A DNA stretch of 64,000 nt from positions 434,001-498,000 of the forward strand of contig JAFCMP010000555.1 of the NCBI GenBank assembly GCA_017506865.1, given 5' to 3'. Source of the stretch: Tribonema minus. Its lineage: Eukaryota > Sar > Xanthophyceae > Tribonematales > Tribonemataceae. Both the position numbers and the translations under genes were made by a program. Positions 1-64,000 of the stretch are shown piece after piece. Under the pieces are notes generated by a model. It saw only the letters and a list, made by a program, of their open reading frames with translations, did no database searches and was not told the origin of the DNA. How positions within the stretch are numbered: position 1 is the first letter of the stretch; every line of letters begins with the position of its first letter.

Positions 1-106
1 TGCACACTGCAGTGTGCCCGCGCTGCATGAGCTCTCTGTGACGCGTTTCGTCACTGCACACGGCGCGTCTGGCGTTGGTGTGGCCGCGGCCGCTGGCGGT
101 CATAGG

Positions 107-122
107 CTAGGGTTAGGGTTAG
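107..122. repeat. interstitial telomere-like tract
   Basis: Two and a half tandem TTAGGG units lie here, upstream of the first gene. Similar short tracts recur through the window, almost always inside introns or spacers. Confidence 0.8.
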
Positions 123-654
123 CTGCCGCATTGCTCGAATCAGCACAGCCGACAAAGCGCACAGCTGCTCACGTGCGTGCTTCCATGTTGCGCCCCGCTC
201 CGCCAAGCTGGAGCAGCAGACTCACGCAACAGACGTTGCTGGCCGAGCTATGAGTAGATTCCAGGCAAGACGAGTATGCTCTCGCTTTGGGCCATGCTGC
301 ACCTGGCGGTACTTTGTGAAATATACGGTCCAACATACGTGTATGCAACTTTGAACAGTGTCGCCGCGGTCCACTTCTTGAAGGTCGGCGCAGGAAACAG
401 CTGGTGCTGTCACATCCTAGGTTATAGGATGTGCGGACTTGTGCGCGTGTGTGTCGTGGCATATATTGCAGGGCACTTGGTGACCCTTTTCAGAGTACAC
501 GCTACACTCCTTACATCGAGTACATGTGATTCTCCCGCGCTGGCGGCGTAGGGCCGGCCTGGGTTTCGGAGGACATGCATACATACCCCGTCAAACTATG
601 AAGGCCCCAACCTAGCCCGCGGCGGCTGTTGCTGCCCTCTTGCCGCAATGACGA

Positions 655-1145
655 TCGACAGATACGCTGCGCGCACAGGCGGCCTGTGCGGCGCTGGCCA
701 CTTGCGTGCACGTTTATGTTTGCGCCCATCTTTTGTGACCTGACTCTGCACGGTTCTCGCTGCGCGTCTGCCGCGGCGCCACCGCCGCCCCCATATACGA
801 CGCGTGGAGAGGTGGCCAGGGCGAGGCGCTAGCGGGCGTGCGGCGCCTCCTCAACCACATGCATGCATACACATGTATACAAGTACCCATATATTGTGGT
901 CTGACTCTGCATGGCTGTCGCTGTGCTTTTCTTGCTATTGCAATGCCGCCGCCAGATACGACGCGCGAAGCGACGGCCTGGGAAAGGCGCTCGCGGGCGT
1001 GCGGCGCCTCCTCGAGCGCAAATGTACATACTTAGCCATGCATTGGAAAGTTTCACAAATATTAGGTATGGTTTGAGGCCACGGACGGCCTGGGAGAGGC
1101 GCTAGCGGGCGGGCGGCACCTCCTCGCCTGCAAATGTAACACTCA
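655..1145 (+). repeat. exon-echo array before exon 1242-1461
   Basis: Four degenerate direct copies of the acceptor region and first part of the exon at 1242 lie here, at about 655-705, 740-860, 905-1030 and 1068-1145. Each copy keeps the stretch that encodes GEALAGVRRLL in the real exon, and two keep the flanking intron text ending CTCTGCACGG. All stop near the RRLLDRF codons, so each is only the 5' part of the exon. Divergence differs between copies. They are intronic and carry frame breaks. Confidence 0.8.
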
Positions 1146-1241
1146 TCCATATACATTAGACAGATTCACAATGTAGAAGTATCAGATATGGTTTGAGGCC
1201 ACAGATCTCACTCTGCACGGCTCTCGCTGCGCCGCCGACAG

Positions 1242-2819
1242 GTACGACGCGCGTAAAGACGGCCTGGGGGAGGCACTCGCCGGCGTGCGGCGCCTCCTGG
1301 ACCGCTTCCAGTCCGCGGGCTACATTGTCGGCTACAAGCTGCAGACGGACTCCATCGACGCGGCGTCGTTCACGGACGGCGCGCCGTGCGCGTTCACGCT
1401 CGTGGTGGACCTGGAGGCGCCGCTGGCGGCCAAGATTCGCCTGGACTATGAGGGGTACAAGGTGGGGGGCTCATGTCAGTGTTGTTAGGGTTAGGGTCTG
1501 CTCCAGGGATTGCATTGGGTCTGCAGTCGGGGTTCAGAGTCAGCAACTTCTTTAGGGGTTTTAGTGTACGCTCGTGGTGGACCTGGAGGCGCCGCTGATA
1601 GCCAGGATCCGCCTGGGCTACGAGGGGTGCAAGGTGGGCGCTTGTGTAAGGCTCAGCCGGGCCCTCATGCGGGTGCCATCGCTGCGTACCTGCGCGCCTG
1701 CGGAGCGCTGGCGTGCCTCGCGGGCTAGCGTCGAGCTTCACCCATCGCTCTTGCGGCCCTCTCCAGCGCCCGAAGCGCGTCAAACGCTCTGCCGTCTTGC
1801 GTGATGGCACGTGACGGTCAGCCGCCAGCGACTCTCAGGTCGCTGCTTCTCACATGAACGCACATGTCACGCGGTGGCCCACCCGTCTCCGCTGAGCACT
1901 GCGCAGGCAATGCTGCCAGACCTCGTCGCGAACGCCGTCGCCGAGTAGGTACCTGCGCAACTGCGACGCCGTCGCGCGCTTCATGACTTAGTGCGCCCAC
2001 CCACCGCGTGTCTTCAACCGCTTCTCGAGACGTCAAGCGCGCCAAAGACTCTCTCCTCGTGGTGCTGCAGCGTGACGCGAGGATCGGTTCGTCCGCATGC
2101 CATGGACTCTGCCTCAACCACATGGAACTGAATCAAAAGGTCCTAGAGCTCTAGGTGACAGAGTGTGGTTGGCCGCAAATGCCTTCCACCAACGAACAAA
2201 CACAATCTTGCAACGATAGCACGTGCTGGCCATTCTGACCGCTGCCGCAGATGATGCTGCCGGACCTCGTCGCGGACGCCGTTGCCGAGTACCTGCGCGC
2301 GGCTGCGGCGGTGCGGCGCGCATCACGAGCTACTGCGCTCACCCACCGCGCGTTCAACCCTTTCTCAACATGTCAAGCGCGCCAAAAAATAACTTCGTTC
2401 GCATGCCATGGACCCTGCCTCGGGCACATTGAATCTCACAAGAATGTGCCCGTGCGCTGCTGCGCAGGCGATGCTGCCGGACCTCGTCGCGAACGCCGCC
2501 GCCGAGTACCTGCGCGGCTGCGGCGCCGTTGCACGCTTAATATGCTCCCCACCGCATGCTCAAACCTTTCCCCGCGTGCCGTGGGCTCTGCGTGGAACAC
2601 ATATAATTCTGAAAGAAAATATGCATGTGCTGGCCTTGCTGAGCTCTGCCGCAGGCGATGCTGCCGGACCTCGTCGCGAACGCCGTCGCCGAGTACCTGC
2701 GCGGCTGCGGCGCCGTCGCGCGCTTCACGAGCTACTACCTGGACGACGCGTACCGGCCGCGCGCCGAGGACTACCGCCCCGTGCAGACGCTCATCGAGTG
2801 GACGCTGGAGGAGCAGTAG
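1242..2819 (+). CDS. unrecognised protein, 3' end of gene (two exons seen)
   Basis: Two exons join in phase. Exon 1242-1461 (acceptor GACAG, donor AAG/GTGGGG) encodes 73 residues running YDARKDGLGEALAGVRRLL to IRLDYEGYK. Exon 2655-2819 (acceptor GCCGCAG) encodes 54 residues from AMLPDLVANAVAEYLRG to IEWTLEEQ and a TAG stop. The exon at 1242 begins one base into a codon, so at least one upstream exon exists, but I could not find it in bases 1-650. The protein is acidic with amphipathic helix-like stretches, and I do not recognise the family. Coding status is supported by clean splice sites, phase agreement and strong GC bias. The intron carries echoes of both exons. Confidence 0.6.
1567..2545 (+). 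repeat. exon-echo array within intron 1462-2654
   Basis: One copy of the 3' end of the upstream exon plus its donor lies at about 1567-1650. It keeps the LVVDLEAPL codons and the AAGGTGGG junction. Three copies of the 5' end of the downstream exon, with its GCAG acceptor, lie at about 1905-1990, 2245-2345 and 2460-2545. The copy nearest the real exon is the most similar. Copies contain stops or base changes. Confidence 0.85.
2127..2194 (+). repeat. dispersed repeat family R1, copy 1
   Basis: This unit starts GAATCAAAAGG and runs through TAGAGCTCTAGGTGACA to TGCCTTCCACCAA. Related copies lie at 8962-9115 (opposite strand, one and a half units), 16248-16310 and 56221-56320. No coding potential is visible. 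It may be a short non-autonomous element, though no terminal repeat or target duplication is clear. Confidence 0.7.
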
Positions 2820-4166
2820 CAGCGCTCAGCATCGTTGCCTGCGTGCGCGCTCGGGTGGTGTCGATGCAGCGCGCATCGCGGGTAGCACCTGCGCGACACT
2901 CAGTGTCCTGTCGATACAACGCATAGCGGTAGCACCTGTGCGACGCTAGTGTCGTAGGGATGCCGAGATGCGGTGTATCGACAGCGCTTGGACGAGCACA
3001 CCTGGTGCAAGGATACGACCGGTGCTGGGAGACAAAAATGGGTGCAAAGTTGAAGTGGAGACGCACTGCATGCCGCCGTGCGCTGACGGTTGATGCACGT
3101 GCTGCTGCCGCAGCGCGCTGAGTCGCGCTGGGCGGCGTCATGAGATGACCGTGTCGGTTTACATGTTGAGCTTGAAGTAGGTGCCTCACATAGGTAGCCA
3201 CAGAGCGTGTTCAGTTTGAAGTTCACTCTGCCGCCTGCCTGCAGGGCGCCTCTATACTCTAGCGCATGCTGTGCGAATTGGATCTTGAGCACTGCTGCAG
3301 CTTAGCACGTTGCACACACTCAAGGTTTAATACTTCGAAGTATCACCTCTGGCCAGCATGTCATACGCATGCATCCTACTAGACCCTCATGCAAGGGGTG
3401 CTTGCGGCGTAGAGCGGCCATGCAGGTGGCACTTGTACGCCACGAAGGCCATGATTTAGGCCGCTGAACACATTTACTTGCTGCTCCATGGAGTGCGCTA
3501 CATCACACACAGGAAATTGATTGATTTAGGTTGATCCTGGGCTTGTTTTTTCTCCATTCTGTCACATCTGTTCTGTACGCAGTGCCGTCTCGTGTTGTGA
3601 AGACGCTTGAGTTTAGCATGCACCTATTGCAATAATGTCGCAATACACAAGTCTTGCACGTAGAATAATGCCAAGGTGATGCCACGTCTTGCCTGCACAG
3701 ACTAGCTAGCAATGGTCTCTCAAGTATTGTCCCCCTGGGCCTCCGCTCTGTTTTCATGGCCCGCTCACTGGGGCAAGAAACAGAGGGGCTCATCCGCGCA
3801 GGAGATACATCAATGTTGCAATCATCCGTGACACACAGATGTGCCATGCACCGACATCGAAATACAAATGTGCCATGCATTGACTAGACTAGAAATAAAA
3901 AGGGAAAGCTTCGCTGCAATGCTTGTGGCATCCAGAAGGCCTTTTTATCGCCGTCAGGGCGAGCAGCTCAAGAGCGAGCACGCACGAGACGAGCAGTGCG
4001 AGCGCAGTAACGGGCGTGTTGGCGCTGTGTGTGAATGCCCGCGCCAGTGTTTTCTTCTGTGCGAAAAGTTTTGCGGTTAGAGCTGGTGTTTGTCCCAGCT
4101 GCTGGGAGATGTCACCCTCCCGCAGCAACTGCGAGACTTCACTGACTTTGAGCGATAGGCAACATC
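2820..4166. other. intergenic spacer
   Basis: I see no convincing gene between the end of the first gene and the LPMO1 start. It holds a copy of the hairpin repeat R2 (about 2905-2995), a palindromic ACTTCGAAGT word near 3333 and AT-richer sequence before 4167. The LPMO1 promoter presumably lies in the last few hundred bases, but no defined box is recognisable. Confidence 0.6.
2905..2995 (+). repeat. repeat family R2, copy 1
   Basis: The segment contains GTGTCGTAGGGATGCCGAGA followed by a TATCGACA half, matching the right arm of the hairpin at 20668-20813. An opposing CTGTCGATAC lies just upstream, so this copy can also fold back on itself. Confidence 0.55.
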
Positions 4167-7100
4167 ATGGTACGGCAAGGGTTCAACTGCTTGTCGTTTC
4201 TGCTGCTGCGCGCAGCCCTCGTGCAAGGCCATGGCTACATCGTGCAACCAGCAGCACGCAATCAGGTGGCATCGAAAGCACCAGGAGTAAATGGCTACAT
4301 CGAGTATGCCTCGTGAGTACACTATGAGACACGGCGCCGGTTTTGACGGCGGCAGGTTTCGCTGGTCCTTGCAATGCACCAAACCGTTGCTGGCGCGTTC
4401 CAACGATCGCATGAAACAGCAAACAGCTCCATGCAGACCTGCAGCTAATCAAAGTTCTGGTTGAACGTCAACGGCTATGCGCTCGTTGTAATGGTGAACG
4501 CATCCTGCACTTCTGCCTCCATGATACTTGAAAAGTACAGTCTTGTCAAAACCTGTTATGCCTTCACAATACTGCGAGCACCATCATGAAATGTCGCGAG
4601 CAAGGGCAGATCTCCACATGGCAGGGCTCGCACATGACAGTGACTGGCATGCTTGCCAGCTGACTGCCTTTGCTGCTGCTCTTGCCTCACCGGCGGCACA
4701 AAAATCTGCCCAGAAAGCCCTACGGCTTGCGCCCGGCGCATGGGAGCCACCAGCTTTTGGTAATGGTATGTCGGTTCTCCTGCCTTGCTTCAGCGGCGGC
4801 AGCGCTGCGCAGAACGCCGAGAGGTCAATGAAAAGTGACGCCATGTAGAATATTATACCTTGACCGATGACAAGTGACGCTGGGCCATGACATATACCTT
4901 GACAAGTGATGCTACATAGGCCTATCATACTTTGCCCATCAGCTCATTGCCCGTGTCGGTATTGCGGAGTGCTGGATGACCAGTGCCGCCACGCTGCTCT
5001 ACTCATCAGCTCATTCAATTAATTTGGCTGTATATGTTGCTTTCTTTTGCCCCCGCTGCGCCGGCGGCAGCTCCGCGTAGAACGCCCAGGGCTCAATGAC
5101 AACTTATGCCAGGCTATTATACCTTTGCCATCAGCTCGTTGCTCGGATATCGATTTCTCTTGCCCCGCTGCACTGCCTCGACCATCAGCCTGTTAGTGAG
5201 CTCACTACGCGAATTGATTTCTCTTGCCCCCGCTGTGTCGCCGGCAGCTCCGCGCAGAACGCCCAGCAGCTCACCAACCTGTGGCGCGACGCCAAGAAGG
5301 GCTTTGCGCTCAAGGTGGACACCTCGCAGGCGGCCAAGCCGCTCGTCGAGATCAACAGTCCGTCCACGAGCAGGCACCTGGCGTGCGGCGATCCCAACCA
5401 GGCCAAGCCCGTGACGAGCAACATCTACACGCTCAGCAACGACCACTACAAGGTGAGACGGCGACGCTGTGGGGCTCAAAAATGTACCCGATGCAAAAAT
5501 CACGAATGTTGTCTTTACTCTTGGCGTGGGAATGTGATGCATGTAGTGCGAGTTTCCCCCGGGGGCGCCGTGTAAGGCTATCTGGCGTATATGCGAAATG
5601 GACATGTGGTCTTGAGGAAATTCATGCGTTTCATGTGACTCTTGCAGATGCGATCTGTACTGCACAGCGTGCATTCCTTCCCAGCTGCGTTTGTGCACTC
5701 ATGCAGTACCACTGCAGCTGCCCCCCCAACCGTATGCAGCCCCATGGGTGTGTTCAGATGACACCAGTTGGGCTACCCCAGTAAGTGCTTGGGCAGCACC
5801 TGCTGCGAGATGCCGCATGTCCTTACCGAGCCGCTGGAAATCAGCGCTCAACAAGTACATTTATGATGTGCACAGTCAAGGCCCGGGCCCACGTCACATT
5901 CAGAGCAGGCCTGCATCACATGTAGAGGCTGAGCACTGGGACAGGTGTGCTCGTATTAGTTAGGCATGCGCCTTCAGGTCGCGGTCGCTGACAGCACTCT
6001 GACGGCACTGAAGCGCTACCGCATCTGCCTGATTGCCGCGAGCCATGAGCCCACATCACTGCTGAAGCACTACTGCTCCTGCCTCATCGCCGCTAGCCAT
6101 GAGCCCGCCGCTATCGCATGCAGCAGCGCTCCACAAACCATAGCCGCAAGTTGTCAGAGACTGACGAGCCCCACGAATTCCACGTGGCATCCCTGCAAGC
6201 TGTCAGCGTCCGATGTGACCGCGCACTCCGCATTAAATTCTGCAAGTTGTCAGGGACTACTTAGTGCGCCCTGTGAAGTCCACATTCAATCCCCCTGCCA
6301 ACACGCAACAGTATTATGTACCGCACGCAGGTGCCGCAGAACTCCACGTTCACCACCAGCACGATCGACATCCAGATAACCATTGAGGTGCACCACGAGG
6401 GCCACTTTGAGTTCTTCCTGTGCGACGTGGGCGAGACGGGCACGGTGACGCAGGAGTGCTTTGACAAGAGGGCGCTCGTGCGCGCGGCGGACGGCTACGC
6501 GAGCCCGCCGTCGCCCGTCGACGCCGCGTACCCTGGCAGGTGCAGTACATGCATACCCTATGCTGTGCTTGCATTTTTACACTCGTGCTTCGAGGTATAC
6601 CCCAAGGCAGGTATGCTACATGCCATATGTTGTACTTGTACCTTGAAGTATGGCATTCGCCGTCGCCCGTCGACGCCGCGTACCCCAGCAGGTGCAGTAC
6701 ATACATAGCCTATCCTTTGCTTGTATTCTTGTACTTATATACCCCGACGCAGGTATGCTACACCTGCCACGTGGTGAAAATGTAGGTTGAGTTATGGTAT
6801 TCCGCCATCGCCCGTCGACGCTGCGTACCCCGGCAGGTGTGATGCATACCGTATGCTGTGCTTGTAGTAGTTTGCCTTGAACCCAAGGCAAATATGCTAC
6901 ACTACACTATAGTCAAGGCAGGTATGCTGCATACATGTGCTGTAGTTATTTCTTGCCTCAGAGTATTCCGCCGTCGCCCGTCGACGCCGCGTACCCCATA
7001 GCGCACGCCACATGCCATACTTTGTGTCTGCAATGCGTGCGTGCTGGCGTAGTACAGTGTTTGGTGCAGTACATTGGTGGCCATGTACACGCTGCGTTTC

Positions 7101-9618
7101 AATCTGTGCGTGGTCCTTACTCTCGGCAAACCGTCACTGTCACTCAGCAGCAGCAGGCAGCAGCGCTGAGTCACCCAGGCGTGCAGTTCGCCATCCACTT
7201 GCGCACAGCGTCCTGGAAATCGTCAGCACTGACACGTTAGTGCACATGGGCAGTTACTAGGCACTTGCATGTGCTGATCTGCCACACGCACTTGTACGCA
7301 CTGGCGCAAGACCCGCAGCAGCTGCGTGCCACAATGCACTGAGCCACCCCCCCCCCCCTTCCCCCGTCCCCAGTAGCCAACTTGAAGTTCTCACTTAGCT
7401 CAACCCATGACTCCCCGAGCAGGGTTGACCCTACCACCACTACTACTGAACTATCCACTGGCACATTCTGCAAGCACCAAGCTGGCTACACACTCACACT
7501 GGGGCACAGGCTGCCTCTGATGCAGCGGTGACCTCAATGTGCCAGCGACACAGCGGTCACCTAGCCGATTTTTTGCACACCCCGTACCCCCCCCCCCCCC
7601 CCCCCCCCCCTCTACCCCCCCCATTCCCCCCCTGCAGGTACTACATTGGCGCCTTCTGCAGGGGCCAGATGGACAAGTACTCGTACACGGTGCGCTACAA
7701 GCTGCCGGCGCTGCAGTGCGCGCGCTGCGTCCTGCAGTGGCACTACATCACGGGCAACGCGTGCCTCGTGCCGGGCGCGCGCGCCTTCAATGCGGCGTGG
7801 CAGGGCTGCGCCCCCAACAAGCAGGCCTCGCGCTTCCCCAACCTCCCCGACTGCGGCGGGCAGCAGGTCACAGAGGAGTTCTGGTGAGCACAAACTCAAG
7901 TTCAACCCCTCGAATTTGGCCCCAAACCCTAACCCTGTACATCGCAAAATGGGGTTGGAGGGTCTCTTGAGACGACCTCCCCGACCTCTCGGGCTGCAGC
8001 GGGCAGCAGGTCACGGAGGAGTTCTGGTGAGCACCGCCCCTGAGTTCAACACGTAACACCGGCCCCAACTTGAAGCCCTAACGCTGTTACTCCTGGAGAG
8101 TCTCTTGGGACGCCTTTCCCCAACCTCCCGGACTGCGGCAGGCAGCAGGTCACGGAGGAGTTCTGGTGAGCCCCGACCACGCGCCTATTTGTTATTACTA
8201 CTTCGAAGTAATTGCTTCATCTTACGTAGCCCCAAGTCCTCACCCCGAGTCTTAAAGGCGCAGACGCTGCCGCTGTTAAACAGTCGCTGACCCCTCCCAC
8301 GTCTTGGACTGCGGCGGGCAGCGGGCCACAGAGGAGTTCTGGCAAGCGCCACTCTCTGAAGCAATGGGCTGATGCCGACGGCTTGACCGATCTCCGTTCT
8401 GAAGCGTAACCCGAGTTTGCCAGCGCTTTGTTCGCCCTAAACTCTGACCCTAACCACGCAGAGGTCGTCAGTGTCATAAAAATCTCTTATAATGACTTCC
8501 CCTACCTCCTGGAGTGCGGCGGGCAGCAGGTCACGGAGGAGCTCTGGTGAGCACTGACGTTGATTACGCCTGATCAACCTGACGTTGCCCTGGACCCTAA
8601 TCCTGACTCCTATGTCTTTGTCTACACCTAGCCCTGGTTCCTCACCCTGAAGCACCCGGAAACCATCACTGCTATAAATGAAGTTTTTCTCGGGAACATG
8701 TTCCTGACCTTCCGAACGGCAAGGGACAGCAGGTTGCGGAGGGGTTCTGGCGAGCTCTACGCGTGAGCCGCGCCCTCGCATCATCAGTCAACTGCCGGCC
8801 GCTGTTGTGTCTGGGCACATTTACATCATCAATCTGCAGCGATGACACCGCCGCCTCGGCCCTTGGTGCCCCCTCCCCGACTGCTGGCAGCCGTTTTGTC
8901 TGACGTGTGGAGCGGCGCTGCCATGCACACATGTATTGCTTGACTCGTCGCTAATTGCCGCAGCAACGGCGACCACGGTCATTGGTGGAAGGCATGTGCG
9001 GCTAACCACACTCGTGGCCAGTTTGATGCAGCAGGGCAACCACGGTGATTGGTGGAAGGCACTGGCGGCTAACCACACCTTGTCACCTAGAGCTGTACGG
9101 TATTTTGAATCATTTTCATGCCTTGTTGCTGCGCGCTCTCCAGGAACTGGGCGGGACGTTGCTATCCTGAACGATGGCATGTGCGGCACGGCATAAAAGG
9201 CCTCAAACCTAACCCAAACCCTACTCAAGTACTGCTAGCAGGCTGGGTCTTAGTGGAAACATGTGTTTCATGCGTTTTGTTACAGCGAGGTATACTCTTG
9301 TGCGTACTTCAAATCTCATCAGAAGCAGACCGTAGCCTCATATAAGCGCGCGCTTGCGTGCTCCTCAGGAACTGCGCCGATGTCACCATCTCGAACAACG
9401 GCATGTGCGGCTACGGCGCTCGCGGCAACGGCACCTGCGCCACCAAGGGCCAGTGCTGCGACAAAAACGGCTACTGCAGGAAGTGCGCGCGCAGGGCGGC
9501 GGCGACGCTGCTGAGCGGCGAGCAGTCAGATTTTGAAGTTGAAATTGAACCTGAAGTTGAAGTTGAAGCTGAACAAGAGCAGGGTGCCGCGCAGTCCAAT
9601 CTACGAGCCGTCGTGTAG
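4167..9618 (+). CDS. secreted lytic polysaccharide monooxygenase, AA15/chitin-binding type-4-like (LPMO1)
   Basis: Five exons (4167-4312, 5248-5452, 6331-6539, 7638-7883, 9369-9618) join in phase to give 351 residues. A hydrophobic signal peptide (residues 1-21) ends before HGYIVQPAARN, so the mature protein starts with the histidine that LPMOs use in the copper 'histidine brace'. RHLACGDPNQ (His about 92) is the best candidate for the second histidine. HHEGHFEFFLCD, CVLQWHYITGN and the Cys pattern match the beta-sandwich core of AA15/type-4 chitin-binding proteins. The last exon has a hevein-like Cys cluster (MCGYG...NGTC...QCC...GYC), which suggests chitin binding, then an acidic VEIEPEVEVEAE tail. 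The enzyme would oxidatively cleave chitin or a related glycan outside the cell or in the endomembrane system; the substrate is inferred. Start chosen as the only Met giving signal peptide plus His1. Confidence 0.88.
4660..5120 (+). repeat. exon-echo array in LPMO1 intron 1
   Basis: Degenerate copies of the intron 1 acceptor and first codons of exon 2 (real junction CCGGCAG/CTCCGCGCAGAA) lie at about 4660-4720, 4785-4850 and 5040-5120. The last two share a further downstream block ending TATTATACCTT, so the duplicated unit was longer than the exon fragment. Confidence 0.75.
6655..7005 (+). repeat. exon-echo array in LPMO1 intron 3
   Basis: Three direct copies of the 3' end of exon 3 lie at about 6655-6705, 6800-6845 and 6960-7005, after the true junction at 6539. 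Each keeps CCGTCGACGC-like codons and the GTACCC end; the first two retain a GCAGGTG-type donor. Spacing is about 140-160 bp. Confidence 0.88.
7587..7610 (+). repeat. poly(C) tract before LPMO1 exon 4
   Basis: An uninterrupted run of about 24 C, followed by further C-rich text, leads straight into the CCTGCAG acceptor of exon 4 at 7638. It probably acts as the polypyrimidine tract. The matching position before LPMO2 exon 4 is also C-rich on its sense strand. Confidence 0.8.
7975..8890 (+). repeat. exon-echo array in LPMO1 intron 4
   Basis: At least five direct copies of the last 40-60 bases of exon 4 plus its donor lie at about 7975-8035, 8108-8172, 8290-8345, 8495-8550 and 8700-8760, with a very decayed sixth near 8870. 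They keep GGGCAGCAGGTCAC and GAGGAGTTCTGGTGAGC in various states. Two retain a perfect TTCTGGTGAGC donor. Spacing grows from about 140 to about 207 bp. Confidence 0.92.
8962..9115 (-). repeat. dispersed repeat family R1, copy 2 (one and a half units)
   Basis: On the minus strand a full R1 unit (9115 down to about 9025) is followed by a partial unit (about 9015 to 8962). Both contain GCCTTCCACCAAT and ACCGTGGT blocks shared with the copy at 56221. Confidence 0.7.
9131..9192 (+). repeat. exon echo before LPMO1 exon 5
   Basis: One copy of the exon 5 acceptor and first codons: CTCCAGGAACTG, later CCTGAACGATGGCATGTGCG. It resembles the real exon 5 start at 9369, and a telomere-like tract (about 9200-9225) lies between them. 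Confidence 0.8.
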
Positions 9619-11423
9619 TGGCATGTACATGACGGACGGTCCCGCGGGTTTTGCCCGGGAGCGCGGCTGACATACTTCAAGTAGTATTTCAACTTCAAAT
9701 AGTAGAAGTGTCGCTCGTGCCGGCACTGCGCAGCACAGCGCGCATGCCGCCTTGGTACCAACGCCTCACATGGACACAAGCTTGTACATAGCGGCAATCT
9801 CAGCGTGACACAAGCAAGCCAGCAAAAAACTATGAAATATGGCGGCGAGGAGGTTCGCAGTAGCCCATGAGCACACCAAATTTGCGCGCGGTCATTGCTC
9901 GTGCGACAACGTCGAGCTACGGCTCGAATTGTTCGCAAAGAGGCAACGTGAACGTGAACATAGTTGAAAGTTGTGTGTGCGGGGGGGAAGGGGAGGGAAT
10001 ATTAATTGACAAAGTGTGCACGGCGTTCTCCACGACGGTCACACATGTCAGGAGCAGATTGCTGCGCATGCGGCGGCAGTAATGACTACTGCGCAACCAG
10101 CGCCCAGCCGTAATGGTTCAGGAAATTGCCATGCTGCTGTGTGTCGCTGTGACGTGTGCAGCGCGACTGTGCATGCAGGATTGAACTTGCGCACACCACA
10201 TACTTCAATCAACAAGTGAATGCGAGCAAATGCATGATCCACCATTGCGCTCCAGCCATGGTGACTACAGTCTCCCTGCGACACGATGCGTGCATTTGCA
10301 CAGCATGCCCCTGGCGCACCAAAAAAGACAGGCTGTCTGCTTCGTGCGGTAGGTATGCAGCTGAAAGCTAAATTGGCCTTTTCGAGAAGCTCAAATGTGT
10401 CGGCCCGCATATAACAAGCGCGAAGGCAGCGCTGCCTTCGGCTCAATGCCTTCAATCAACCATGCTGTGATTCCTGTGGATGCCATAGTTCTGCTTTGGT
10501 TGTGCAGTGCACGACTCTCAGCATATAGACAAGTCGCTACTAGCAGTACCCTGAGGGATGTTGACGTCTTGTGTCCGGGGGGGGCTATCCCGAAGGGGGG
10601 GCGGGGGGATGCGGGGTGCGCTTGAAGTTGCATGTGAGCCAATCTCCTGCGGGCCTTTCCATAAGTCCAGCGCGTGTGTCACGGTGTGCAATAATCAGAC
10701 CGAAGAATGCGGACGATGTTGAGAAGAGCACAGACATTGTAATGCCAGACGGCAAAGCACAAATAAGGGGAAAAAGTGGTGGAAGCAGAAAGTACTTTTG
10801 TTACATGCGAGTGACAATACATTGAGCGTATGTGGCAAAAGCAGAATACACTTACTCCCCCCCCCCCCACATTGCAGGGTGCTCAGTAATGAGCGCTGTT
10901 GCCTCATTGGCAGCGCTCAGCAATGGAGTGCTGCGCTCCATCGCATTCAGCGTCCGCATCTAGCGCCCACCGCCATAGCGCAATACTCCAAACAAAAGTC
11001 TCTACAGGTAAGGACCAAACTCAAATGCCCAGATGCCACACTTTTACAACCAAGGCATATTTACATAGCACAAAACACGATGCTTGGCAAAGCGCCGCAC
11101 ACTCTGACACAACAATACTCACCCGCCACATAAGAGCATTGCCGTTTTCCTGTATCCTTCAACAGCTCCCGTGCCCCCCCCCCTCCGCGCACGCCCCCCG
11201 CCCCCGTGCGCCCTCCCTCGCCCCTCAAATATCACCTCGGGGTCCTCAGCGCATTTCTTTTGCACGGCCCTGAACACCAAGATGGTAGGACTGCACAACA
11301 GCAGCAGCAGCGGCACTCAACCAGGCGCTGCAGTCCTCAGCAGCAGTGCTCTGTGCAGCGGCAGCGGCGGCGGCGGCAGCAGCGGCGGCAGCGACGGCGG
11401 TGGCAGCGGCAATGCCATTGCTC
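9619..11423. other. spacer between LPMO1 and the interdigitated gene pair
   Basis: No gene is supported. The first 100 bases hold a cluster of ACTTCAA/TTGAAGT words, and G-rich runs occur near 9985 and 10575. A conserved-looking stretch near 11220-11285 reads NITSGSSAHFFCTALNTK on the + strand and VFRAVQKKCAEDPE on the - strand, each beside a possible splice site. I cannot decide which, if either, is coding. Confidence 0.5.
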
Positions 11424-14257
11424 TCATGCCCTCTTGGTGGCGGGCTTGTTTCCCCCTTGCCACAGGTACCACAGCATGGCCATCCAGGCGGCTTGTAGGG
11501 CGTTGCGCGCTGCCCACACGCCGGCGGAGGGGATGGCGCCCCCCGTCTGCGACGCCATGGGGGCCACTGCGGAGGGGGTGGGGGGGTGGGGCGGTGGGGG
11601 GGGATGGGGGGGGGGGGGGCTTCGCGCTCAGCAGCCTGCACAACTAGCTGTGCGTCTTGTATCCTAAAATTACACGTCTTGTATCAAAAACACTTGCCAT
11701 GAGTACATGCGTGATGACCACGAGTACCAGTCATTTGCTGAGTTTGACCAGCCGAAATGTGATGAAACAGTCGGTCACATGTCCACCGTGCGTAACTTGC
11801 GTCGCTGACGGACGGCATGACGTCGCCCATCAATGGCGCCGTAGGCGGCTGTCAGAGGGGGGGGGGGGGGGGGGGGGGCACAGGTGGATGAGGCATCATA
11901 TGTACAGCAGTACTTAGCGGCAGCGACAGCGAAAGCCTTCGGCGGCATGAGCTTTGACAAGTACGGACGCAATTTCCAACTTCAGCATGTTCAGATCGCC
12001 TCCTTGTTGCTGAATGCACACAGAGCATCGCACGATCCTCCACTGGTAGAGAATTGAGCGCGCATATGCACCTGAAACTGACCCTAGCCCTGACCGCAAG
12101 GGGGAGACCCTCAGCAGGGTCTGCGATGGCATCACCAGCTCTCACAAGTACGGACGCAATCTTCAACTTCAGCTCAGATCGCCTCCTTGTTGCTGATTGC
12201 GCACCACAGTGCCGCGCAATGCTCCGCCGAGGTGAGCGCGCGCGCTCACTGCTAGGGTTAGGATCAAGGCTAGGCAACCCTCGCAGGGTCTGCGACGGCG
12301 TCGAGCGCTGCAGACGTCGGACGCTTCGCAAGGCGCATCTGCCACTCACTGCTGCTGAGCTCTGCTGCTGCATAGCCCGCACGCCTCAGAGACTGGTGCT
12401 TTGAGGCACATGACAGCGCTCCACGCGATCAGGGTTAGGGTTAGTATTAGTTTTTGGGGAGTTAGAGTTAGGATAGGGTTAGGGTGCTTGGATAGATGCA
12501 CATCGGCACCATTTTGGAGTGTACTTTGATAGCAGAGTCTGAGACAGTAGTCTGGAGGCTGCCACGCCCTCTCAGGGGGTTTTGCAGTTGCTCAGGAGCA
12601 CATCGATGCGCACACATGCCAATGATTGCTTGAAGTGGTGCAATTGACACCCCTGTTGTCTTTTTCATAGTTCGTGTTCCGCAGCGCAACGTCAGCGTAT
12701 GCTGAACACGCTCACTTCCTGGAGCCGCCTCCGGTCACATGCACCAACTTGTCCAACACAACAGCACACGCACCACCTTCAACTTCCAAAGGCGCAACGC
12801 TGCCCCCGGGCACGCCTCCGGAGTCTGCAGACTACAAAAAGGTCCGGAACCTGCATGGTACGCAAGGGGTCCTCACCATTGTACAGCTGCGCGTACACGT
12901 GCGTCTGAAGCGTGATGTTGATGAGCAGAAAAAGCAGGGTGAGGTTTGGGTTAAGGCTAGAGTTAGGGTTCCTCACCACCGTAGAGCTGCGCGTACACGT
13001 GCGCCTGAAGCGTGATGTTAACGAGCAGGATAAGCAGATTTAGGGGAAGGTTAGGGTGAGGGTTAGGGTTAGACGTAGGGCAAGGAGTCCTCACCATCGT
13101 AGAGCTGCGCGTAGACGTGTGCCTGAAGTGTGATGTTGATGAGCAGGAACAGTAGCCAGCCCGCCGCGGCGCGATAGTGCCTGGTGCACAGAAAAATCCC
13201 CCCCGCCAGCTCCATGACGCCCGAGACGTACACGAGGTGCATCTGGTTCCAGTAGAAGGGGGGGACCTGCGGGGGCGGTTACACGTCAGGCGTTTCACGT
13301 GCGTCAGTCACAAACGGGGGGGCTGTACCTGGTTACAGTAAAAGGGGGGGGGCCTGCGGGCGGCGAGGCGGTTTCGCGTGCGTCAGTTCCAAACAATTCC
13401 TGGAACTGGTACGCTGCTGTGGCACTATCTCTCCTCGAGGCACGGATGTTGCAATGTAGACTGAGCCAACTGCATGACTCCGCCAACGCCCAGTGTGTAC
13501 TTCAAGCGGCAGCAGGTGCATGCTGCGACTGCAAAAACAGCAACGTGGCAGATCATGGGTGTCTGTGTAGATGCATGCTGCAGCGCCGCAGGGTCCTGTC
13601 TACTCGTTGGCACGTCACTGCAATTGCAGCTTGCCCCTCTTGCAGACTTCACTGACACTTCGGCGTCGCCCACTGCGTCAATATCAGCAGCACCGTGGCG
13701 TGATGCGCACTTCAACAGCAGAGTCTTCAACATAGCAGATGATCGATATCGACATGGGCATGAGATGAATGCGATCTCTGAGGAAGAGCCCATCGTTCTT
13801 GCTGGCACGCCAGCCAAAGGAGCATGCACAATCGCGCGCACATGCGTAATACACACAGGAACATACTTTTGGTGCCCCATGCTAGAACCACTCGTGCATC
13901 AACAATGACTTCACGAAGTACTGCAGGCTCATGAAGTACCCTTCATGAACTACGGATCATCTAAATAGATTGTGATACGTCAATGTGTACGTACTAAATG
14001 CGCAGCGGTGAGTCAAAAGCTTACTGTTGAACATCGTAGTAATATTCTGTGACGATGACATGTCATGAGGCACCTTGTAGTGATCGTTTCTTCATCATCC
14101 AGACTTATACTTTTTTACCTCCAGAGCGAGAATCAGTTGCGGTACGCACCAGGTTCGCCATGTCTTCCTTGTACGGCGAAACGAAGTGAAGGGAGCCGGC
14201 GACGAGGAACAGGAAGATGAAGAAGCCGCGGCACACGTGTTCAAACATGGCGGCCAT
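11424..14257 (-). CDS. DoxX-like small membrane protein
   Basis: Three minus-strand exons (14257-14150, 13266-13095, 11566-11424) join in phase to give 140 residues. Hydrophobic segments lie at about residues 9-26 (GFFIFLFLVAGSLHFV), 46-62 (HLVYVSGVMELAGGIFL), 70-91 (AAGWLLFLLINITLQAHVY) and 112-129 (RNALQAAWMAMLWYLW). The AGSLHFVSP, YVSGVMELAGG and terminal RNALQAAW...W pattern resembles DoxX/DoxX-like four-helix membrane proteins; their biochemical role is poorly defined. Start is the first of two close ATGs. The exon 3 acceptor at 11566 (CCGCAG) keeps phase, whereas a closer CGCAG does not. The exons interleave with those of a + strand gene. Confidence 0.75.
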
Positions 14258-14667
14258 GTTGACGCACTTCAAGTTGATGTGCGGCGCTGCAGCTCCGCGG
14301 CGATCTGCGTGGCGACACAGGGCACCAAGCATACATGCCACTTGTCAGGCCAGCAAGCACACAACACGAGGACCCGATGTCAGTACGAGTTGGTACTTAT
14401 TTTCTGACTCGAACCATAATCGTAGGCCTAACATTGACCCTGACCTGACGCTAGGCCAACTGTTAAGCCAGTTTGCCGCAAGGGGGCAGCCGCAGGCTGA
14501 CTTTCAACGCAACTTGTCAATGAGCTGAACCCTCGCCAAGACCCCAAACCTGTTCTTCAACACCGACCTAACCCTAACCCTGACCCTGTGCGCCGCAGGC
14601 TGAGCTTCGCTTCTCAGACGACCTGTCACTGTTCACGCCTCTTGGTGGCAATGGCCTGACGCAGTGA
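11669..14667 (+). CDS. unrecognised protein, interdigitated with the DoxX-like gene
   Basis: Four phase-0 exons are proposed. A, about 11669-11787 (HEYMRDDHEYQSFAEFDQP, donor GTGCGT; its acceptor is unclear). B, 11884-11988 (VDEASYVQQYLAAATAKAFG then GMSFDKYGRN). C, 12671-12841 (FVFRSATSAYAEHAHFLEPP, ending ESADYKK). D, 14599-14667 (AELRFSDDLSLFTPLGGNGL, stop TGA). Exons B and D have echoes, which in this genome mark real exons. GMSFDKYGRN loosely recalls the end of periplasmic-binding or ANF-receptor-like domains, but that is only a hint. The 5' end is not found. DoxX-like exons 3 and 2 lie in its spacers, on the other strand. Confidence 0.45.
11857..11878 (+). repeat. poly(G) tract before exon B
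   Basis: About 22 consecutive G lie just upstream of the proposed + strand acceptor at 11883. This is the wrong base for a polypyrimidine tract on that strand, and one reason the + gene model is held at modest confidence. Confidence 0.8.
12140..12345 (+). repeat. exon echoes of exon B
   Basis: A well-preserved copy (about 12120-12210) repeats CAAGTACGGACGCAAT and the following CAGATCGCCTCCTTGTTGCT block. A shorter, more decayed copy lies at about 12288-12345. Between them is a TTAGGG-like tract near 12253. Confidence 0.8.
12426..12485. repeat. interstitial telomere-like tract
   Basis: Repeated TTAGGG and near-TTAGGG units (AGGGTTAGGGTTAGTATTAG and later GGATAGGGTTAGGG) lie within the introns of both opposing genes. 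Confidence 0.8.
12870..13035 (-). repeat. exon echoes of DoxX-like exon 2
   Basis: Two copies of the 3' end of exon 2 and its donor lie downstream (lower coordinates) at about 12966-13035 and 12870-12940. Both keep the AGCTGCGCGTACACGTG and GTGATGTT blocks. TTAGGG-like units separate the copies from each other and from the real exon. Confidence 0.88.
13041..13080. repeat. interstitial telomere-like tract between echoes
   Basis: GGTTAGGGTGAGGGTTAGGG-type units lie exactly between the real DoxX-like exon 2 and its first echo. Confidence 0.8.
13328..13388 (-). repeat. exon echo before DoxX-like exon 2
   Basis: A copy of the exon 2 acceptor region (GGTTACAGTAAAAGGGG, CCTGCGGG, then CGTGCGTCAGT), parallel to the true junction at 13266. 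Confidence 0.75.
14486..14525 (+). repeat. exon echo before exon D
   Basis: A partial copy of the acceptor and first codons of exon D (GCCGCAGGCTGACTTTC against the real GCCGCAGGCTGAGCTTC), followed by a CCCTAACCCT tract at about 14563-14590 and then the real exon at 14599. Confidence 0.7.
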
Positions 14668-17329
14668 CAAGTTTTCACTGTGCTGTGCGTCCAAGCGCTG
14701 TCGATGCATTTCGGTGGCTGGCGAAGCTCAGCTGCCGCAGCATGTGCATGTGCCATCTCGAAGGAAAATCATCATGCATGCCAGTGGCAACCGGCTAGTA
14801 GGCCGCTGCGGCTCTGCAACGATCCACGCGTGACAATAACGGACGCCAATCTGCAGCACATACTAAATTAGAGCATGTACTACGTAGTACACACATTATA
14901 TCGCCATGTCACAGCCAGACTTGAATTGGGCAGTTGCTGCTAGTACATTTTGTACATCTTATGGTCTCGGTGAGTGCGAGCTGCAGAGTACCATGCGCCT
15001 TATCAATAAAACGGCATGTACATGGCGTACACACGACCGTTTGCTCCAGAATTATTCGCAAGGTGTACAGTACAGGCAAGCTAGATGAAGCTGCTGAAGT
15101 TGCCGCAAGTTGACCAGTTGGCCAGTTGGCCATCTTTGTGGGTCTCACAAATGCAAGTCCATTCACCTGCTAGTATTAGTAGTTGCATACACCATGTGTA
15201 CACGACTTTGGCACAGTCATGTGCAATATATATGCAAGCTTGATTCTCGAGCATTATGGATGTGGTAGGGTACCACGTCTCATGGGTACTACGCAGCACA
15301 AAAAACCAAGGTTATTAAGCGTAAGTATGCGGCGTACAAGCATGCACGAGCTATGTATGCAGCACATTCCCACGTCAGAGCGTAACTTAGCTAAAGCTAA
15401 GTTCTGGAGCAAAATGTTACAGCTGGTCACATTTGAAAGATACTGAATGTTGACACTGCCTTACGGACGAGAGCCAGCACAGACAAAACAACCGGTGCAT
15501 GGATGTGGGCCGCCTCCTGGATAATCTAGCACAGAGCTAAGCGTCGTAAGCACAATGTCATGGAGTCATGCCGAATGGCGCATGAAGCGAAGCTTACCTG
15601 AGAAGGACGTCGACAGCGGCTCACTCCAGTCACCAAGGCAACGATTTTACTTGTTGCTCGCTGCAGCAGCAAGGCTATTGAGGCTTGGTTGCTTTTGAGG
15701 GCTGAGCTGAGCTTCTGGGAACTTCCCCACCAAGTTGAAGTTCTCATTTTCTGTAGGTGCAGGGAAATTTCCAGGTGTCTCATAGGAAAAAAACTACGTG
15801 CCTTCGGATAACTCAAAACATGGTGCGCAAAGTCCAGAACAAAACTCCTGCAGGTGTAAAAAATCACTGCCAAGCTTACCGAGTATTTGCTACCAGTACC
15901 TGAAGAACTTGAACCTCAGTGCATCCACATGCAATGCAATTCGTATTTCTTACTCTATGTAGTTGGTTTCTCATGAAGGTACGAAAAAGCCCAGATGTGG
16001 ATCTCAAGCTTGCTACATGCAAGAATTGATGTCCTTCAAGTAGCTTTATTATTTGATAACTTGAAACTTGAAGTATCCCATTGCAGTGCGTATAGACAGC
16101 ATCGCATAATAAACCTGCACATCGCCCCCACAATGTCCTTGTCCATCTGTCTACCCTGTGTGGACTCCGCCATACATATGTGCATTACAACACGCAAAGA
16201 GGCCGTACTATTGATTATAGCACATTGTGGCACGAGTGCATATAATGAAAACGAATCAGAAGATTGTAGAGCTCCGAGTGACAAGGAGTGGTCGGCCATC
16301 AAAGTGCATTATTATAGTGAGTCAGTACCGGTGACCTGAATGACTGGTACCATACAGGAACCAGATTATCGCCGGTGCACTCAACCATTTGGCCAGCGCA
16401 GTGGTTACGACGGACGAGGTCCTCTAAGGTCTCCTCTTGGACTCCTTCGGAAGCTCAACCGTAACTGGCCTGACTGAGCGTAGTAGCGCTTGCCTTCAGC
16501 TAACTTCAAGCTTCAAGGTTTGAAGTTGCATGTGCGCTGCGAGCACTGAGCACTGAGCACACGCATGAAACGGGCATCAGAGGTGTACTTCTTGCATATA
16601 TATTTTCTACGGTCTCCGCCACTCAAGCGCAAGCAAACCAAAGTACTGAGATGCACATGTTGCTTACTGGCTGCCTATAGTATACTGGCTGCCATAACAA
16701 TTGATGAAGTTTCATCAATAAGCAAGCTTCAAGTTGTACTTTGCTGTCAGTGAAGATGCGAAAGGCGCAATGGCATGTCGCGGTTCTGTTGCTTAAGCAA
16801 TTGCAGCGCTTGAAAGTGCAAGTGCGGATCCATGAGGATTAAAAGTGGATGCATCTGCATGTATTACAATCAATATAACATATTTTGACCGCATTGTCGT
16901 GCGGTGCGTGAGCGTGTATGGGAGGGGGGGGTCATAACACAATGGCAACGCAGTGCAGCGTCATTGACTATCTGTCTAACTTGAAGTATGCGCACAGCGG
17001 CACGGCAGCCTGAGAGTGCCTTGGCCTTGCCGATTCGCCGTCTTTTAACCCCATACATACCCTGCCTCACTGACAGGCTGTTGCACAGAGTCCCTGCAGT
17101 AATAGATCTTGCGTCAAGTGCATGTTTTTGTTTGTTGCTCTTCAGCATCTGCAGTGTGCCTGCAGTACACGCGGTATGTTGTGGACACACCACTGCCGCC
17201 TCTAAGAACACTGGGTCAGCTGAACCACTCAGGCGCGCCAAATCGCTCAAAGCACAGGCGTAGCAAATATTTTCTGAAGGATATAGCTCAACGACACACA
17301 TAGTTGCTCAGCCTCAGAAGGCCCCATCC
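14668..17329. other. AT-richer spacer, no gene seen
   Basis: No supported coding region. It contains an R1 copy (16248-16310), several ACTTGAAGT/CTTCAAG words (about 16035-16075, 16503-16530, 16728-16740) and a triple GAGCACTGA word near 16540. A 115-codon minus-strand frame at 15526-15873 has no recognisable motif. Confidence 0.5.
16248..16310 (+). repeat. dispersed repeat family R1, copy 3
   Basis: Contains GAATCAGAAGATTGTAGAGC followed by GTGACAAGGAGTGG, matching the copies at 2127 and 56221. The 3' part is lost or diverged. Confidence 0.65.
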
Positions 17330-20300
17330 CTAAAGCAGGTCACTGAGGACAGGAGGCGACTCCACTCCGTTGCCGTGGTGAAGTTGAGGCTGAACTTCAA
17401 CATTCGTCGTCATCGCATCGTCATCGGCGGCGGCGGCGGCATAGTGCAGCTGACGCGCGCACTTCTTGCAGTAGCCGTTGCTGTCGCAGCACTGGCCCTT
17501 GGTGGCGCAGGTGCCGTTGCCGCGAACGCCGTAGCCGCACATGCCGTTGTTCAGGATGGCGATGTCGGAGCAGTTCCTGCAGAGCGCGCAAGCGCGTGCT
17601 TATATGTTAGACAGTGATATGCTATGCTTTCTGATGAGATTTTGACTGCGGAATGCTATGCGAGCACTTTCTGACAAAATTCAGAGCACGCACAAGAGTA
17701 TATGGTGACCAAATGGAGTAAACAATAGTTTACACTAAGACCTAACCGGCTAGTAGTACAGGGCTGCTTGACAGGGCGTGACTTGACAGGGCGTGATCAT
17801 CATGCTTGACGCATAAGTCGTTGCTGCACGTGCAATGTGCAGCACTAGGCCATGACAAAGCACCACATTCTCGATGTGGCAGCAGACCAGGTGAGCTGAC
17901 CATCAGTCACGTGGCCCTCGCTTCCCTTCTCAGTGGCCCTTGGCTAATTCCTGGTTTTTGGTTTCACAGTGTGCTAAGATTGGTTTCACAGTGTGCTAAG
18001 ATTGCTGAAAACACTTCAAGTGTGACAAGGTTGCTGAAAGCACTCCAAGTGTGACACTTGCAGTTCAGGTCTTGTACGCTTACTCAACTGGTGCACACTG
18101 TGATAGTTGCCGCGCTCATCGGTATTCACATCGTATTCTGGCAAGCCCACCAAAGCTGTTTGCCGCGCGAGTGCCGCAGACCTCACACAGTGTGCTGAAC
18201 AATCTCAAGCTGCACCGCAACCACCGACCAATCCTACGCCCCAATGTACCCACACGCACTTGTAGCTCAAGTTCTGTACGCCTATTCAACTGCTGGTACA
18301 CACTGTGACAATCGCAGTGCTCATCAGCATCGACGTATATGCATGCGCATTGCGCTGAACCCACCATAAATCCTCACCGCGCGAGTGCTTGCCACACTCC
18401 TTATGCAGCAAGCTGAACAATCTCAAGCTGCACCGCGACCACCGAGCAATCCTACGCCCCAATTTAACCACAAGCACTTGTAGCTCAAGTCCTGTACGCC
18501 TATTCAACTGCTGGTACACACTGTGATAGTCGCAGTGCTCATCAGCATCGACGCATATGCATGCGCATTGCGTTGAACACACCATAAATCCTCACCGCGC
18601 GAGTGCTTGCCACACTCCTCATACAGCAAGCTGAACAATCTCAAGCTGCACCGCGACCACCGAGCAATCCTACGCCCCAATGTAACCACAAGCACTTGTA
18701 GCTCAAGCCTTATACTCCTATTCAACAGCTGGGACACACTGCACCAGTCGATGGTCTCATCAGCATCGACGCATATGCATGCGCATTGCGTTAAACACAC
18801 CATAAATCCTCACCGCGCGAGTGCTTGCCACACTCCTCATACAGCAAGCTGAACAATCTCCAGCTGCACCGCGACCACCCCACAATCCTGCGCCCCAATG
18901 TAACCACAAGCACTTGTAGGTAGCTCAAGCCTTGTACTCCTATTCAACTGCTGGGACACACTGCACCAGTCGATGGTCTCATCAGCATCGACGCATATGC
19001 ATGCGCATTGCGTTGAACACACCATAAATCCTCACTGCGCGAGTGCTTGCCACACTCCTCATACAGCAAGCTGAACAATCTCCAGCTGCACCGCGACCAC
19101 CCCACAATCCTACGCCCCAATGTAACCACAAGCACTTGTAGCTCAAGCCTTGTACTCCTATTCAACTGCTGGGACACACTGCACCAGCTGATGGTCTCAT
19201 GAGTATCACATGCGTGCGCACACGCATCCCGCAGAACCCACTCCTCGGGGCGACAGTCGCGGCGCTCATTGGTACAGGCATGTGCATACGCGTGCATACG
19301 CGTGCATATGCGTGCATACGCATTCCGCAGCACCCACCAGAACCCCCCGCTGCGCGAGTGCTCATTGCACTCCTCAACCAGTCATCATTCAGCGCACCGA
19401 ATGCACCGCAACCGCCCAACAAACCTGCGCCGTAACGAAACCACACACACTTGTAGCTCAAGCCTCGTGGACCTACCTAACTGCTGGTACTCACTACGAC
19501 ATCCATGGCACTCATTAGTGATGCTTCTTGGAGTACTGTTTGGTATTCGTCTCGTCGAACCCACCAGAACTCCTCGCTGCGCGAGCGCTCGCCGCACTCC
19601 TCGTTCGTCGCGTAGCGGCTGCCCTGCTTGGGCGAGCACCCCTGCCACACCTTGTCGAACGCGCGGTAGCCCGGCACGAAGCACGAGTTGGCGGTGATGT
19701 AGTGCCACTGCAGCACGCAGTGCGCGCACTGCATCGCGGGCAGCTTGTAGCGCATCTTGTACGTGTACTCGGCCTGGCCCTTGCAGAAGGCGCCAATGTA
19801 GTACCTGGGAGGGGGGGGGGGGGGGGGGGAAGGGGGGAGGAGGGGGGCGGAGGGGGAGGGGAAGGGTTAGGTTTGACAACTCTTGACGCCCAATGTGATG
19901 ATGCACAGTGGTGCCTTAAGTGGGGGGAGGAAGGCAAGGGTTGGGGTGTAATGAGTACGCATGGTCCTGACGACGTAGTGCTCGACTTCAGAGTTGGACC
20001 TTAGGGGGAAGGAAGGGGGGGAGGGTAAGGGCGAGGGGGTGAAGACAAGAATTAGGGTTACATGCTAGTAGACGCCGCACATGGGGCAGTTGAAGGCATG
20101 CCATAAACAGAAACAATATGCACGCCGACAAAGTAGCTACGGTGGGCCAGAGTTCGGCTGGTATTACGGTCAAATACACTTGTGGGTCTGACCGGCGCGC
20201 GCCTATGCCAAATGCGCCCCTATAGCGCCAGCACACGCTATGTGAGCACTGACTAAAAATGCTGCCGCGTGTCAACAAGGGAACCAGGCTCTGAGCAGCC

Positions 20301-23044
20301 GTCGTTGACGTGGTACGGTGGGGTGTGCCGTGAACCATGGTATACACTCTGACGCAGAAGCGGAAAGGATGCAACACGCGCGGTTGTGCAGCGCGCGAGC
20401 ACAAGCATGCGTGATTTGAAAGTACTTCACAAGGTGGCGCTTAGGCTCAGGCTCTTCTGTAGCAGGCAGAAGTAGTGTTTTGTCCGGTACGGAGTCACTT
20501 GAAGTCCGCCCGCAGCTCTGAGACACAGCTCACTTTGAGCCGATGCGCTGTGAGAATATCACACTCATAAAAATCCGATTCTGCGGCGCTCGGGCGGGAG
20601 TAGGTACCACGCTGATGACATGCAAATCCTTGAGTTCACAACTACGATGCCATGCGTATATGAGTACTGTGCGCCCAGGTGTTGTCGATACGACACACCT
20701 TGGTGCCTGTACGACACTGTGCGTCCAAGTGCTGTTGATACAACACACTTTGGTGCGCTGTAGTGTCGTACAGGAACCGAGATGCGCCGTACCGACAACA
20801 CCTGGGCGCACAGTACCGCATGGTCGCGAGCGACTACCAGCGCTTGAACTCCACTTAGGCTCACCTGCCCGGGTACTGCTTGTCGACGAGGGAGTAGGGG
20901 TCGGAGTAGCCATCGTCCGCGCGCACGAGCGGCGTCTTTTCAAAGCACTCCTGCGTGACCGTGCCACTCGAGCCGACGTCGCACAGGAAGAACTCAAAGT
21001 GGCCCTCGTGGTGCGTCTTGAGGACCACCGTGATGTCCATAGTCTTGCCGGAGTAGGTCTTCTGCACCTGCGGTTCAGCGCAGATTTGGAGGATTTCATC
21101 GGCAGCTCGCACTTGTACTTCTGGCATTGACGCTGACCGCTTGCGCTGCAGTTGCGCTTGTTGCGCCTTGCTACATGCAGGTTTTCGATGCGGGCATGCA
21201 CAACGTGCCCTGTTGATGTCGTCAAGTGTACTATAGCAGTGACAGAAGTAACGTTTACAAAGGGACTCATGCAAACTTGTGCAAGTGGCGTGCCGCCAAA
21301 GGAATACATTGCACATTAACAGTCTCAATACTCTTGGCAATACATCTTGTGTCAGCGTGTGATGAGCTGAGATGACCGCACAATGATGCTCAGCATGATG
21401 CTGAAGGAGAACCCCACCACAGTGTGTCACAACACAGAGCCTCAGCAAACGCTAGCCTCTACAGCGCTTCCAGTAGTACAACAGGTCGTGTCCATTACTG
21501 CAGTCATACCTGAAAAGACCAAAAGCATTTACATCGAAGTGCACTTTCACCCCATTTGTTGCTTGAGAACACCGAGGCCATGATAATGCATGTTGCTCAA
21601 TTCGTACACAACATATGTGTGACCGCACTTCAGTCCTGCACGTACCTTGAAGTTGCTGTTGCTGAGACTGTACTGGTTGTTGTTGATGGACCTGATCTGG
21701 TTGGGGTCCCCGCACGCCAGATGCCGGCCAGTCGACGGAGATTTCACCTCCACCAGGGGCTTGGCGGCCTTGGTCGTGTCGATTTTCAAGGGGAAGAAGG
21801 TGTTCGTCAGGCGCCACTGGTCCATCAGGGGCTTGGCGTTCATGCCCGGTCTGCACACAGCGCCAAGACAGTGGGTAGGTATGTGAAGCGTCTGGGGCAT
21901 CGGCATTACATGCCGTAAGTGCATATGAAAGAGTGTGCATGCATCACTGGCAGCGGATGCACGACATGGGGTGGCGTGTCGCCATGGCTGCTGGTCGCGC
22001 TGCTGCACTTCAAGTGCGAGTGTCTGACAAATCGCATGCACGAGGAATGGCCGGCACAAGTACACGAGCAACATATGTCATTTGAAGCTGATCGGCAATG
22101 CGCATTGAGACACTTTCAAGGGGTTCGCAAGACACATGCAGATGATGCTTGCAAGCTGGACATCCTCCATCTGAGCTTTCTTGCACCCTAAGCAAGAAGT
22201 AACAGAACGTGCACGAGCAAGTCAGCGGCAAGGGCGTTGAGTGCTGAGCACTGTGCTGCGCAGCTCCAGGCCACAGCAGTCAGGCAGAGGGGGGTGACGC
22301 GATCTTGAGCAGAGGCGTGCACAGGCGTGCGATGTAACTTCAAGCATCCTGATGCATGCTAGACTGACCAGATTTAGTGCTGAGAGTAAGTGCATCGACA
22401 AACAGAGAGCGCGCAAGCTATCCGCCAGTTGCACCTGCAAGAAGTGTCACACTAAGGTGAGCACTTCATCAAGCACTCCAGGAACTGATGCATGCACTGG
22501 CAGATTTTGGAGCACCTGAGCGGCCGACTTTTGGAGTGTGTAGGCAGGCAAGCCATATGGTGCCCTTTTTGCTACACTGTTTCCAGCAAGCCAGACAGAA
22601 ATTTCCTGCCATCGAACATCGCTACTGTGTGAGTAGATCGCGTGACTGGCTTACACAGCGGTGGTAAGTATGGCCACCTGACCACGTCGAAAGCGCAGGA
22701 GCTGGTGCACTGCAACGCGCTGTAACAACAAACGCAGCGCATTTACGTTTTGAATGCTCCGTGCTCCGACTGTGGCAACGGAGTTCCAAGTGCTTTCGGT
22801 AGTTTCGCTGCATTATGGACGGTAACATTCGAGCTTTAATGAGGCGAAGGACTGCACAGCGAACGCAATTGCTGCAGTGTGCAGTTACTCACGCGTCCCA
22901 GTCGAGGCCGGCCGCGTAAGCCACCGCATTTCGAGACGCGGGCTCCGTCACAAAACCGTGGGCGTCGACCAGTGCCGGACCATTGCCTTGCAGCAGCAAG
23001 CACAAGAGCGCCAGCCCCAGACCAGGACTGCTCGTCCGGCTCAT
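17330..23044 (-). CDS. secreted lytic polysaccharide monooxygenase, AA15/chitin-binding type-4-like (LPMO2)
   Basis: Five minus-strand exons (23044-22893, 21850-21646, 21067-20865, 19804-19565, 17576-17330) give 348 residues. The signal peptide (about residues 1-28) ends before HGFVTEPASRN, giving the N-terminal copper-binding His. RHLACGDPNQ, THHEGHFEFFLCD, YYIGAFCKGQ and CVLQWHYITAN match LPMO1, and all four introns share position and phase with it. The hevein-like Cys cluster (MCGYGVRGNGTCATKGQCC) is kept, but the tail differs (Ala/Asp-rich, then NVEVQPQL and PPVLSDLL). It is a diverged inverted duplicate of LPMO1 and should have the same role. Coding looks intact. Confidence 0.88.
18120..19370 (-). 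repeat. seven-unit exon-echo array in LPMO2 intron 4
   Basis: Degenerate copies of the last ~60 bases of exon 4 plus donor lie at about 19310-19370, 19215-19265, 18990-19070, 18775-18840, 18550-18620, 18340-18405 and 18120-18190. The core (GCGCGAGTGCTTGCCACACT on the + strand) matches the exon text GCGCGAGCGCTCGCCGCACT. The four middle units are nearly identical over about 216-226 bp, including non-exon sequence (CGCATATGCATGCGCATTGC, CCAATGTAACCACAAGC), so they amplified recently as whole units. Confidence 0.92.
20668..20813. repeat. R2 hairpin: ~146-bp inverted repeat
   Basis: The left end GTGCGCCCAGGTGTTGTCG reappears inverted as CGACAACACCTGGGCGCAC at the right end, and inner GTACGACACT/AGTGTCGTAC arms pair too. 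A single-strand transcript would form a long stem. Related sequence occurs near 2905 and 38175. It lies in LPMO2 intron 3. It could be a small fold-back element or a hairpin RNA source. Confidence 0.7.
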
Positions 23045-24810
23045 GGACGACACGAGCTGATTTTCTGGAGTAACACGATAGGCGCTCTGAGTGGCTTAAG
23101 TGCCGCGCGTGACCTCGCGTGATCTCGGGGAAGACTATGCGTATAGCGTGGAAAACAAGCCAGCCCCAAATCTTCTCGGCGTGACTCTCCCCTCCTTCAA
23201 CACAAAGGGTCGTTTTCACCTAAAATCATGCTTTGTTTCACCAGAAGTCAATCACAGATCTGGCCAACGATATCAGTCGTCTCAGGGCCCCACCTATATA
23301 TGAACATTCAGATAGACGACCCCAAGGCAAACAATCCTGCGCATCAGCGCCATAGGCTGTGCGCCGTTGCGCCGGGCGCGCCCAATGCAAAATCATTGCC
23401 AGCTGACCACCTATTATCGCCATGGCTGAGTCTTATACAAGTGGTAGGGTGTCATGACTGCAATCAAAAGCCCTTGCCTTGCCTTGTTCAAATGGGCGAT
23501 ATCAACTGATACTTCAAAATACTTTGAAGTGTTGTTTCACAGCATTGCTTCTTGGCCATGCCAAACACAGTTGCTTTTCACAAAGTTGTGCCTCGAGCCT
23601 GGTGATTTGTTGCCTTATACCTGCTGCGCAAACCACTGGTAAGGGACTTTGCAGGGCATACGTGAAGGAACTCTGTGCGGCAGCTAGTGCCGCCTCTCTG
23701 TCCAGTTCAGGTGGTTTCACGGCACCTACGTGCGGACTGAGTGCGTTTTCGAAAGCAAGAGGCGAGCGCAAAATGATTGCGGCCTCTGTGCGCTGAGCAC
23801 TGTGTGCAGTCAGCGCTCAGTAATTCCCTCAAGGTATATATACTTGAAGTATCTCATGTTGTGTGTGCTCACTTCACACATGTCACGTCGTTTTGATATG
23901 CAACAACGCTGAGCACTGACATGTCTCTCACACATTTCGAAGACTACTCTGAACGCACTCTCAGTGCGCAGCAGCTTGTGATGTACAGCTTCAAGAATGC
24001 TGCGATTGTGCAGTGAACACGTACGCACACCACCAGCAAGCACATGCAAGAGACAAGACAATTGAAGTGGGCAATGCACGTGTTGAAGAAAGCATCGGCG
24101 GACAGAGATGACACATTTGAATGTTATTGTGGCATGGCAGGGAGCACCGGCGGATGCATCACTTTTGGACGGCGTATCAGAAGCGCCTCTCCGGGCAGGC
24201 ATCTAGCAAATATTCCAGAAAACCCAGAAACATTCATCCTCGGCCTACTTCAGGTGTGGAAGGGGGGGGGCGCCCGTACAACGATAGTACAGGCGCAGTA
24301 CAGCTGCGAATGCCACCGCGCAAAGCTCATTTTACCAGATGCTGCAGTCTTGATCAGTATGGGTGATGTTGCCCCCAAACATATCACGGGCAAGAATGGG
24401 CCCCTAGGTAGGTATGGAATGATGTCCGGAGAAACTCCAGGGGGGGGCAACTCAAGGGCGCTCGGTCGTCCACAGAGTACATGCGCGGCAAAGAGACGAA
24501 CACAGCAGTGGACAGCGCAGAAAGCGGGTCAGTTGCGCGAACGGTTGTGGGTGAGTGGTGGGTGGTTGAGCGCTGATGATGAATGCCCTGAAGAAACACA
24601 CGCGAATCGCACTGGAGTGTCCGCCCCGGCATGTTTTTTGCTTCGTTCTTCTTGTAGTGCACTGCAAGCCGTTTTGAAGCACAATCACCGACATGAACGT
24701 GGGTGCCATCGCCTCATCACCTTACATATTATGGCATATCTTGCATGATATGTAATGGTTGAGGTAAACAGGCTCAGTACATACATGCAGCGATGCGTAA
24801 CAGTACAGCG

Positions 24811-24860
24811 TTATGAAAGCCTCACCTGCCCCCCAGTATGAAAGCCTCACCTGCCCCCCA
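24811..24860 (-). repeat. 25-bp tandem duplication with donor-like end
   Basis: TATGAAAGCCTCACCTGCCC with the following CCCCAG occurs twice in tandem. On the minus strand each copy reads GGGGGGCAG/GTGAGG, a good 5' splice site. This looks like the start of an exon-echo array. Confidence 0.75.
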
Positions 24861-24926
24861 GTGGGCAGAAGCAGTCCCCATAGCGCGGGGACTCGCCAGC
24901 GTGATGAAAGAGGGTAGACAACGCAC
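24851..24926 (-). other. possible small minus-strand exon
   Basis: On the minus strand a pyrimidine-rich GCTGTCCACAG acceptor at 24926 and a GGGCAG/GTGAGG donor at 24851 bound 76 bases that are open in two frames (one reads VVYPLSSRWRVPALWGLLLP). The donor end is duplicated, as for proven exons here. No neighbouring exons are found, so this is only a candidate. Confidence 0.25.
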
Positions 24927-25330
24927 CTGTGGACAGCAAGCAGGGCATGCTGAGGTGAGCGCACCTATAAAGCTAGGTGCTGCAAAGAGTTCTAGACATC
25001 AGCGAATAATTGCTGCTGGCCACAAGCAAAGTGCTGGAGCAAGCGGCAAGGTGCGGGCAATTTCCGCGCTAGAGTGCACCGGAGCAGTACACTCTGGCCA
25101 ACGACCGTCACGCTTGAAGTTCCTCAGAGCAAACTTCAAGTCAAAACGGGAAAGAGCAAACCGTCAAACACGCTCTCACCTTCCCTCCTCCAGCACTGTT
25201 CGCAGCCTTGTCCATCGGGGTGACGCCTTCGACCTCACCCTCGCGCTCTTGTCACCCATCCCACACGGTCCATCTCAATACCAATGTCAAGTCGTCACCC
25301 AAATGATGTCAAGGATGCCCAGATCCACGC

Positions 25331-26286
25331 CGCCTTGCACCGCCTCGTTGATGCCGCGTCCAATCGGTGCACGACTAGCTGACACTGCGCCCAGCCTCAT
25401 CGTGCACTGAAACAACGCTCGTTTTCTGGAACCAGAAGTGGGTCTGAGTGGCAACGACGACTCCAGGGAAGTGCAGAGCACGAAGTGCTGACATCCTAGC
25501 GGGTGAGCCTGTGGGGCAAAGGTTCCCGCCTTCCGGCAGTGCCGAAAGACTAGGCTATCCGAGAGGCCATCAAAGCAGGAGAGTGCCGGTGAGAACACGC
25601 TGATGCTCCGGTGTAGCTCTCTCAGCAATCCTTCCCTAGCCCACCAGTCGCTTTAGCCGCCAGTACGACCCTAGGAATCCCAATCGAAGCTTGTCACTTC
25701 CCTTGAGCCGTCGCCATCCCTTGAGTCGTCGCCATCCCCATCCCGCACTCGCTGCCCACACACGTCCCACTCACACGCTTCCACAAGCTTGCCTGTCCGA
25801 CTCCACTCCGCCTTGCACCGCCTCGTTGATGCCGCGTCCAATCGGTGCACGACTAGCTCACACTACGCCCAGCCTCATCGTGCACCGAAACAACGCTCGT
25901 TGTCTGGAACCAGAAGTGGGTCTGAGTGGCAACGACGACTCCGGGGAAGTGCAGAGCACAAAGCTCTGACATCCTAGCGGGTGAGCCTGTGGGGCAAAGG
26001 TTCCCGCCTTCCGGCAGTGCCGAAAGACTAGGCTATCCGAGAGGCCATCAAAGCAGGAGAGTGCCGGTGAGAACACGCTAATGCTCCGGTGTAGCTCTCT
26101 CTACATTCCTTTCCTAGCCCACCAGTCGCTTTAGCCGCCAGTACGACCCTAGGAATCCCAATTGAAGCCTGTCACTTCTCTTGAGCCGTCGCCATCCCTT
26201 GAGCCGTCGCCATCCCCATCCCGCCCTCGCTGCCCACACACGTCCCACTCACACGCTTCTCAGGCTTGCCTGTCCGACTCCACTCC
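25331..26286. repeat. 478-bp direct tandem duplication, two copies
   Basis: Copy 1 (25331-25808) and copy 2 (25809-26286) match almost base for base, with scattered single differences. Both begin CGCCTTGCACCGCCTCG. Near its end each unit repeats TGAGCCGTCGCCATCCC-like 18-mers. No open frame runs through both copies with recognisable protein similarity. High identity means recent duplication; a collapsed longer array is possible. Confidence 0.9.
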
Positions 26287-27025
26287 GTCTCTCACCGCCG
26301 CAGAGACCGCCAAACCAAGCAGTCCAGATCGGTCCGCTAGCCCTCCCACTCAGTCCACATCGGTCCCCTATGGCTGCCATTGCCAAGCTCTTGCCCATCG
26401 CAGCCCGCTCCTACAACTTGCAAATTACAAGACAACGACCTGACGTGACGTCCAACCACATTGTCTGGCCCACCATTGGTCCAGCGACGCTCACCGCCGC
26501 CTTTCCTCATCGACGGTCTTCCCAATCACCCCACGCCGCCGCACTGCACAGCCCTGATGTGCACAAGTGGTCTCAGCGTGAGAGCCTTCGAATTCACCAG
26601 CCGCCAAAAAGTAACTGAAACCGTAACTGTCAGATTGTAACTGTCACTTCCGACGAGAGACGACTCCACGCGCGCATGCATCAATACAGGAGCGCGCGCG
26701 GTAGGTAATCAGGGCAGGGCCATTGAGAACTGCGTCGGCTAGGTAGAGTGCAGCGGAACAGTCGCAAGGGCGCCATGAACGCTCATGCTGCAGCGGCGCC
26801 TCATGCTGACATCATCAGGCTGCGCCTGACCCCAATCCCTGGTGATGTTGAAGTTAGAAAACATCGCGCGCGGCCAAAGGCAGTCGTCGCCCACAACGCT
26901 CCACTTTTGGCTGCCGGAGCTGCACCGCCTATGGGGCTGGTGCTGACACCGCGCAACGGGCTCTGGACCCTGAACTTCGGAAGGTGAAATCTTGCGGCAT
27001 AGAGCAGCCGCTGCAGCGAATTTGA

Positions 27026-29473
27026 TCTCCTGTGGCAGATCATGGGCCTGAGCCCGAGCCAGGCACAGCTGAATACGCATCCACTCATGCTGAACTGCTG
27101 CGAGCGTCCGCAGAGATGTTCTGCAACATCCCGCTCTGCCTGCTCACGCCCACGGAGAGGCAGGTTGCTGCAAGGCTCGAGGAGAAGCACAGCTGGCCAA
27201 ATGTTGAGCCGGCGGTGCTCATCAAGAACGCCAACGATGCCATTTTCAAGAAAGAAATAGCAGGGGTTGATGCTGCTGATGACCAGCTGTACAGTCTGGT
27301 CAGGCAGCAGGAACTTGGCCACTTTGTCAGCGACGCTGCCATTGAGCAAGCTGAGGAAGACAAGGTTGAGAGTGTGAAGGTGGCCTCGTGGAACATCTTC
27401 GTTGACACCAACTCGCGGCAACCCTCCTCCGGGCGCCTGTTCAGGTAGGCGACCACCAGCATGCAGCACCTGCACCCTGAGGACCGCATCCCGCACCTCG
27501 ACCTCCACAACCAGCAGCCACAGATGGTCCAGGCAAGTGTATTGGTGACATTGATTCCTGACGGCAACGTACGGACTTTTTTGTCCATGCAGCCAGCCGT
27601 CACTCACTTGAGAGACATGCAGCATGCAAGAGTCGCTCCTAATGATTGTCATTTCAGCATGTCGCACACCTCTGATTACTACTCCTGCAGCAGTGCTCGC
27701 TGAGCACTGCTCAATTCTTGTACGGCACTAAACTGCCAAGCCTGCAGGCGTTTGTATCATGACGCCAAGCGCCTCATCGTCAGTCGAAGCGGTGCCAGCT
27801 GATTCAGCGCTGCTGTCACTGCGTGATTGTCAGCGGCGCTGTGCAACTGTTCTGTCGCCAACCACGCCTGTTTTTGCGTCCCTCCGCAGCACCTCTTCGC
27901 TGAGATCATCATGCCGCTGCACGTCAGCAGGGTCGGCTCTGCGCTCCTCATCACAGGGCACGGGCGGCACAGTCGTACGGGTAAAAGCGATTTGCGCAGG
28001 GAGGTGATGGCCAGGGCACGCGCGCTGGGCCTGATCGTCACCACGTACCGCGAGAACAAAGGCATCGTGGCCGTCGGCACCCGCGAGTTCATGCGCGCCG
28101 TCGACCGCGTGCAGGCCGCCAGGGAGCAGGAGGAGAGGGACAGGGCGGCAGCGGCGGCAGCGCCTCCACCTGGGCGCGGTGGCGGCAGCAAGAGGGGGCG
28201 CAGCAGCAGCGGCGGCGGCGGCGGCGGCGGCGGCGCCGAGCGCGTGCAGCGCGCTCGTGGAGCCGACTGCAGCGACCGCGAGCGCGCGCATTCGGACTCC
28301 AGGGACCGCGCGCGCTGCCGCGACGCAGCGCGCGGCGACCGCCTGCACGCCCGCACGCCCGAACGTCCCGGCGCGCGCGATGACCGCAGCTGCGACCCCG
28401 CACACGGGCGGCCCATGCACTCGTCTCACGATCGCCACGCGTGTGGCCTGCCTGACGAGCGCGCGACGACGGCGGCAGCGGTGGCGGCGGCAGTTGCGGC
28501 GGCAGCGGCGGCGCGCGCATGGCAGCGGGAGCCCAGTGCGCACGTCGAGCGCCGCCACAGCGACCCGTTCGCCGCGTACCCTGAGCGCGGCGACCGCGCA
28601 GGCCACGGGCGGTATGCGCAGCGCGCGCCGCAGGCGGAGGAGGCGCACGAGCGCGGCCGCAGCGCCGCAGCGTTCAGCGAGCGTGCGCCGTACGCAGAGC
28701 CCTGGGAGCAGGCGCGTCGTGCCGACCGCAGCCAGCGCGCACCGCACGTCACCGTCGGGGACAAGCAGCGCGCGCCGCTCTCGGAGACCCGGCACGACGA
28801 TGGAGCGCCTCCCTTCAAGACCCGGTACAAGGTGCCCGAGGCGGCGGCGACAGAGGCCAAGCCGCACGCCCACTACGCGGACTTCAATGCACACTTCAAG
28901 CAGGACTTCAACAGGGACTTGAACACGGACTTCAATACTTACTTCAACACGGACTTGAAAACGGACTTCAACACGCGCGCGCCGTTTGCGCAGACCGGCG
29001 AGCACGCATTCCACCACAGCGCATCGCCGCCGCCCGCCGCGCAGCACGGGCGCGCGCACGGCCGGCTGGAGCACGCAGCGCGCGCAGAGGGGCGCTCGCA
29101 TCGTGATGCGGCAGTGGACGCAGCAGACGACCCCTACAGCCCCGCAGCGGCGCTCAGCATCGGCTACGACTCGCACGCAGCCCGCTACGACGTGCCGAGC
29201 TCCAGTCGCCATGCAGCGCAGGCGGCGCAGGCGGCAGCGGCAGTGGCGGCGGCGGCGGCAGCGCGCCGCCTGCTGCTCCGTGACGGCGCCTCCCACACAT
29301 ACAGCAGCGATGACTACTTCTACGCCTCTCCACATCGTACAGGGTACACTGACCACCCCTGGAGCCCGCATGCTGCGGCAGCGCGCAGCTGGGGCAGCGC
29401 CTCGCACGGCGCAGGCGCCCGCCGCCGCTCGCCGAGCCCCGATCAGCCACGCAAGAGGAGTCGGCGCGAGTAG
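27026..29473 (+). CDS. Smr-domain protein with low-complexity C-terminal tail
   Basis: The first coding block (about 27039-27532) ends HLHPEDRIPHLDLHNQQPQ-MVQ; after a GC-AG intron (27533-27889) exon 2 resumes at HLFAEIIMPLHV. Together they form an Smr domain: the LDLH motif, then LLITGHGRHSRTGKSDLRR and NKGIVAVGTRE, matching the TGxGxHS and late Gly-Val signatures. Smr domains act as nucleic-acid nicking or binding modules. The remaining ~440 residues are Arg/Ala/His/Gly-rich low complexity with a DFN/DLNTDF repeat (about 28879-28975), ending RKRSRRE. Oddities: no ATG start found upstream, and an in-frame TAG at 27446-27448 where the flanks (SGRLFR and ATTSMQHLHPE) look continuous. The 5' part could be a decayed or mis-sequenced exon. 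Confidence 0.6.
27533..27889 (+). other. GC-AG intron in the Smr gene
   Basis: The junction CAG/GCAAGT and acceptor CCTCCGCAG/CACCTC keep phase 0 and unite the two halves of the Smr domain. GCAAGT is the usual context of rare GC donors. No exon echo is apparent in this intron. Confidence 0.6.
28879..28975 (+). repeat. ACTTCAA-word repeat inside coding sequence
   Basis: GACTTCAA or GACTTGAA recurs every 12-18 bases about eight times and encodes a DFN/DLN/YFN repeat in the Smr protein tail. The same word is abundant in noncoding DNA across the window. Confidence 0.85.
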
Positions 29474-29644
29474 ACCGCACCGCTCTCACGGCGCCAGGGC
29501 TCCTTACTATATGTGACGCTGCAACAGGGGGCTCATGAGCACAGTGTTGTAAGAGCGGTGATTGAGAAGCTGCGCGTCACGCCTGCGAGCATGCTGCAGG
29601 TCCTCCCCTGCCTCCCCCCTCGCCCTTCAACCCCCCTGTCCCCC

Positions 29645-29939
29645 TCCCTGCACGCGCAAGCAGATGTCGACACTCAGGCCTTTGATCCTCTGACCACAGC
29701 GCACAGCGCACTTCAGGTCCCCCCTGCCTCCCGTCTTGCCTACAACCCCCCAAGCGCCCTCCCTGCATGCGCAAGCAGACAATATTGACAATCAGGCCTT
29801 CGATCCTCTGGCCACAGCGCACAGAGGTCCCCCCTGCCCCCCCTCTTGCCTACGACCCCCCTACCCCCCTCCCTGCACGCGCATGCAGACGTTGACACTC
29901 AGGCCTTTGATCCTCTGGCCACAGCGCACAGCGCACTCC
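29645..29939 (-). repeat. three-unit ~113-bp array, open in one minus-strand frame
   Basis: Units at about 29645-29712, 29759-29824 and 29872-29939 share GCCTTTGATCCTCTG and CACAGCGCACAG. On the minus strand all three read RCGQRI(K/E)GL(S/I)V then C(M/L)R(V/M)Q. C-rich spacers separate them. By analogy with the echo arrays they may be copies of the end of a minus-strand exon, though no GT donor follows the CAG. Confidence 0.6.
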
Positions 29940-30035
29940 GCTGTCTTAAGAGGTTTATGCAGGCCACGTAATACCCATGTCCCCACAGCATGGCCTCCTC
30001 CGCCTGTTGCTCCTGCTGCCACAGACGCGCCAGGT
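29895..30035 (-). other. possible minus-strand exon
   Basis: The minus strand reads CYLARLWQQEQQAEEAMLWG then HGYYVACINLLRQRS, protein-like in composition and leading into the array at 29872-29939. Splice boundaries are not clear and no partner exon is identified. Confidence 0.25.
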
Positions 30036-30039
30036 AGCA

Positions 30040-33000
30040 CTTGGCTGGCCTTGGTCTACTGACCATCTACAGGCCGCAAGTGAACGGTGATCCGATGGTG
30101 CGCATATACACCCCCCGCCCCCCCCCCCTCAGACACACACTCTTGCGCGCACACAGACCCCTTTCGCCGCCCGACCATCAATTACAACAAGGACCATGGC
30201 GTTACTTTGCAGCCACGAGCTCGCATGCACGCATGCCCCCCCCCCCTCCCCATTCTACCCAACCACACACAGGCGCGCACGACAACATGCTTCGGTGTAC
30301 TCAATGTAGGAATGATGCTGCTTTAGCGCGGCAAAGGCATGACGAAGTGACTGCGTTGTGTTTTGCTGGTGTTGCTGCTGCTGCTTTATGCGCCTGCCTA
30401 TTGAATCTTGCGCTTCGCGTCATCCGCCTGTGGTAGCGGCTACTTGCTGCCTGCTGATGCGCGTACGTACATGGCAATGTGACGCCATGTGCCCTCCTAC
30501 AAGTACCATTACCGTCTGAGCCCCCATCTGTAGGTAGGTTTGTGAGTGTTGGTGTATGCTCGTGATGTGCCAGCGGGCACAAGCTTGATGTTAGCATACG
30601 TGTCGTACACCATGTGGTGCAGAATAGGGTCCCGCCCCTCACACGGAGGCAAATGAAGTACAACAATCTCTGTGATTGTTAGATGCCACAGTGTGTGCTG
30701 ACGTTCGCAGTTCATTGTTTAGATCCAGTGTGCCAAGCCTTTGCAGAAATGCTTGGCACCAAACTTAAAGTGGCATACAAGGTGTTGTTTGCGTCAGCCG
30801 CAAGGGAGGCTAGTGGTTGGGTGCGCATGTGCAATCGCAAGTGTTTTCCCAGAGCTTTCTCCTTGACGAAGTTGAATGTTCAGTGACAACAGGCTTAGAC
30901 AATGGACCAACTGGAGCCTCTGAGCCAGCATGTGGACCAAATCAGATTGCTCTCAAGCTCCTCCTCAAAACCACAGATACGGCACTCCCTGTGCGCAATG
31001 CTGCACTCATTGCAATGCGCAATCACTGTTGCACCAGCTACGGTGCACTCTACAGTTGTGCTGCAGTGCAGGATGCTGCTGCACGTGCGCGCGCGCGCAC
31101 GCCTTCACGTCCACACCGCCCTTGTTACAGCGCTGCGTGATTAACTGCAGTCATGACTAGTCAGCTGAGATGCCATCAGTGGCAGTGCTGCATCTCTTTC
31201 ACAGCGTAATTGCATGAGGATGGCAGTGCTCAGTAGCGCCACCGAACGGCAGCACGGCCGTCGGATGCCGTCGCCGCCAGCGCATGCATGTGGGTATTGA
31301 AGCGCACGCCAGCTGTAACAGTGGCGTCAGGTCTTGCTGAGGCGGCCTGTTCAGTGCAATACGCCTCCAACATCTACCTCCACTCCCTAAGCCCCAGCGC
31401 TCAACAGCACATGAAGCATTAAGCCTAACCCCAATCCTGCAACATGGTCAAGTACCGTGCGTGCGAATGCACCATTAGGTGACACGACATCAGTATTCTG
31501 GATATCGTCTCAGCTCCATCGTGCCCTGACCGAGAAACAGCAACAGATGGCACTGGAGCACCGCACACACGTGGAACCTTGCAGTATCCGTCAACAGCAG
31601 GTACATTGCACTGGTCGACGCAGCGAGTAGCACCCACTAGCGCACATGTGCTCATCATGCACAGAAGTGCAATGCAACAACTTGCAGTGATGTGCGTGCG
31701 AGACTCGGCAGTGACAGGAGCCCCGGGCCCAACGGACAACTGCTGAGCTAGCAGAACACACTGAGAACTCACATGAGAGTCTAGAGTCCAGCATTCTTGC
31801 AGAAACGCGTTCAAAATGACTGGCATGCAAGACATACGCACTCTTACAGTGTACTTCAATGAGGTCGCAGCCAGATTATGCTGCGGACATCACCGCGCAA
31901 GGGCAGCCTGAACGTGCAGCAGGTCCCTCCTGCACAGGTGGTGTGTCAAACGCACGAACTGCGCCCTCCCACTTGTGCTCAGTGCCGTTTTCTGAGTCTA
32001 CATGTGCCGGGCTTCATGCACGAGTTGCATGTACGCACGTGCTCCGCTGAGCACCTGAGCACTGTAAGCATGACAGCGGCGTGTTTGACCTCCGCCATGT
32101 TGCAGCATGACAGCCACCTCCTGCAATTGCGCGCTGAGCCATGCGCGCGAGCCTCCCCTGGAGGCCCAGGGCCCCATACATCCGTCGATGGCATTGTGCA
32201 CTGCATACCTCGAGCTCTCGAGCGCAGGCATCACTAACAGCCAGTGCTCCACGGCGCCGCAGAGGACACAGAGAGAGTGATGTTACAAAGAGAAATGATG
32301 ATGTCCTGACGGCCGTTGCTCATGAGATGCGCAGCAATGCCGCCGCTGTACACACGGAAGATAGGCTGTGCGCCTTGCTGGCGCTCTGCACGCAGCAGCC
32401 GTAATCTTGTGGTGAGCACTGATGGGCGCAGTGACGCTACAGTGTGACCTCAACTCAACCGCTCACAGCTGCACCTGAACGTGTTCTGCATGCGCCACAG
32501 AGCGCAATCTAGATTGATTTTTCTGGGTGTGTGCACCAAGGGCACCATGCTGTTTTGAGCCTGTGTGACACGCTTCACCTTGACCCAGCGCTGCTGCTTC
32601 TGCTGTGATGCTGCGGATGAAGTTTTGACTGCGCCGCGCTTAAACCACTTGAACCGCCCCGAGCACTTGATGCTGCCTCCGCCGTCACCGCCGCCGCTGC
32701 CACTGGCAGAGTCACGCGGCGCACGCGCCTCAACTACCGCTGCGACCCTACGTGCCGCCGAGACTGCTGCGCTTGATGCCTGTGCGCGGCGCGCTGACCC
32801 ACGCATTGCGCATGAATCCTCGTCGCCGCCGCCACCAGTGCTGAGCAACGCGCACACGCCTCCGTCCACGGCCCCGGGCCGCCGTAAGCAGGCGGCGCAC
32901 GTCGGACGAAACCGCCACGATGCGCTCGGGCTGGCTCGCCGCTCTGTTGCCGGGGTCCTGTGACCGCGGGAGCGCGATGATGCATCGGCGTTTGGAACTG

Positions 33001-34788
33001 AGGATTGACAGCGTGGTGAGGGCACATCAGAGCTTGACGATGCGGCATGCATGTGTGGGTGGTGGTGTTGGTAGTTTGATGCATGCCTTCAAGTTGTTGG
33101 CGTGTATACAGTGGGTTTCGGTGCTTGCGCTGACTTGACAGCATGTACGCTGTACCTAGGTGTGGAGCGCGCACACCGCTCGCTGACGCACGGCAAGTTG
33201 AGTGATGACATCAGCCGCGTGCGCCTGAGGCAGCGGTGCCGCCGCCGCGGCGGGCCTCTGCACCATGGCAGAGGCACTTCAGAGCAACACTACACACTTT
33301 GTTCATGCGAAGTATCTCATGGTCCTTGTGAAATCGCCGGGAGAGAAGCGAGGCACTCCAAGCAACTGCAAGCAGTCGCGCATTCAGCCCCACCAAATCT
33401 TCAGCAGCCACACGGGCCGCATGCGCCTGCCGCAGCAGCGTGACCGCCGCCGCGCCCACCTCAGCTTGGGGCAGGCATAGATGACACTGCGACGGTGCGG
33501 CGGTACCCGCTGCTCCGTCACCATGACCGATGACTACTCGTAGCGGTCGCACGTCGCGCTCGTTGCACTCATCGTGTCGTTGGCGGTGGTGCACACCACG
33601 CGAGCCGAAAATGAGCACTCCTCGCGGTCACAAGCGGCACTCTCGTTCAGTAGTGCTCCAACCGGCCGCAGGCGGTCGCTCTTGTTGCGCTCATTGTGGC
33701 CGGCGGTGGCGCCCACTGTGGCGCTGTGTGCGACTGCCGCAACGGCGCGACCACAGCGTCGGTCTCGACGGTGCACTCCCGCGGCTCGCGCAGGCGCGCC
33801 GTGAGTGACCGTTTGCCTGCTCATGGGACATAAGAAATCATATCCAAGAGCTTGCGGTGGTGCAATGTTCAACGCACTGCCCAATTCTGTTGCTTGCATG
33901 GCTCAGCAAAAATTCCTTGTCTCAACACTCTGGTCTGGTTGTGAAGCCACAATGCACATGCTGAGCAGTACAAATGATAGCAGTCCCAGCACATGCGGCC
34001 ATATCAACAGCCTTCAGCATGACATGGTAACTCACGGTGTCCGAGTCATGACATCAGGATGGTGCTTTGCACCGCATGGAATTGAGAGCAATGAGGATGC
34101 ACTACACATGCATGTCCGCTTGCCAAGCTACATCCATCATCCCTGCGTTCCGCAAAACACAACCACGAGGGCACACACCATGCAGAAAGAGATATATTTG
34201 CCAAGTTCGACAGCACATGCAGCACAGAGGAGGCGACACAAGGCAGGGCGTAAGCAGGCGCGCCTGCGCACACTCCATACTTTGAAGTATGATTGGCAGC
34301 TGCAGCAAGTATTTCAGGAAATTCCGCCGCTCAGTGCACTCATGTGGCCGTCTCAAATGCGGGATTGTCCTGTACTCACGCTTCATGGTGCACACTCAGT
34401 CTGTCAACGGCTACAAATGCTGAGGCGCGTGAGCGGCACTTCCAGTGCTGCCAAGCCATTCTCCAAGTTTTCTGACTGCTGCACTGCCCCATGAAGTCTT
34501 GCTCAGCATGCAACGACCTCTGTGCGTGTGACATTGTCCCTGCATCGCGGCTGAAAGGCCGTTCAGGGACACTAGAACATGCAAATGCAACACAGGCGTC
34601 TCAGCTGTGCTCGCCTGTGATGGACGCGCTCCCCCCCCCCCCCCCCCCCCCCCAACACGCACGGTCCCTTGTGCCTCCCCCCCCCCGCCCTCTCCCTTGC
34701 ACACACATGCTCCTCTGACTGTTCACGCTTGCCGCCACTGTCATCGCCCACCAGCACCATGTCATCCCAGTGGCCTTGGCTGCTGGCT
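30040..34788. other. spacer with weak coding candidates
   Basis: No recognisable gene. A + stretch at 30750-31060 (AEMLGTKLKVAYKVLFASAA; QIALKLLLKTTDTALPVRNA) and a - stretch at 33211-33470 (AVTLLRQAHAARVAAEDLVG) look mildly protein-like, without splice support. Two related ~60-bp blocks occur at 33541-33600 and 33670-33730. A poly(C) run lies at 34631-34653. The last 300 bases precede the 3' end of the SMYD-like gene. Confidence 0.45.
32450..33052 (-). CDS. hypothetical basic protein, uncertain
   Basis: A 200-codon minus-strand frame begins MHAASSSSDVPSPRC, has a Ser/Ala/Arg-rich middle and a Gly/Asp run, and ends with a Lys/Arg-rich stretch (CSGRFKWFKRGAVKTSSAAS; QQKQQRWVKVKRVTQAQ). A 132-codon frame opposes it on the + strand. 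GC-rich sequence yields such frames by chance, so this is listed only because the basic stretch looks protein-like. No family is recognised. Confidence 0.2.
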   Translation of the reverse strand: MHAASSSSDVPSPRCQSSVPNADASSRSRGHRTPATERRASPSASWRFRPTCAACLRRPGAVDGGVCALLSTGGGGDEDSCAMRGSARRAQASSAAVSAARRVAAVVEARAPRDSASGSGGGDGGGSIKCSGRFKWFKRGAVKTSSAASQQKQQRWVKVKRVTQAQNSMVPLVHTPRKINLDCALWRMQNTFRCSCERLS

Positions 34789-35404
34789 TCACTTGCCTGC
34801 ACCGCTGCCGCCGCTGGTCGTCAGCGTTTTGCATACCGCCTTGTGGCACTTCTTCCAGTGCTGTACCTGGCACTCCCGGCTGCAGTACCCCACCAGCCCG
34901 CACCCGCCGCATAGCAGCAGCGCCGCCGCCGCCGCCACCAGCGTGCCAGCGCTGGCAGCGTTCAACTTGCTGCTGCCACCGTGCACGGGTGCGGCAGCAG
35001 CGCTGCGCAGCGGCGGCAGGCCCAGTGCGGCAGCGGCAGCAGCGAGCAGCGCGCCGTCGCCCGCAGCTGCGCCGCCGCTGCCGCGCGCGCACGCGGCGCA
35101 GCGCAGCGGGCGCGCGTCAACGGCGGCGCGGCGCGGCGGCGGCGCGCCCAGCGCGGCGGCGGCGGCGAGCACCGTGTCGTCGTCCGCGCCCCTGTCGCAC
35201 GCTGCAAGCGGCAAGTAACGCGCGAGCCGCCGCACGTCGTCAGCGCTCTGCTCCTGTATGAACGCCTTGGGGTCGCGCAGCTTGAGTATCATCTCGAGGG
35301 TGGCGTGTGCATTTCCCACATTGCCGGCGGCGATGGGGTGCTCGCACGCTGCGCCGGCGCTGCTGCCGCCGCCGCCGCAGCCGCCGTCGCCTGCGCCGCC
35401 GCCG

Positions 35405-35435
<31 letters not shown>

Positions 35436-36671
35436 TGCCGCCGCTGCCGCCGCCGCCGTCACCGCCGCCGCCGCCACCCTCGCGCGCGCAGCCCGCCGCC
35501 GCGCACTCGATGAGGCGCACGCGCATGACGCCGTAGGCGGCGGCAACCCTGCCGTGCCTCTCAGCGGCGACGGTATCGCCGTCATTGCGCGCGAGCATGG
35601 CGAGGGCGCCCTGCAGCAGCTGCACCTCGCGCGCCACGGACAGGACAACGCTGTGCGTGCCGCAGAGCTCCCTGCGCGCGCTCCGCAGCAGCGTCTCCAG
35701 CGCCTTCAGCTCGCGCGCGCCGCCCTCGTGGAGCGACCTGCCGGAGCGCGCCTGCGCGGCGGTCTCGCGCATGCGCGCCTCCATGCGCTGCGCCTCCGCG
35801 AGCTGCACCGCGAGCTGCGCCGCCTCGGGCGCTCGCCCGCACGCGTCGCAGCGCCACGTCGCGGCCTCCATGCCCGGCACCTCGCGCGCGTCCGGCGGCG
35901 GCGGTGCGAACGTCGGCATGACAACGCCGTCGGCGCAGCGCGCGCACCTGACGCCGCACGTGGCGTCCGGGCCCGCGCACAGTGCGCACGCGCAGATGAA
36001 GTCCTTAGGCGCGCGCCATCTCTTCCCAGCGCTCCAGCGTCGGCTCGTCCGCGTTGCTGAAGTAGGAGATGGTGATGAGGTCGCCGGCGGCGATCGGCTG
36101 CGCGGCGAAGTAACTCGCGGCGCCGTAGGGGTTGCGCGTGGTCCAGAGGCAGTTCGGCACGCAGGAGTGCGCGGCCTTGGAGGCCAGCGCGAAGGCGGCC
36201 CACATTGACAGCTTGGGCGCGCCGGGCGGCAGCGCCCGCTGAATGTGCTCCAGCTGTGCTTCGTCCGCAGGGGCCAGGCTGGCGCCGTGGGCGTTGAACT
36301 TCATGATGCTCAGGAGGTGATAGAGAGGCAACCACGTGGACTCAGGGGCAGTGTGGGTTGGGTTATAGCCGGTGCGGGCATCCGTCACCCTGTGCATGCG
36401 TGACGCAGCCTCGTACTCCGCCATCTTGCGTTCGCAGCTGCGGAACCGCGGCCTCGCCATACTTGAGGTGGTGCATGTCAAAGAATTGCTCCCGCTTCTC
36501 CGGTGACAACTGTTCTGCCGCCTCAACTAGTTGGGTCGGCAGCCCATTGATGCATCGTAGCAGAGGTTCCTCCCTCAGCACTAAGTCACCGGGAGCGAAG
36601 TCTCTGGTGGCCTGCAGCACGCGCCCGATGCCTTCTCTTGTCGTGACAACGACGCCGTCGGTGAACTCCAT
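34789..36671 (-). CDS. SET and MYND domain protein (SMYD-like lysine methyltransferase), two frame shifts
   Basis: Reads ATG at 36671, MEFTDGVVVTTREGIGRVLQ, then FAPGDLVLREEPLL (N-terminal SET strands). Later come KAAHSCVPNCLW (the NHSCxPN-like cofactor motif, first Asn replaced by Ala), IAAGDLITISYFS (SET GExxxxxY region) and FICACALCAG (post-SET Cys cluster). The C-terminus has CGGCGLVGYCSRECQVQHW then KKCHKAVC, a MYND-type zinc finger lacking the usual first Cys pair. An Ala/Gly-rich linker lies between. It appears unspliced. The frame moves +1 once between about 36500 and 36420, and again at about 36010, where removing one base would give EEMARAKDFICACALC. The gene may be recently disabled, contain sequence errors, or frameshift; I cannot tell which. 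Probable substrate: lysines of histones or other proteins (family inference). Confidence 0.65.
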
Positions 36672-37138
36672 GGATGCAGTGCCCGCTGCTTGCGTCCAAT
36701 ATTAATATCCTCTCTGAATTGCTGTTGCCGCTTTTGAGGATCCTGGCCCGAAGCTCACAGCTTCGATGCGCAGCAAGAACGAGTTGTAATCGTGCTCTTT
36801 GGTGGTCAGCTCAACGATGTACTGCGCCGGACTTGTGCTCAAACCAGCTACGAGGCTTGACTTCCACTTCGATTTTTTTTTTTCAGGTGAAGTTTAAGTT
36901 TGGGTCTCTTCTGCGAACGCAGACAGCGCGCTGAGCTCTTAGAGAGCTGATGGGCTAGATTGGTGCCATTGTCATTCGCTGTAGACTCGACGCCTGCTGG
37001 GGCATTGCGCTGTTCGCGCATGATCACCAAATCCTGAAAGGCCATCGGCATTCATGCGATGAAGTTGTCGTGCGGTCCATCTATCTGGCAGTACATGTAC
37101 TGCAACCCTCACCGCCGCCATTGATCGCTGCCGTGCTC

Positions 37139-37397
37139 TTCGATGGCGGAGTGGAAACCAGCACGAGGCCCGAGATGGTCCGCGTACTGCAGGCCACCAA
37201 GGACTTCCCTGTAGGCGATCTGCCACTGCAAGAGGAGCCCCCTAGGTTTACTAATGATCTCCCTATGGGTCTTGTCCCCAGGTTCGTCGTCCTGCCGAAT
37301 AAGAAGCAGCGCGAGAGTATGGGCACGAAATATCTCAAGCACGCTGCCCCACGGGTCAGGAGACTAAACAAAGCTGAGGTTTTACGCCTTGGGTGTT
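37139..37397 (+). pseudogene. partial decayed copy of the SMYD-like SET N-terminus
   Basis: The + strand reads RVLQATKDFPVGDLPLQEEP, ...KKQRESMGTKYLKHAAPRV, which aligns with RVLQATRDFAPGDLVLREEP, ...EKREQFFDMHHLKYGEAAV of the gene starting at 36671 on the other strand. Only the first ~85 codons are represented; no NHSC, post-SET or MYND part follows. The two lie head-to-head about 470 bp apart, so this is an inverted partial duplicate of a host gene. Confidence 0.75.
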
Positions 37398-37399
37398 GA

Positions 37400-40064
37400 A
37401 GTGAGACTCTGAAGTTCACCTCTGGCATCGTGCCAGCCATTAGGCAGCTGGTCGGCACAGCTACATCAGCCGTTGAGTGCGCAGGCAGCATCTGCTGTCA
37501 GATTGGGGACGGCGGTTCAAAGTTGGAGACTGGCCATGAAGCTGCTCGCGTGTCGTGTGCTCCCGCGCCCTCCATGGGGCCATGTGCGGCAGGTCACCAG
37601 GACTGGTTTTCGGCAATCTGACAGGGCTGAGGAGTCGCGCGCCTTTTTGCTGGCTCATTTCTTGACCCAAGGGCTGTTGATATGCCGCGCAGCCAGCGCC
37701 AGCAGTGCTCAATTTCGCAGAGCGTGCATGCCTGTTGACACTGCCCACCTCGTCAGTAAGAGCTCGCGGCAAACAACCACTCCCGCGTGGCCGTAAATCG
37801 GCGCTGCTGGCCAGGTGCACAGGCGGAGCAAGCAGCGTGCAGTGCCAGCTCATCTACACTTCCGACAAGTGTGGAGAGGGGCACCCTGTGCAAGTGCTGG
37901 CATTCAAGGGCCAGCTTCTGCGCGGCCATGGGTCTGGTGGCAGCATATCTGGTGCTGCCTTTCAGTAGCAAAGTTTCAAGACGCTGCCGTCAGCTCTGTT
38001 GCCGCTAACGCTAACCACTTTTCCCTTGCCAATTTCAAGTGCTGCTCACTGACACGGAGTGAAGCGTTCATGTCCTGACGCCGAAAGGTGCCTGTGCGCA
38101 TGCTGGTTGGCAAGTTGTCGCAACGCATCTCGGTACATGAACAAGCGTCACGTGTGGTCGAGACAACTCATCTCAGTGCCAGTACAGGTGTCGTACGAGT
38201 ACCGATGTGAGTATCGCACAGGTACCGCGATGCATCACAGGTGCATGGACAACGCCTGTGCGCATAGTGTGCCACTCATGTATCCCCCACAAGCCCAGGT
38301 CTGAGCGCCAGGTGCTTTATAACTTACACGTGCTAGAACTGCCAGCGACGGGGTGTGTGAGGTGCAGGCGCGGCACATGGAGATGTGGCTAGAAGTTTTA
38401 TGACGGAAGGGGGGGGGGGAGGGGTGTGTGTGATGCAAACAAAGGCATTTGCCAAATGTCAATCCTGGCAAATGCCAAATGTCAATCCTGACTGACTCGA
38501 CGACTCAGAGTGTCACACCATGTGAGTGTGTCCAAGCCTACCAGGCGCACAAATTGGCAGGGCAGATGGAGATACGGGGTGGCAGACGCATGCTAGAATG
38601 GCCATGCATGCGTACAGGTTGCTCTGGTAGCTAGTTTGACATACAGTTAGGGCTTTTTTACACCCCAAGCAAGAATCAATTAAAACCTCTTAAAAGCCAT
38701 TACAACTGGTGTTCAGCCCACTCAGCAGCGTGGTGCGTGCACATTTACAGCTCAGGCTAACATTTCAAAAACTGAGCTATTCTTCTTCAAATGCCTTCAT
38801 GTTTACATAAGATTTGATGCATTGATCATCTTGATTGTAGGTAGCGAAGGGGCAGATAGGTACTGTAGCACATACAGCCAGACCTACAAATTTCACGGGT
38901 TGATGATGATGCCGCAAGGCATGCTGGCAAGCATCAGCCTAGCCTGGGTTGTTGGAGAAGTCGATGACTAGTAGCCCATGCGAATCACCTAGAACTAGTA
39001 TGGGTTGATAATGATGAACGCAGGCAAGCATCAGCATGCTAGCCTGGATCACCAGCCCTTGTGCATCGACGCACTATCCCAAGTTCACCCTCAAAGACTG
39101 CAAGCACCGTTGCCACTGTGACACCACTCATTTGCCATGCACCAACACATGTGCGCAGACAATGTCCTAGACGCCGTCCATTGTCCTTTTTACAACTGCC
39201 TGCTGAAGGTGCAAAATGGCCTGTATTTATGATTTTTCGTCATTTAGATGCTTGCTACAAAATAAATCTGTTCTAGTATATCATGATGGTTTGCATATGT
39301 ACTTATGTGAAGATTCTTGCCTAGAGCAAATATACTCAGATGATGAAAGTAAAGACTAGTGCCTACAAGGTAGACAACTGTCATATAACCCACAGCGATG
39401 CACATGAAACATCAACACATGCAACAAAAAAAGAGAAGACTTGAGAGGCAGCGAAACAGAAAGGAGCGGGTGTGATTGCGTGAGTGGGGATTGTACCACG
39501 CGGTTGCAGCGCGCAGCTGCATGAAATCGCAGGAGTTACCAGAACCCATCTGCATCTCTCATAGAGTTGAGCCCTTCATGCCTGGGTGATGTGCCTCTGA
39601 AGGAAGGACCATACCTTGACCCGACACAGTGGTGTACCCTCTGAAGGAATACCATACCTCGGATAGCGTACACCCCCAAACCGCCAAACCGCGTCGGACC
39701 AAAATGCCAAGGCATGTACGGAATCGAAGAGCACATGCTGTGACCTGAGCTCACTGCGCCCCTCTTGCCTGCTCTCTAATGACGATTCGGTTGTCAACAG
39801 GAACAAACCGCATCACGCGCTTCCCTGTGCTGCTAGACCTCTGCAGCTCACTTGTGCTCAAATCGGAAAAAAATACACCCAGCCTGTATGTACACGATCA
39901 ACAGAGGGCCCATACCAGCGACCGGCTCCGCCGTTGCAAGGCAGATTCTGAGGCAGCAGTCACCACCTAGAGCTCTTGCTGCAGTGCGATTCCAAACGCT
40001 AAGGGATAGGAGTGGCAACCAGGGGGATTTGCCTACCTACGTTGAACCAGCTTCAAGAACTGCC
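37400..40064. other. AT-richer spacer, no gene seen
   Basis: No coding region is supported. It holds an R2-related segment (about 38175-38280), a short direct repeat of GGCAAATGCCAAATGTCAAT near 38450-38490, two related ~60-bp blocks at 38895-38955 and 39001-39055 (GGGTTGAT.ATGATG), and a purine-rich stretch near 39425. Confidence 0.5.
38175..38280 (+). repeat. repeat family R2, diverged copy
   Basis: ACAGGTACCGCGATGC and GGACAACGCCTGTGCGCA parallel the right arm of the hairpin at 20668-20813 (ACAGGAACCGAGATGC, CGACAACACCTGGGCGCA). Confidence 0.5.
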
Positions 40065-43000
40065 TTATTCAGCAGCCTCTTCTTCCGTAACGGGCACCTC
40101 TGTGTATCCCTTGGCCCCCGGGCTGTACCACAGGCTCATTGGGAGGGACTCGTTGAGCTTTGTGCCGCTGCGGAAACGCTCCACCAGGTCGGGATTGTTG
40201 AGGAACGGGCGGCCGAAGGCGACCGCATCCGCATTGCCGGAGGCAATGGCAGCTTCCGCCGTCTGCAGCGCGCGGCGGTTACAACAACTGCAAGTTAAGG
40301 TTGCAGTTCTTGAGCATACGACTTCGGTGCAGGCGCAGTGTTACAAGTGCAAGTTGAGATTGCAGTGTCAAATTGCTGTAGTCGAGAGTTGACAATGGCC
40401 ATGTAGTTGAGAGTTTCAAGGTTGCAGATGCCAGATCAACAGTGTGAGTGTTTCGTACATCTGGGTTGTTCAGCAGTAGCCGCCGCTGCAGTAGCTGACC
40501 CAGCCAGCACCCGCAACCGCAAACATGCCCAATGCTGACGTCATTGCTTCAGTTTGGGTGCTACGCAGATTCCTGATGCTTGAAGTACATTCATGAGGTG
40601 CAAACATCAAAATTTCATGTGCACTTGTAACTACTGTCAGTAGTGCAGCGGATGCGGCGGCATCTGCCCTAACCATTTGGCAACAGCCGTTGCCACTGAA
40701 TTTTTGTACGTAACTCTGAAATCTGCATGCATTGAAGTTCATCCTCAAAATGCGCAAGAGCGGACTAGAACGCAACATGGAAATTCATGTGCATGCGCAC
40801 GCTTTGAGATACGCTGCGCACACTTCACTACGCACTTCAATACCAGAGCAGGCGCATACGCACGCTTTGAGATACGCTGCGCACACTTCACTACGCACTT
40901 CAATACCAGGGCAGGCGCGTACACTTGAAAATCAGACTGTGACGACTTCAGAAACACGCATAACGCACATTGCCAGCATAAAAGAGCGCACTGGAAGCGT
41001 TCCAGGAATGCCATGCATACGTACAAACCATATCCACACCTCATCAAACCTAAATGCTTCGTCACACTATTATCATAATGCATACGTACATGCACATGCT
41101 ATCCTCACCTCCTGCGTGTAGCCGCAGTTCGCCAGGATGGGGTGCTTGTACACGGCGCGCGCCTCCAACAGCATGAACGGCCGGCCCTTCTCGTGGAAGC
41201 CGAAGGCCAGGCCGTCCAGGATGTGCAGCCAGCCGAGGCCGTACTCGTTGAGCCGTGTGATGTAGTAGGTGAAGTCGTCGGCATTGTCCGCGCCGCCCAT
41301 GGAGTTGAAGACGCCGTTGGGGGAGAGGCGGATGCCCACGCGGTTCGCAGGGTACACCTGCGGTACAGAGGGAGTGCACCAGTTTGCGCATCGGTGAACT
41401 GGAGTGTTTTGAATTTGTTTCTGAGCCTGCGCTGCGGACAATCAGCGAAGCCGCCACAGTGTTGATGTGGTTGTGTACATATACATGCAAGGATTCTGGT
41501 AAAAGGAAGGGTTGTAGATGCCGTTGGGCGACAGGCGGATGCCGACGCGGTTCGCCGGGTACACGTGCGGTACAGAGAGAGTACATAGTGGTACTTGAGT
41601 GAACACGGGGCTGGCTGTGTTGCAGCGCGCAGCGAACAGCCGCCATACACATGCATGACTGCTCGCCCTCTCCCAACACCCATCGAATGCGCGCCTCAAT
41701 GCTTTGGTGCAGGGGGGGGGCACAGCAGTACATGTGTGAACGTTAGGCGGGCTGGATTGAAGACCGCAGTGGCGGAATGGACACAGTTACAGTTTTCGGC
41801 AAAAAGGGAGCGCACATGTTATCCTTCCTGGAGATGCGGTTGTCATGTGAAAAACAGAACTTCAAAATCCTGTCAGGTATGGTAATTTTTGAGCATTATT
41901 GCCTTGCATTGATGCAGATCCTTTACACGTAAATTGGGGTTTTCTCTTTATTCATGTGTAAGCAATGAATTATCACGAATGTCAACACAATTGCTAGTGG
42001 CGTTTGAAGACTAACCTGTGTTACCGCATCGAGGACTTCGCTGATGAGGGGAAGCGTTTCTCTTGAAGTAAGTAGTTTAAGTTCACTTACTGGTACGCCC
42101 CCACTAACCTGTGTTACGGCGTCAAGGACTTCACCGATGAGGCGGAAGCGGTTCTCCTTGGAGCCGCCGTACGAGTCGATGCGCTCGTTGGATACGCTCT
42201 GCAGGAACCTGCGTGGAGGAAGTGAGCATGATCATGAATTTCAATGGTTGATTATGGAACAAGAACCCCCACACAGAATTGGAGACGCTCTGCAGGAATC
42301 TGCAAGGGGGAGGGGGAAATGATCATGAATTCATGGTTGACCACAAAAAAAGCACCCTCGGAGAGCACACCAGTTGTCATGGTGCGCCACTCAGTGGCGC
42401 TGACCACACCATGGCAAGTGTTGGGGTGAGGATAGGCCACCAGAGGAAACGTTGCCAGCAAAAGTGTTGTAATTCTATGAGGTCACCGGCTTCCCCGACA
42501 CGAGCCACGCCGCATGAAAAAATTATTATCATGATGGCCATGCATAACCATGCCTAAGCAATTCATCAATGCACAAATGCGCGAGGAGAACAGTCCCAGG
42601 GACCGAGCACACGCATGCATCGTGCGTCGGCGTGTCCGGCAGGTAGCCAAACCCTAACCCTAAGACGCTGTGTAGCTCAATGCAGTCGGAGCCTGCTGCT
42701 TGGCGCGCTCCGCAGCATTTCAGGTGAGCATCAATTCATTCAGTGTACATGAATACATACCTACTTCCGAAGTATATATGTTTTTTTTTTCAAGGCATGT
42801 GACATACAGAAGATAGAGCTCAAGCTCACGTATCAAGCAGATAGCCATTGGCGCTGTGGATCTTGATGACGTCAAAACCAGCCTCCTTGCTGCATTTCGA
42901 GTTGTACATATGTGCCTCATACATTGAAGCACGTATATTCACAGGAGACGGCACTCAGACTCACGTGTCAAGCAGGTAGCCATTGGCGCTGTGGATCTCA

Positions 43001-46000
43001 ATGAAGTCGAAGCCGGCCTCCTTAGCGCGCTCCGCAGCGGCCTTGTAATCCGCCACAACTCTCGGGAGCTCGCTCGTCTCTAGTGGCCGCGGCACTTCGT
43101 AGGGCACCTTGCTGCCATCGGCAAGGTGCGCTTCGGCCTGTATCGCAATGGCGCTCGGCGCCACGGGCAGCGAGTTGTCGGCCTTGTAGGAGGAGTGGGC
43201 CGCGCGCCCTGCAGTTGAAGTTGGAGATGAGAACGCCAACATTGTGAGGGTCGAAGGAGTTGAAGCTGAGGGGGCTGCGCTAAGTCGGCAACATGAAAGC
43301 CAGTACAACCCCAACGCCTCGCGTGGAAACCAGGCGGATCAAGGCCACGGCAGCGCCCTCGACATGTGCTCTTCTCACCACTGCCAACACAAGAGCGCAA
43401 GCACTCACACCAATCTTGCGCTTGCTTATGGTGAGCAACGCCCAGGCCTCGTGAGTTCTCATTGCTTCGCGCCATAGGCACCGTTAAGCTTACTGCCGAG
43501 GCCAAGCAAAAGTGATGGTGATATGACGCCCCGTGCCCCTCTCTTGACGCCACCTTGAATGTTGACGAGACATAGAAATGCCTCGTCACCGGAAACATGC
43601 GCGAATGTTGCTGCGACGTGGAGATTTTTCCAACTTCAAGTTGCAGTTAGCATAGCGTCACTCACTTGTGTGCCGCAGCTGCATGCCAATAGGGCACGCC
43701 TTGGCGTGCTTAGGGCTAGGGCTTTGAAACTTTTGAGTTAAATTAGCATGGCACACTCACCTGTGTGCCACGACTGCATACTGACGTCGCGCCCCACGGC
43801 GCATGGTTGAGGACAGCTGACATGCATCATACTTCATGTTGCATAGCTCATCCATGTGCGACAGCTGCATGCTCATGAGGCACCGCTCAACGTACGGTTG
43901 AGGGTGAGGGCTGCTGACATTCGTTGTATGTCAAGCTCTCAGCATTCGTAGGGGCAGCGTTTCAAAACTTTCAGTTGATGTTAGCATGGCATTGCTCACC
44001 TGTGTGTCACAGCAGCATACTGACGATGCACTTATTGAAAGCTGACATGTACTACATATACTGCAAGTTACAGTTAGCGCAAAATCACTCACCTGTGTGC
44101 CACAGCTGTACACTGATGAGGCTCCCCTCGGCGTGCACGGCATCCACAATTCTCTTCCAGCCCTCCACCTGATGGAGGCAGAATGGTGGCAAGTACGTAA
44201 TGAGTATGCGTCTGAGATGCCGGTGATTAGAATCAACAACTGTCACAAAATAAGAACTTCGACTGTCATTGACAATGGAAAACAGCACATCCTTACCCCT
44301 TGTGCACCTCCTGCACTGCCACCAATTCTACTTCAAGTGCTGGACAGGTTACTGCCACCAATTCTACTTCTGAGTGCTGGACAGTTTACCAGTAAAGAAC
44401 AAGTCATACCTGAGCAGAACTGCTTATTACTTTGACTAAAAAACGCTTTGTAAAAAGTTGTGCAGTAGGCTGTTTTGATTTCTACATAAATGACCTGACC
44501 TGTCAGCAGCGCTATCTGGTAACCAGCATCAGGTGCTGTTGCGCTTACAGCCCAGCTGATGAAACTTCAACAACGCACAGCATTTGAACAAAACAAATTG
44601 GCACATCGCATTTCCACTGTTGCTGCTGATATTTATTCCAGTCTGCAGCACTCGCGCAAAGTACCTTGGAGAAGTGCCGTGCATATTTGCTGCAGCACGC
44701 ATGCAAGTACTACTTCACTTTTTTTTTTGCCAGGGCGCAAGTGCAAGAGTGACGTTACCTGCTCCAGCGCATGCCCAGTGAAACCACCCACTCTGCTCTT
44801 ACCCCAGTGCCTGCTTCAACTTGGACTGCTGCGTGCACCAAAGTGCTGAATAAACACGCAAAACTGCATTTGTGATGCATACCTTGCACACATACTGCAC
44901 ACTTCACTTTTACCATGTGTGCAACTGAAAGCGTGACGCACCTGCTCCTGCGTCTCTACGGCCAATCGCAGCCCGCGAGCTCTGCTGATACTCCAACGCC
45001 TGCTTCAATTTGGACTGCTGTGAACACCTGGGCACTGCCTGCGTGAACCGCCTTGCACATACTGCACACTTCACTCTTTCATGTGTGCAACTTCAAGAGT
45101 AACGCACCTGCTCCTGCGTCTCTATGGCCGCGGACCCCGCCCACCCGTGCGCCTCCTGCGAGAACGACGCGCCCTCGGTGATGAGCAGCCCCGCACTTGC
45201 GCGCGCCTTGTAGTAGGCGAGGTTCAGGTCGTTGGGCACGCGCGAGGCGCCGCTGCGGCCGCGCGTCAGAGGCGCCAGCACCACCCTGCACATGGCATGC
45301 GTTGTTGACCATGAGACGTAGTTGTGTGGCATGTGATGCGTAGGTAGGTGAGGCAAGTGCGCAAGTACTTCAAGTATGTGTTTCTGAAGCACTTGTGTAT
45401 GTTTGGAGCCGCTGCGGCCGCGCGTCAGAGGCGCCAGCACCACCCTGCACGTCCCACAGAAGAGCGGACACGGCAGGTGAGGGCAAGTGCATGTGTGTAG
45501 TCTACAAGTAGACTTTTTGAGTATAAGCACTACTGTGCATGTACGTGAAAAACGGCATGCTGGTGTCTCCGTTCTTGTATAGTATTGTATAGTATACGCG
45601 CTGCTAAGCATGTACATGAAAAATTGGCATGCTGGTATCTTGTCTCCGTACTTTGTCCTTTCCTGTAGTGCCACCTCTGAAGGGTACTCGGCTGGGAATT
45701 TGAGCTGCTGGCTTGTCAAGTAACAACATTGGTCATGATGCAGCAGTATGAAAACTGCAACAATGCTAGCAGCACTTCTACAGCGAAATCCGACTTGGAA
45801 GCGTCATCGCACTAGCGCACTTCGTGGATCAACGCAAGCGCTGGAACGGCACTTGCAACCAGCACACAAGACACAGCAGCTCAGGAATCTCTCCCGCCGG
45901 CAGCAGAGTGAGCAGCATCAAGACATGGCAATGCAGTCAAGCGGTCGCTTACCTGTTCTTGAGGGTCAGGCCCGAGGGATGCTCCAGGGCGCTCAGGAGC

Positions 46001-46023
46001 TTGCTGCTGGTTGGTGGTGACAT
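40065..46023 (-). CDS. old yellow enzyme-family flavin oxidoreductase (ene-reductase)
   Basis: Seven minus-strand exons (46023-45953, 45285-45108, 44168-44093, 43208-42965, 42208-42109, 41357-41109, 40262-40065) join in phase to a complete 371-residue protein, the normal OYE length. It begins [18 protein letters not shown], then [10 protein letters not shown] (Thr31, FMN-modulating). [12 protein letters not shown] holds the substrate-binding His181/Asn184 pair and proton-donor Tyr186. [13 protein letters not shown] and [15 protein letters not shown] follow. [40 protein letters not shown] is the FMN-phosphate region of the TIM barrel. It should reduce activated C=C bonds with NAD(P)H; a 12-oxophytodienoate or xenobiotic substrate is possible but not shown. 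No targeting peptide is obvious. Five of six introns carry exon echoes. Confidence 0.93.
40796..40915. repeat. 60-bp tandem repeat, two copies, OYE intron 6
   Basis: The block CGCACGCTTTGAGATACGCT through CACTTCAATACCAG occurs twice in direct tandem with about two differences. This is the only OYE intron without a clear exon echo. Confidence 0.85.
41518..42310 (-). repeat. exon echoes around OYE exons 5 and 6
   Basis: A close copy of the 5' end of exon 6 and its acceptor lies at about 41518-41580 (AGGCGGATGCCGACGCGGTT against the real AGGCGGATGCCCACGCGGTT). A copy of the 3' end of exon 5 with its donor lies at about 42012-42062. A short copy of the exon 5 acceptor lies at about 42275-42310 (GACGCTCTGCAGGAA). 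Confidence 0.88.
42685..42895 (-). repeat. exon echoes after OYE exon 4
   Basis: A ~65-bp copy of the 3' end of exon 4 and donor lies at about 42826-42895 (TAGCCATTGGCGCTGTGGAT shared exactly). A fragment of a deeper part of the same exon (GCGCGCTCCGCAGC) lies at about 42690-42720. A CCCTAACCCTAA tract at 42652-42663 adjoins it. Confidence 0.88.
43655..44035 (-). repeat. four exon echoes after OYE exon 3
   Basis: Copies of the 3' end of exon 3 plus donor (real text CTCACCTGTGTGCCACAGCT) lie at about 43985-44035, 43845-43895, 43750-43800 and 43655-43710, roughly 100 bp apart. Two keep a perfect CTCACCTGTGTG junction. A TTAGGG-like tract lies near 43710. Confidence 0.88.
44308..44395. repeat. 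~43-bp tandem repeat in OYE intron 2
   Basis: ACTGCCACCAATTCTACTTC followed by GTGCTGGACAG occurs twice in a row. Confidence 0.8.
44735..45000 (-). repeat. two exon echoes after OYE exon 2
   Basis: Copies of the 3' end of exon 2 and donor lie at about 44930-45000 and 44735-44775. The nearer one keeps GACGCACCTGCTCCTGCGTC almost as in the real junction at 45108. Flanking text (GCCTGCTTCAA.TTGGACTGCTG) is also duplicated. Confidence 0.85.
45407..45455 (-). repeat. exon echo before OYE exon 2
   Basis: A perfect or near-perfect copy of the first ~40 bases of exon 2 with its acceptor (GCGTCAGAGGCGCCAGCACC, then ACCCTGCA). Its high identity makes it one of the youngest echoes in the window. Confidence 0.92.
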
Positions 46024-46709
46024 GTTTCTGGTTGTTGAACACTTGTTGCGATAGCTAGTGGATTCTCTGCTTCCGTAGTAGATAAGTTGCGCGCGCCCTT
46101 GCTTGCTTCGGTAGCGAGTGACGTAGTTTGACGGTGCTGTGCAGGAGTCCACAAAGCTTGGCGCTAGATCACGTTCTGTCGGCCTTACCAGAAATTACAC
46201 CCTCATCGTCCAGTCAGATTCCAACCGGTGGCCGAGGGTGCATTTTTGTTCTTGGCTTCAAGCTGTTGCATGTAATACTTTCCTACACAATCCAACCCCC
46301 AAAGTATGACTTGATCAAGTGTCACGCCAATGCCGTCTCGGTCCATCTCTGCTGCTTTGTTGGCAGCTTTTGCTGTGCAAGCTAGGTACGCTTGCGCTTC
46401 GACACTCCTGGTGCCCTTACTGAGCAGAAGCAGTATTTTTCGGTTCGGACGGCAACTTATACACTCACTCACTCTCTAATGATTGGTTATTCTCACTGCA
46501 TACAATGAGTTCGTAGTGTAGCATTTGCCGTCCCCATGGCCACCTGAAGCACCACGAAAGCCGATTTCTCAATGCCATCCCGCATGCGCACGGAGGCACC
46601 GGTGTCGTGAGACTTGCCAGTGTGTGATACAAGTTCAGGCTGGCCTCTGCATCTATTTCTTTATTCATTAATGATTGTAAACAGTATCTGTTAAAATAAG
46701 AACTGATAG

Positions 46710-48350
46710 TGCCTAGGCGAAGTCAAGGCTCTTTCACACCCTCTGATAGCATCAGTTTCTTCTTGGATCTCTGCAGGGACCTGGCTTGCGAGATCAAGCC
46801 GTGGCAGGGCCTCAAGGACGCGGCCAAGCCGATCCGGATGCACCGTGGGGGTCATTGCCTACGGAGGACCATGCCCACCATAACGCGTACACCTGCTGTC
46901 TCAAATACGTTAGGAGTGGTATCACTAACATGCTCATAGGGCACTTCAAAGACATTGGAGGGAGCACCTCCAGGGGCTCTGCCGAGACGGCCATAATGAT
47001 TCTGCTGGGTCGCACGACACCCGCGCTCCATCGAGGACCCCGACGAGGCTGCTGAGGCAAACAGGTAGACTAGACCAATGCCGCGGAGCTGCCACACTTC
47101 GTCATACTCATGCATGTGAACAGCAATGCATGTAGTGCACTTGCATTCACGGGCGGAGCCTGAGGGGGAGAGGGGGGAGGGACCGGCAGGGCTCAATCTT
47201 GTAGGTGACACCGCACACACTATATATATACTCCGATGATGTGCAAAGATGTCGTGTATCCAGATTCGATTTATGTGCATACTGCAGAAGGAGGTGGCAA
47301 AGACTTGACGAGTGCGACAACTTGAAGGTCCTTTGTACATGTTTCGCACGGCAGTACAGACGGTCAACGCAAGATGCTGTTTAAACAATTGGCAAAGGCA
47401 TCGCACCATTTTCAGTGCTCGTTGAGGTGACAAAGCCTTTACATCTGCAACAAGGTCCTGTGTAAATCAGTGCAGACGATCAACAAGCCGGCATGGCGAC
47501 AGACTCTGAGCACCGTGACGCACACAGAGCACGCAGTTCACACAGCATCGCGTACATTGAGCACATAATGCGTGCAGGCACTCAAAGCAGGCGCATGCAG
47601 ACTTGCAGATATGGCTCACGATTAGTGCCATGAATTTGTGCATACAATGTGCGTGCATTGATACAATGCTGTGAATCGGATATTTCAGCACTGAGCTGCC
47701 TTCCTTGCGTGCTTGATGTACAACTTTGAGTGCTTCTGCAGTATGCACATGAATCTGGATACATGACGTCTATGCACACCATTGGAGTAGTGTGTGCGGC
47801 GTCACCTACGAGATTGAGCTTCCCTGCCAGTCCCTCCCCCGTCTTACCCTCAGGGCCTCAGCCCCCCCCCCCCCCCCCCCCCCCCGTGAATGCATGTGCA
47901 CTGCATGGATGGCTGTCAACGTGCATCAGTCTGACCATGTGTGGCAGCGCTGCGGCATCGATCTACCTGTTTGCCTCAGCAGCCTCGTTGGGGTCCTCAA
48001 TGGGCTGCTCCTGCTCCTGCACGGGTGTTGCGCGGCACCTAGCAGAATGGCCCTCTCGGCACAGAGCCCCTGGAGGTGCCCCTTCGATGGCTTTGAAGTG
48101 CTCGATTAGCATGTTGATGATACCCCTCTTGACAAATTCGGGGAGTGATTAGGTGCAGGCGCTACGCGTGATGGTGGGCAACTCCTCGTAGGTGACCCAC
48201 GGTGCAGTCTCGATCCGATCGGCCTGGCAGCATTCCTCAGGCCTTGCCACACGGGGTGAGGGCTTGATTCTCGTTGGCGAGCTCCCTGAAAAGATGCCGA
48301 TGCCATCAGAAAGCGCAACAGCAAAAGATGCTTTGCTGACACCAACGCTC
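46710..48350. repeat. large inverted repeat of decayed coding-like sequence
   Basis: The arm at about 46710-47330 matches, inverted, the arm at about 47690-48350, with a ~360-bp centre. Shared blocks include CACCTCCAGGGGCTCTG, GAGGCTGCTGAGGCAAACAG and GTATCCAGATTC. Both arms carry a CAG acceptor-like site followed by protein-like text (RDLACEIKPWQGLKDAAKP in one; TAPWVTYEELPTITR in the other), but neither keeps an open frame throughout. The left arm lacks the poly(C) run (47862-47885) of the right arm. I do not recognise the parent gene. Confidence 0.8.
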
Positions 48351-49395
48351 TTGGTAATGCTGGCTTGGACAGCGCCACATTTACAGGAATGAATGTGTGT
48401 GTGTGTCGACTGCACGCACTCCTTGATGCTGAGCACTGCATTGGTAGTGAGGCCCGGTGTGTCACCTCAGTTTCGTTCAGACAGGCCAATCCTCGGCAAC
48501 ACGGTCACATTTTGTTGCGTGCATCAGGCCTGGAACGTCGTTTGTGCACTGAATGATGTACCTCGACGAATGCATCATACATCAACGCACGTGATTACGG
48601 CCAGGAGTCATTCCCCAGTACTTGACTACATCTGTAGACTTATGCCAGTTCAGTACGTCCACACACCACAAGGGTGTGCAAGAAGGCGCAGCAAGCACAG
48701 AAGCAGATGGCACGTGAGGTGTCTCGCAGACAGCAGCCGCTACAGAAGCTGTCGCTACATAATGCCAATGTCATGCTGGCTCGTGCATTGTCACGTTTGC
48801 GGCAAAGGATGGGCACGCGCCGACGGACGCACTGTCATCGCTGCCATGCTGAGCACTGCTTGTTGTGCCAGGTGGTCAACAGTTTTTTTTTTTTTCGTCA
48901 TTTGTGCACGCACAGCATCATGTGCCAGACATGCATGCTGTAGTGTGATTGCCCAATAACATGCAGCCTTGCTTAACACACTGAGACTCAACACGACGCA
49001 CGTGCGTCAAACCTGGACTTTGAATTGTGTATTGACGGTGGCACGGCAAATGCAGCGCCATGTTGCAGGAGCAACGAGCTTTAATCGGACGACAAGATGA
49101 CAACGGCACAAACCAGCTTCCCCCCGCAAATGGACGACTGGCAGCAGCCCCCCTCCCCCCCCTTTTAGCCCCCCTCAGGGCCCCCCTTAATTCCCTGATG
49201 TCGCGAGTAAAAAAGATTGGGGATTTGCTGTGTATTGGGTGTATGCTTCAAACACTGCAGACTAGAGTTGCGAGTCTCCATCTGATCACCATCTTCAGCA
49301 GACCGACGGCGCGTACGCGCCTCTGTCGGTGCACCCCCCCCCCCGGTGCCGCAGCAGCACCTGGCTACCAGGGGCTAACTAGGGCTAGGGCTAGT
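48351..49395. other. spacer downstream of ispG, no gene seen
   Basis: No supported coding sequence. Contains GCTGAGCACTG words (48428, 48848), a T-run at 48882-48895 and C-rich runs (49140-49190, 49335-49350). TAGGGCTAGGGCTAG, telomere-like, abuts the ispG stop codon. Confidence 0.5.
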
Positions 49396-52300
49396 TCAGG
49401 CCATCTGGACCTCTGCCGGTTCCTCCTCTACCTCCTTCTCCTTCCACCGCCCGTTGTCCTTGATGAGCTGGATGAGCGCGTCGCACGCCTGCTCGTTGGG
49501 GATGGCGCGCTTCACCATCTCCTTGCCCACGTAGAGGTCCACCTATGAAGCGGCGTCATGAGGCGAGTGGTGAGCGTATGCGCGCGCGGTTTGAGTGCGT
49601 GCATGCAATGTACTTTTGATTGATTGAAGCTTGCTTAGGGCACGAAAAAGCCCATTTGTACTTCAAGTGAAGTACTTCAAGTGCGCTGAGACAGGGACGC
49701 ATGAGACACAGCGGCACCAACTCCTTGCCCACGTAGAGGTCCACCTGTCGGCGAGCGCACGAGTCATTGAGTCACTGAGTGAGTGAGCTGTTCTAGGAAA
49801 CCATGGAAAGCTGGTACAGATTGTCAGCGACACCGCGATGACCGCGCGCCCGCCCTCTGAGAGCACCGCAGCCAACCTACAAAGCGGCGTCATGAGGCGA
49901 GTGGTGAGCGCATGCGAGCGGTTCGCGTGCATGCACGCGTCGTGCTTCAAGTGAAGTAGTTCAAGATCGCTTCATTGCCCACGCAGGCACCTCTACGTAG
50001 AGAGGGCATGGGCAGAGCAGGCAAGAGAGCTGTCTTAGACTGGAACCCAGCGACAAGCGCAGACGCTTTCCATTGCCAGCCACTGGGCTTTCATTCGTGA
50101 ATGTGAGCGGTCACGACCCTTGCGTGGACAGGCGCGTGCAGCACCGCTCAATCGTTCAATCAACATGAGTGCTGCCGAGCAATCGCTGCAGCCTTGCCAG
50201 TGCGCTTTTGCCTAACCAGGCACATGGCAGTCAAGAAGCTTGGCCGAGACATCATGCGCAGGCAATACGGGCCCCCCTGGAAACAGATCAATGGGTTTTG
50301 ATGCAACAAGAGCAGCACGCCTGCACCATCCTTGGGAAAACCTCTCAAAGGACATAATGCAGTATTGATTGTGCTCGCCCTGTCTGAGCGCCGCGACACA
50401 GTTGAGTCTGCACCTGCCATCTGAAAACGTTCAGAAAGCAGCTAGACAACACACGTAATATTGCATGATTCTGTTCTACATTGCCCGGTGCGCTGCCGAT
50501 GCAACCAAAGTCTGCATCTACCAGCTCAGGCTTCAGTGCAGCTTTAAAGAACGCAATGTTGCAGTGCTCACCTTGCCCGGCGGGCCGCCAACGCAGCTGA
50601 AGTCAGCGTCCGCCATCCAAGCAGGCAAGCAGCCAAATAACACATCAATATTGCAGTGCTCACCTTGCCCGGTGCGCCGCCCACATAGCCAAAGTCGGCG
50701 TCCGCCATCTCCCCCACGCCGTTGACAATGCACCCCATGATGGCAATCGACACACCCGGAAGGTGGCCGGTCTTTTCCTGGATCTGCTGCGTGACCTGTG
50801 GGTACATGGTACATACGGTATGTGAGAGGTGGGGTCTCAATGCTCTTTCACAACCACAGTTGAAGGTGGGCGGAGGGCTTAGAACAAAAGCGGAGGGGGG
50901 GGTTAAGAGGAGGCAAGTGCAGCTCACTTCGCTGCAGACTGCAAGTTTGTACTGAAGCAGCCTCCAGCTGCTGTTTAATCTGCAATGCGCAGGAGGGGGG
51001 GGGGGGGGGGAAGGGGTCAACGCAGCTCGTAATATCAGCCGATGCGAGGGGGGGGCGGGGTCAACACAGCTCGTAATATCAGCCGATGCGACCGTTCGGT
51101 TCCCGCACTGCTTCGCCCGACGGCAACAGCGGCAGTTGCCGTCCTGGCCTCACTGTTCAGGGCTTCAGTCGTGTGAGAAATGCGCATGCTGCGGAGCTGC
51201 TCACACGCAGAGGCAGGAGTATTACGAAAACAACACTGCAGTAGAATTTCGGACATTGACGCAGCGGGCAGCAGCGCTCCACACTGCGCGCAGCTCTCGG
51301 CTATCACGTCCGGCAAGTCGAACAGCATGCGCCGGCAGTTGGGCGAAGTGATGCGCTCTGTCTGGGGTTGCTACCATGCACAAGCCGAACGCCACAACGC
51401 TCAGCCCGCAAGCAACGGCATTTACTTCAAGTAAGTCTTGATAATCTCCAAGATGAGCAAGCAGTAGCCTTGCTGAAGGAGGAATGGAAGCAGTCAGAAA
51501 GCGGCGGGCGGCAGCGCTCGGCTCTCACCTCCTGCAGGTCAAACAGCGTGCGCCCGCAGCTGGGGCAGCTGACGTACTCCGTCTTGGTGTTGCGCATGCG
51601 GCTGCCCTGCAGCAGGCCAAAGCTCGTGGTGCGCACGGCATCCAGGTCGAGCCCCGGCGCCTCGATCATGACGCCGTCACCCAGGCCGTCCACGAGCGCG
51701 GCGCCCGCCTGGTATGCATACGCCAGCCAGGCCAGAGAACAGATACAGTGAGCATACTTGAAGTACATTGCTTTAAAAATACGGTACTGTGACAATAATC
51801 AGTCATGTTGAAGCTCGTGGTGCGCACGGCACCCAGGTCGAGCCCCGGCGCCTCGATCATGATGCCGTCACCCAGGCCATCCACAATTGCGGCGCCTGCC
51901 TGGTATGTATGTATGCCAGGCCAGAGAGCAACACGGTCAACGTGAACCTAAAAAAAGAAGGCGGTGATCGCAGGTAAGCTACTTTTAGGCCACTTTGGGA
52001 GGCATGCAGCATGGTATAGTTGCCAGCCAGGCCAGAGAACAGATACGGTGAGTGTCCTACGAAGTACCTCAATACACTTTGTTCTGAAAGGTAATAGTCA
52101 ACACAACAGGGTTGGGGTTTGCACGGCGTTTGGGTCAGCAACGGCGCCTCAATCATACCGCCGTCACCTGGGCCTGGATTCGTGCGTGAGTATGCCGGAC
52201 AGAGCAATCCGGTGAGTTCAGTACTGCAAAAACATTTCAAAAATGGGCATGCCATTCCTGTAGATCGACTTAGATTGAGAAATCATAGCCTTCATACGCA

Positions 52301-55300
52301 TCAACTGAAGTGCCTATTTCACACAGGGAGTACCCTGAAGCACGTACAGAAACGCGGACTCCGACTCTCACCTCGCTGCCGACCGTGAGTATAAACTGGT
52401 CGTTGTTGAGGTCAGCGGCTTGCGGCATGTTCATGTGGTGGATCACGGAGAGCGTGCTTGAAGTGTCGGACAGCGCCTGGAACACGCGCCGCGCGGCGTG
52501 TATGCGCGAAACCCCCGCGGGGGTCTCCAGCAACGCAAAGACGGCGGGGCAGCCCGTGCCGAGCATCGCCAGCGCGTCGTCGCTCTCCGTGCCCTGCAGT
52601 TACAAACAGTCACATACCCGTCAGTTGAAGTTACAGCTACCAGCAGGCAAGGACGCCGGGGCAGCCCGCGCCGAGCATGCCAGCGGTCGTCGCTCTCCGT
52701 ACCCTGCAGTTACAAACAGTTACATCCGGAAGTTGCAGCTGTAGCGCCCTGCAGTTACAGACAGCTATTTCAGTTATAGTCTCCAGCTGTGTCAAAACAG
52801 AGGGGGGCAACCCGCGCATCGCCAGCGCGCCCTCGTTTTCCGTGCCCCCCTGCACTAACAAGCAATTACACCCGTCAGTTGCAGTTATAGTCGCCAGCGC
52901 AAGAGGCGGGGCAGCATTGCCTGCATGTACCTGACTTTGATCGAGAGCGCCAGCCGCAAAACGCTTTCTAATACTGTACAGCATCTACACAAAATGACAG
53001 GAGGTACTGTATGTATCTGACCTTGTTTGTGAGCACCACCCGCAATACCCCCTCCGACAGCTCCACATTGGCTCAACGTAACACTGTCTGTCATGTGTGC
53101 AAGGTACTTCTACCTGAGTTTGATTGAGACCACCAGCCGCGATACCCCCTTGTCCGATATCCTGTCCGAAGGACATGACATGAGGTACGTATCTGACCTT
53201 GGTAGCAAGCACCACCCGCAGTCCCCTTCGGCAGCGCCACATGTGCTTCACAACATCACGACTCCGATACTCCTTTGAAACAAAACAACTGGAGGTACGA
53301 ACATTCAAGAATGTATCTGACTTTGACCGTGAGCACCACCCGCAGTACCCCCTCCTGCAGCTCCACCTCGGCTACACCTAGCCATGACATGGATGCATAT
53401 ACTTCCATCTAGCTGTAATTGAGAGCAATACTCCCTCGTCCGACACGCCATCCCAACGAAATGACATGAGGTGTGTATGTATCTGACCTTCACTGTGAGC
53501 ACCGCCCGCAGTACCCCCTCAGGCAGCTCCACCTTGCCCCCCGCAGCTGCCCAGTCCTCCAGCGACACCACCGCCAGCGAGTTGGGCAGCGGCGAAGCCT
53601 TGAGCGCCTCAATTGGTGCCAGGACTCCCACGCCGACCTGTGAAAAGATATATTGGCAATTTACTTTGTTGATTAGTGGACTTGTGGCTGTGAAAAAGCA
53701 TATCTAGGTGAAAGTTGAAGTAACGACAGAATAAAAGTGATGCATGCATGCATGCTGCTGTGTTTCAGCCATGTTGAACGAATGCTGTGTTTCTGCCAGG
53801 CCTTCGCAGTGAAGGAACGCTGGGTTTGAGCAGTGCTGCGAGGTTTGGCAACAGCGAGAGGTGGGCAGCGGCGCGGCCTTGAGCGTCTCTATGGGCGCCA
53901 GGACCCCCACACCGACCTGCGTAGAGGTGCGATAGTGGGTTTATCATCAGCGGGCTTTCGGCCGTGAGGACAACAAATTTACTCTGATGTTGACTTAGTG
54001 ACAACACAAAAGTGATGGTGTGTTGCCGTCAGATCTTTGCGGTGAAGGAAAGGAGCGCTGCTGCAAGGTTTGGTAGCGCTTGCTCGCATTCGTGAGTGGA
54101 GGGATCGGCTTCACAGGAAAAAGGACGGCAATTAGTGGACTTCTGGCGGCGACGGCGCAAGACACGCCAGTGCGGTCATCGGCTTCACAAAATGGCAGTA
54201 CTTCATGCATGTCGGCGATGCCACGGGACAATGACCCAACAATCCGTCAAGAAGTGTAATTTGTACTTCCGTGATGATTGTCTGGCTGCCCCGCACCGCT
54301 TTCCAGGCACAATGGACACTGAGTCATTGTGTTAATCAGTGACTGTCCCTCCCTGTACCTCCGGCAGCGCCGTGCGCGCTTACCGCGTGTTAACTGACAA
54401 TGCCGACATAGCCACTTCACATTATATTGTGTCCTGAACGACCACTATTCACCCGACACATCCACAATGCGTTGCTTTCAAGGCACAATGAGCGTAAATC
54501 AATGTGTAACCGCCAGTAACTGCCATCGTACATACCTCCTGCAGCCGCCGCAGCGCCGTGCGCGCCTGGCGGTCGTCAGCGGGCGGCACCTCGCGCAGGA
54601 AGATGGAGTCCACCGTGGCAATGTCCTGCGCGCGCGTGAGCAGTGGCAGCAGCAGCAGCGCTCAAACCGCAATCCATATTAATCACACAACAACGTCACT
54701 GTGGTGTGCATTGTGTGTGTTTGTTACGGCGTATCCATGGAGCCATGTCACCGTTGCAGTGCCCTCCGTGCGCACCCGACAGCAGCAGTTGCAGCAGCAG
54801 CGCTCAGATGGCAGTCCATCTCAAATCACACAAAACGGCGCATGCGGAGGGAGTTGCGCGTGCCCACAGCAAGCTTGCAGCCCAGGCGGTTTTACAGCAG
54901 GTCCGGCTGCGCGAGGTCCTTCAGCGCTGAGCGCTGCTACGCACCAACGACCGTCACTGCATACTCTGGAGCATCGCCTATCATCACCGTAAAGAAGTTC
55001 GAAGCTCCAGTGCACTCGCCTTGAAGGGCATGCCCACAGCGAGCTTGCGGCCGAGGCGGCGGTACAGCAGGTCCAGCTGCGCGAGGTCCTTCAGCGCTGA
55101 GCACTGCTACATATCACCGCTGCGTACCGAGCCTCGTCTATCATCACCAACACAGAAGTCAAAAGCGTCCGTTACACTCACCTTGAAGGGCATGCCCACA
55201 GCGAGCTTGCAGCCCAGGCGGCGGTACAGCAGGTCCGGCTGCGCGAGGTCCTTGAGCGTCACTGCGGAGAGCACGGAGCCATCGCGGTGCAGCACGCCCC

Positions 55301-58300
55301 TGATGTCCACGGGGTCCGCGGCCTGCGGACACAGGAAACGTGATGCGCCTTGTTAAGGGGTTGAAGACAGAACATGCTTATTAATGATGGAAACGCGTGT
55401 TGCAGCACGCCCCTGATGTCCACGGGATCGGCGGCCTGCACACACCGGAAAGAAAACGCGGTGCTGAGTTCCGAATATGCTCAAGAATGGTGCAAACACG
55501 TGCTTCTCAAGAATGGAACGGAGCCATCGCGGTGCAGCACGCCCCTGATGTCCACGGGGTCAGCAGCCTGCGCACGCAGGAAGTATAACACGCCTTATTA
55601 AGGTGTTGAATAAAGAACTTGCTTCTTCACTTGGGTGCAGCACGCCCCTGATGTCCTCGGGGTCAGCGGCCTGCAGACACAGGAAGCATGACACACCCTA
55701 TTAAGGTGTCGAACACAGAACACGCTTTCTAACAATGGAGCCGTCCAAACCACGCCTTGTCACCTATCACCTGGGGCTCTACGATCTTTTGACTCGTTTC
55801 TGTAAGGTGCTGCAGACCTCAGAATGGATGGGCTTTGTCAAAGGCGCACAGAGGGGGGGGGGGCGAGAAGCCCGGCGCAGTGCAGCCAGAGCCCCAAGCC
55901 AGCTTAGCCAAGGACTGCTGTTGTTACCAGGAAACATCAGTATTGATTTCACTATCATCAATACTAGCAAGGGCACGCAGTCAGACCGGCTAACTGACGC
56001 CGTCAACAACCTTGCCGGACAAGGAAAACTTCAAGTACTTAAGTAAGCAGATGTGTTCATCACCTGCTGCGATGGCAGTTCCCCGCGGCGGCGCTCGAAC
56101 GACTGGAAGTTGCGTGTCGTCTCCGTGAACTCGGGGACCGCAGTGTACGCAGCCACATCCTCGACCTGCGCACACCAGCGCAAAAATAATCAGGTGGTTT
56201 CACTTGCAGTAAAAATGGAGACGAATCAAAAGGTTGTAGAGCTCCAGGTGACAAGGGGTGGTGAGCTGCAAGTGCCTTCCACCAATAACCGTGGTCGCCA
56301 CTGCTGCAGTCATTGGCCACGAGACAAGCAGTGCCATCATATCCCAGTAGTCAAAGACTTCTGTATTTAAGCTTGTCAGCGTTCGAGGCAGCATGGGTGT
56401 TCAGTATGGAAATGTCTCCATGATTGTTTCAAGAGGTGTGTTGAACTTGGGAACCGCCCTGTAAGCAGCCACATCCTCCACATGTGTGCACCAGTGTGTG
56501 TCCACCTCCGAGCACTCTCTGCTGGTTGGTTGCGCCTATAACCAGTGCCGCACAAAATCCTGGGCAGCATCCGCCTGAGGCGCTTCACAAGATGGGAGCC
56601 TGCTACATTCTGCCATGGATACAGGTGGATCAAACATCATGGTGCATGCACATGGTCCGTGACGCCGTATTGCTGCTGCATGGTAGGCGCAAGCACGTTA
56701 AGAGGCACCTTCTGCTTGCCAATGTCGGCGAGCGCCTGGCAAAACAGACATCATGGTGCGCGAACATGGTCAATGACACCGTTTCGCTGCCATGAAAAAA
56801 TTGTGTTAATAGGCACCTTCTGCTTGCCAATGTTGGCAAGGATCTGGTAAAACAGGCATCGCGTTGCACACACAGGGTCGATGACACCGTTCTGCTGCGA
56901 TTAGGGCAAGCATGTTAATAAGCACCTTCTGCTTGCCAATATTGGCGAGCGTCCGGCATGGCTCCAGCTCAAACTCGGGGTCCTCGGTCAGCGACACGCG
57001 GATCGTGTCGCCTAGGCCGTCCTGCAACACACACGCATAGCAACAGCACGCAGTGCTGAGTGGAGAGTCACGTTTTGAAGTAAGCAAAATCCAACTCAAC
57101 TTCGGGGTCCTCCGTCAGCGACACGCGGATGGTGTCGCCCAGGCCGTCCTGCAGTGCACACAGAACAGCAGCAGCACGCAGTACTGAGCGAAGCGTCACA
57201 TTTGCATGCAGTACTGAGTGGAAAGTCACAGTTGAAGTAACCAGAATCCAACTAAAACTCAGGGTCCTCTGTCAGCGACACGTGTAAATGGTGTCACCAA
57301 GGCCGTAATACGACCCGCCTGTGTAACCCACTGGGTTGATGCGAAAATCGGCGCCTGCCTGAATGCCAATACAAAGAGTACGTGCATACATGCCTACCTG
57401 CAGCAGCGTGCAAATGCCGATGGCGGACTTCATGCATATAAGTTGTGCATACAGACTAGTATGCTGTCCATACTACATACGTACTCATACACGTGCGCAG
57501 ATACATGCGCACATACTTGCAGCAGCGCACCAATGCCGATGGCAGACTTCATACGTATATTCTATATTAGGCATATATACCAGTATGCTGTCCATATTAC
57601 ATACTTGCCTATACGCGTGCACAGATACATGCGCACATACACGCAGCAGCGCGCCATCGCCTACGGCGCACGTCATACGACCGGCTTGTGCAAGCCACTG
57701 GTTCGCTGCGAAAATTGGCGCCTGGTCAAATGAAACACAGGTACAAAGAGTACATGCATACATACATACCTGCAGCAGCGCGCCAATGCCAATGGCGGAC
57801 TTCATGCGGCCGTCCTCCCCCTCGCCGGCCTCCGTGACCCCCAGGTGCAGGGGGTAGTCCCACCCACGCCGGTACTGCAAGACAGGAAGCATTGGGACGA
57901 GGGTGAATATCAGGGGGTAGACCCACCTGCAACTGCAATGGTTGACCACAACAGAGGGAAAGTGCGAGTGTGTCACCAGGTGTGCGTCTCTCGGCACAGA
58001 TCGCTCTCCAGCTCGGACATTGTCAAAGCGGCTGCCTCTACGTCCAAACAGGGCCAGCACGCAAGTCGAGATCAGATGACTGTTGGCAACTTGGACAAAA
58101 CGTAGCGTTGGGGTGCGTGATTCCCAGCTGAAGGGAGGTAGTCCCACCCCTGGTGATACTGCAGTACACGCAGCATTGAAGGTCTAATTTGCTAGCAGGG
58201 CATCAATGGCTGAGATATACTTCTAGTAACTCGCAGGCACCACTGCAGACAGTAACTGTGAATCGCGGTGTGCACCTAACCCTATACCTACGCATAGCTG

Positions 58301-61300
58301 CGCATTCAACAGAAGAGATAGTCTCACCCGCACCATTACTGCGATGCACTCAGACGCAGCGACAATATGACCAAGGAATGTGTGACGCGAGGTGTGCGCG
58401 AGTCGGCACAGAGAGGCATTCATGACATGCGAGCGACCAGTGGGTTGACCAGGCGGAAGGCCTATACCGAAGGAGATGACATGGCCATCACTCCATTAAC
58501 GTCATTGGCGTACGGCTCTGCCGCCAAACCCAAACACTTACCCTAATCCTAACACCAACCCTAATCCTAACCCTATGTTGTGAGTTGCCATCGCCCGCGC
58601 GAAGCGAGTGTTCATATCATGTTACCACCTGTTCAGTGCGAGTACTCTTGCGCAAGGTTCCTGGTGCGGAACATTCCTCGCCTGCTGTGCAGCCGCTGCA
58701 CGTACACCGTCGCCAGTAGGTCTGAAGCCCACATCCGAACAGGAGCATGCTGTCGCCTTCCTCACCAAGAACTTTCCTCAGCATTTTCCTCACCTGTTCC
58801 GCGGCAAGCAGCCTGCACCATGACCCTAACCCTCACCCAAGCCGCCACACGCAAAGTGATTCATAGCAGATGTCTTTTATCAGATGTTTTTCAGGGAATT
58901 TAACGCCTGTTCGCCAGTAACTTGCTTCAGCATTTTCCTCACCTGTTCCGCGGCGAGGAGCCGGTACGCCTGCACCATGACGAGCGGGTTGGAGGCCTTC
59001 ATGGAGAAGACAAAGTTGTGGTAGTTGAGCCCCCTGCAGATTTCCGCAAACTCCACCGCGCTCTCCACCATGCCGCGCGGCGTGTCGCCGTAGTAGCTCA
59101 GCACGCGCGCCGACAGCGACCCTGTGCAGCAATTACGAGGCAGTTACAAGTCAGTTACAAAAGTTTACTGTCAAACTAGGCATCTTTGCAAACTCCACGG
59201 CGCTCTCCACCATGCCGGGCGGCGTGTCGCCGCAGCAGCTCAGCACGCGCGCCGATAGCGACCCTGCAAGCGAGGCAGTTACATGGCAGTTGCAGATCAG
59301 TTCATGGCAATAACAGGTCAGTTACAAAGTTCTAGGCAGATCTCCGCAAACTCGACTGCGCTCTCCACCATGCCGCGCGGCGTGTCGCCGTAGTAGCTCA
59401 GTACGCGCGCCGACATCGAGCCTGCGAGCGAGGCAGTTACATGGCAGTTACAGGTCAGTTACGAAGTTTCAGGCAGATCTCCGCAAAATCCACCGCGATG
59501 TCCCTCATGCCGCGCGGCGTATTGCCGTAGTAGCTCAGCACGCGCGCCAACAGCGAGCCTGCGGGCGAGGCAGTTACATGGAAGTTACAAACCAGTTCAT
59601 GGCAAGTCACCATGCCGCGCGGCGTGTCGCCGTAGTAGCTCAGCACGCGCGCCGACAGCGACCCTGCATTCGAGGCAGTTACATGGCAGTTGCAGAGCAC
59701 TTCATGGCAGTTACAGGTGAGTTGAAGTTTTATGGCAGATCTCCGCAAACTCCACCGCGCTCTCCACCATGCCGCGCGCCGTGTCACCGTAGTAGCTGAG
59801 CACGCGCGCCAACAGCAAGCCTGCGCGGCAATACGTAGCAGTTACAATCACTTGCAGAAGAGATCACATTGCCAGCCATGCCCAGAGCCATGCACTTTGT
59901 AATCAGGGGGGGGGGCGCAGCACCTCCGCCACTGCCAGTTTACCAATCCACTTTGATAGCTTAGAAGTGCACTCACCGTGGTTGGTGCCAATGCGCATGG
60001 CTGTCCGCATATGTCTTGACTTACAGAGACGATCAACCCTCATCTTGATAATTCCGCGAAGTGCGTACATACAGTGATGACGTGATCAAGTACTTCAACT
60101 TGAAGTATGCTGCAAGCGCTCACCGTGGTGGTGCCAAAGCGCATGGCCCTCCCCAGGCCCCTATATAGAAGTGTCATAGTGATAATCATTGCATTGAAAG
60201 TACATACCTCAATGACGCAAAGAAGTATTTGAAGTAGTGCTTTCTTTCAAGCATTTGGCTTATTTGCAAGTTATTGTTGCTGACAAAAGCGCTCACCGTG
60301 GTTGGTGCCGATACGCATGGCCCTCCCCAGGTCCCTGCACTTCACTACCAGGGGCTCCAGCACCGCCGCAATCTCAGGAATCTCCGCGTCATACTCCTCC
60401 TTGCTCTCATATACGTACCTGCACACAAATGACACGAGGCGAAGCTGGGAGTGAGCGCACCGCGCTTTCATTGATTACCAATCAGTTGTCGTGCAAGAGG
60501 AGGTTCGTGGTTTGCTGAAGAAAGCTGTCCCTCGTTTGTGGCGTGGCGTGCCGCCTGTACATCGCTGCACTGCTGGTTACCGCACACACGCAATCACGGG
60601 CGCGTGGTGGTGGGCCCGTCCGCAAGGCCGCGAGTATAAGCAAAGGCGTGAGCGCACCGAGGTTCTGGTACGCGGGATGCGATGAGCGTCATCATACTGC
60701 GAGATGCGCGCGCGCGGAAAGCGCTGCTGCGGTGCAGCCGTGAGTCGCGTATTTGAGGCAGCCTGATGAGTCCGCCTGGCGCTGCCACATGCTATGAAAA
60801 TGTGACCGCCGCGCCCACGTGCTGCGGTTGGGCCAGACTCACCCCGCAACGCGTGCACTTCAACTGCAACCTAGATGAAAGTTCAACTTCAACTGACAGT
60901 TTACAGGCCGCGCACGCGGCAACAGCATCACCATCGGCCATGCATCAATGCCGCTGAGCGCTGCCGCGACGGGCTCACAGAGGAGCGTCACTCACTCGCC
61001 AAACGGTCTTGCTCATGCGCTGTCATGTCGCAACAAGAGACTTGCAAAATGTCGCATCTTTGTTGCCAGTGTGCATAGACTCAGTTGAAGTTGGGGCCGT
61101 GTAGGAGCGTCACTCACTCGTCAAAGGTCTTGCGGCCGTCGGCAAAGTTGCCGGGGTTGATGCGGATCTTCTCGAATGCGTCCGCAACCAGCATGGCCAC
61201 CTGCGCCAGCGCGAACGGGGGGAACAAGGGGGGGGGGGGGGGGGGGGGGGGGATGGGTCAGAGTACGGCAGCGATGCTCAGCGACATGCCAAGCTTGCCG

Positions 61301-64000
61301 AGCAGCAGACGGTGAGATCGTACAGGCCATGATACAGGCAGGTTGGTATACATACATGTACGCATAGGTACAGCATGGCCACCTGTGTCGCACGCGCCAG
61401 CGAGAACGGGGGGGGAACACGGCGGGGTCAGAGTACGGCAGCAATGCTCAGCGACATGCCGTTAACAGAGTGTGCGTCTGCCACCAGCATGGCCACCTGT
61501 GCCGCGCCAAATGAGAGTGGGCAGGCGGGGACAGCGAACGTTGAGGTCATACAGGCAGGCATGCGTGCATAGGTACAGTATACAGTATGCAACCTGCGCC
61601 AAGTCAGCGAGAATGGGGGGAGCAAGAGTGTGTTGGGAGGGGGGGTGCACAGCGGCTTCGGAACAAGACAGGTGTAAAAGTGGTGGTGCGTGCTGCTGTC
61701 CAGCTGTTGAGGAAAGGATGCAGCTCCTACAGTTCATGCGCAGCGGTACACACGCTGGGGTTGAAGTGGATGTCCGCCACGATGGGCATGTAGCTCTTCT
61801 TGAACAAGCAAGAGGATACGACTTCTTCAAGAGCAACGCACCCTGGGGTTGAAGTGGATGTCCGCCACAATGGGGATGTCGTAGTTCTTCTTGAATAGCT
61901 GGTCGCGCACTTCCGCCGCTGCTTCCGCCTCCTTGTTGCCCTGCAAATAAGGAACATCGATCATGCAGTCAGGCCCGTGAGACGCGTTGCTTCCGGGACA
62001 GAGCACACGGCTTAGGGTGAGGGTTGGGGTTAGGTCTTGAGTGCACCGCCGGATGCCAGACACACGCACTGAGCCCAAAGCGGCTCATGACGTCTTCGAC
62101 TAGTAGTGTAGCGGCTACTTCGAAATGATTGCTGTATATGTCACAACAGTGTTGAGCGGTGCGGCATCTGAACCGTGATGCGTACAGGGTGTGCACATGC
62201 GTACATACCTCAACAGCGTCATCCACATCAGCAGTTTTCATCTAAAGTTGAGCGCTGACGCACCTGAACGGTGATGCGCACGAGATCCGCGCCGGCGTCC
62301 GCGCACCGCATGACCTGCAGCGGAGGTGGCAGCGGCAGCAGCAAACAGGGTCATCAGGCTTTTTTTGCGTCACACGCGGTAGGCGAGCGCGCGCAGCAAC
62401 ACCCTCCCCAGTGGCACTGAGGAGTTTCAGCTTGTGTACGCCAGTTGTAGAAAGTGGCGCATTTTGTACTGTGCTATCGTGGTGATGATTAGCAACAAGA
62501 CTCTGATAGCTGCGGCGGAAGAGAGCAAAGCGGTAATGGACTGTAACTGACACAGCCCGACGCAGCAGAGCCAATTGCGGCCAAACAGCTGACTGCAGCC
62601 GACTTAAAAAACAATCGAAGAGTATGAGTTCTTGCAAGGGCCACAAGTTCAACATCAACTGGTGGGGTCTACAGCATGGACACACTGCCACCATCGCTTA
62701 TAACAGGACCTTGAGTGCTGGTATCATACTAGGGATGACTAGCCAAGAAGCAAGGGCAGCATACAACGTGCAATGAGCTGCAAATGAGCGCCGTCGCTGC
62801 AGCCTTGCCAGCATGAATGGCGGGTCATCACTTATGGCGCTGCGCTACCGCAAGGCGCCAGCCCAGACACAATTTCAATGAGCGCCAATGGCAGCGTCTC
62901 TCAAGTAACCAGACCCTGACCCTATCCCTAACGGTATCCCCCTCCTAACCCTAAATAGAACAGCTACCAAGCGCTGGGCGCGCGGTCCTCAACGGTGCCG
63001 TGCGTGTAGCCATGAGAATTGTCGAGTCGGCCGTCGAGCGTTGTGCAAGCACACATGCGCCACCGACGCCCCGGGCACAGCTTGCAGCCTGACCATTGCG
63101 GCAGCATCATCAGAACACAACGGCCACGCTGCTGCTACATGCGAGGAGCGCATGTAGTCAGTATGTATGCGCGCTGTGGTCATTTCAGTCGCTGCGCGCT
63201 CGCGCCGTCAATCGTTGGAGTACCACAACATGCCGTGTGCGCAACGCGCCGCGGCGCGCTGCAACGAGCTGTACCCGCCCCTGCGCGACTGAAATGCCAA
63301 TGATTTGTTGCCGCGATACGCAACGCAACCGCACAAAAACCTTGACACTTTTTGACACTGCTACAAAACAAAGCTGAAAAGCGCTCAAGGCCGACCAGCT
63401 GCACAGCAACGAGATGCGACTGACTACGTGCCTGCCCCATCACTGCCGCCGCATTGCAGGCGTCCACAGCGGCCATTGGCTACAGCGCTGCGACGTACCG
63501 CACCCGCCCCTGCGCGACTGAAATACCAATGATTTGTTGCCGCGATACGCGACGCAACCGCATATGCACATACATACGCTCACGCGCGTGCGTGGCCATC
63601 CGCGGCATACGACGCGGCGGGGCGGCGGTTCTGCGAAGCACGCAACGCGATGCTGTGCGCTCGGCGCCCGCCACCGCGTGTACACGACCATCGCGCTGCT
63701 GCTGCGCCGTGCGGCAACGCACCGCGCTCCTCGCGAGTGCACCTACGTATCATAGTCAGCGCCCGTACATAAACAGCTCGGGGACAATGTTAGCTATGGG
63801 TCAAGCTACCTAGGGTTAGGCTAGCTAACCCTAACCTACCTGGTCGACCGTCGCCGCGACGTTGCGCGTGTCGGTCGTAGTCATGGTCTGCAGCGCAATC
63901 CTGTGCTCCGAGCCGATGGGCACCTTCCCCGCCCACACCGTGCGCGTGGGCCGACGCCGCGTTGCCGTTACGCTCTCGCAGTACTTTGTCATCTGGTCCA
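49396..64000 (-). CDS. ispG: 4-hydroxy-3-methylbut-2-enyl diphosphate synthase, plant-type (5' end outside window)
   Basis: Sixteen minus-strand exons: 64000-63840, 62314-62264, 61940-61842, 61200-61118, 60418-60297, 59121-58943, 57874-57770, 57021-56926, 56165-56064, 55322-55182, 54625-54536, 53637-53488, 52593-52372, 51708-51529, 50795-50664, 49542-49396. All phases agree, giving about 685 residues and a TGA stop. It converts MEcPP to HMBPP in the MEP pathway, normally in the plastid. Signatures: [94 protein letters not shown] (two Fe-S Cys) and [13 protein letters not shown] (third Cys). The segment from [12 protein letters not shown] to the CPSC exon is the extra A* domain of plant and some bacterial enzymes. 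The usual NGPGE reads NGVGE. The transit peptide would lie upstream of the window. Nearly all introns carry exon echoes. Confidence 0.97.
49715..50000 (-). repeat. exon echoes before ispG last exon
   Basis: A near-exact copy of the last exon's acceptor end lies at about 49715-49750 (CTCCTTGCCCACGTAGAGGT). A second, partial one lies at about 49965-50000. ACTTCAAGTGAAGT palindromes flank both. Confidence 0.85.
50480..50620 (-). repeat. two exon echoes after the GCIVNG exon of ispG
   Basis: Copies of the 3' end of exon 50664-50795 plus donor lie at about 50568-50620 (CTCACCTTGCCCGGCGGGCC) and 50480-50530. Both retain the GTCCGCCATC or GTCTGCATCT block. Confidence 0.88.
51275..51355 (-). repeat. 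exon echo after the CPSC exon of ispG
   Basis: A diverged copy of the 3' end of exon 51529-51708: GTCGAACAGCATGCGCCGGC parallels the real GTCAAACAGCGTGCGCCCGC. Confidence 0.8.
51811..52180 (-). repeat. exon echoes before the CPSC exon of ispG
   Basis: A ~95-bp copy (51811-51905) reproduces the first half of the exon so well that it still reads [20 protein letters not shown] before running into intron. A second, decayed copy lies at about 52118-52180. It could be mistaken for an alternative exon, but lacks the catalytic CPSC part. Confidence 0.92.
52640..53440 (-). repeat. two opposing echo arrays in one ispG intron (52594-53487)
   Basis: Two to three copies of the downstream exon's start (GCAGCCCGCGCCGAGCAT, GCCCTGCAGTTACA) lie at about 52640-52715, 52740-52770 and 52800-52870. 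Six copies of the upstream exon's end plus donor (GTGAGCACCACCCGCAGTAC and variants) lie at about 53400-53440, 53320-53375, 53190-53245, 53105-53160, 53015-53070 and 52926-52965. The intron is almost filled by the two arrays, which meet near 52900. Confidence 0.92.
53850..53922 (-). repeat. exon echo before ispG exon 53488-53637
   Basis: A ~70-bp copy of the exon start still reads [20 protein letters not shown] against the real [20 protein letters not shown], then diverges. Confidence 0.92.
54351..54385 (-). repeat. exon echo after ispG exon 54536-54625
   Basis: A short copy of the donor end: TACCTCCGGCAGCGCCGTGC against the real TACCTCCTGCAGCCGCCGCA region. Confidence 0.65.
54850..55100 (-). 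repeat. two exon echoes after ispG exon 55182-55322
   Basis: Copies of ~85 bp lie at about 55017-55100 and 54850-54930 (CAGCAGGTCCGGCTGCGCGA block), both ending in the word CAGCGCTGAGC. In the real exon the corresponding position reads CTTGAGCGTCAC, so the word was joined on during or after duplication. Confidence 0.9.
55398..55685 (-). repeat. three exon echoes before ispG exon 55182-55322
   Basis: Copies of the exon start (GCAGCACGCCCCTGATGTCC exact in all three) lie at about 55398-55445, 55520-55580 and 55635-55685, each with a CTGC acceptor end. Confidence 0.92.
56221..56320 (+). repeat. dispersed repeat family R1, copy 4
   Basis: The longest unit: GAATCAAAAGGTTGTAGAGC through GTGCCTTCCACCAATAACCG to CTGCTGCAGTCATTGG. 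It lies in an ispG intron, opposite to the gene. Confidence 0.75.
56440..56850 (-). repeat. exon echoes in ispG intron 56166-56925
   Basis: One copy of the downstream exon's start lies at about 56440-56497 (GTAAGCAGCCACATCCTCCA). Two copies of the upstream exon's end plus donor lie at about 56810-56850 and 56698-56745 (GGCACCTTCTGCTTGCCAAT exact in both). Confidence 0.9.
57095..57680 (-). repeat. two opposing echo arrays in ispG intron 57022-57769
   Basis: Downstream-exon starts lie at about 57095-57155 and 57245-57310 (GTCAGCGACACGCGGATGGT). Upstream-exon ends lie at about 57641-57680, 57508-57555 and 57397-57440 (GCAGCAGCGCGCCA and variants, followed by GCATAC-rich text that is itself repeated). 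Confidence 0.92.
57895..58345 (-). repeat. exon echoes before the WDYPLHLG exon of ispG
   Basis: Three progressively decayed copies of the exon start (real text GGGGGTAGTCCCACCCACGC) lie at about 57905-57930, 58130-58165 and 58315-58345. Confidence 0.75.
58545..58576. repeat. interstitial telomere-like tract
   Basis: Five CCCTAA-like units (CCCTAATCCTAACACC, CCCTAATCCTAACCCTA) lie inside the same intron. A further CCCTAACCCTCACCC lies at about 58823, beside an exon echo. Confidence 0.85.
58750..58825 (-). repeat. exon echo after ispG exon 58943-59121
   Basis: A copy of the exon end and donor: CAGCATTTTCCTCACCTGTT, CCGCGGCAAGCAGCC, CTGCACCATGA, matching the real junction at 58943. A shorter CACCAAGAACTTTCCTCA piece lies just before it. 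Confidence 0.9.
59180..60165 (-). repeat. largest double echo array, ispG intron 59122-60296
   Basis: Five copies of the downstream exon's start, including its acceptor side, lie at about 59180-59265, 59340-59425, 59480-59565, 59610-59665 and 59730-59825. Each keeps most of CTCCACCATGCCGCGCGGCG and the GTAGTAGCTCAGCACGCGCG block that encodes [11 protein letters not shown]. They are followed by the repeated intron words GGCAGTTACATGGCAGTTGC. Two copies of the upstream exon's end plus donor lie at about 59967-60010 and 60117-60165 (GTGCCAATGCGCATGG). Several are over 90% identical to the exon by eye. Confidence 0.93.
60982..61020 (-). repeat. exon echo after ispG exon 61118-61200
   Basis: AGGAGCGTCACTCACTCGCC and the following AAACGGTCTTGC copy the real donor junction at 61118 (AGGAGCGTCACTCACTCGTC). 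Confidence 0.9.
61228..61252 (-). repeat. poly(C) tract (sense strand) before ispG exon 61118-61200
   Basis: About 25 consecutive G on the + strand, i.e. C on the coding strand, lie about 30 bases upstream of the acceptor at 61200. Probable polypyrimidine tract. Confidence 0.85.
61371..61815 (-). repeat. opposing exon echoes in ispG intron 61201-61841
   Basis: Two copies of the downstream exon's start with acceptor (CAGCATGGCCACCTG) lie at about 61371-61420 and 61476-61520. One long copy of the upstream exon's end lies at about 61730-61815 (GGGGTTGAAGTGGATGTCCG, CCACGATGGGCATG). Confidence 0.9.
62919..62957. repeat. interstitial telomere-like tract
   Basis: Degenerate CCCTAA units (CCCTGACCCTATCCCTAACG, later CCTAACCCTAAA) lie in the intron between the first two ispG exons of the window. 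A second tract at about 62010-62036 and a third at 63810-63839, directly at the donor of the first visible exon, are similar. Confidence 0.8.
63267..63560. repeat. ~70-bp direct repeat, 222-bp period
   Basis: CCCGCCCCTGCGCGACTGAA and the following CCAATGATTTGTTGCCGCGA occur at about 63274 and 63501. They are not exon-derived as far as I can see, but have the same spacing as the LPMO2 echo units. Confidence 0.85.

Follow-up and report, generated by a model that had tools for sequence, protein, structure and literature searches.

Same-strand copies of exon ends in the introns of six modelled genes

Genes of the locus and their exon echoes

The stretch of DNA analysed here (the window) is 64 kb long and has a G+C content of 56.5%. 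Exon anchors and the reading frame were used to model six spliced genes in it: gene A, two AA15-like LPMO genes (LPMO1 and LPMO2), gene B, an old-yellow-enzyme gene (OYE) and IspG/GcpE; a Smr-like and a SET/SMYD-like gene lie outside the model set. In LPMO1, LPMO2, OYE, IspG and gene B, joining the exons gives an open reading frame with the coding sequence intact, and the proteins of the first four are above the Pfam cut-off. GC3 is 0.87, and acceptors have the form GCAG/G. The main test set consisted of the 30 introns and 60 junctions of five genes (A, LPMO1, LPMO2, OYE and IspG). Gene B was added later and is counted in the probe-side, circular-shift and exon-masked tests only, and the acceptor of gene A exon 1242 is outside the 60 counted junctions. 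All 30 introns are GT-AG introns, 323-1988 bp in length, with a sum of 27,645 bp.

We use the term 'echo' for a same-strand copy of a flanking exon end and its splice site within the adjoining intron. The echo search found 81 alignments, of which 74 include 12 nt of exon or more and were kept (7 with less were dropped). These echoes, 42 donor-side and 32 acceptor-side, are located in 24 of the 30 introns and at 37 of the 60 junctions: in 1/1 introns of gene A, 3/4 of LPMO1, 1/4 of LPMO2, 5/6 of OYE and 14/15 of IspG. Gene B has echoes in 2/2 introns and at 2/4 junctions, with scores of 70 and 34. An earlier note on this DNA had ascribed echoes to every spliced gene, with the possible exception of the Smr gene. 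All six modelled genes do carry them, although LPMO2 does so in only one of its four introns.

Gene A (640..2819, + strand) gave no Pfam match; its known exons are 1242-1461 and 2655-2819, and an upstream exon was not found. Acceptor echoes precede exon 1242-1461 at about 725-1125 (655 by eye). A donor echo is present at 1568-1638, and the acceptor echoes before exon 2655-2819 are at 1656-1727, 1891-1986, 2216-2334 and 2453-2538, all on the + strand. Gene B (11424..14257, - strand; exons 14150-14257, 13095-13266 and 11424-11566) has a MauE match below the Pfam cut-off, a donor array at 12865-13070 and an acceptor echo at about 13329-13394, both on the - strand.

LPMO1 (4167..9618, + strand) is an LPMO_10, AA15-like gene with exons 4167-4312, 5248-5452, 6331-6539, 7638-7883 and 9369-9618, matching Pfam LPMO_10 at 1.2e-14 and the AA15 structure PDB 5msz at 3.1e-8. 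Its echoes, on the same strand, are acceptor echoes in intron 1 (4794-4827 and 5037-5095), donor echoes in intron 3 (6658-6730, 6802-6864 and 6968-6996) and, in intron 4, five donor echoes (7978-8034, 8116-8171, 8307-8342, 8496-8554 and 8717-8755) and one acceptor echo (9130-9192); the echo search gave none in intron 2. LPMO2 (17330..23044, - strand; exons 22893-23044, 21646-21850, 20865-21067, 19565-19804 and 17330-17576) matches LPMO_10 at 9.5e-19. The search gave no echoes in its introns 1-3, and the donor echoes of its last intron (19332-19375, 19011-19060, 18794-18838, 18571-18620 and 18357-18401, - strand) sit in a 218-bp tandem array at 18194-19187. Long C or G runs lie close upstream of acceptors at 7587-7622, 19807-19861 and 61228-61252, and such a run is found near the acceptor in the third intron of LPMO1 as well as in that of LPMO2.

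OYE (40065..46023, - strand) has seven exons and matches Pfam Oxidored_FMN at 7.7e-74. Its acceptor echoes are at 45405-45450, 42279-42340 and 41511-41585, and its donor echoes at 44882-44963, 43995-44029, 43812-43897, 43754-43801, 43633-43709, 42806-42888, 42666-42716 and 42010-42062, all on the - strand; the echo search gave none in intron 6. IspG/GcpE (49396..64000, - strand), with 16 exons and 15 introns, runs off the window and matches Pfam GcpE at 3.3e-116. It is probably of the plastid type, like the plant protein, which together with the GC3 value and the acceptor form hints at an alga. Examples of its donor echoes, on the - strand like all that follow, are 61748-61804, 60114-60162, 59969-60009 and 58762-58824, and also 54858-55096, 51286-51371, 50436-50603 and about 56631-56850. 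Donor arrays are found, for example, at 52989-53368 and about 57390-57683, acceptor arrays at 59188-59860 and 55401-55739, and acceptor echoes at 52640-52903, 51811-52174 and 49715-49788. Scans of viral and of prokaryote contigs with LPMO and IspG pieces found no relative.

Several other features of the window were observed. At E 1e-3 the only direct arrays outside genes are 25324-26299 and 29594-29937; the former is a 478-bp tandem duplication, 95% identical, without a modelled gene. An inverted repeat of ~0.55 kb and 71% identity (46767-47290 / 47733-48295) is likewise without a modelled gene. To judge from translations, the first coding stretch of the SET/SMYD-like gene seems to be inversely copied right next to it, in degenerate form (36460-36670, - strand, and 37150-37390, + strand); the SET match falls in a neighbouring stretch. 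The 7-mer ACTTCAA/TTGAAGT occurs 76 times in the whole window, where base composition predicts ~6, and its density is similar across exons, introns and the remainder. CCCTAA/TTAGGG hexamers are scattered (35 in the window) and resemble telomere repeats inside a chromosome.

Specificity and anatomy of the echo arrays

The claim that introns hold same-strand copies of exon ends withstood both the comparison with shuffled introns and the self-comparison of the window that the earlier note had proposed. When each exon-end probe was set against 30 dinucleotide shuffles, matches in the probe's own intron passed at 20 of 30 donors and 16 of 30 acceptors, or in 24 of 30 introns, whilst reverse-complement probes passed at only 1/30 and 0/30. 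Exon-only probes of 50 nt found their best match in their own intron, ahead of each of the 29 others, at 18/30 donors and 17/30 acceptors, and the own intron scored best on either side for 23/30 introns. Self-comparison by blastn yielded 103 repeat pairs in direct and 12 in inverted orientation, and 101 of the 103 direct pairs were no more than 3 kb apart.

The copies are also confined to one side of the exon, as the earlier note had described. For exons of at least 100 nt, probes scored 32 or more on the expected side at 30/51, with echoes of the upstream exon following its donor and those of the downstream exon preceding its acceptor, and on the wrong side at 0/51. Copies of exon ends therefore lie on the downstream side alone, and copies of exon starts on the upstream side alone. 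Exonic 40-mers with a direct copy within 700 nt were most frequent (0.56) at <20 nt from a junction, and the frequency then fell to 0.42, 0.26, 0.12 and, at 80-120 nt, 0.02. Farther out it was 0.00 at 120-160 nt (33 probes), 0.23 at 160-240 nt (26 probes) and again 0.00 (2 probes); the value of 0.23, which breaks the clean fall-off, presumably reflects the acidic repeat in the tail of LPMO1. Together, these controls confirm that the echoes are real.

The exon part of an echo measures 16-89 nt (median 42) and the intronic part has a median of 105 nt; no echo covers more than 0.63 of its exon. The spacing of neighbouring copies is 88-344 nt (median 157.5), very short spacings being partly hidden from the echo search. 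More than one copy was found at 19 of the 37 echo-bearing junctions, with a maximum of five per junction. The richest intron, IspG intron 5, has seven copies (2 donor, 5 acceptor), fewer than the nine once counted for a single intron. Similarly, the description of introns as built from echoes was overstated: of the 27.6 kb of intron, the units account for ~11.6 kb (74 multiplied by a median spacing of 157), and six of the 30 introns lack echoes altogether. TRF calls some of the arrays (for example 18194-19187, 54861-55258, 56691-56958 and 59298-59589), and many were missed at score 50.

Identity falls to about the random level immediately past the edge of an echo, and the edges checked showed neither microhomology nor a motif. 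The copies of a given junction tend to end at a common exon edge, with a median spread of 4 nt compared with 29 nt expected if they were independent; of the 19 multi-copy junctions, 8 have a spread of 0-1 nt and 8 others one of 10-30 nt. In 40/74 copies (p<=0.02) the repeat extends to the intronic part of the unit; in the other 34 that part has no detectable repeat. In simulation, 60/60 units were detected at a divergence of 0.09 per lineage, and the 34/74 missing intronic repeats exceed what substitution predicts. Either deletions must have occurred or some copies did not start out as complete units. The reported tendency for the nearest copies to be the most similar was borne out, since the copy nearer the exon was more similar in 45/60 untied pairs and the nearest copy was the most similar (ties included) at 14/19 multi-copy junctions.

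A duplication model and its alternatives

We consider it likely that short tandem duplication across a splice junction, combined with a coding filter, explains the echoes. In this model, a duplication of ~0.09-0.34 kb with one end 16-89 nt inside the exon and the other in the intron would span one junction. The outer junction would still be spliced and the inner copy would turn into intron. The doubled unit may then amplify as a tandem array, its inner copies drifting as neutral DNA, and the intron would become longer with each step. Duplications within an exon, or of a whole exon, would change the mRNA and so be eliminated; those that cross a junction, or are wholly intronic, would be retained because only these leave the mRNA intact. 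Survival of the outer junction would need no special rule, as it is the only choice that keeps the mRNA unchanged.

Three elements of this model go beyond the arrays themselves: the outer junction is presumably the one used in RNA, introns would have grown by duplication rather than shrunk from longer arrays, and at the DNA level the mechanism may be slippage, end joining or unequal exchange. The earlier note had proposed growth by repeated tandem duplication across junctions. The junction-spanning units, the retained outer junction and the neutral decay of the inner copies are all supported, but many arrays look like a founding event followed by amplification rather than an independent series, given their shared exon edges. 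In the usual case, a single founding duplication across the junction seems to have been followed by amplification of the whole unit; at the 8/19 junctions with edge spreads of 10-30 nt, the differences could reflect truncations or separate events. Random breakpoints simulated on such units gave a median exon part near 60 nt and a maximum near 170 nt. The observed exon parts are shorter, and so a further filter or preference exists. Our guess is that longer or closer copies compete more strongly with the real site, which would fit both the 89-nt limit of the exon part and the absence of spacings below 88 nt.

Copies differ from their exon by 0-27% in a graded manner, and divergence along the echo lineage ranges from 0 to >0.2 (67/74 echoes with enough sites), indicating that the process ran over a long time. 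The two LPMO genes, whose joined proteins have intron positions in common, offer a relative date. Introns 1 and 3 have echoes in LPMO1 and lack them in LPMO2, and the fourth introns of both contain five donor echoes, in each case copied from the gene's own, now different, exon end. The possibility that these arrays predate the gene duplication was rejected, as the fourth introns align with each other only near the 3' end; judged from the sequences, the two donor arrays are probably younger than the duplication. The LPMO1 acceptor echo 9130-9192 carries the LPMO2 base at six of nine differing sites and the LPMO1 base at two (scored by eye). This echo looks older than those changes in the LPMO1 exon, and echoes of this kind can therefore polarize exon changes.

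A bolder alternative is that splice junctions are themselves the target of duplication, far above other DNA, through a process linked to transcription or splicing; candidate agents are R-loops, stalled polymerase, the jump in G+C at exon edges and nucleosome-sized nicking. We regard this as possible but doubtful. Merging of the 100 local direct pairs gives 41 arrays, and 34 of these contain a junction, compared with an average of 12.0 and a maximum of 24 in 5000 circular shifts; the count of junction-containing arrays is highest without any shift and drops to about half at ±100 nt. The spacing of junction copies, never below 88 nt in a search from which shorter spacings are partly hidden, also fits a targeted process. 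However, exons do not decay, so echoes at junctions stay visible for longer, and the junction excess comes partly from detection.

With exon-like sequence masked, introns contain 18 arrays, nine of them assigned to a junction by an automatic rule. The other nine are interior, although four of these (49548, 51722, 56631 and 61255), when inspected, were seen to adjoin junctions or echo arrays. The intergenic DNA, defined by exclusion (23.6 kb), contains two direct arrays. Per kb of possible start sites, this corresponds to 1.90 masked arrays at junctions, 0.36 in intron interiors and 0.085 in intergenic DNA. Within this window there is a clear contrast between genes, where repeat arrays are commoner, and the DNA between them. 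Simulated neutral duplications in intergenic DNA were detected in 60/60 cases up to a divergence of 0.11 per lineage, in 57/60 at 0.13 and in 44/60 at 0.15, rates that are overstated since the simulation uses few indels compared with real introns. The preference for junctions over intron interiors is suggestive only: the probability that nine of 18 arrays are junction-linked is 0.0008 at the full present intron length, 0.088 at half and 0.56 at one third, so chance gives such a split if introns were once a third of their length. Junction targeting was considered as the main claim, for which the intergenic scarcity first seemed strong support, until detection with exons masked weakened the interior contrast. 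Somewhat more tentative again is a lineage-wide version, a mutational hot spot at which transcription- or splicing-linked tandem duplication of 0.1-0.3 kb would act at junctions on both exon sides genome-wide, introns growing by a ratchet and each exon end keeping a dated series of its past sequences.

The decay of the copies bears on a different proposal, that the echoes are functional, serving as alternative or recursive splice sites or as splicing-tuning decoys under selection. Some echoes do retain 95-100% of the exon part. Splice dinucleotides were scored only in echoes reaching 12 nt intronward (23/42 donor and 26/32 acceptor), in which GT is kept at 41/46 positions and AG at 50/52. AG retention exceeds the intron background (154/208, P 0.0002), an excess partly explained by the fact that the real AG cannot change. 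Neither value is significantly above the exon background at neighbouring positions (178/207 for GT, Fisher P 0.81; 208/234 for AG, Fisher P 0.13). Selection on the echo splice sites had been entertained because AG looked conserved, and was rejected once reach was controlled. The splice sites of the echoes look neither purged nor clearly maintained. Mismatches to the exon fall at the three codon positions in 109/1114, 90/1122 and 199/1102 cases, a split of 27:23:50 close to the 25:25:50 or so predicted for a free echo and an exon changing only at silent sites, and in this respect the echoes decay like neutral DNA. Moreover, 110/122 gaps (intronic alignment parts included) are not a multiple of three. 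Both patterns are those of unconstrained sequence, and a functional role for the echoes is unlikely.

Mis-joined haplotypes or reads could in principle have created false tandem copies, but such an assembly artefact is very improbable given the graded differences, the tendency to common edges and the single orientation and side of the copies. Mobile introns (introners) or dispersed repeats inserted at exon ends, which share with the echoes only that repeats coincide with introns, are the least credible reading, as exon-end probes match best in their own intron over 29 others at 35/60 junctions, the copies hold the coding sequence of that very exon, and none of the 12 inverted pairs found by blastn lies within 500 bp.

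Meaning of the echoes and comparison with known systems

To our knowledge, the lengthening of introns without transposons has mostly been inferred from size statistics. Single introns of this locus keep their growth steps, with unit, edge and age readable, and the echoes are built-in fossils of coding sequence. They would also make splice-site choice testable, since consensus-like copies lie at least 88 nt from the true splice site, and the modelled coding sequence can arise only if splicing passes them over.

Among known systems, the introners of Amoebophrya (PMC7789003) form families across many genes with short direct and inverted repeats. Like the echoes they associate repeats with introns; unlike them, the echoes are private to each junction, and instead of one intron family in several genes we found own-intron best matches at 35/60 junctions and direct pairs that are nearly all local (101/103 within 3 kb). 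Nor do the copies resemble tandem or mutually exclusive exons, with no more than 0.63 of any exon copied and a reading frame broken by 110 of 122 gaps.

Tandem duplication has been described as a source of introns in Drosophila (Lehmann et al., 2010; PMC2891723). Intron gain of the Rogers type, in which an AGGT-bearing exon segment is duplicated, is alike in combining tandem duplication with the intronization of one copy. By deduction, that model should put the start of the exon at the 5' end of the intron and its end at the 3' end. Those are the wrong-side positions, at which copies were found at 0/51 probes here, as against 30/51 on the right side (exons of at least 100 nt).

Another parallel is the potato RdRp gene (Ma et al., 2016; PMC4974935), in which a single tandem duplication across a boundary gave rise to a new intron, involving a cryptic donor and an insertion of exonic sequence. 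There, as in the echoes, the tandem duplication spans one intron-exon boundary and existing splice signals are reused. Unlike that case, the present locus has copies at 37/60 junctions, up to five at each, and no new intron, the modelled mRNA being unchanged. Among the matches listed from the open-licence literature, which comprised titles and the beginnings of abstracts, there was no locus or genome with echoes at most of its junctions.

A further likeness is to internal gene duplications, which Gao and Lynch (2009), as summarized in PMC7969005, reported for as many as 17% of genes across six genomes, with a median of about 0.1 kb. On that summary, they belong to the same size class and arise by intragenic copying of exonic and/or intronic DNA. 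The echoes are likewise direct, local copies of an exon end with adjoining intron, in genes whose coding sequence is intact. Unlike in the Gao and Lynch data, as so summarized, all six modelled genes are affected here, most of them several times. The echoes are the known process of internal gene duplication, at an unusual density.
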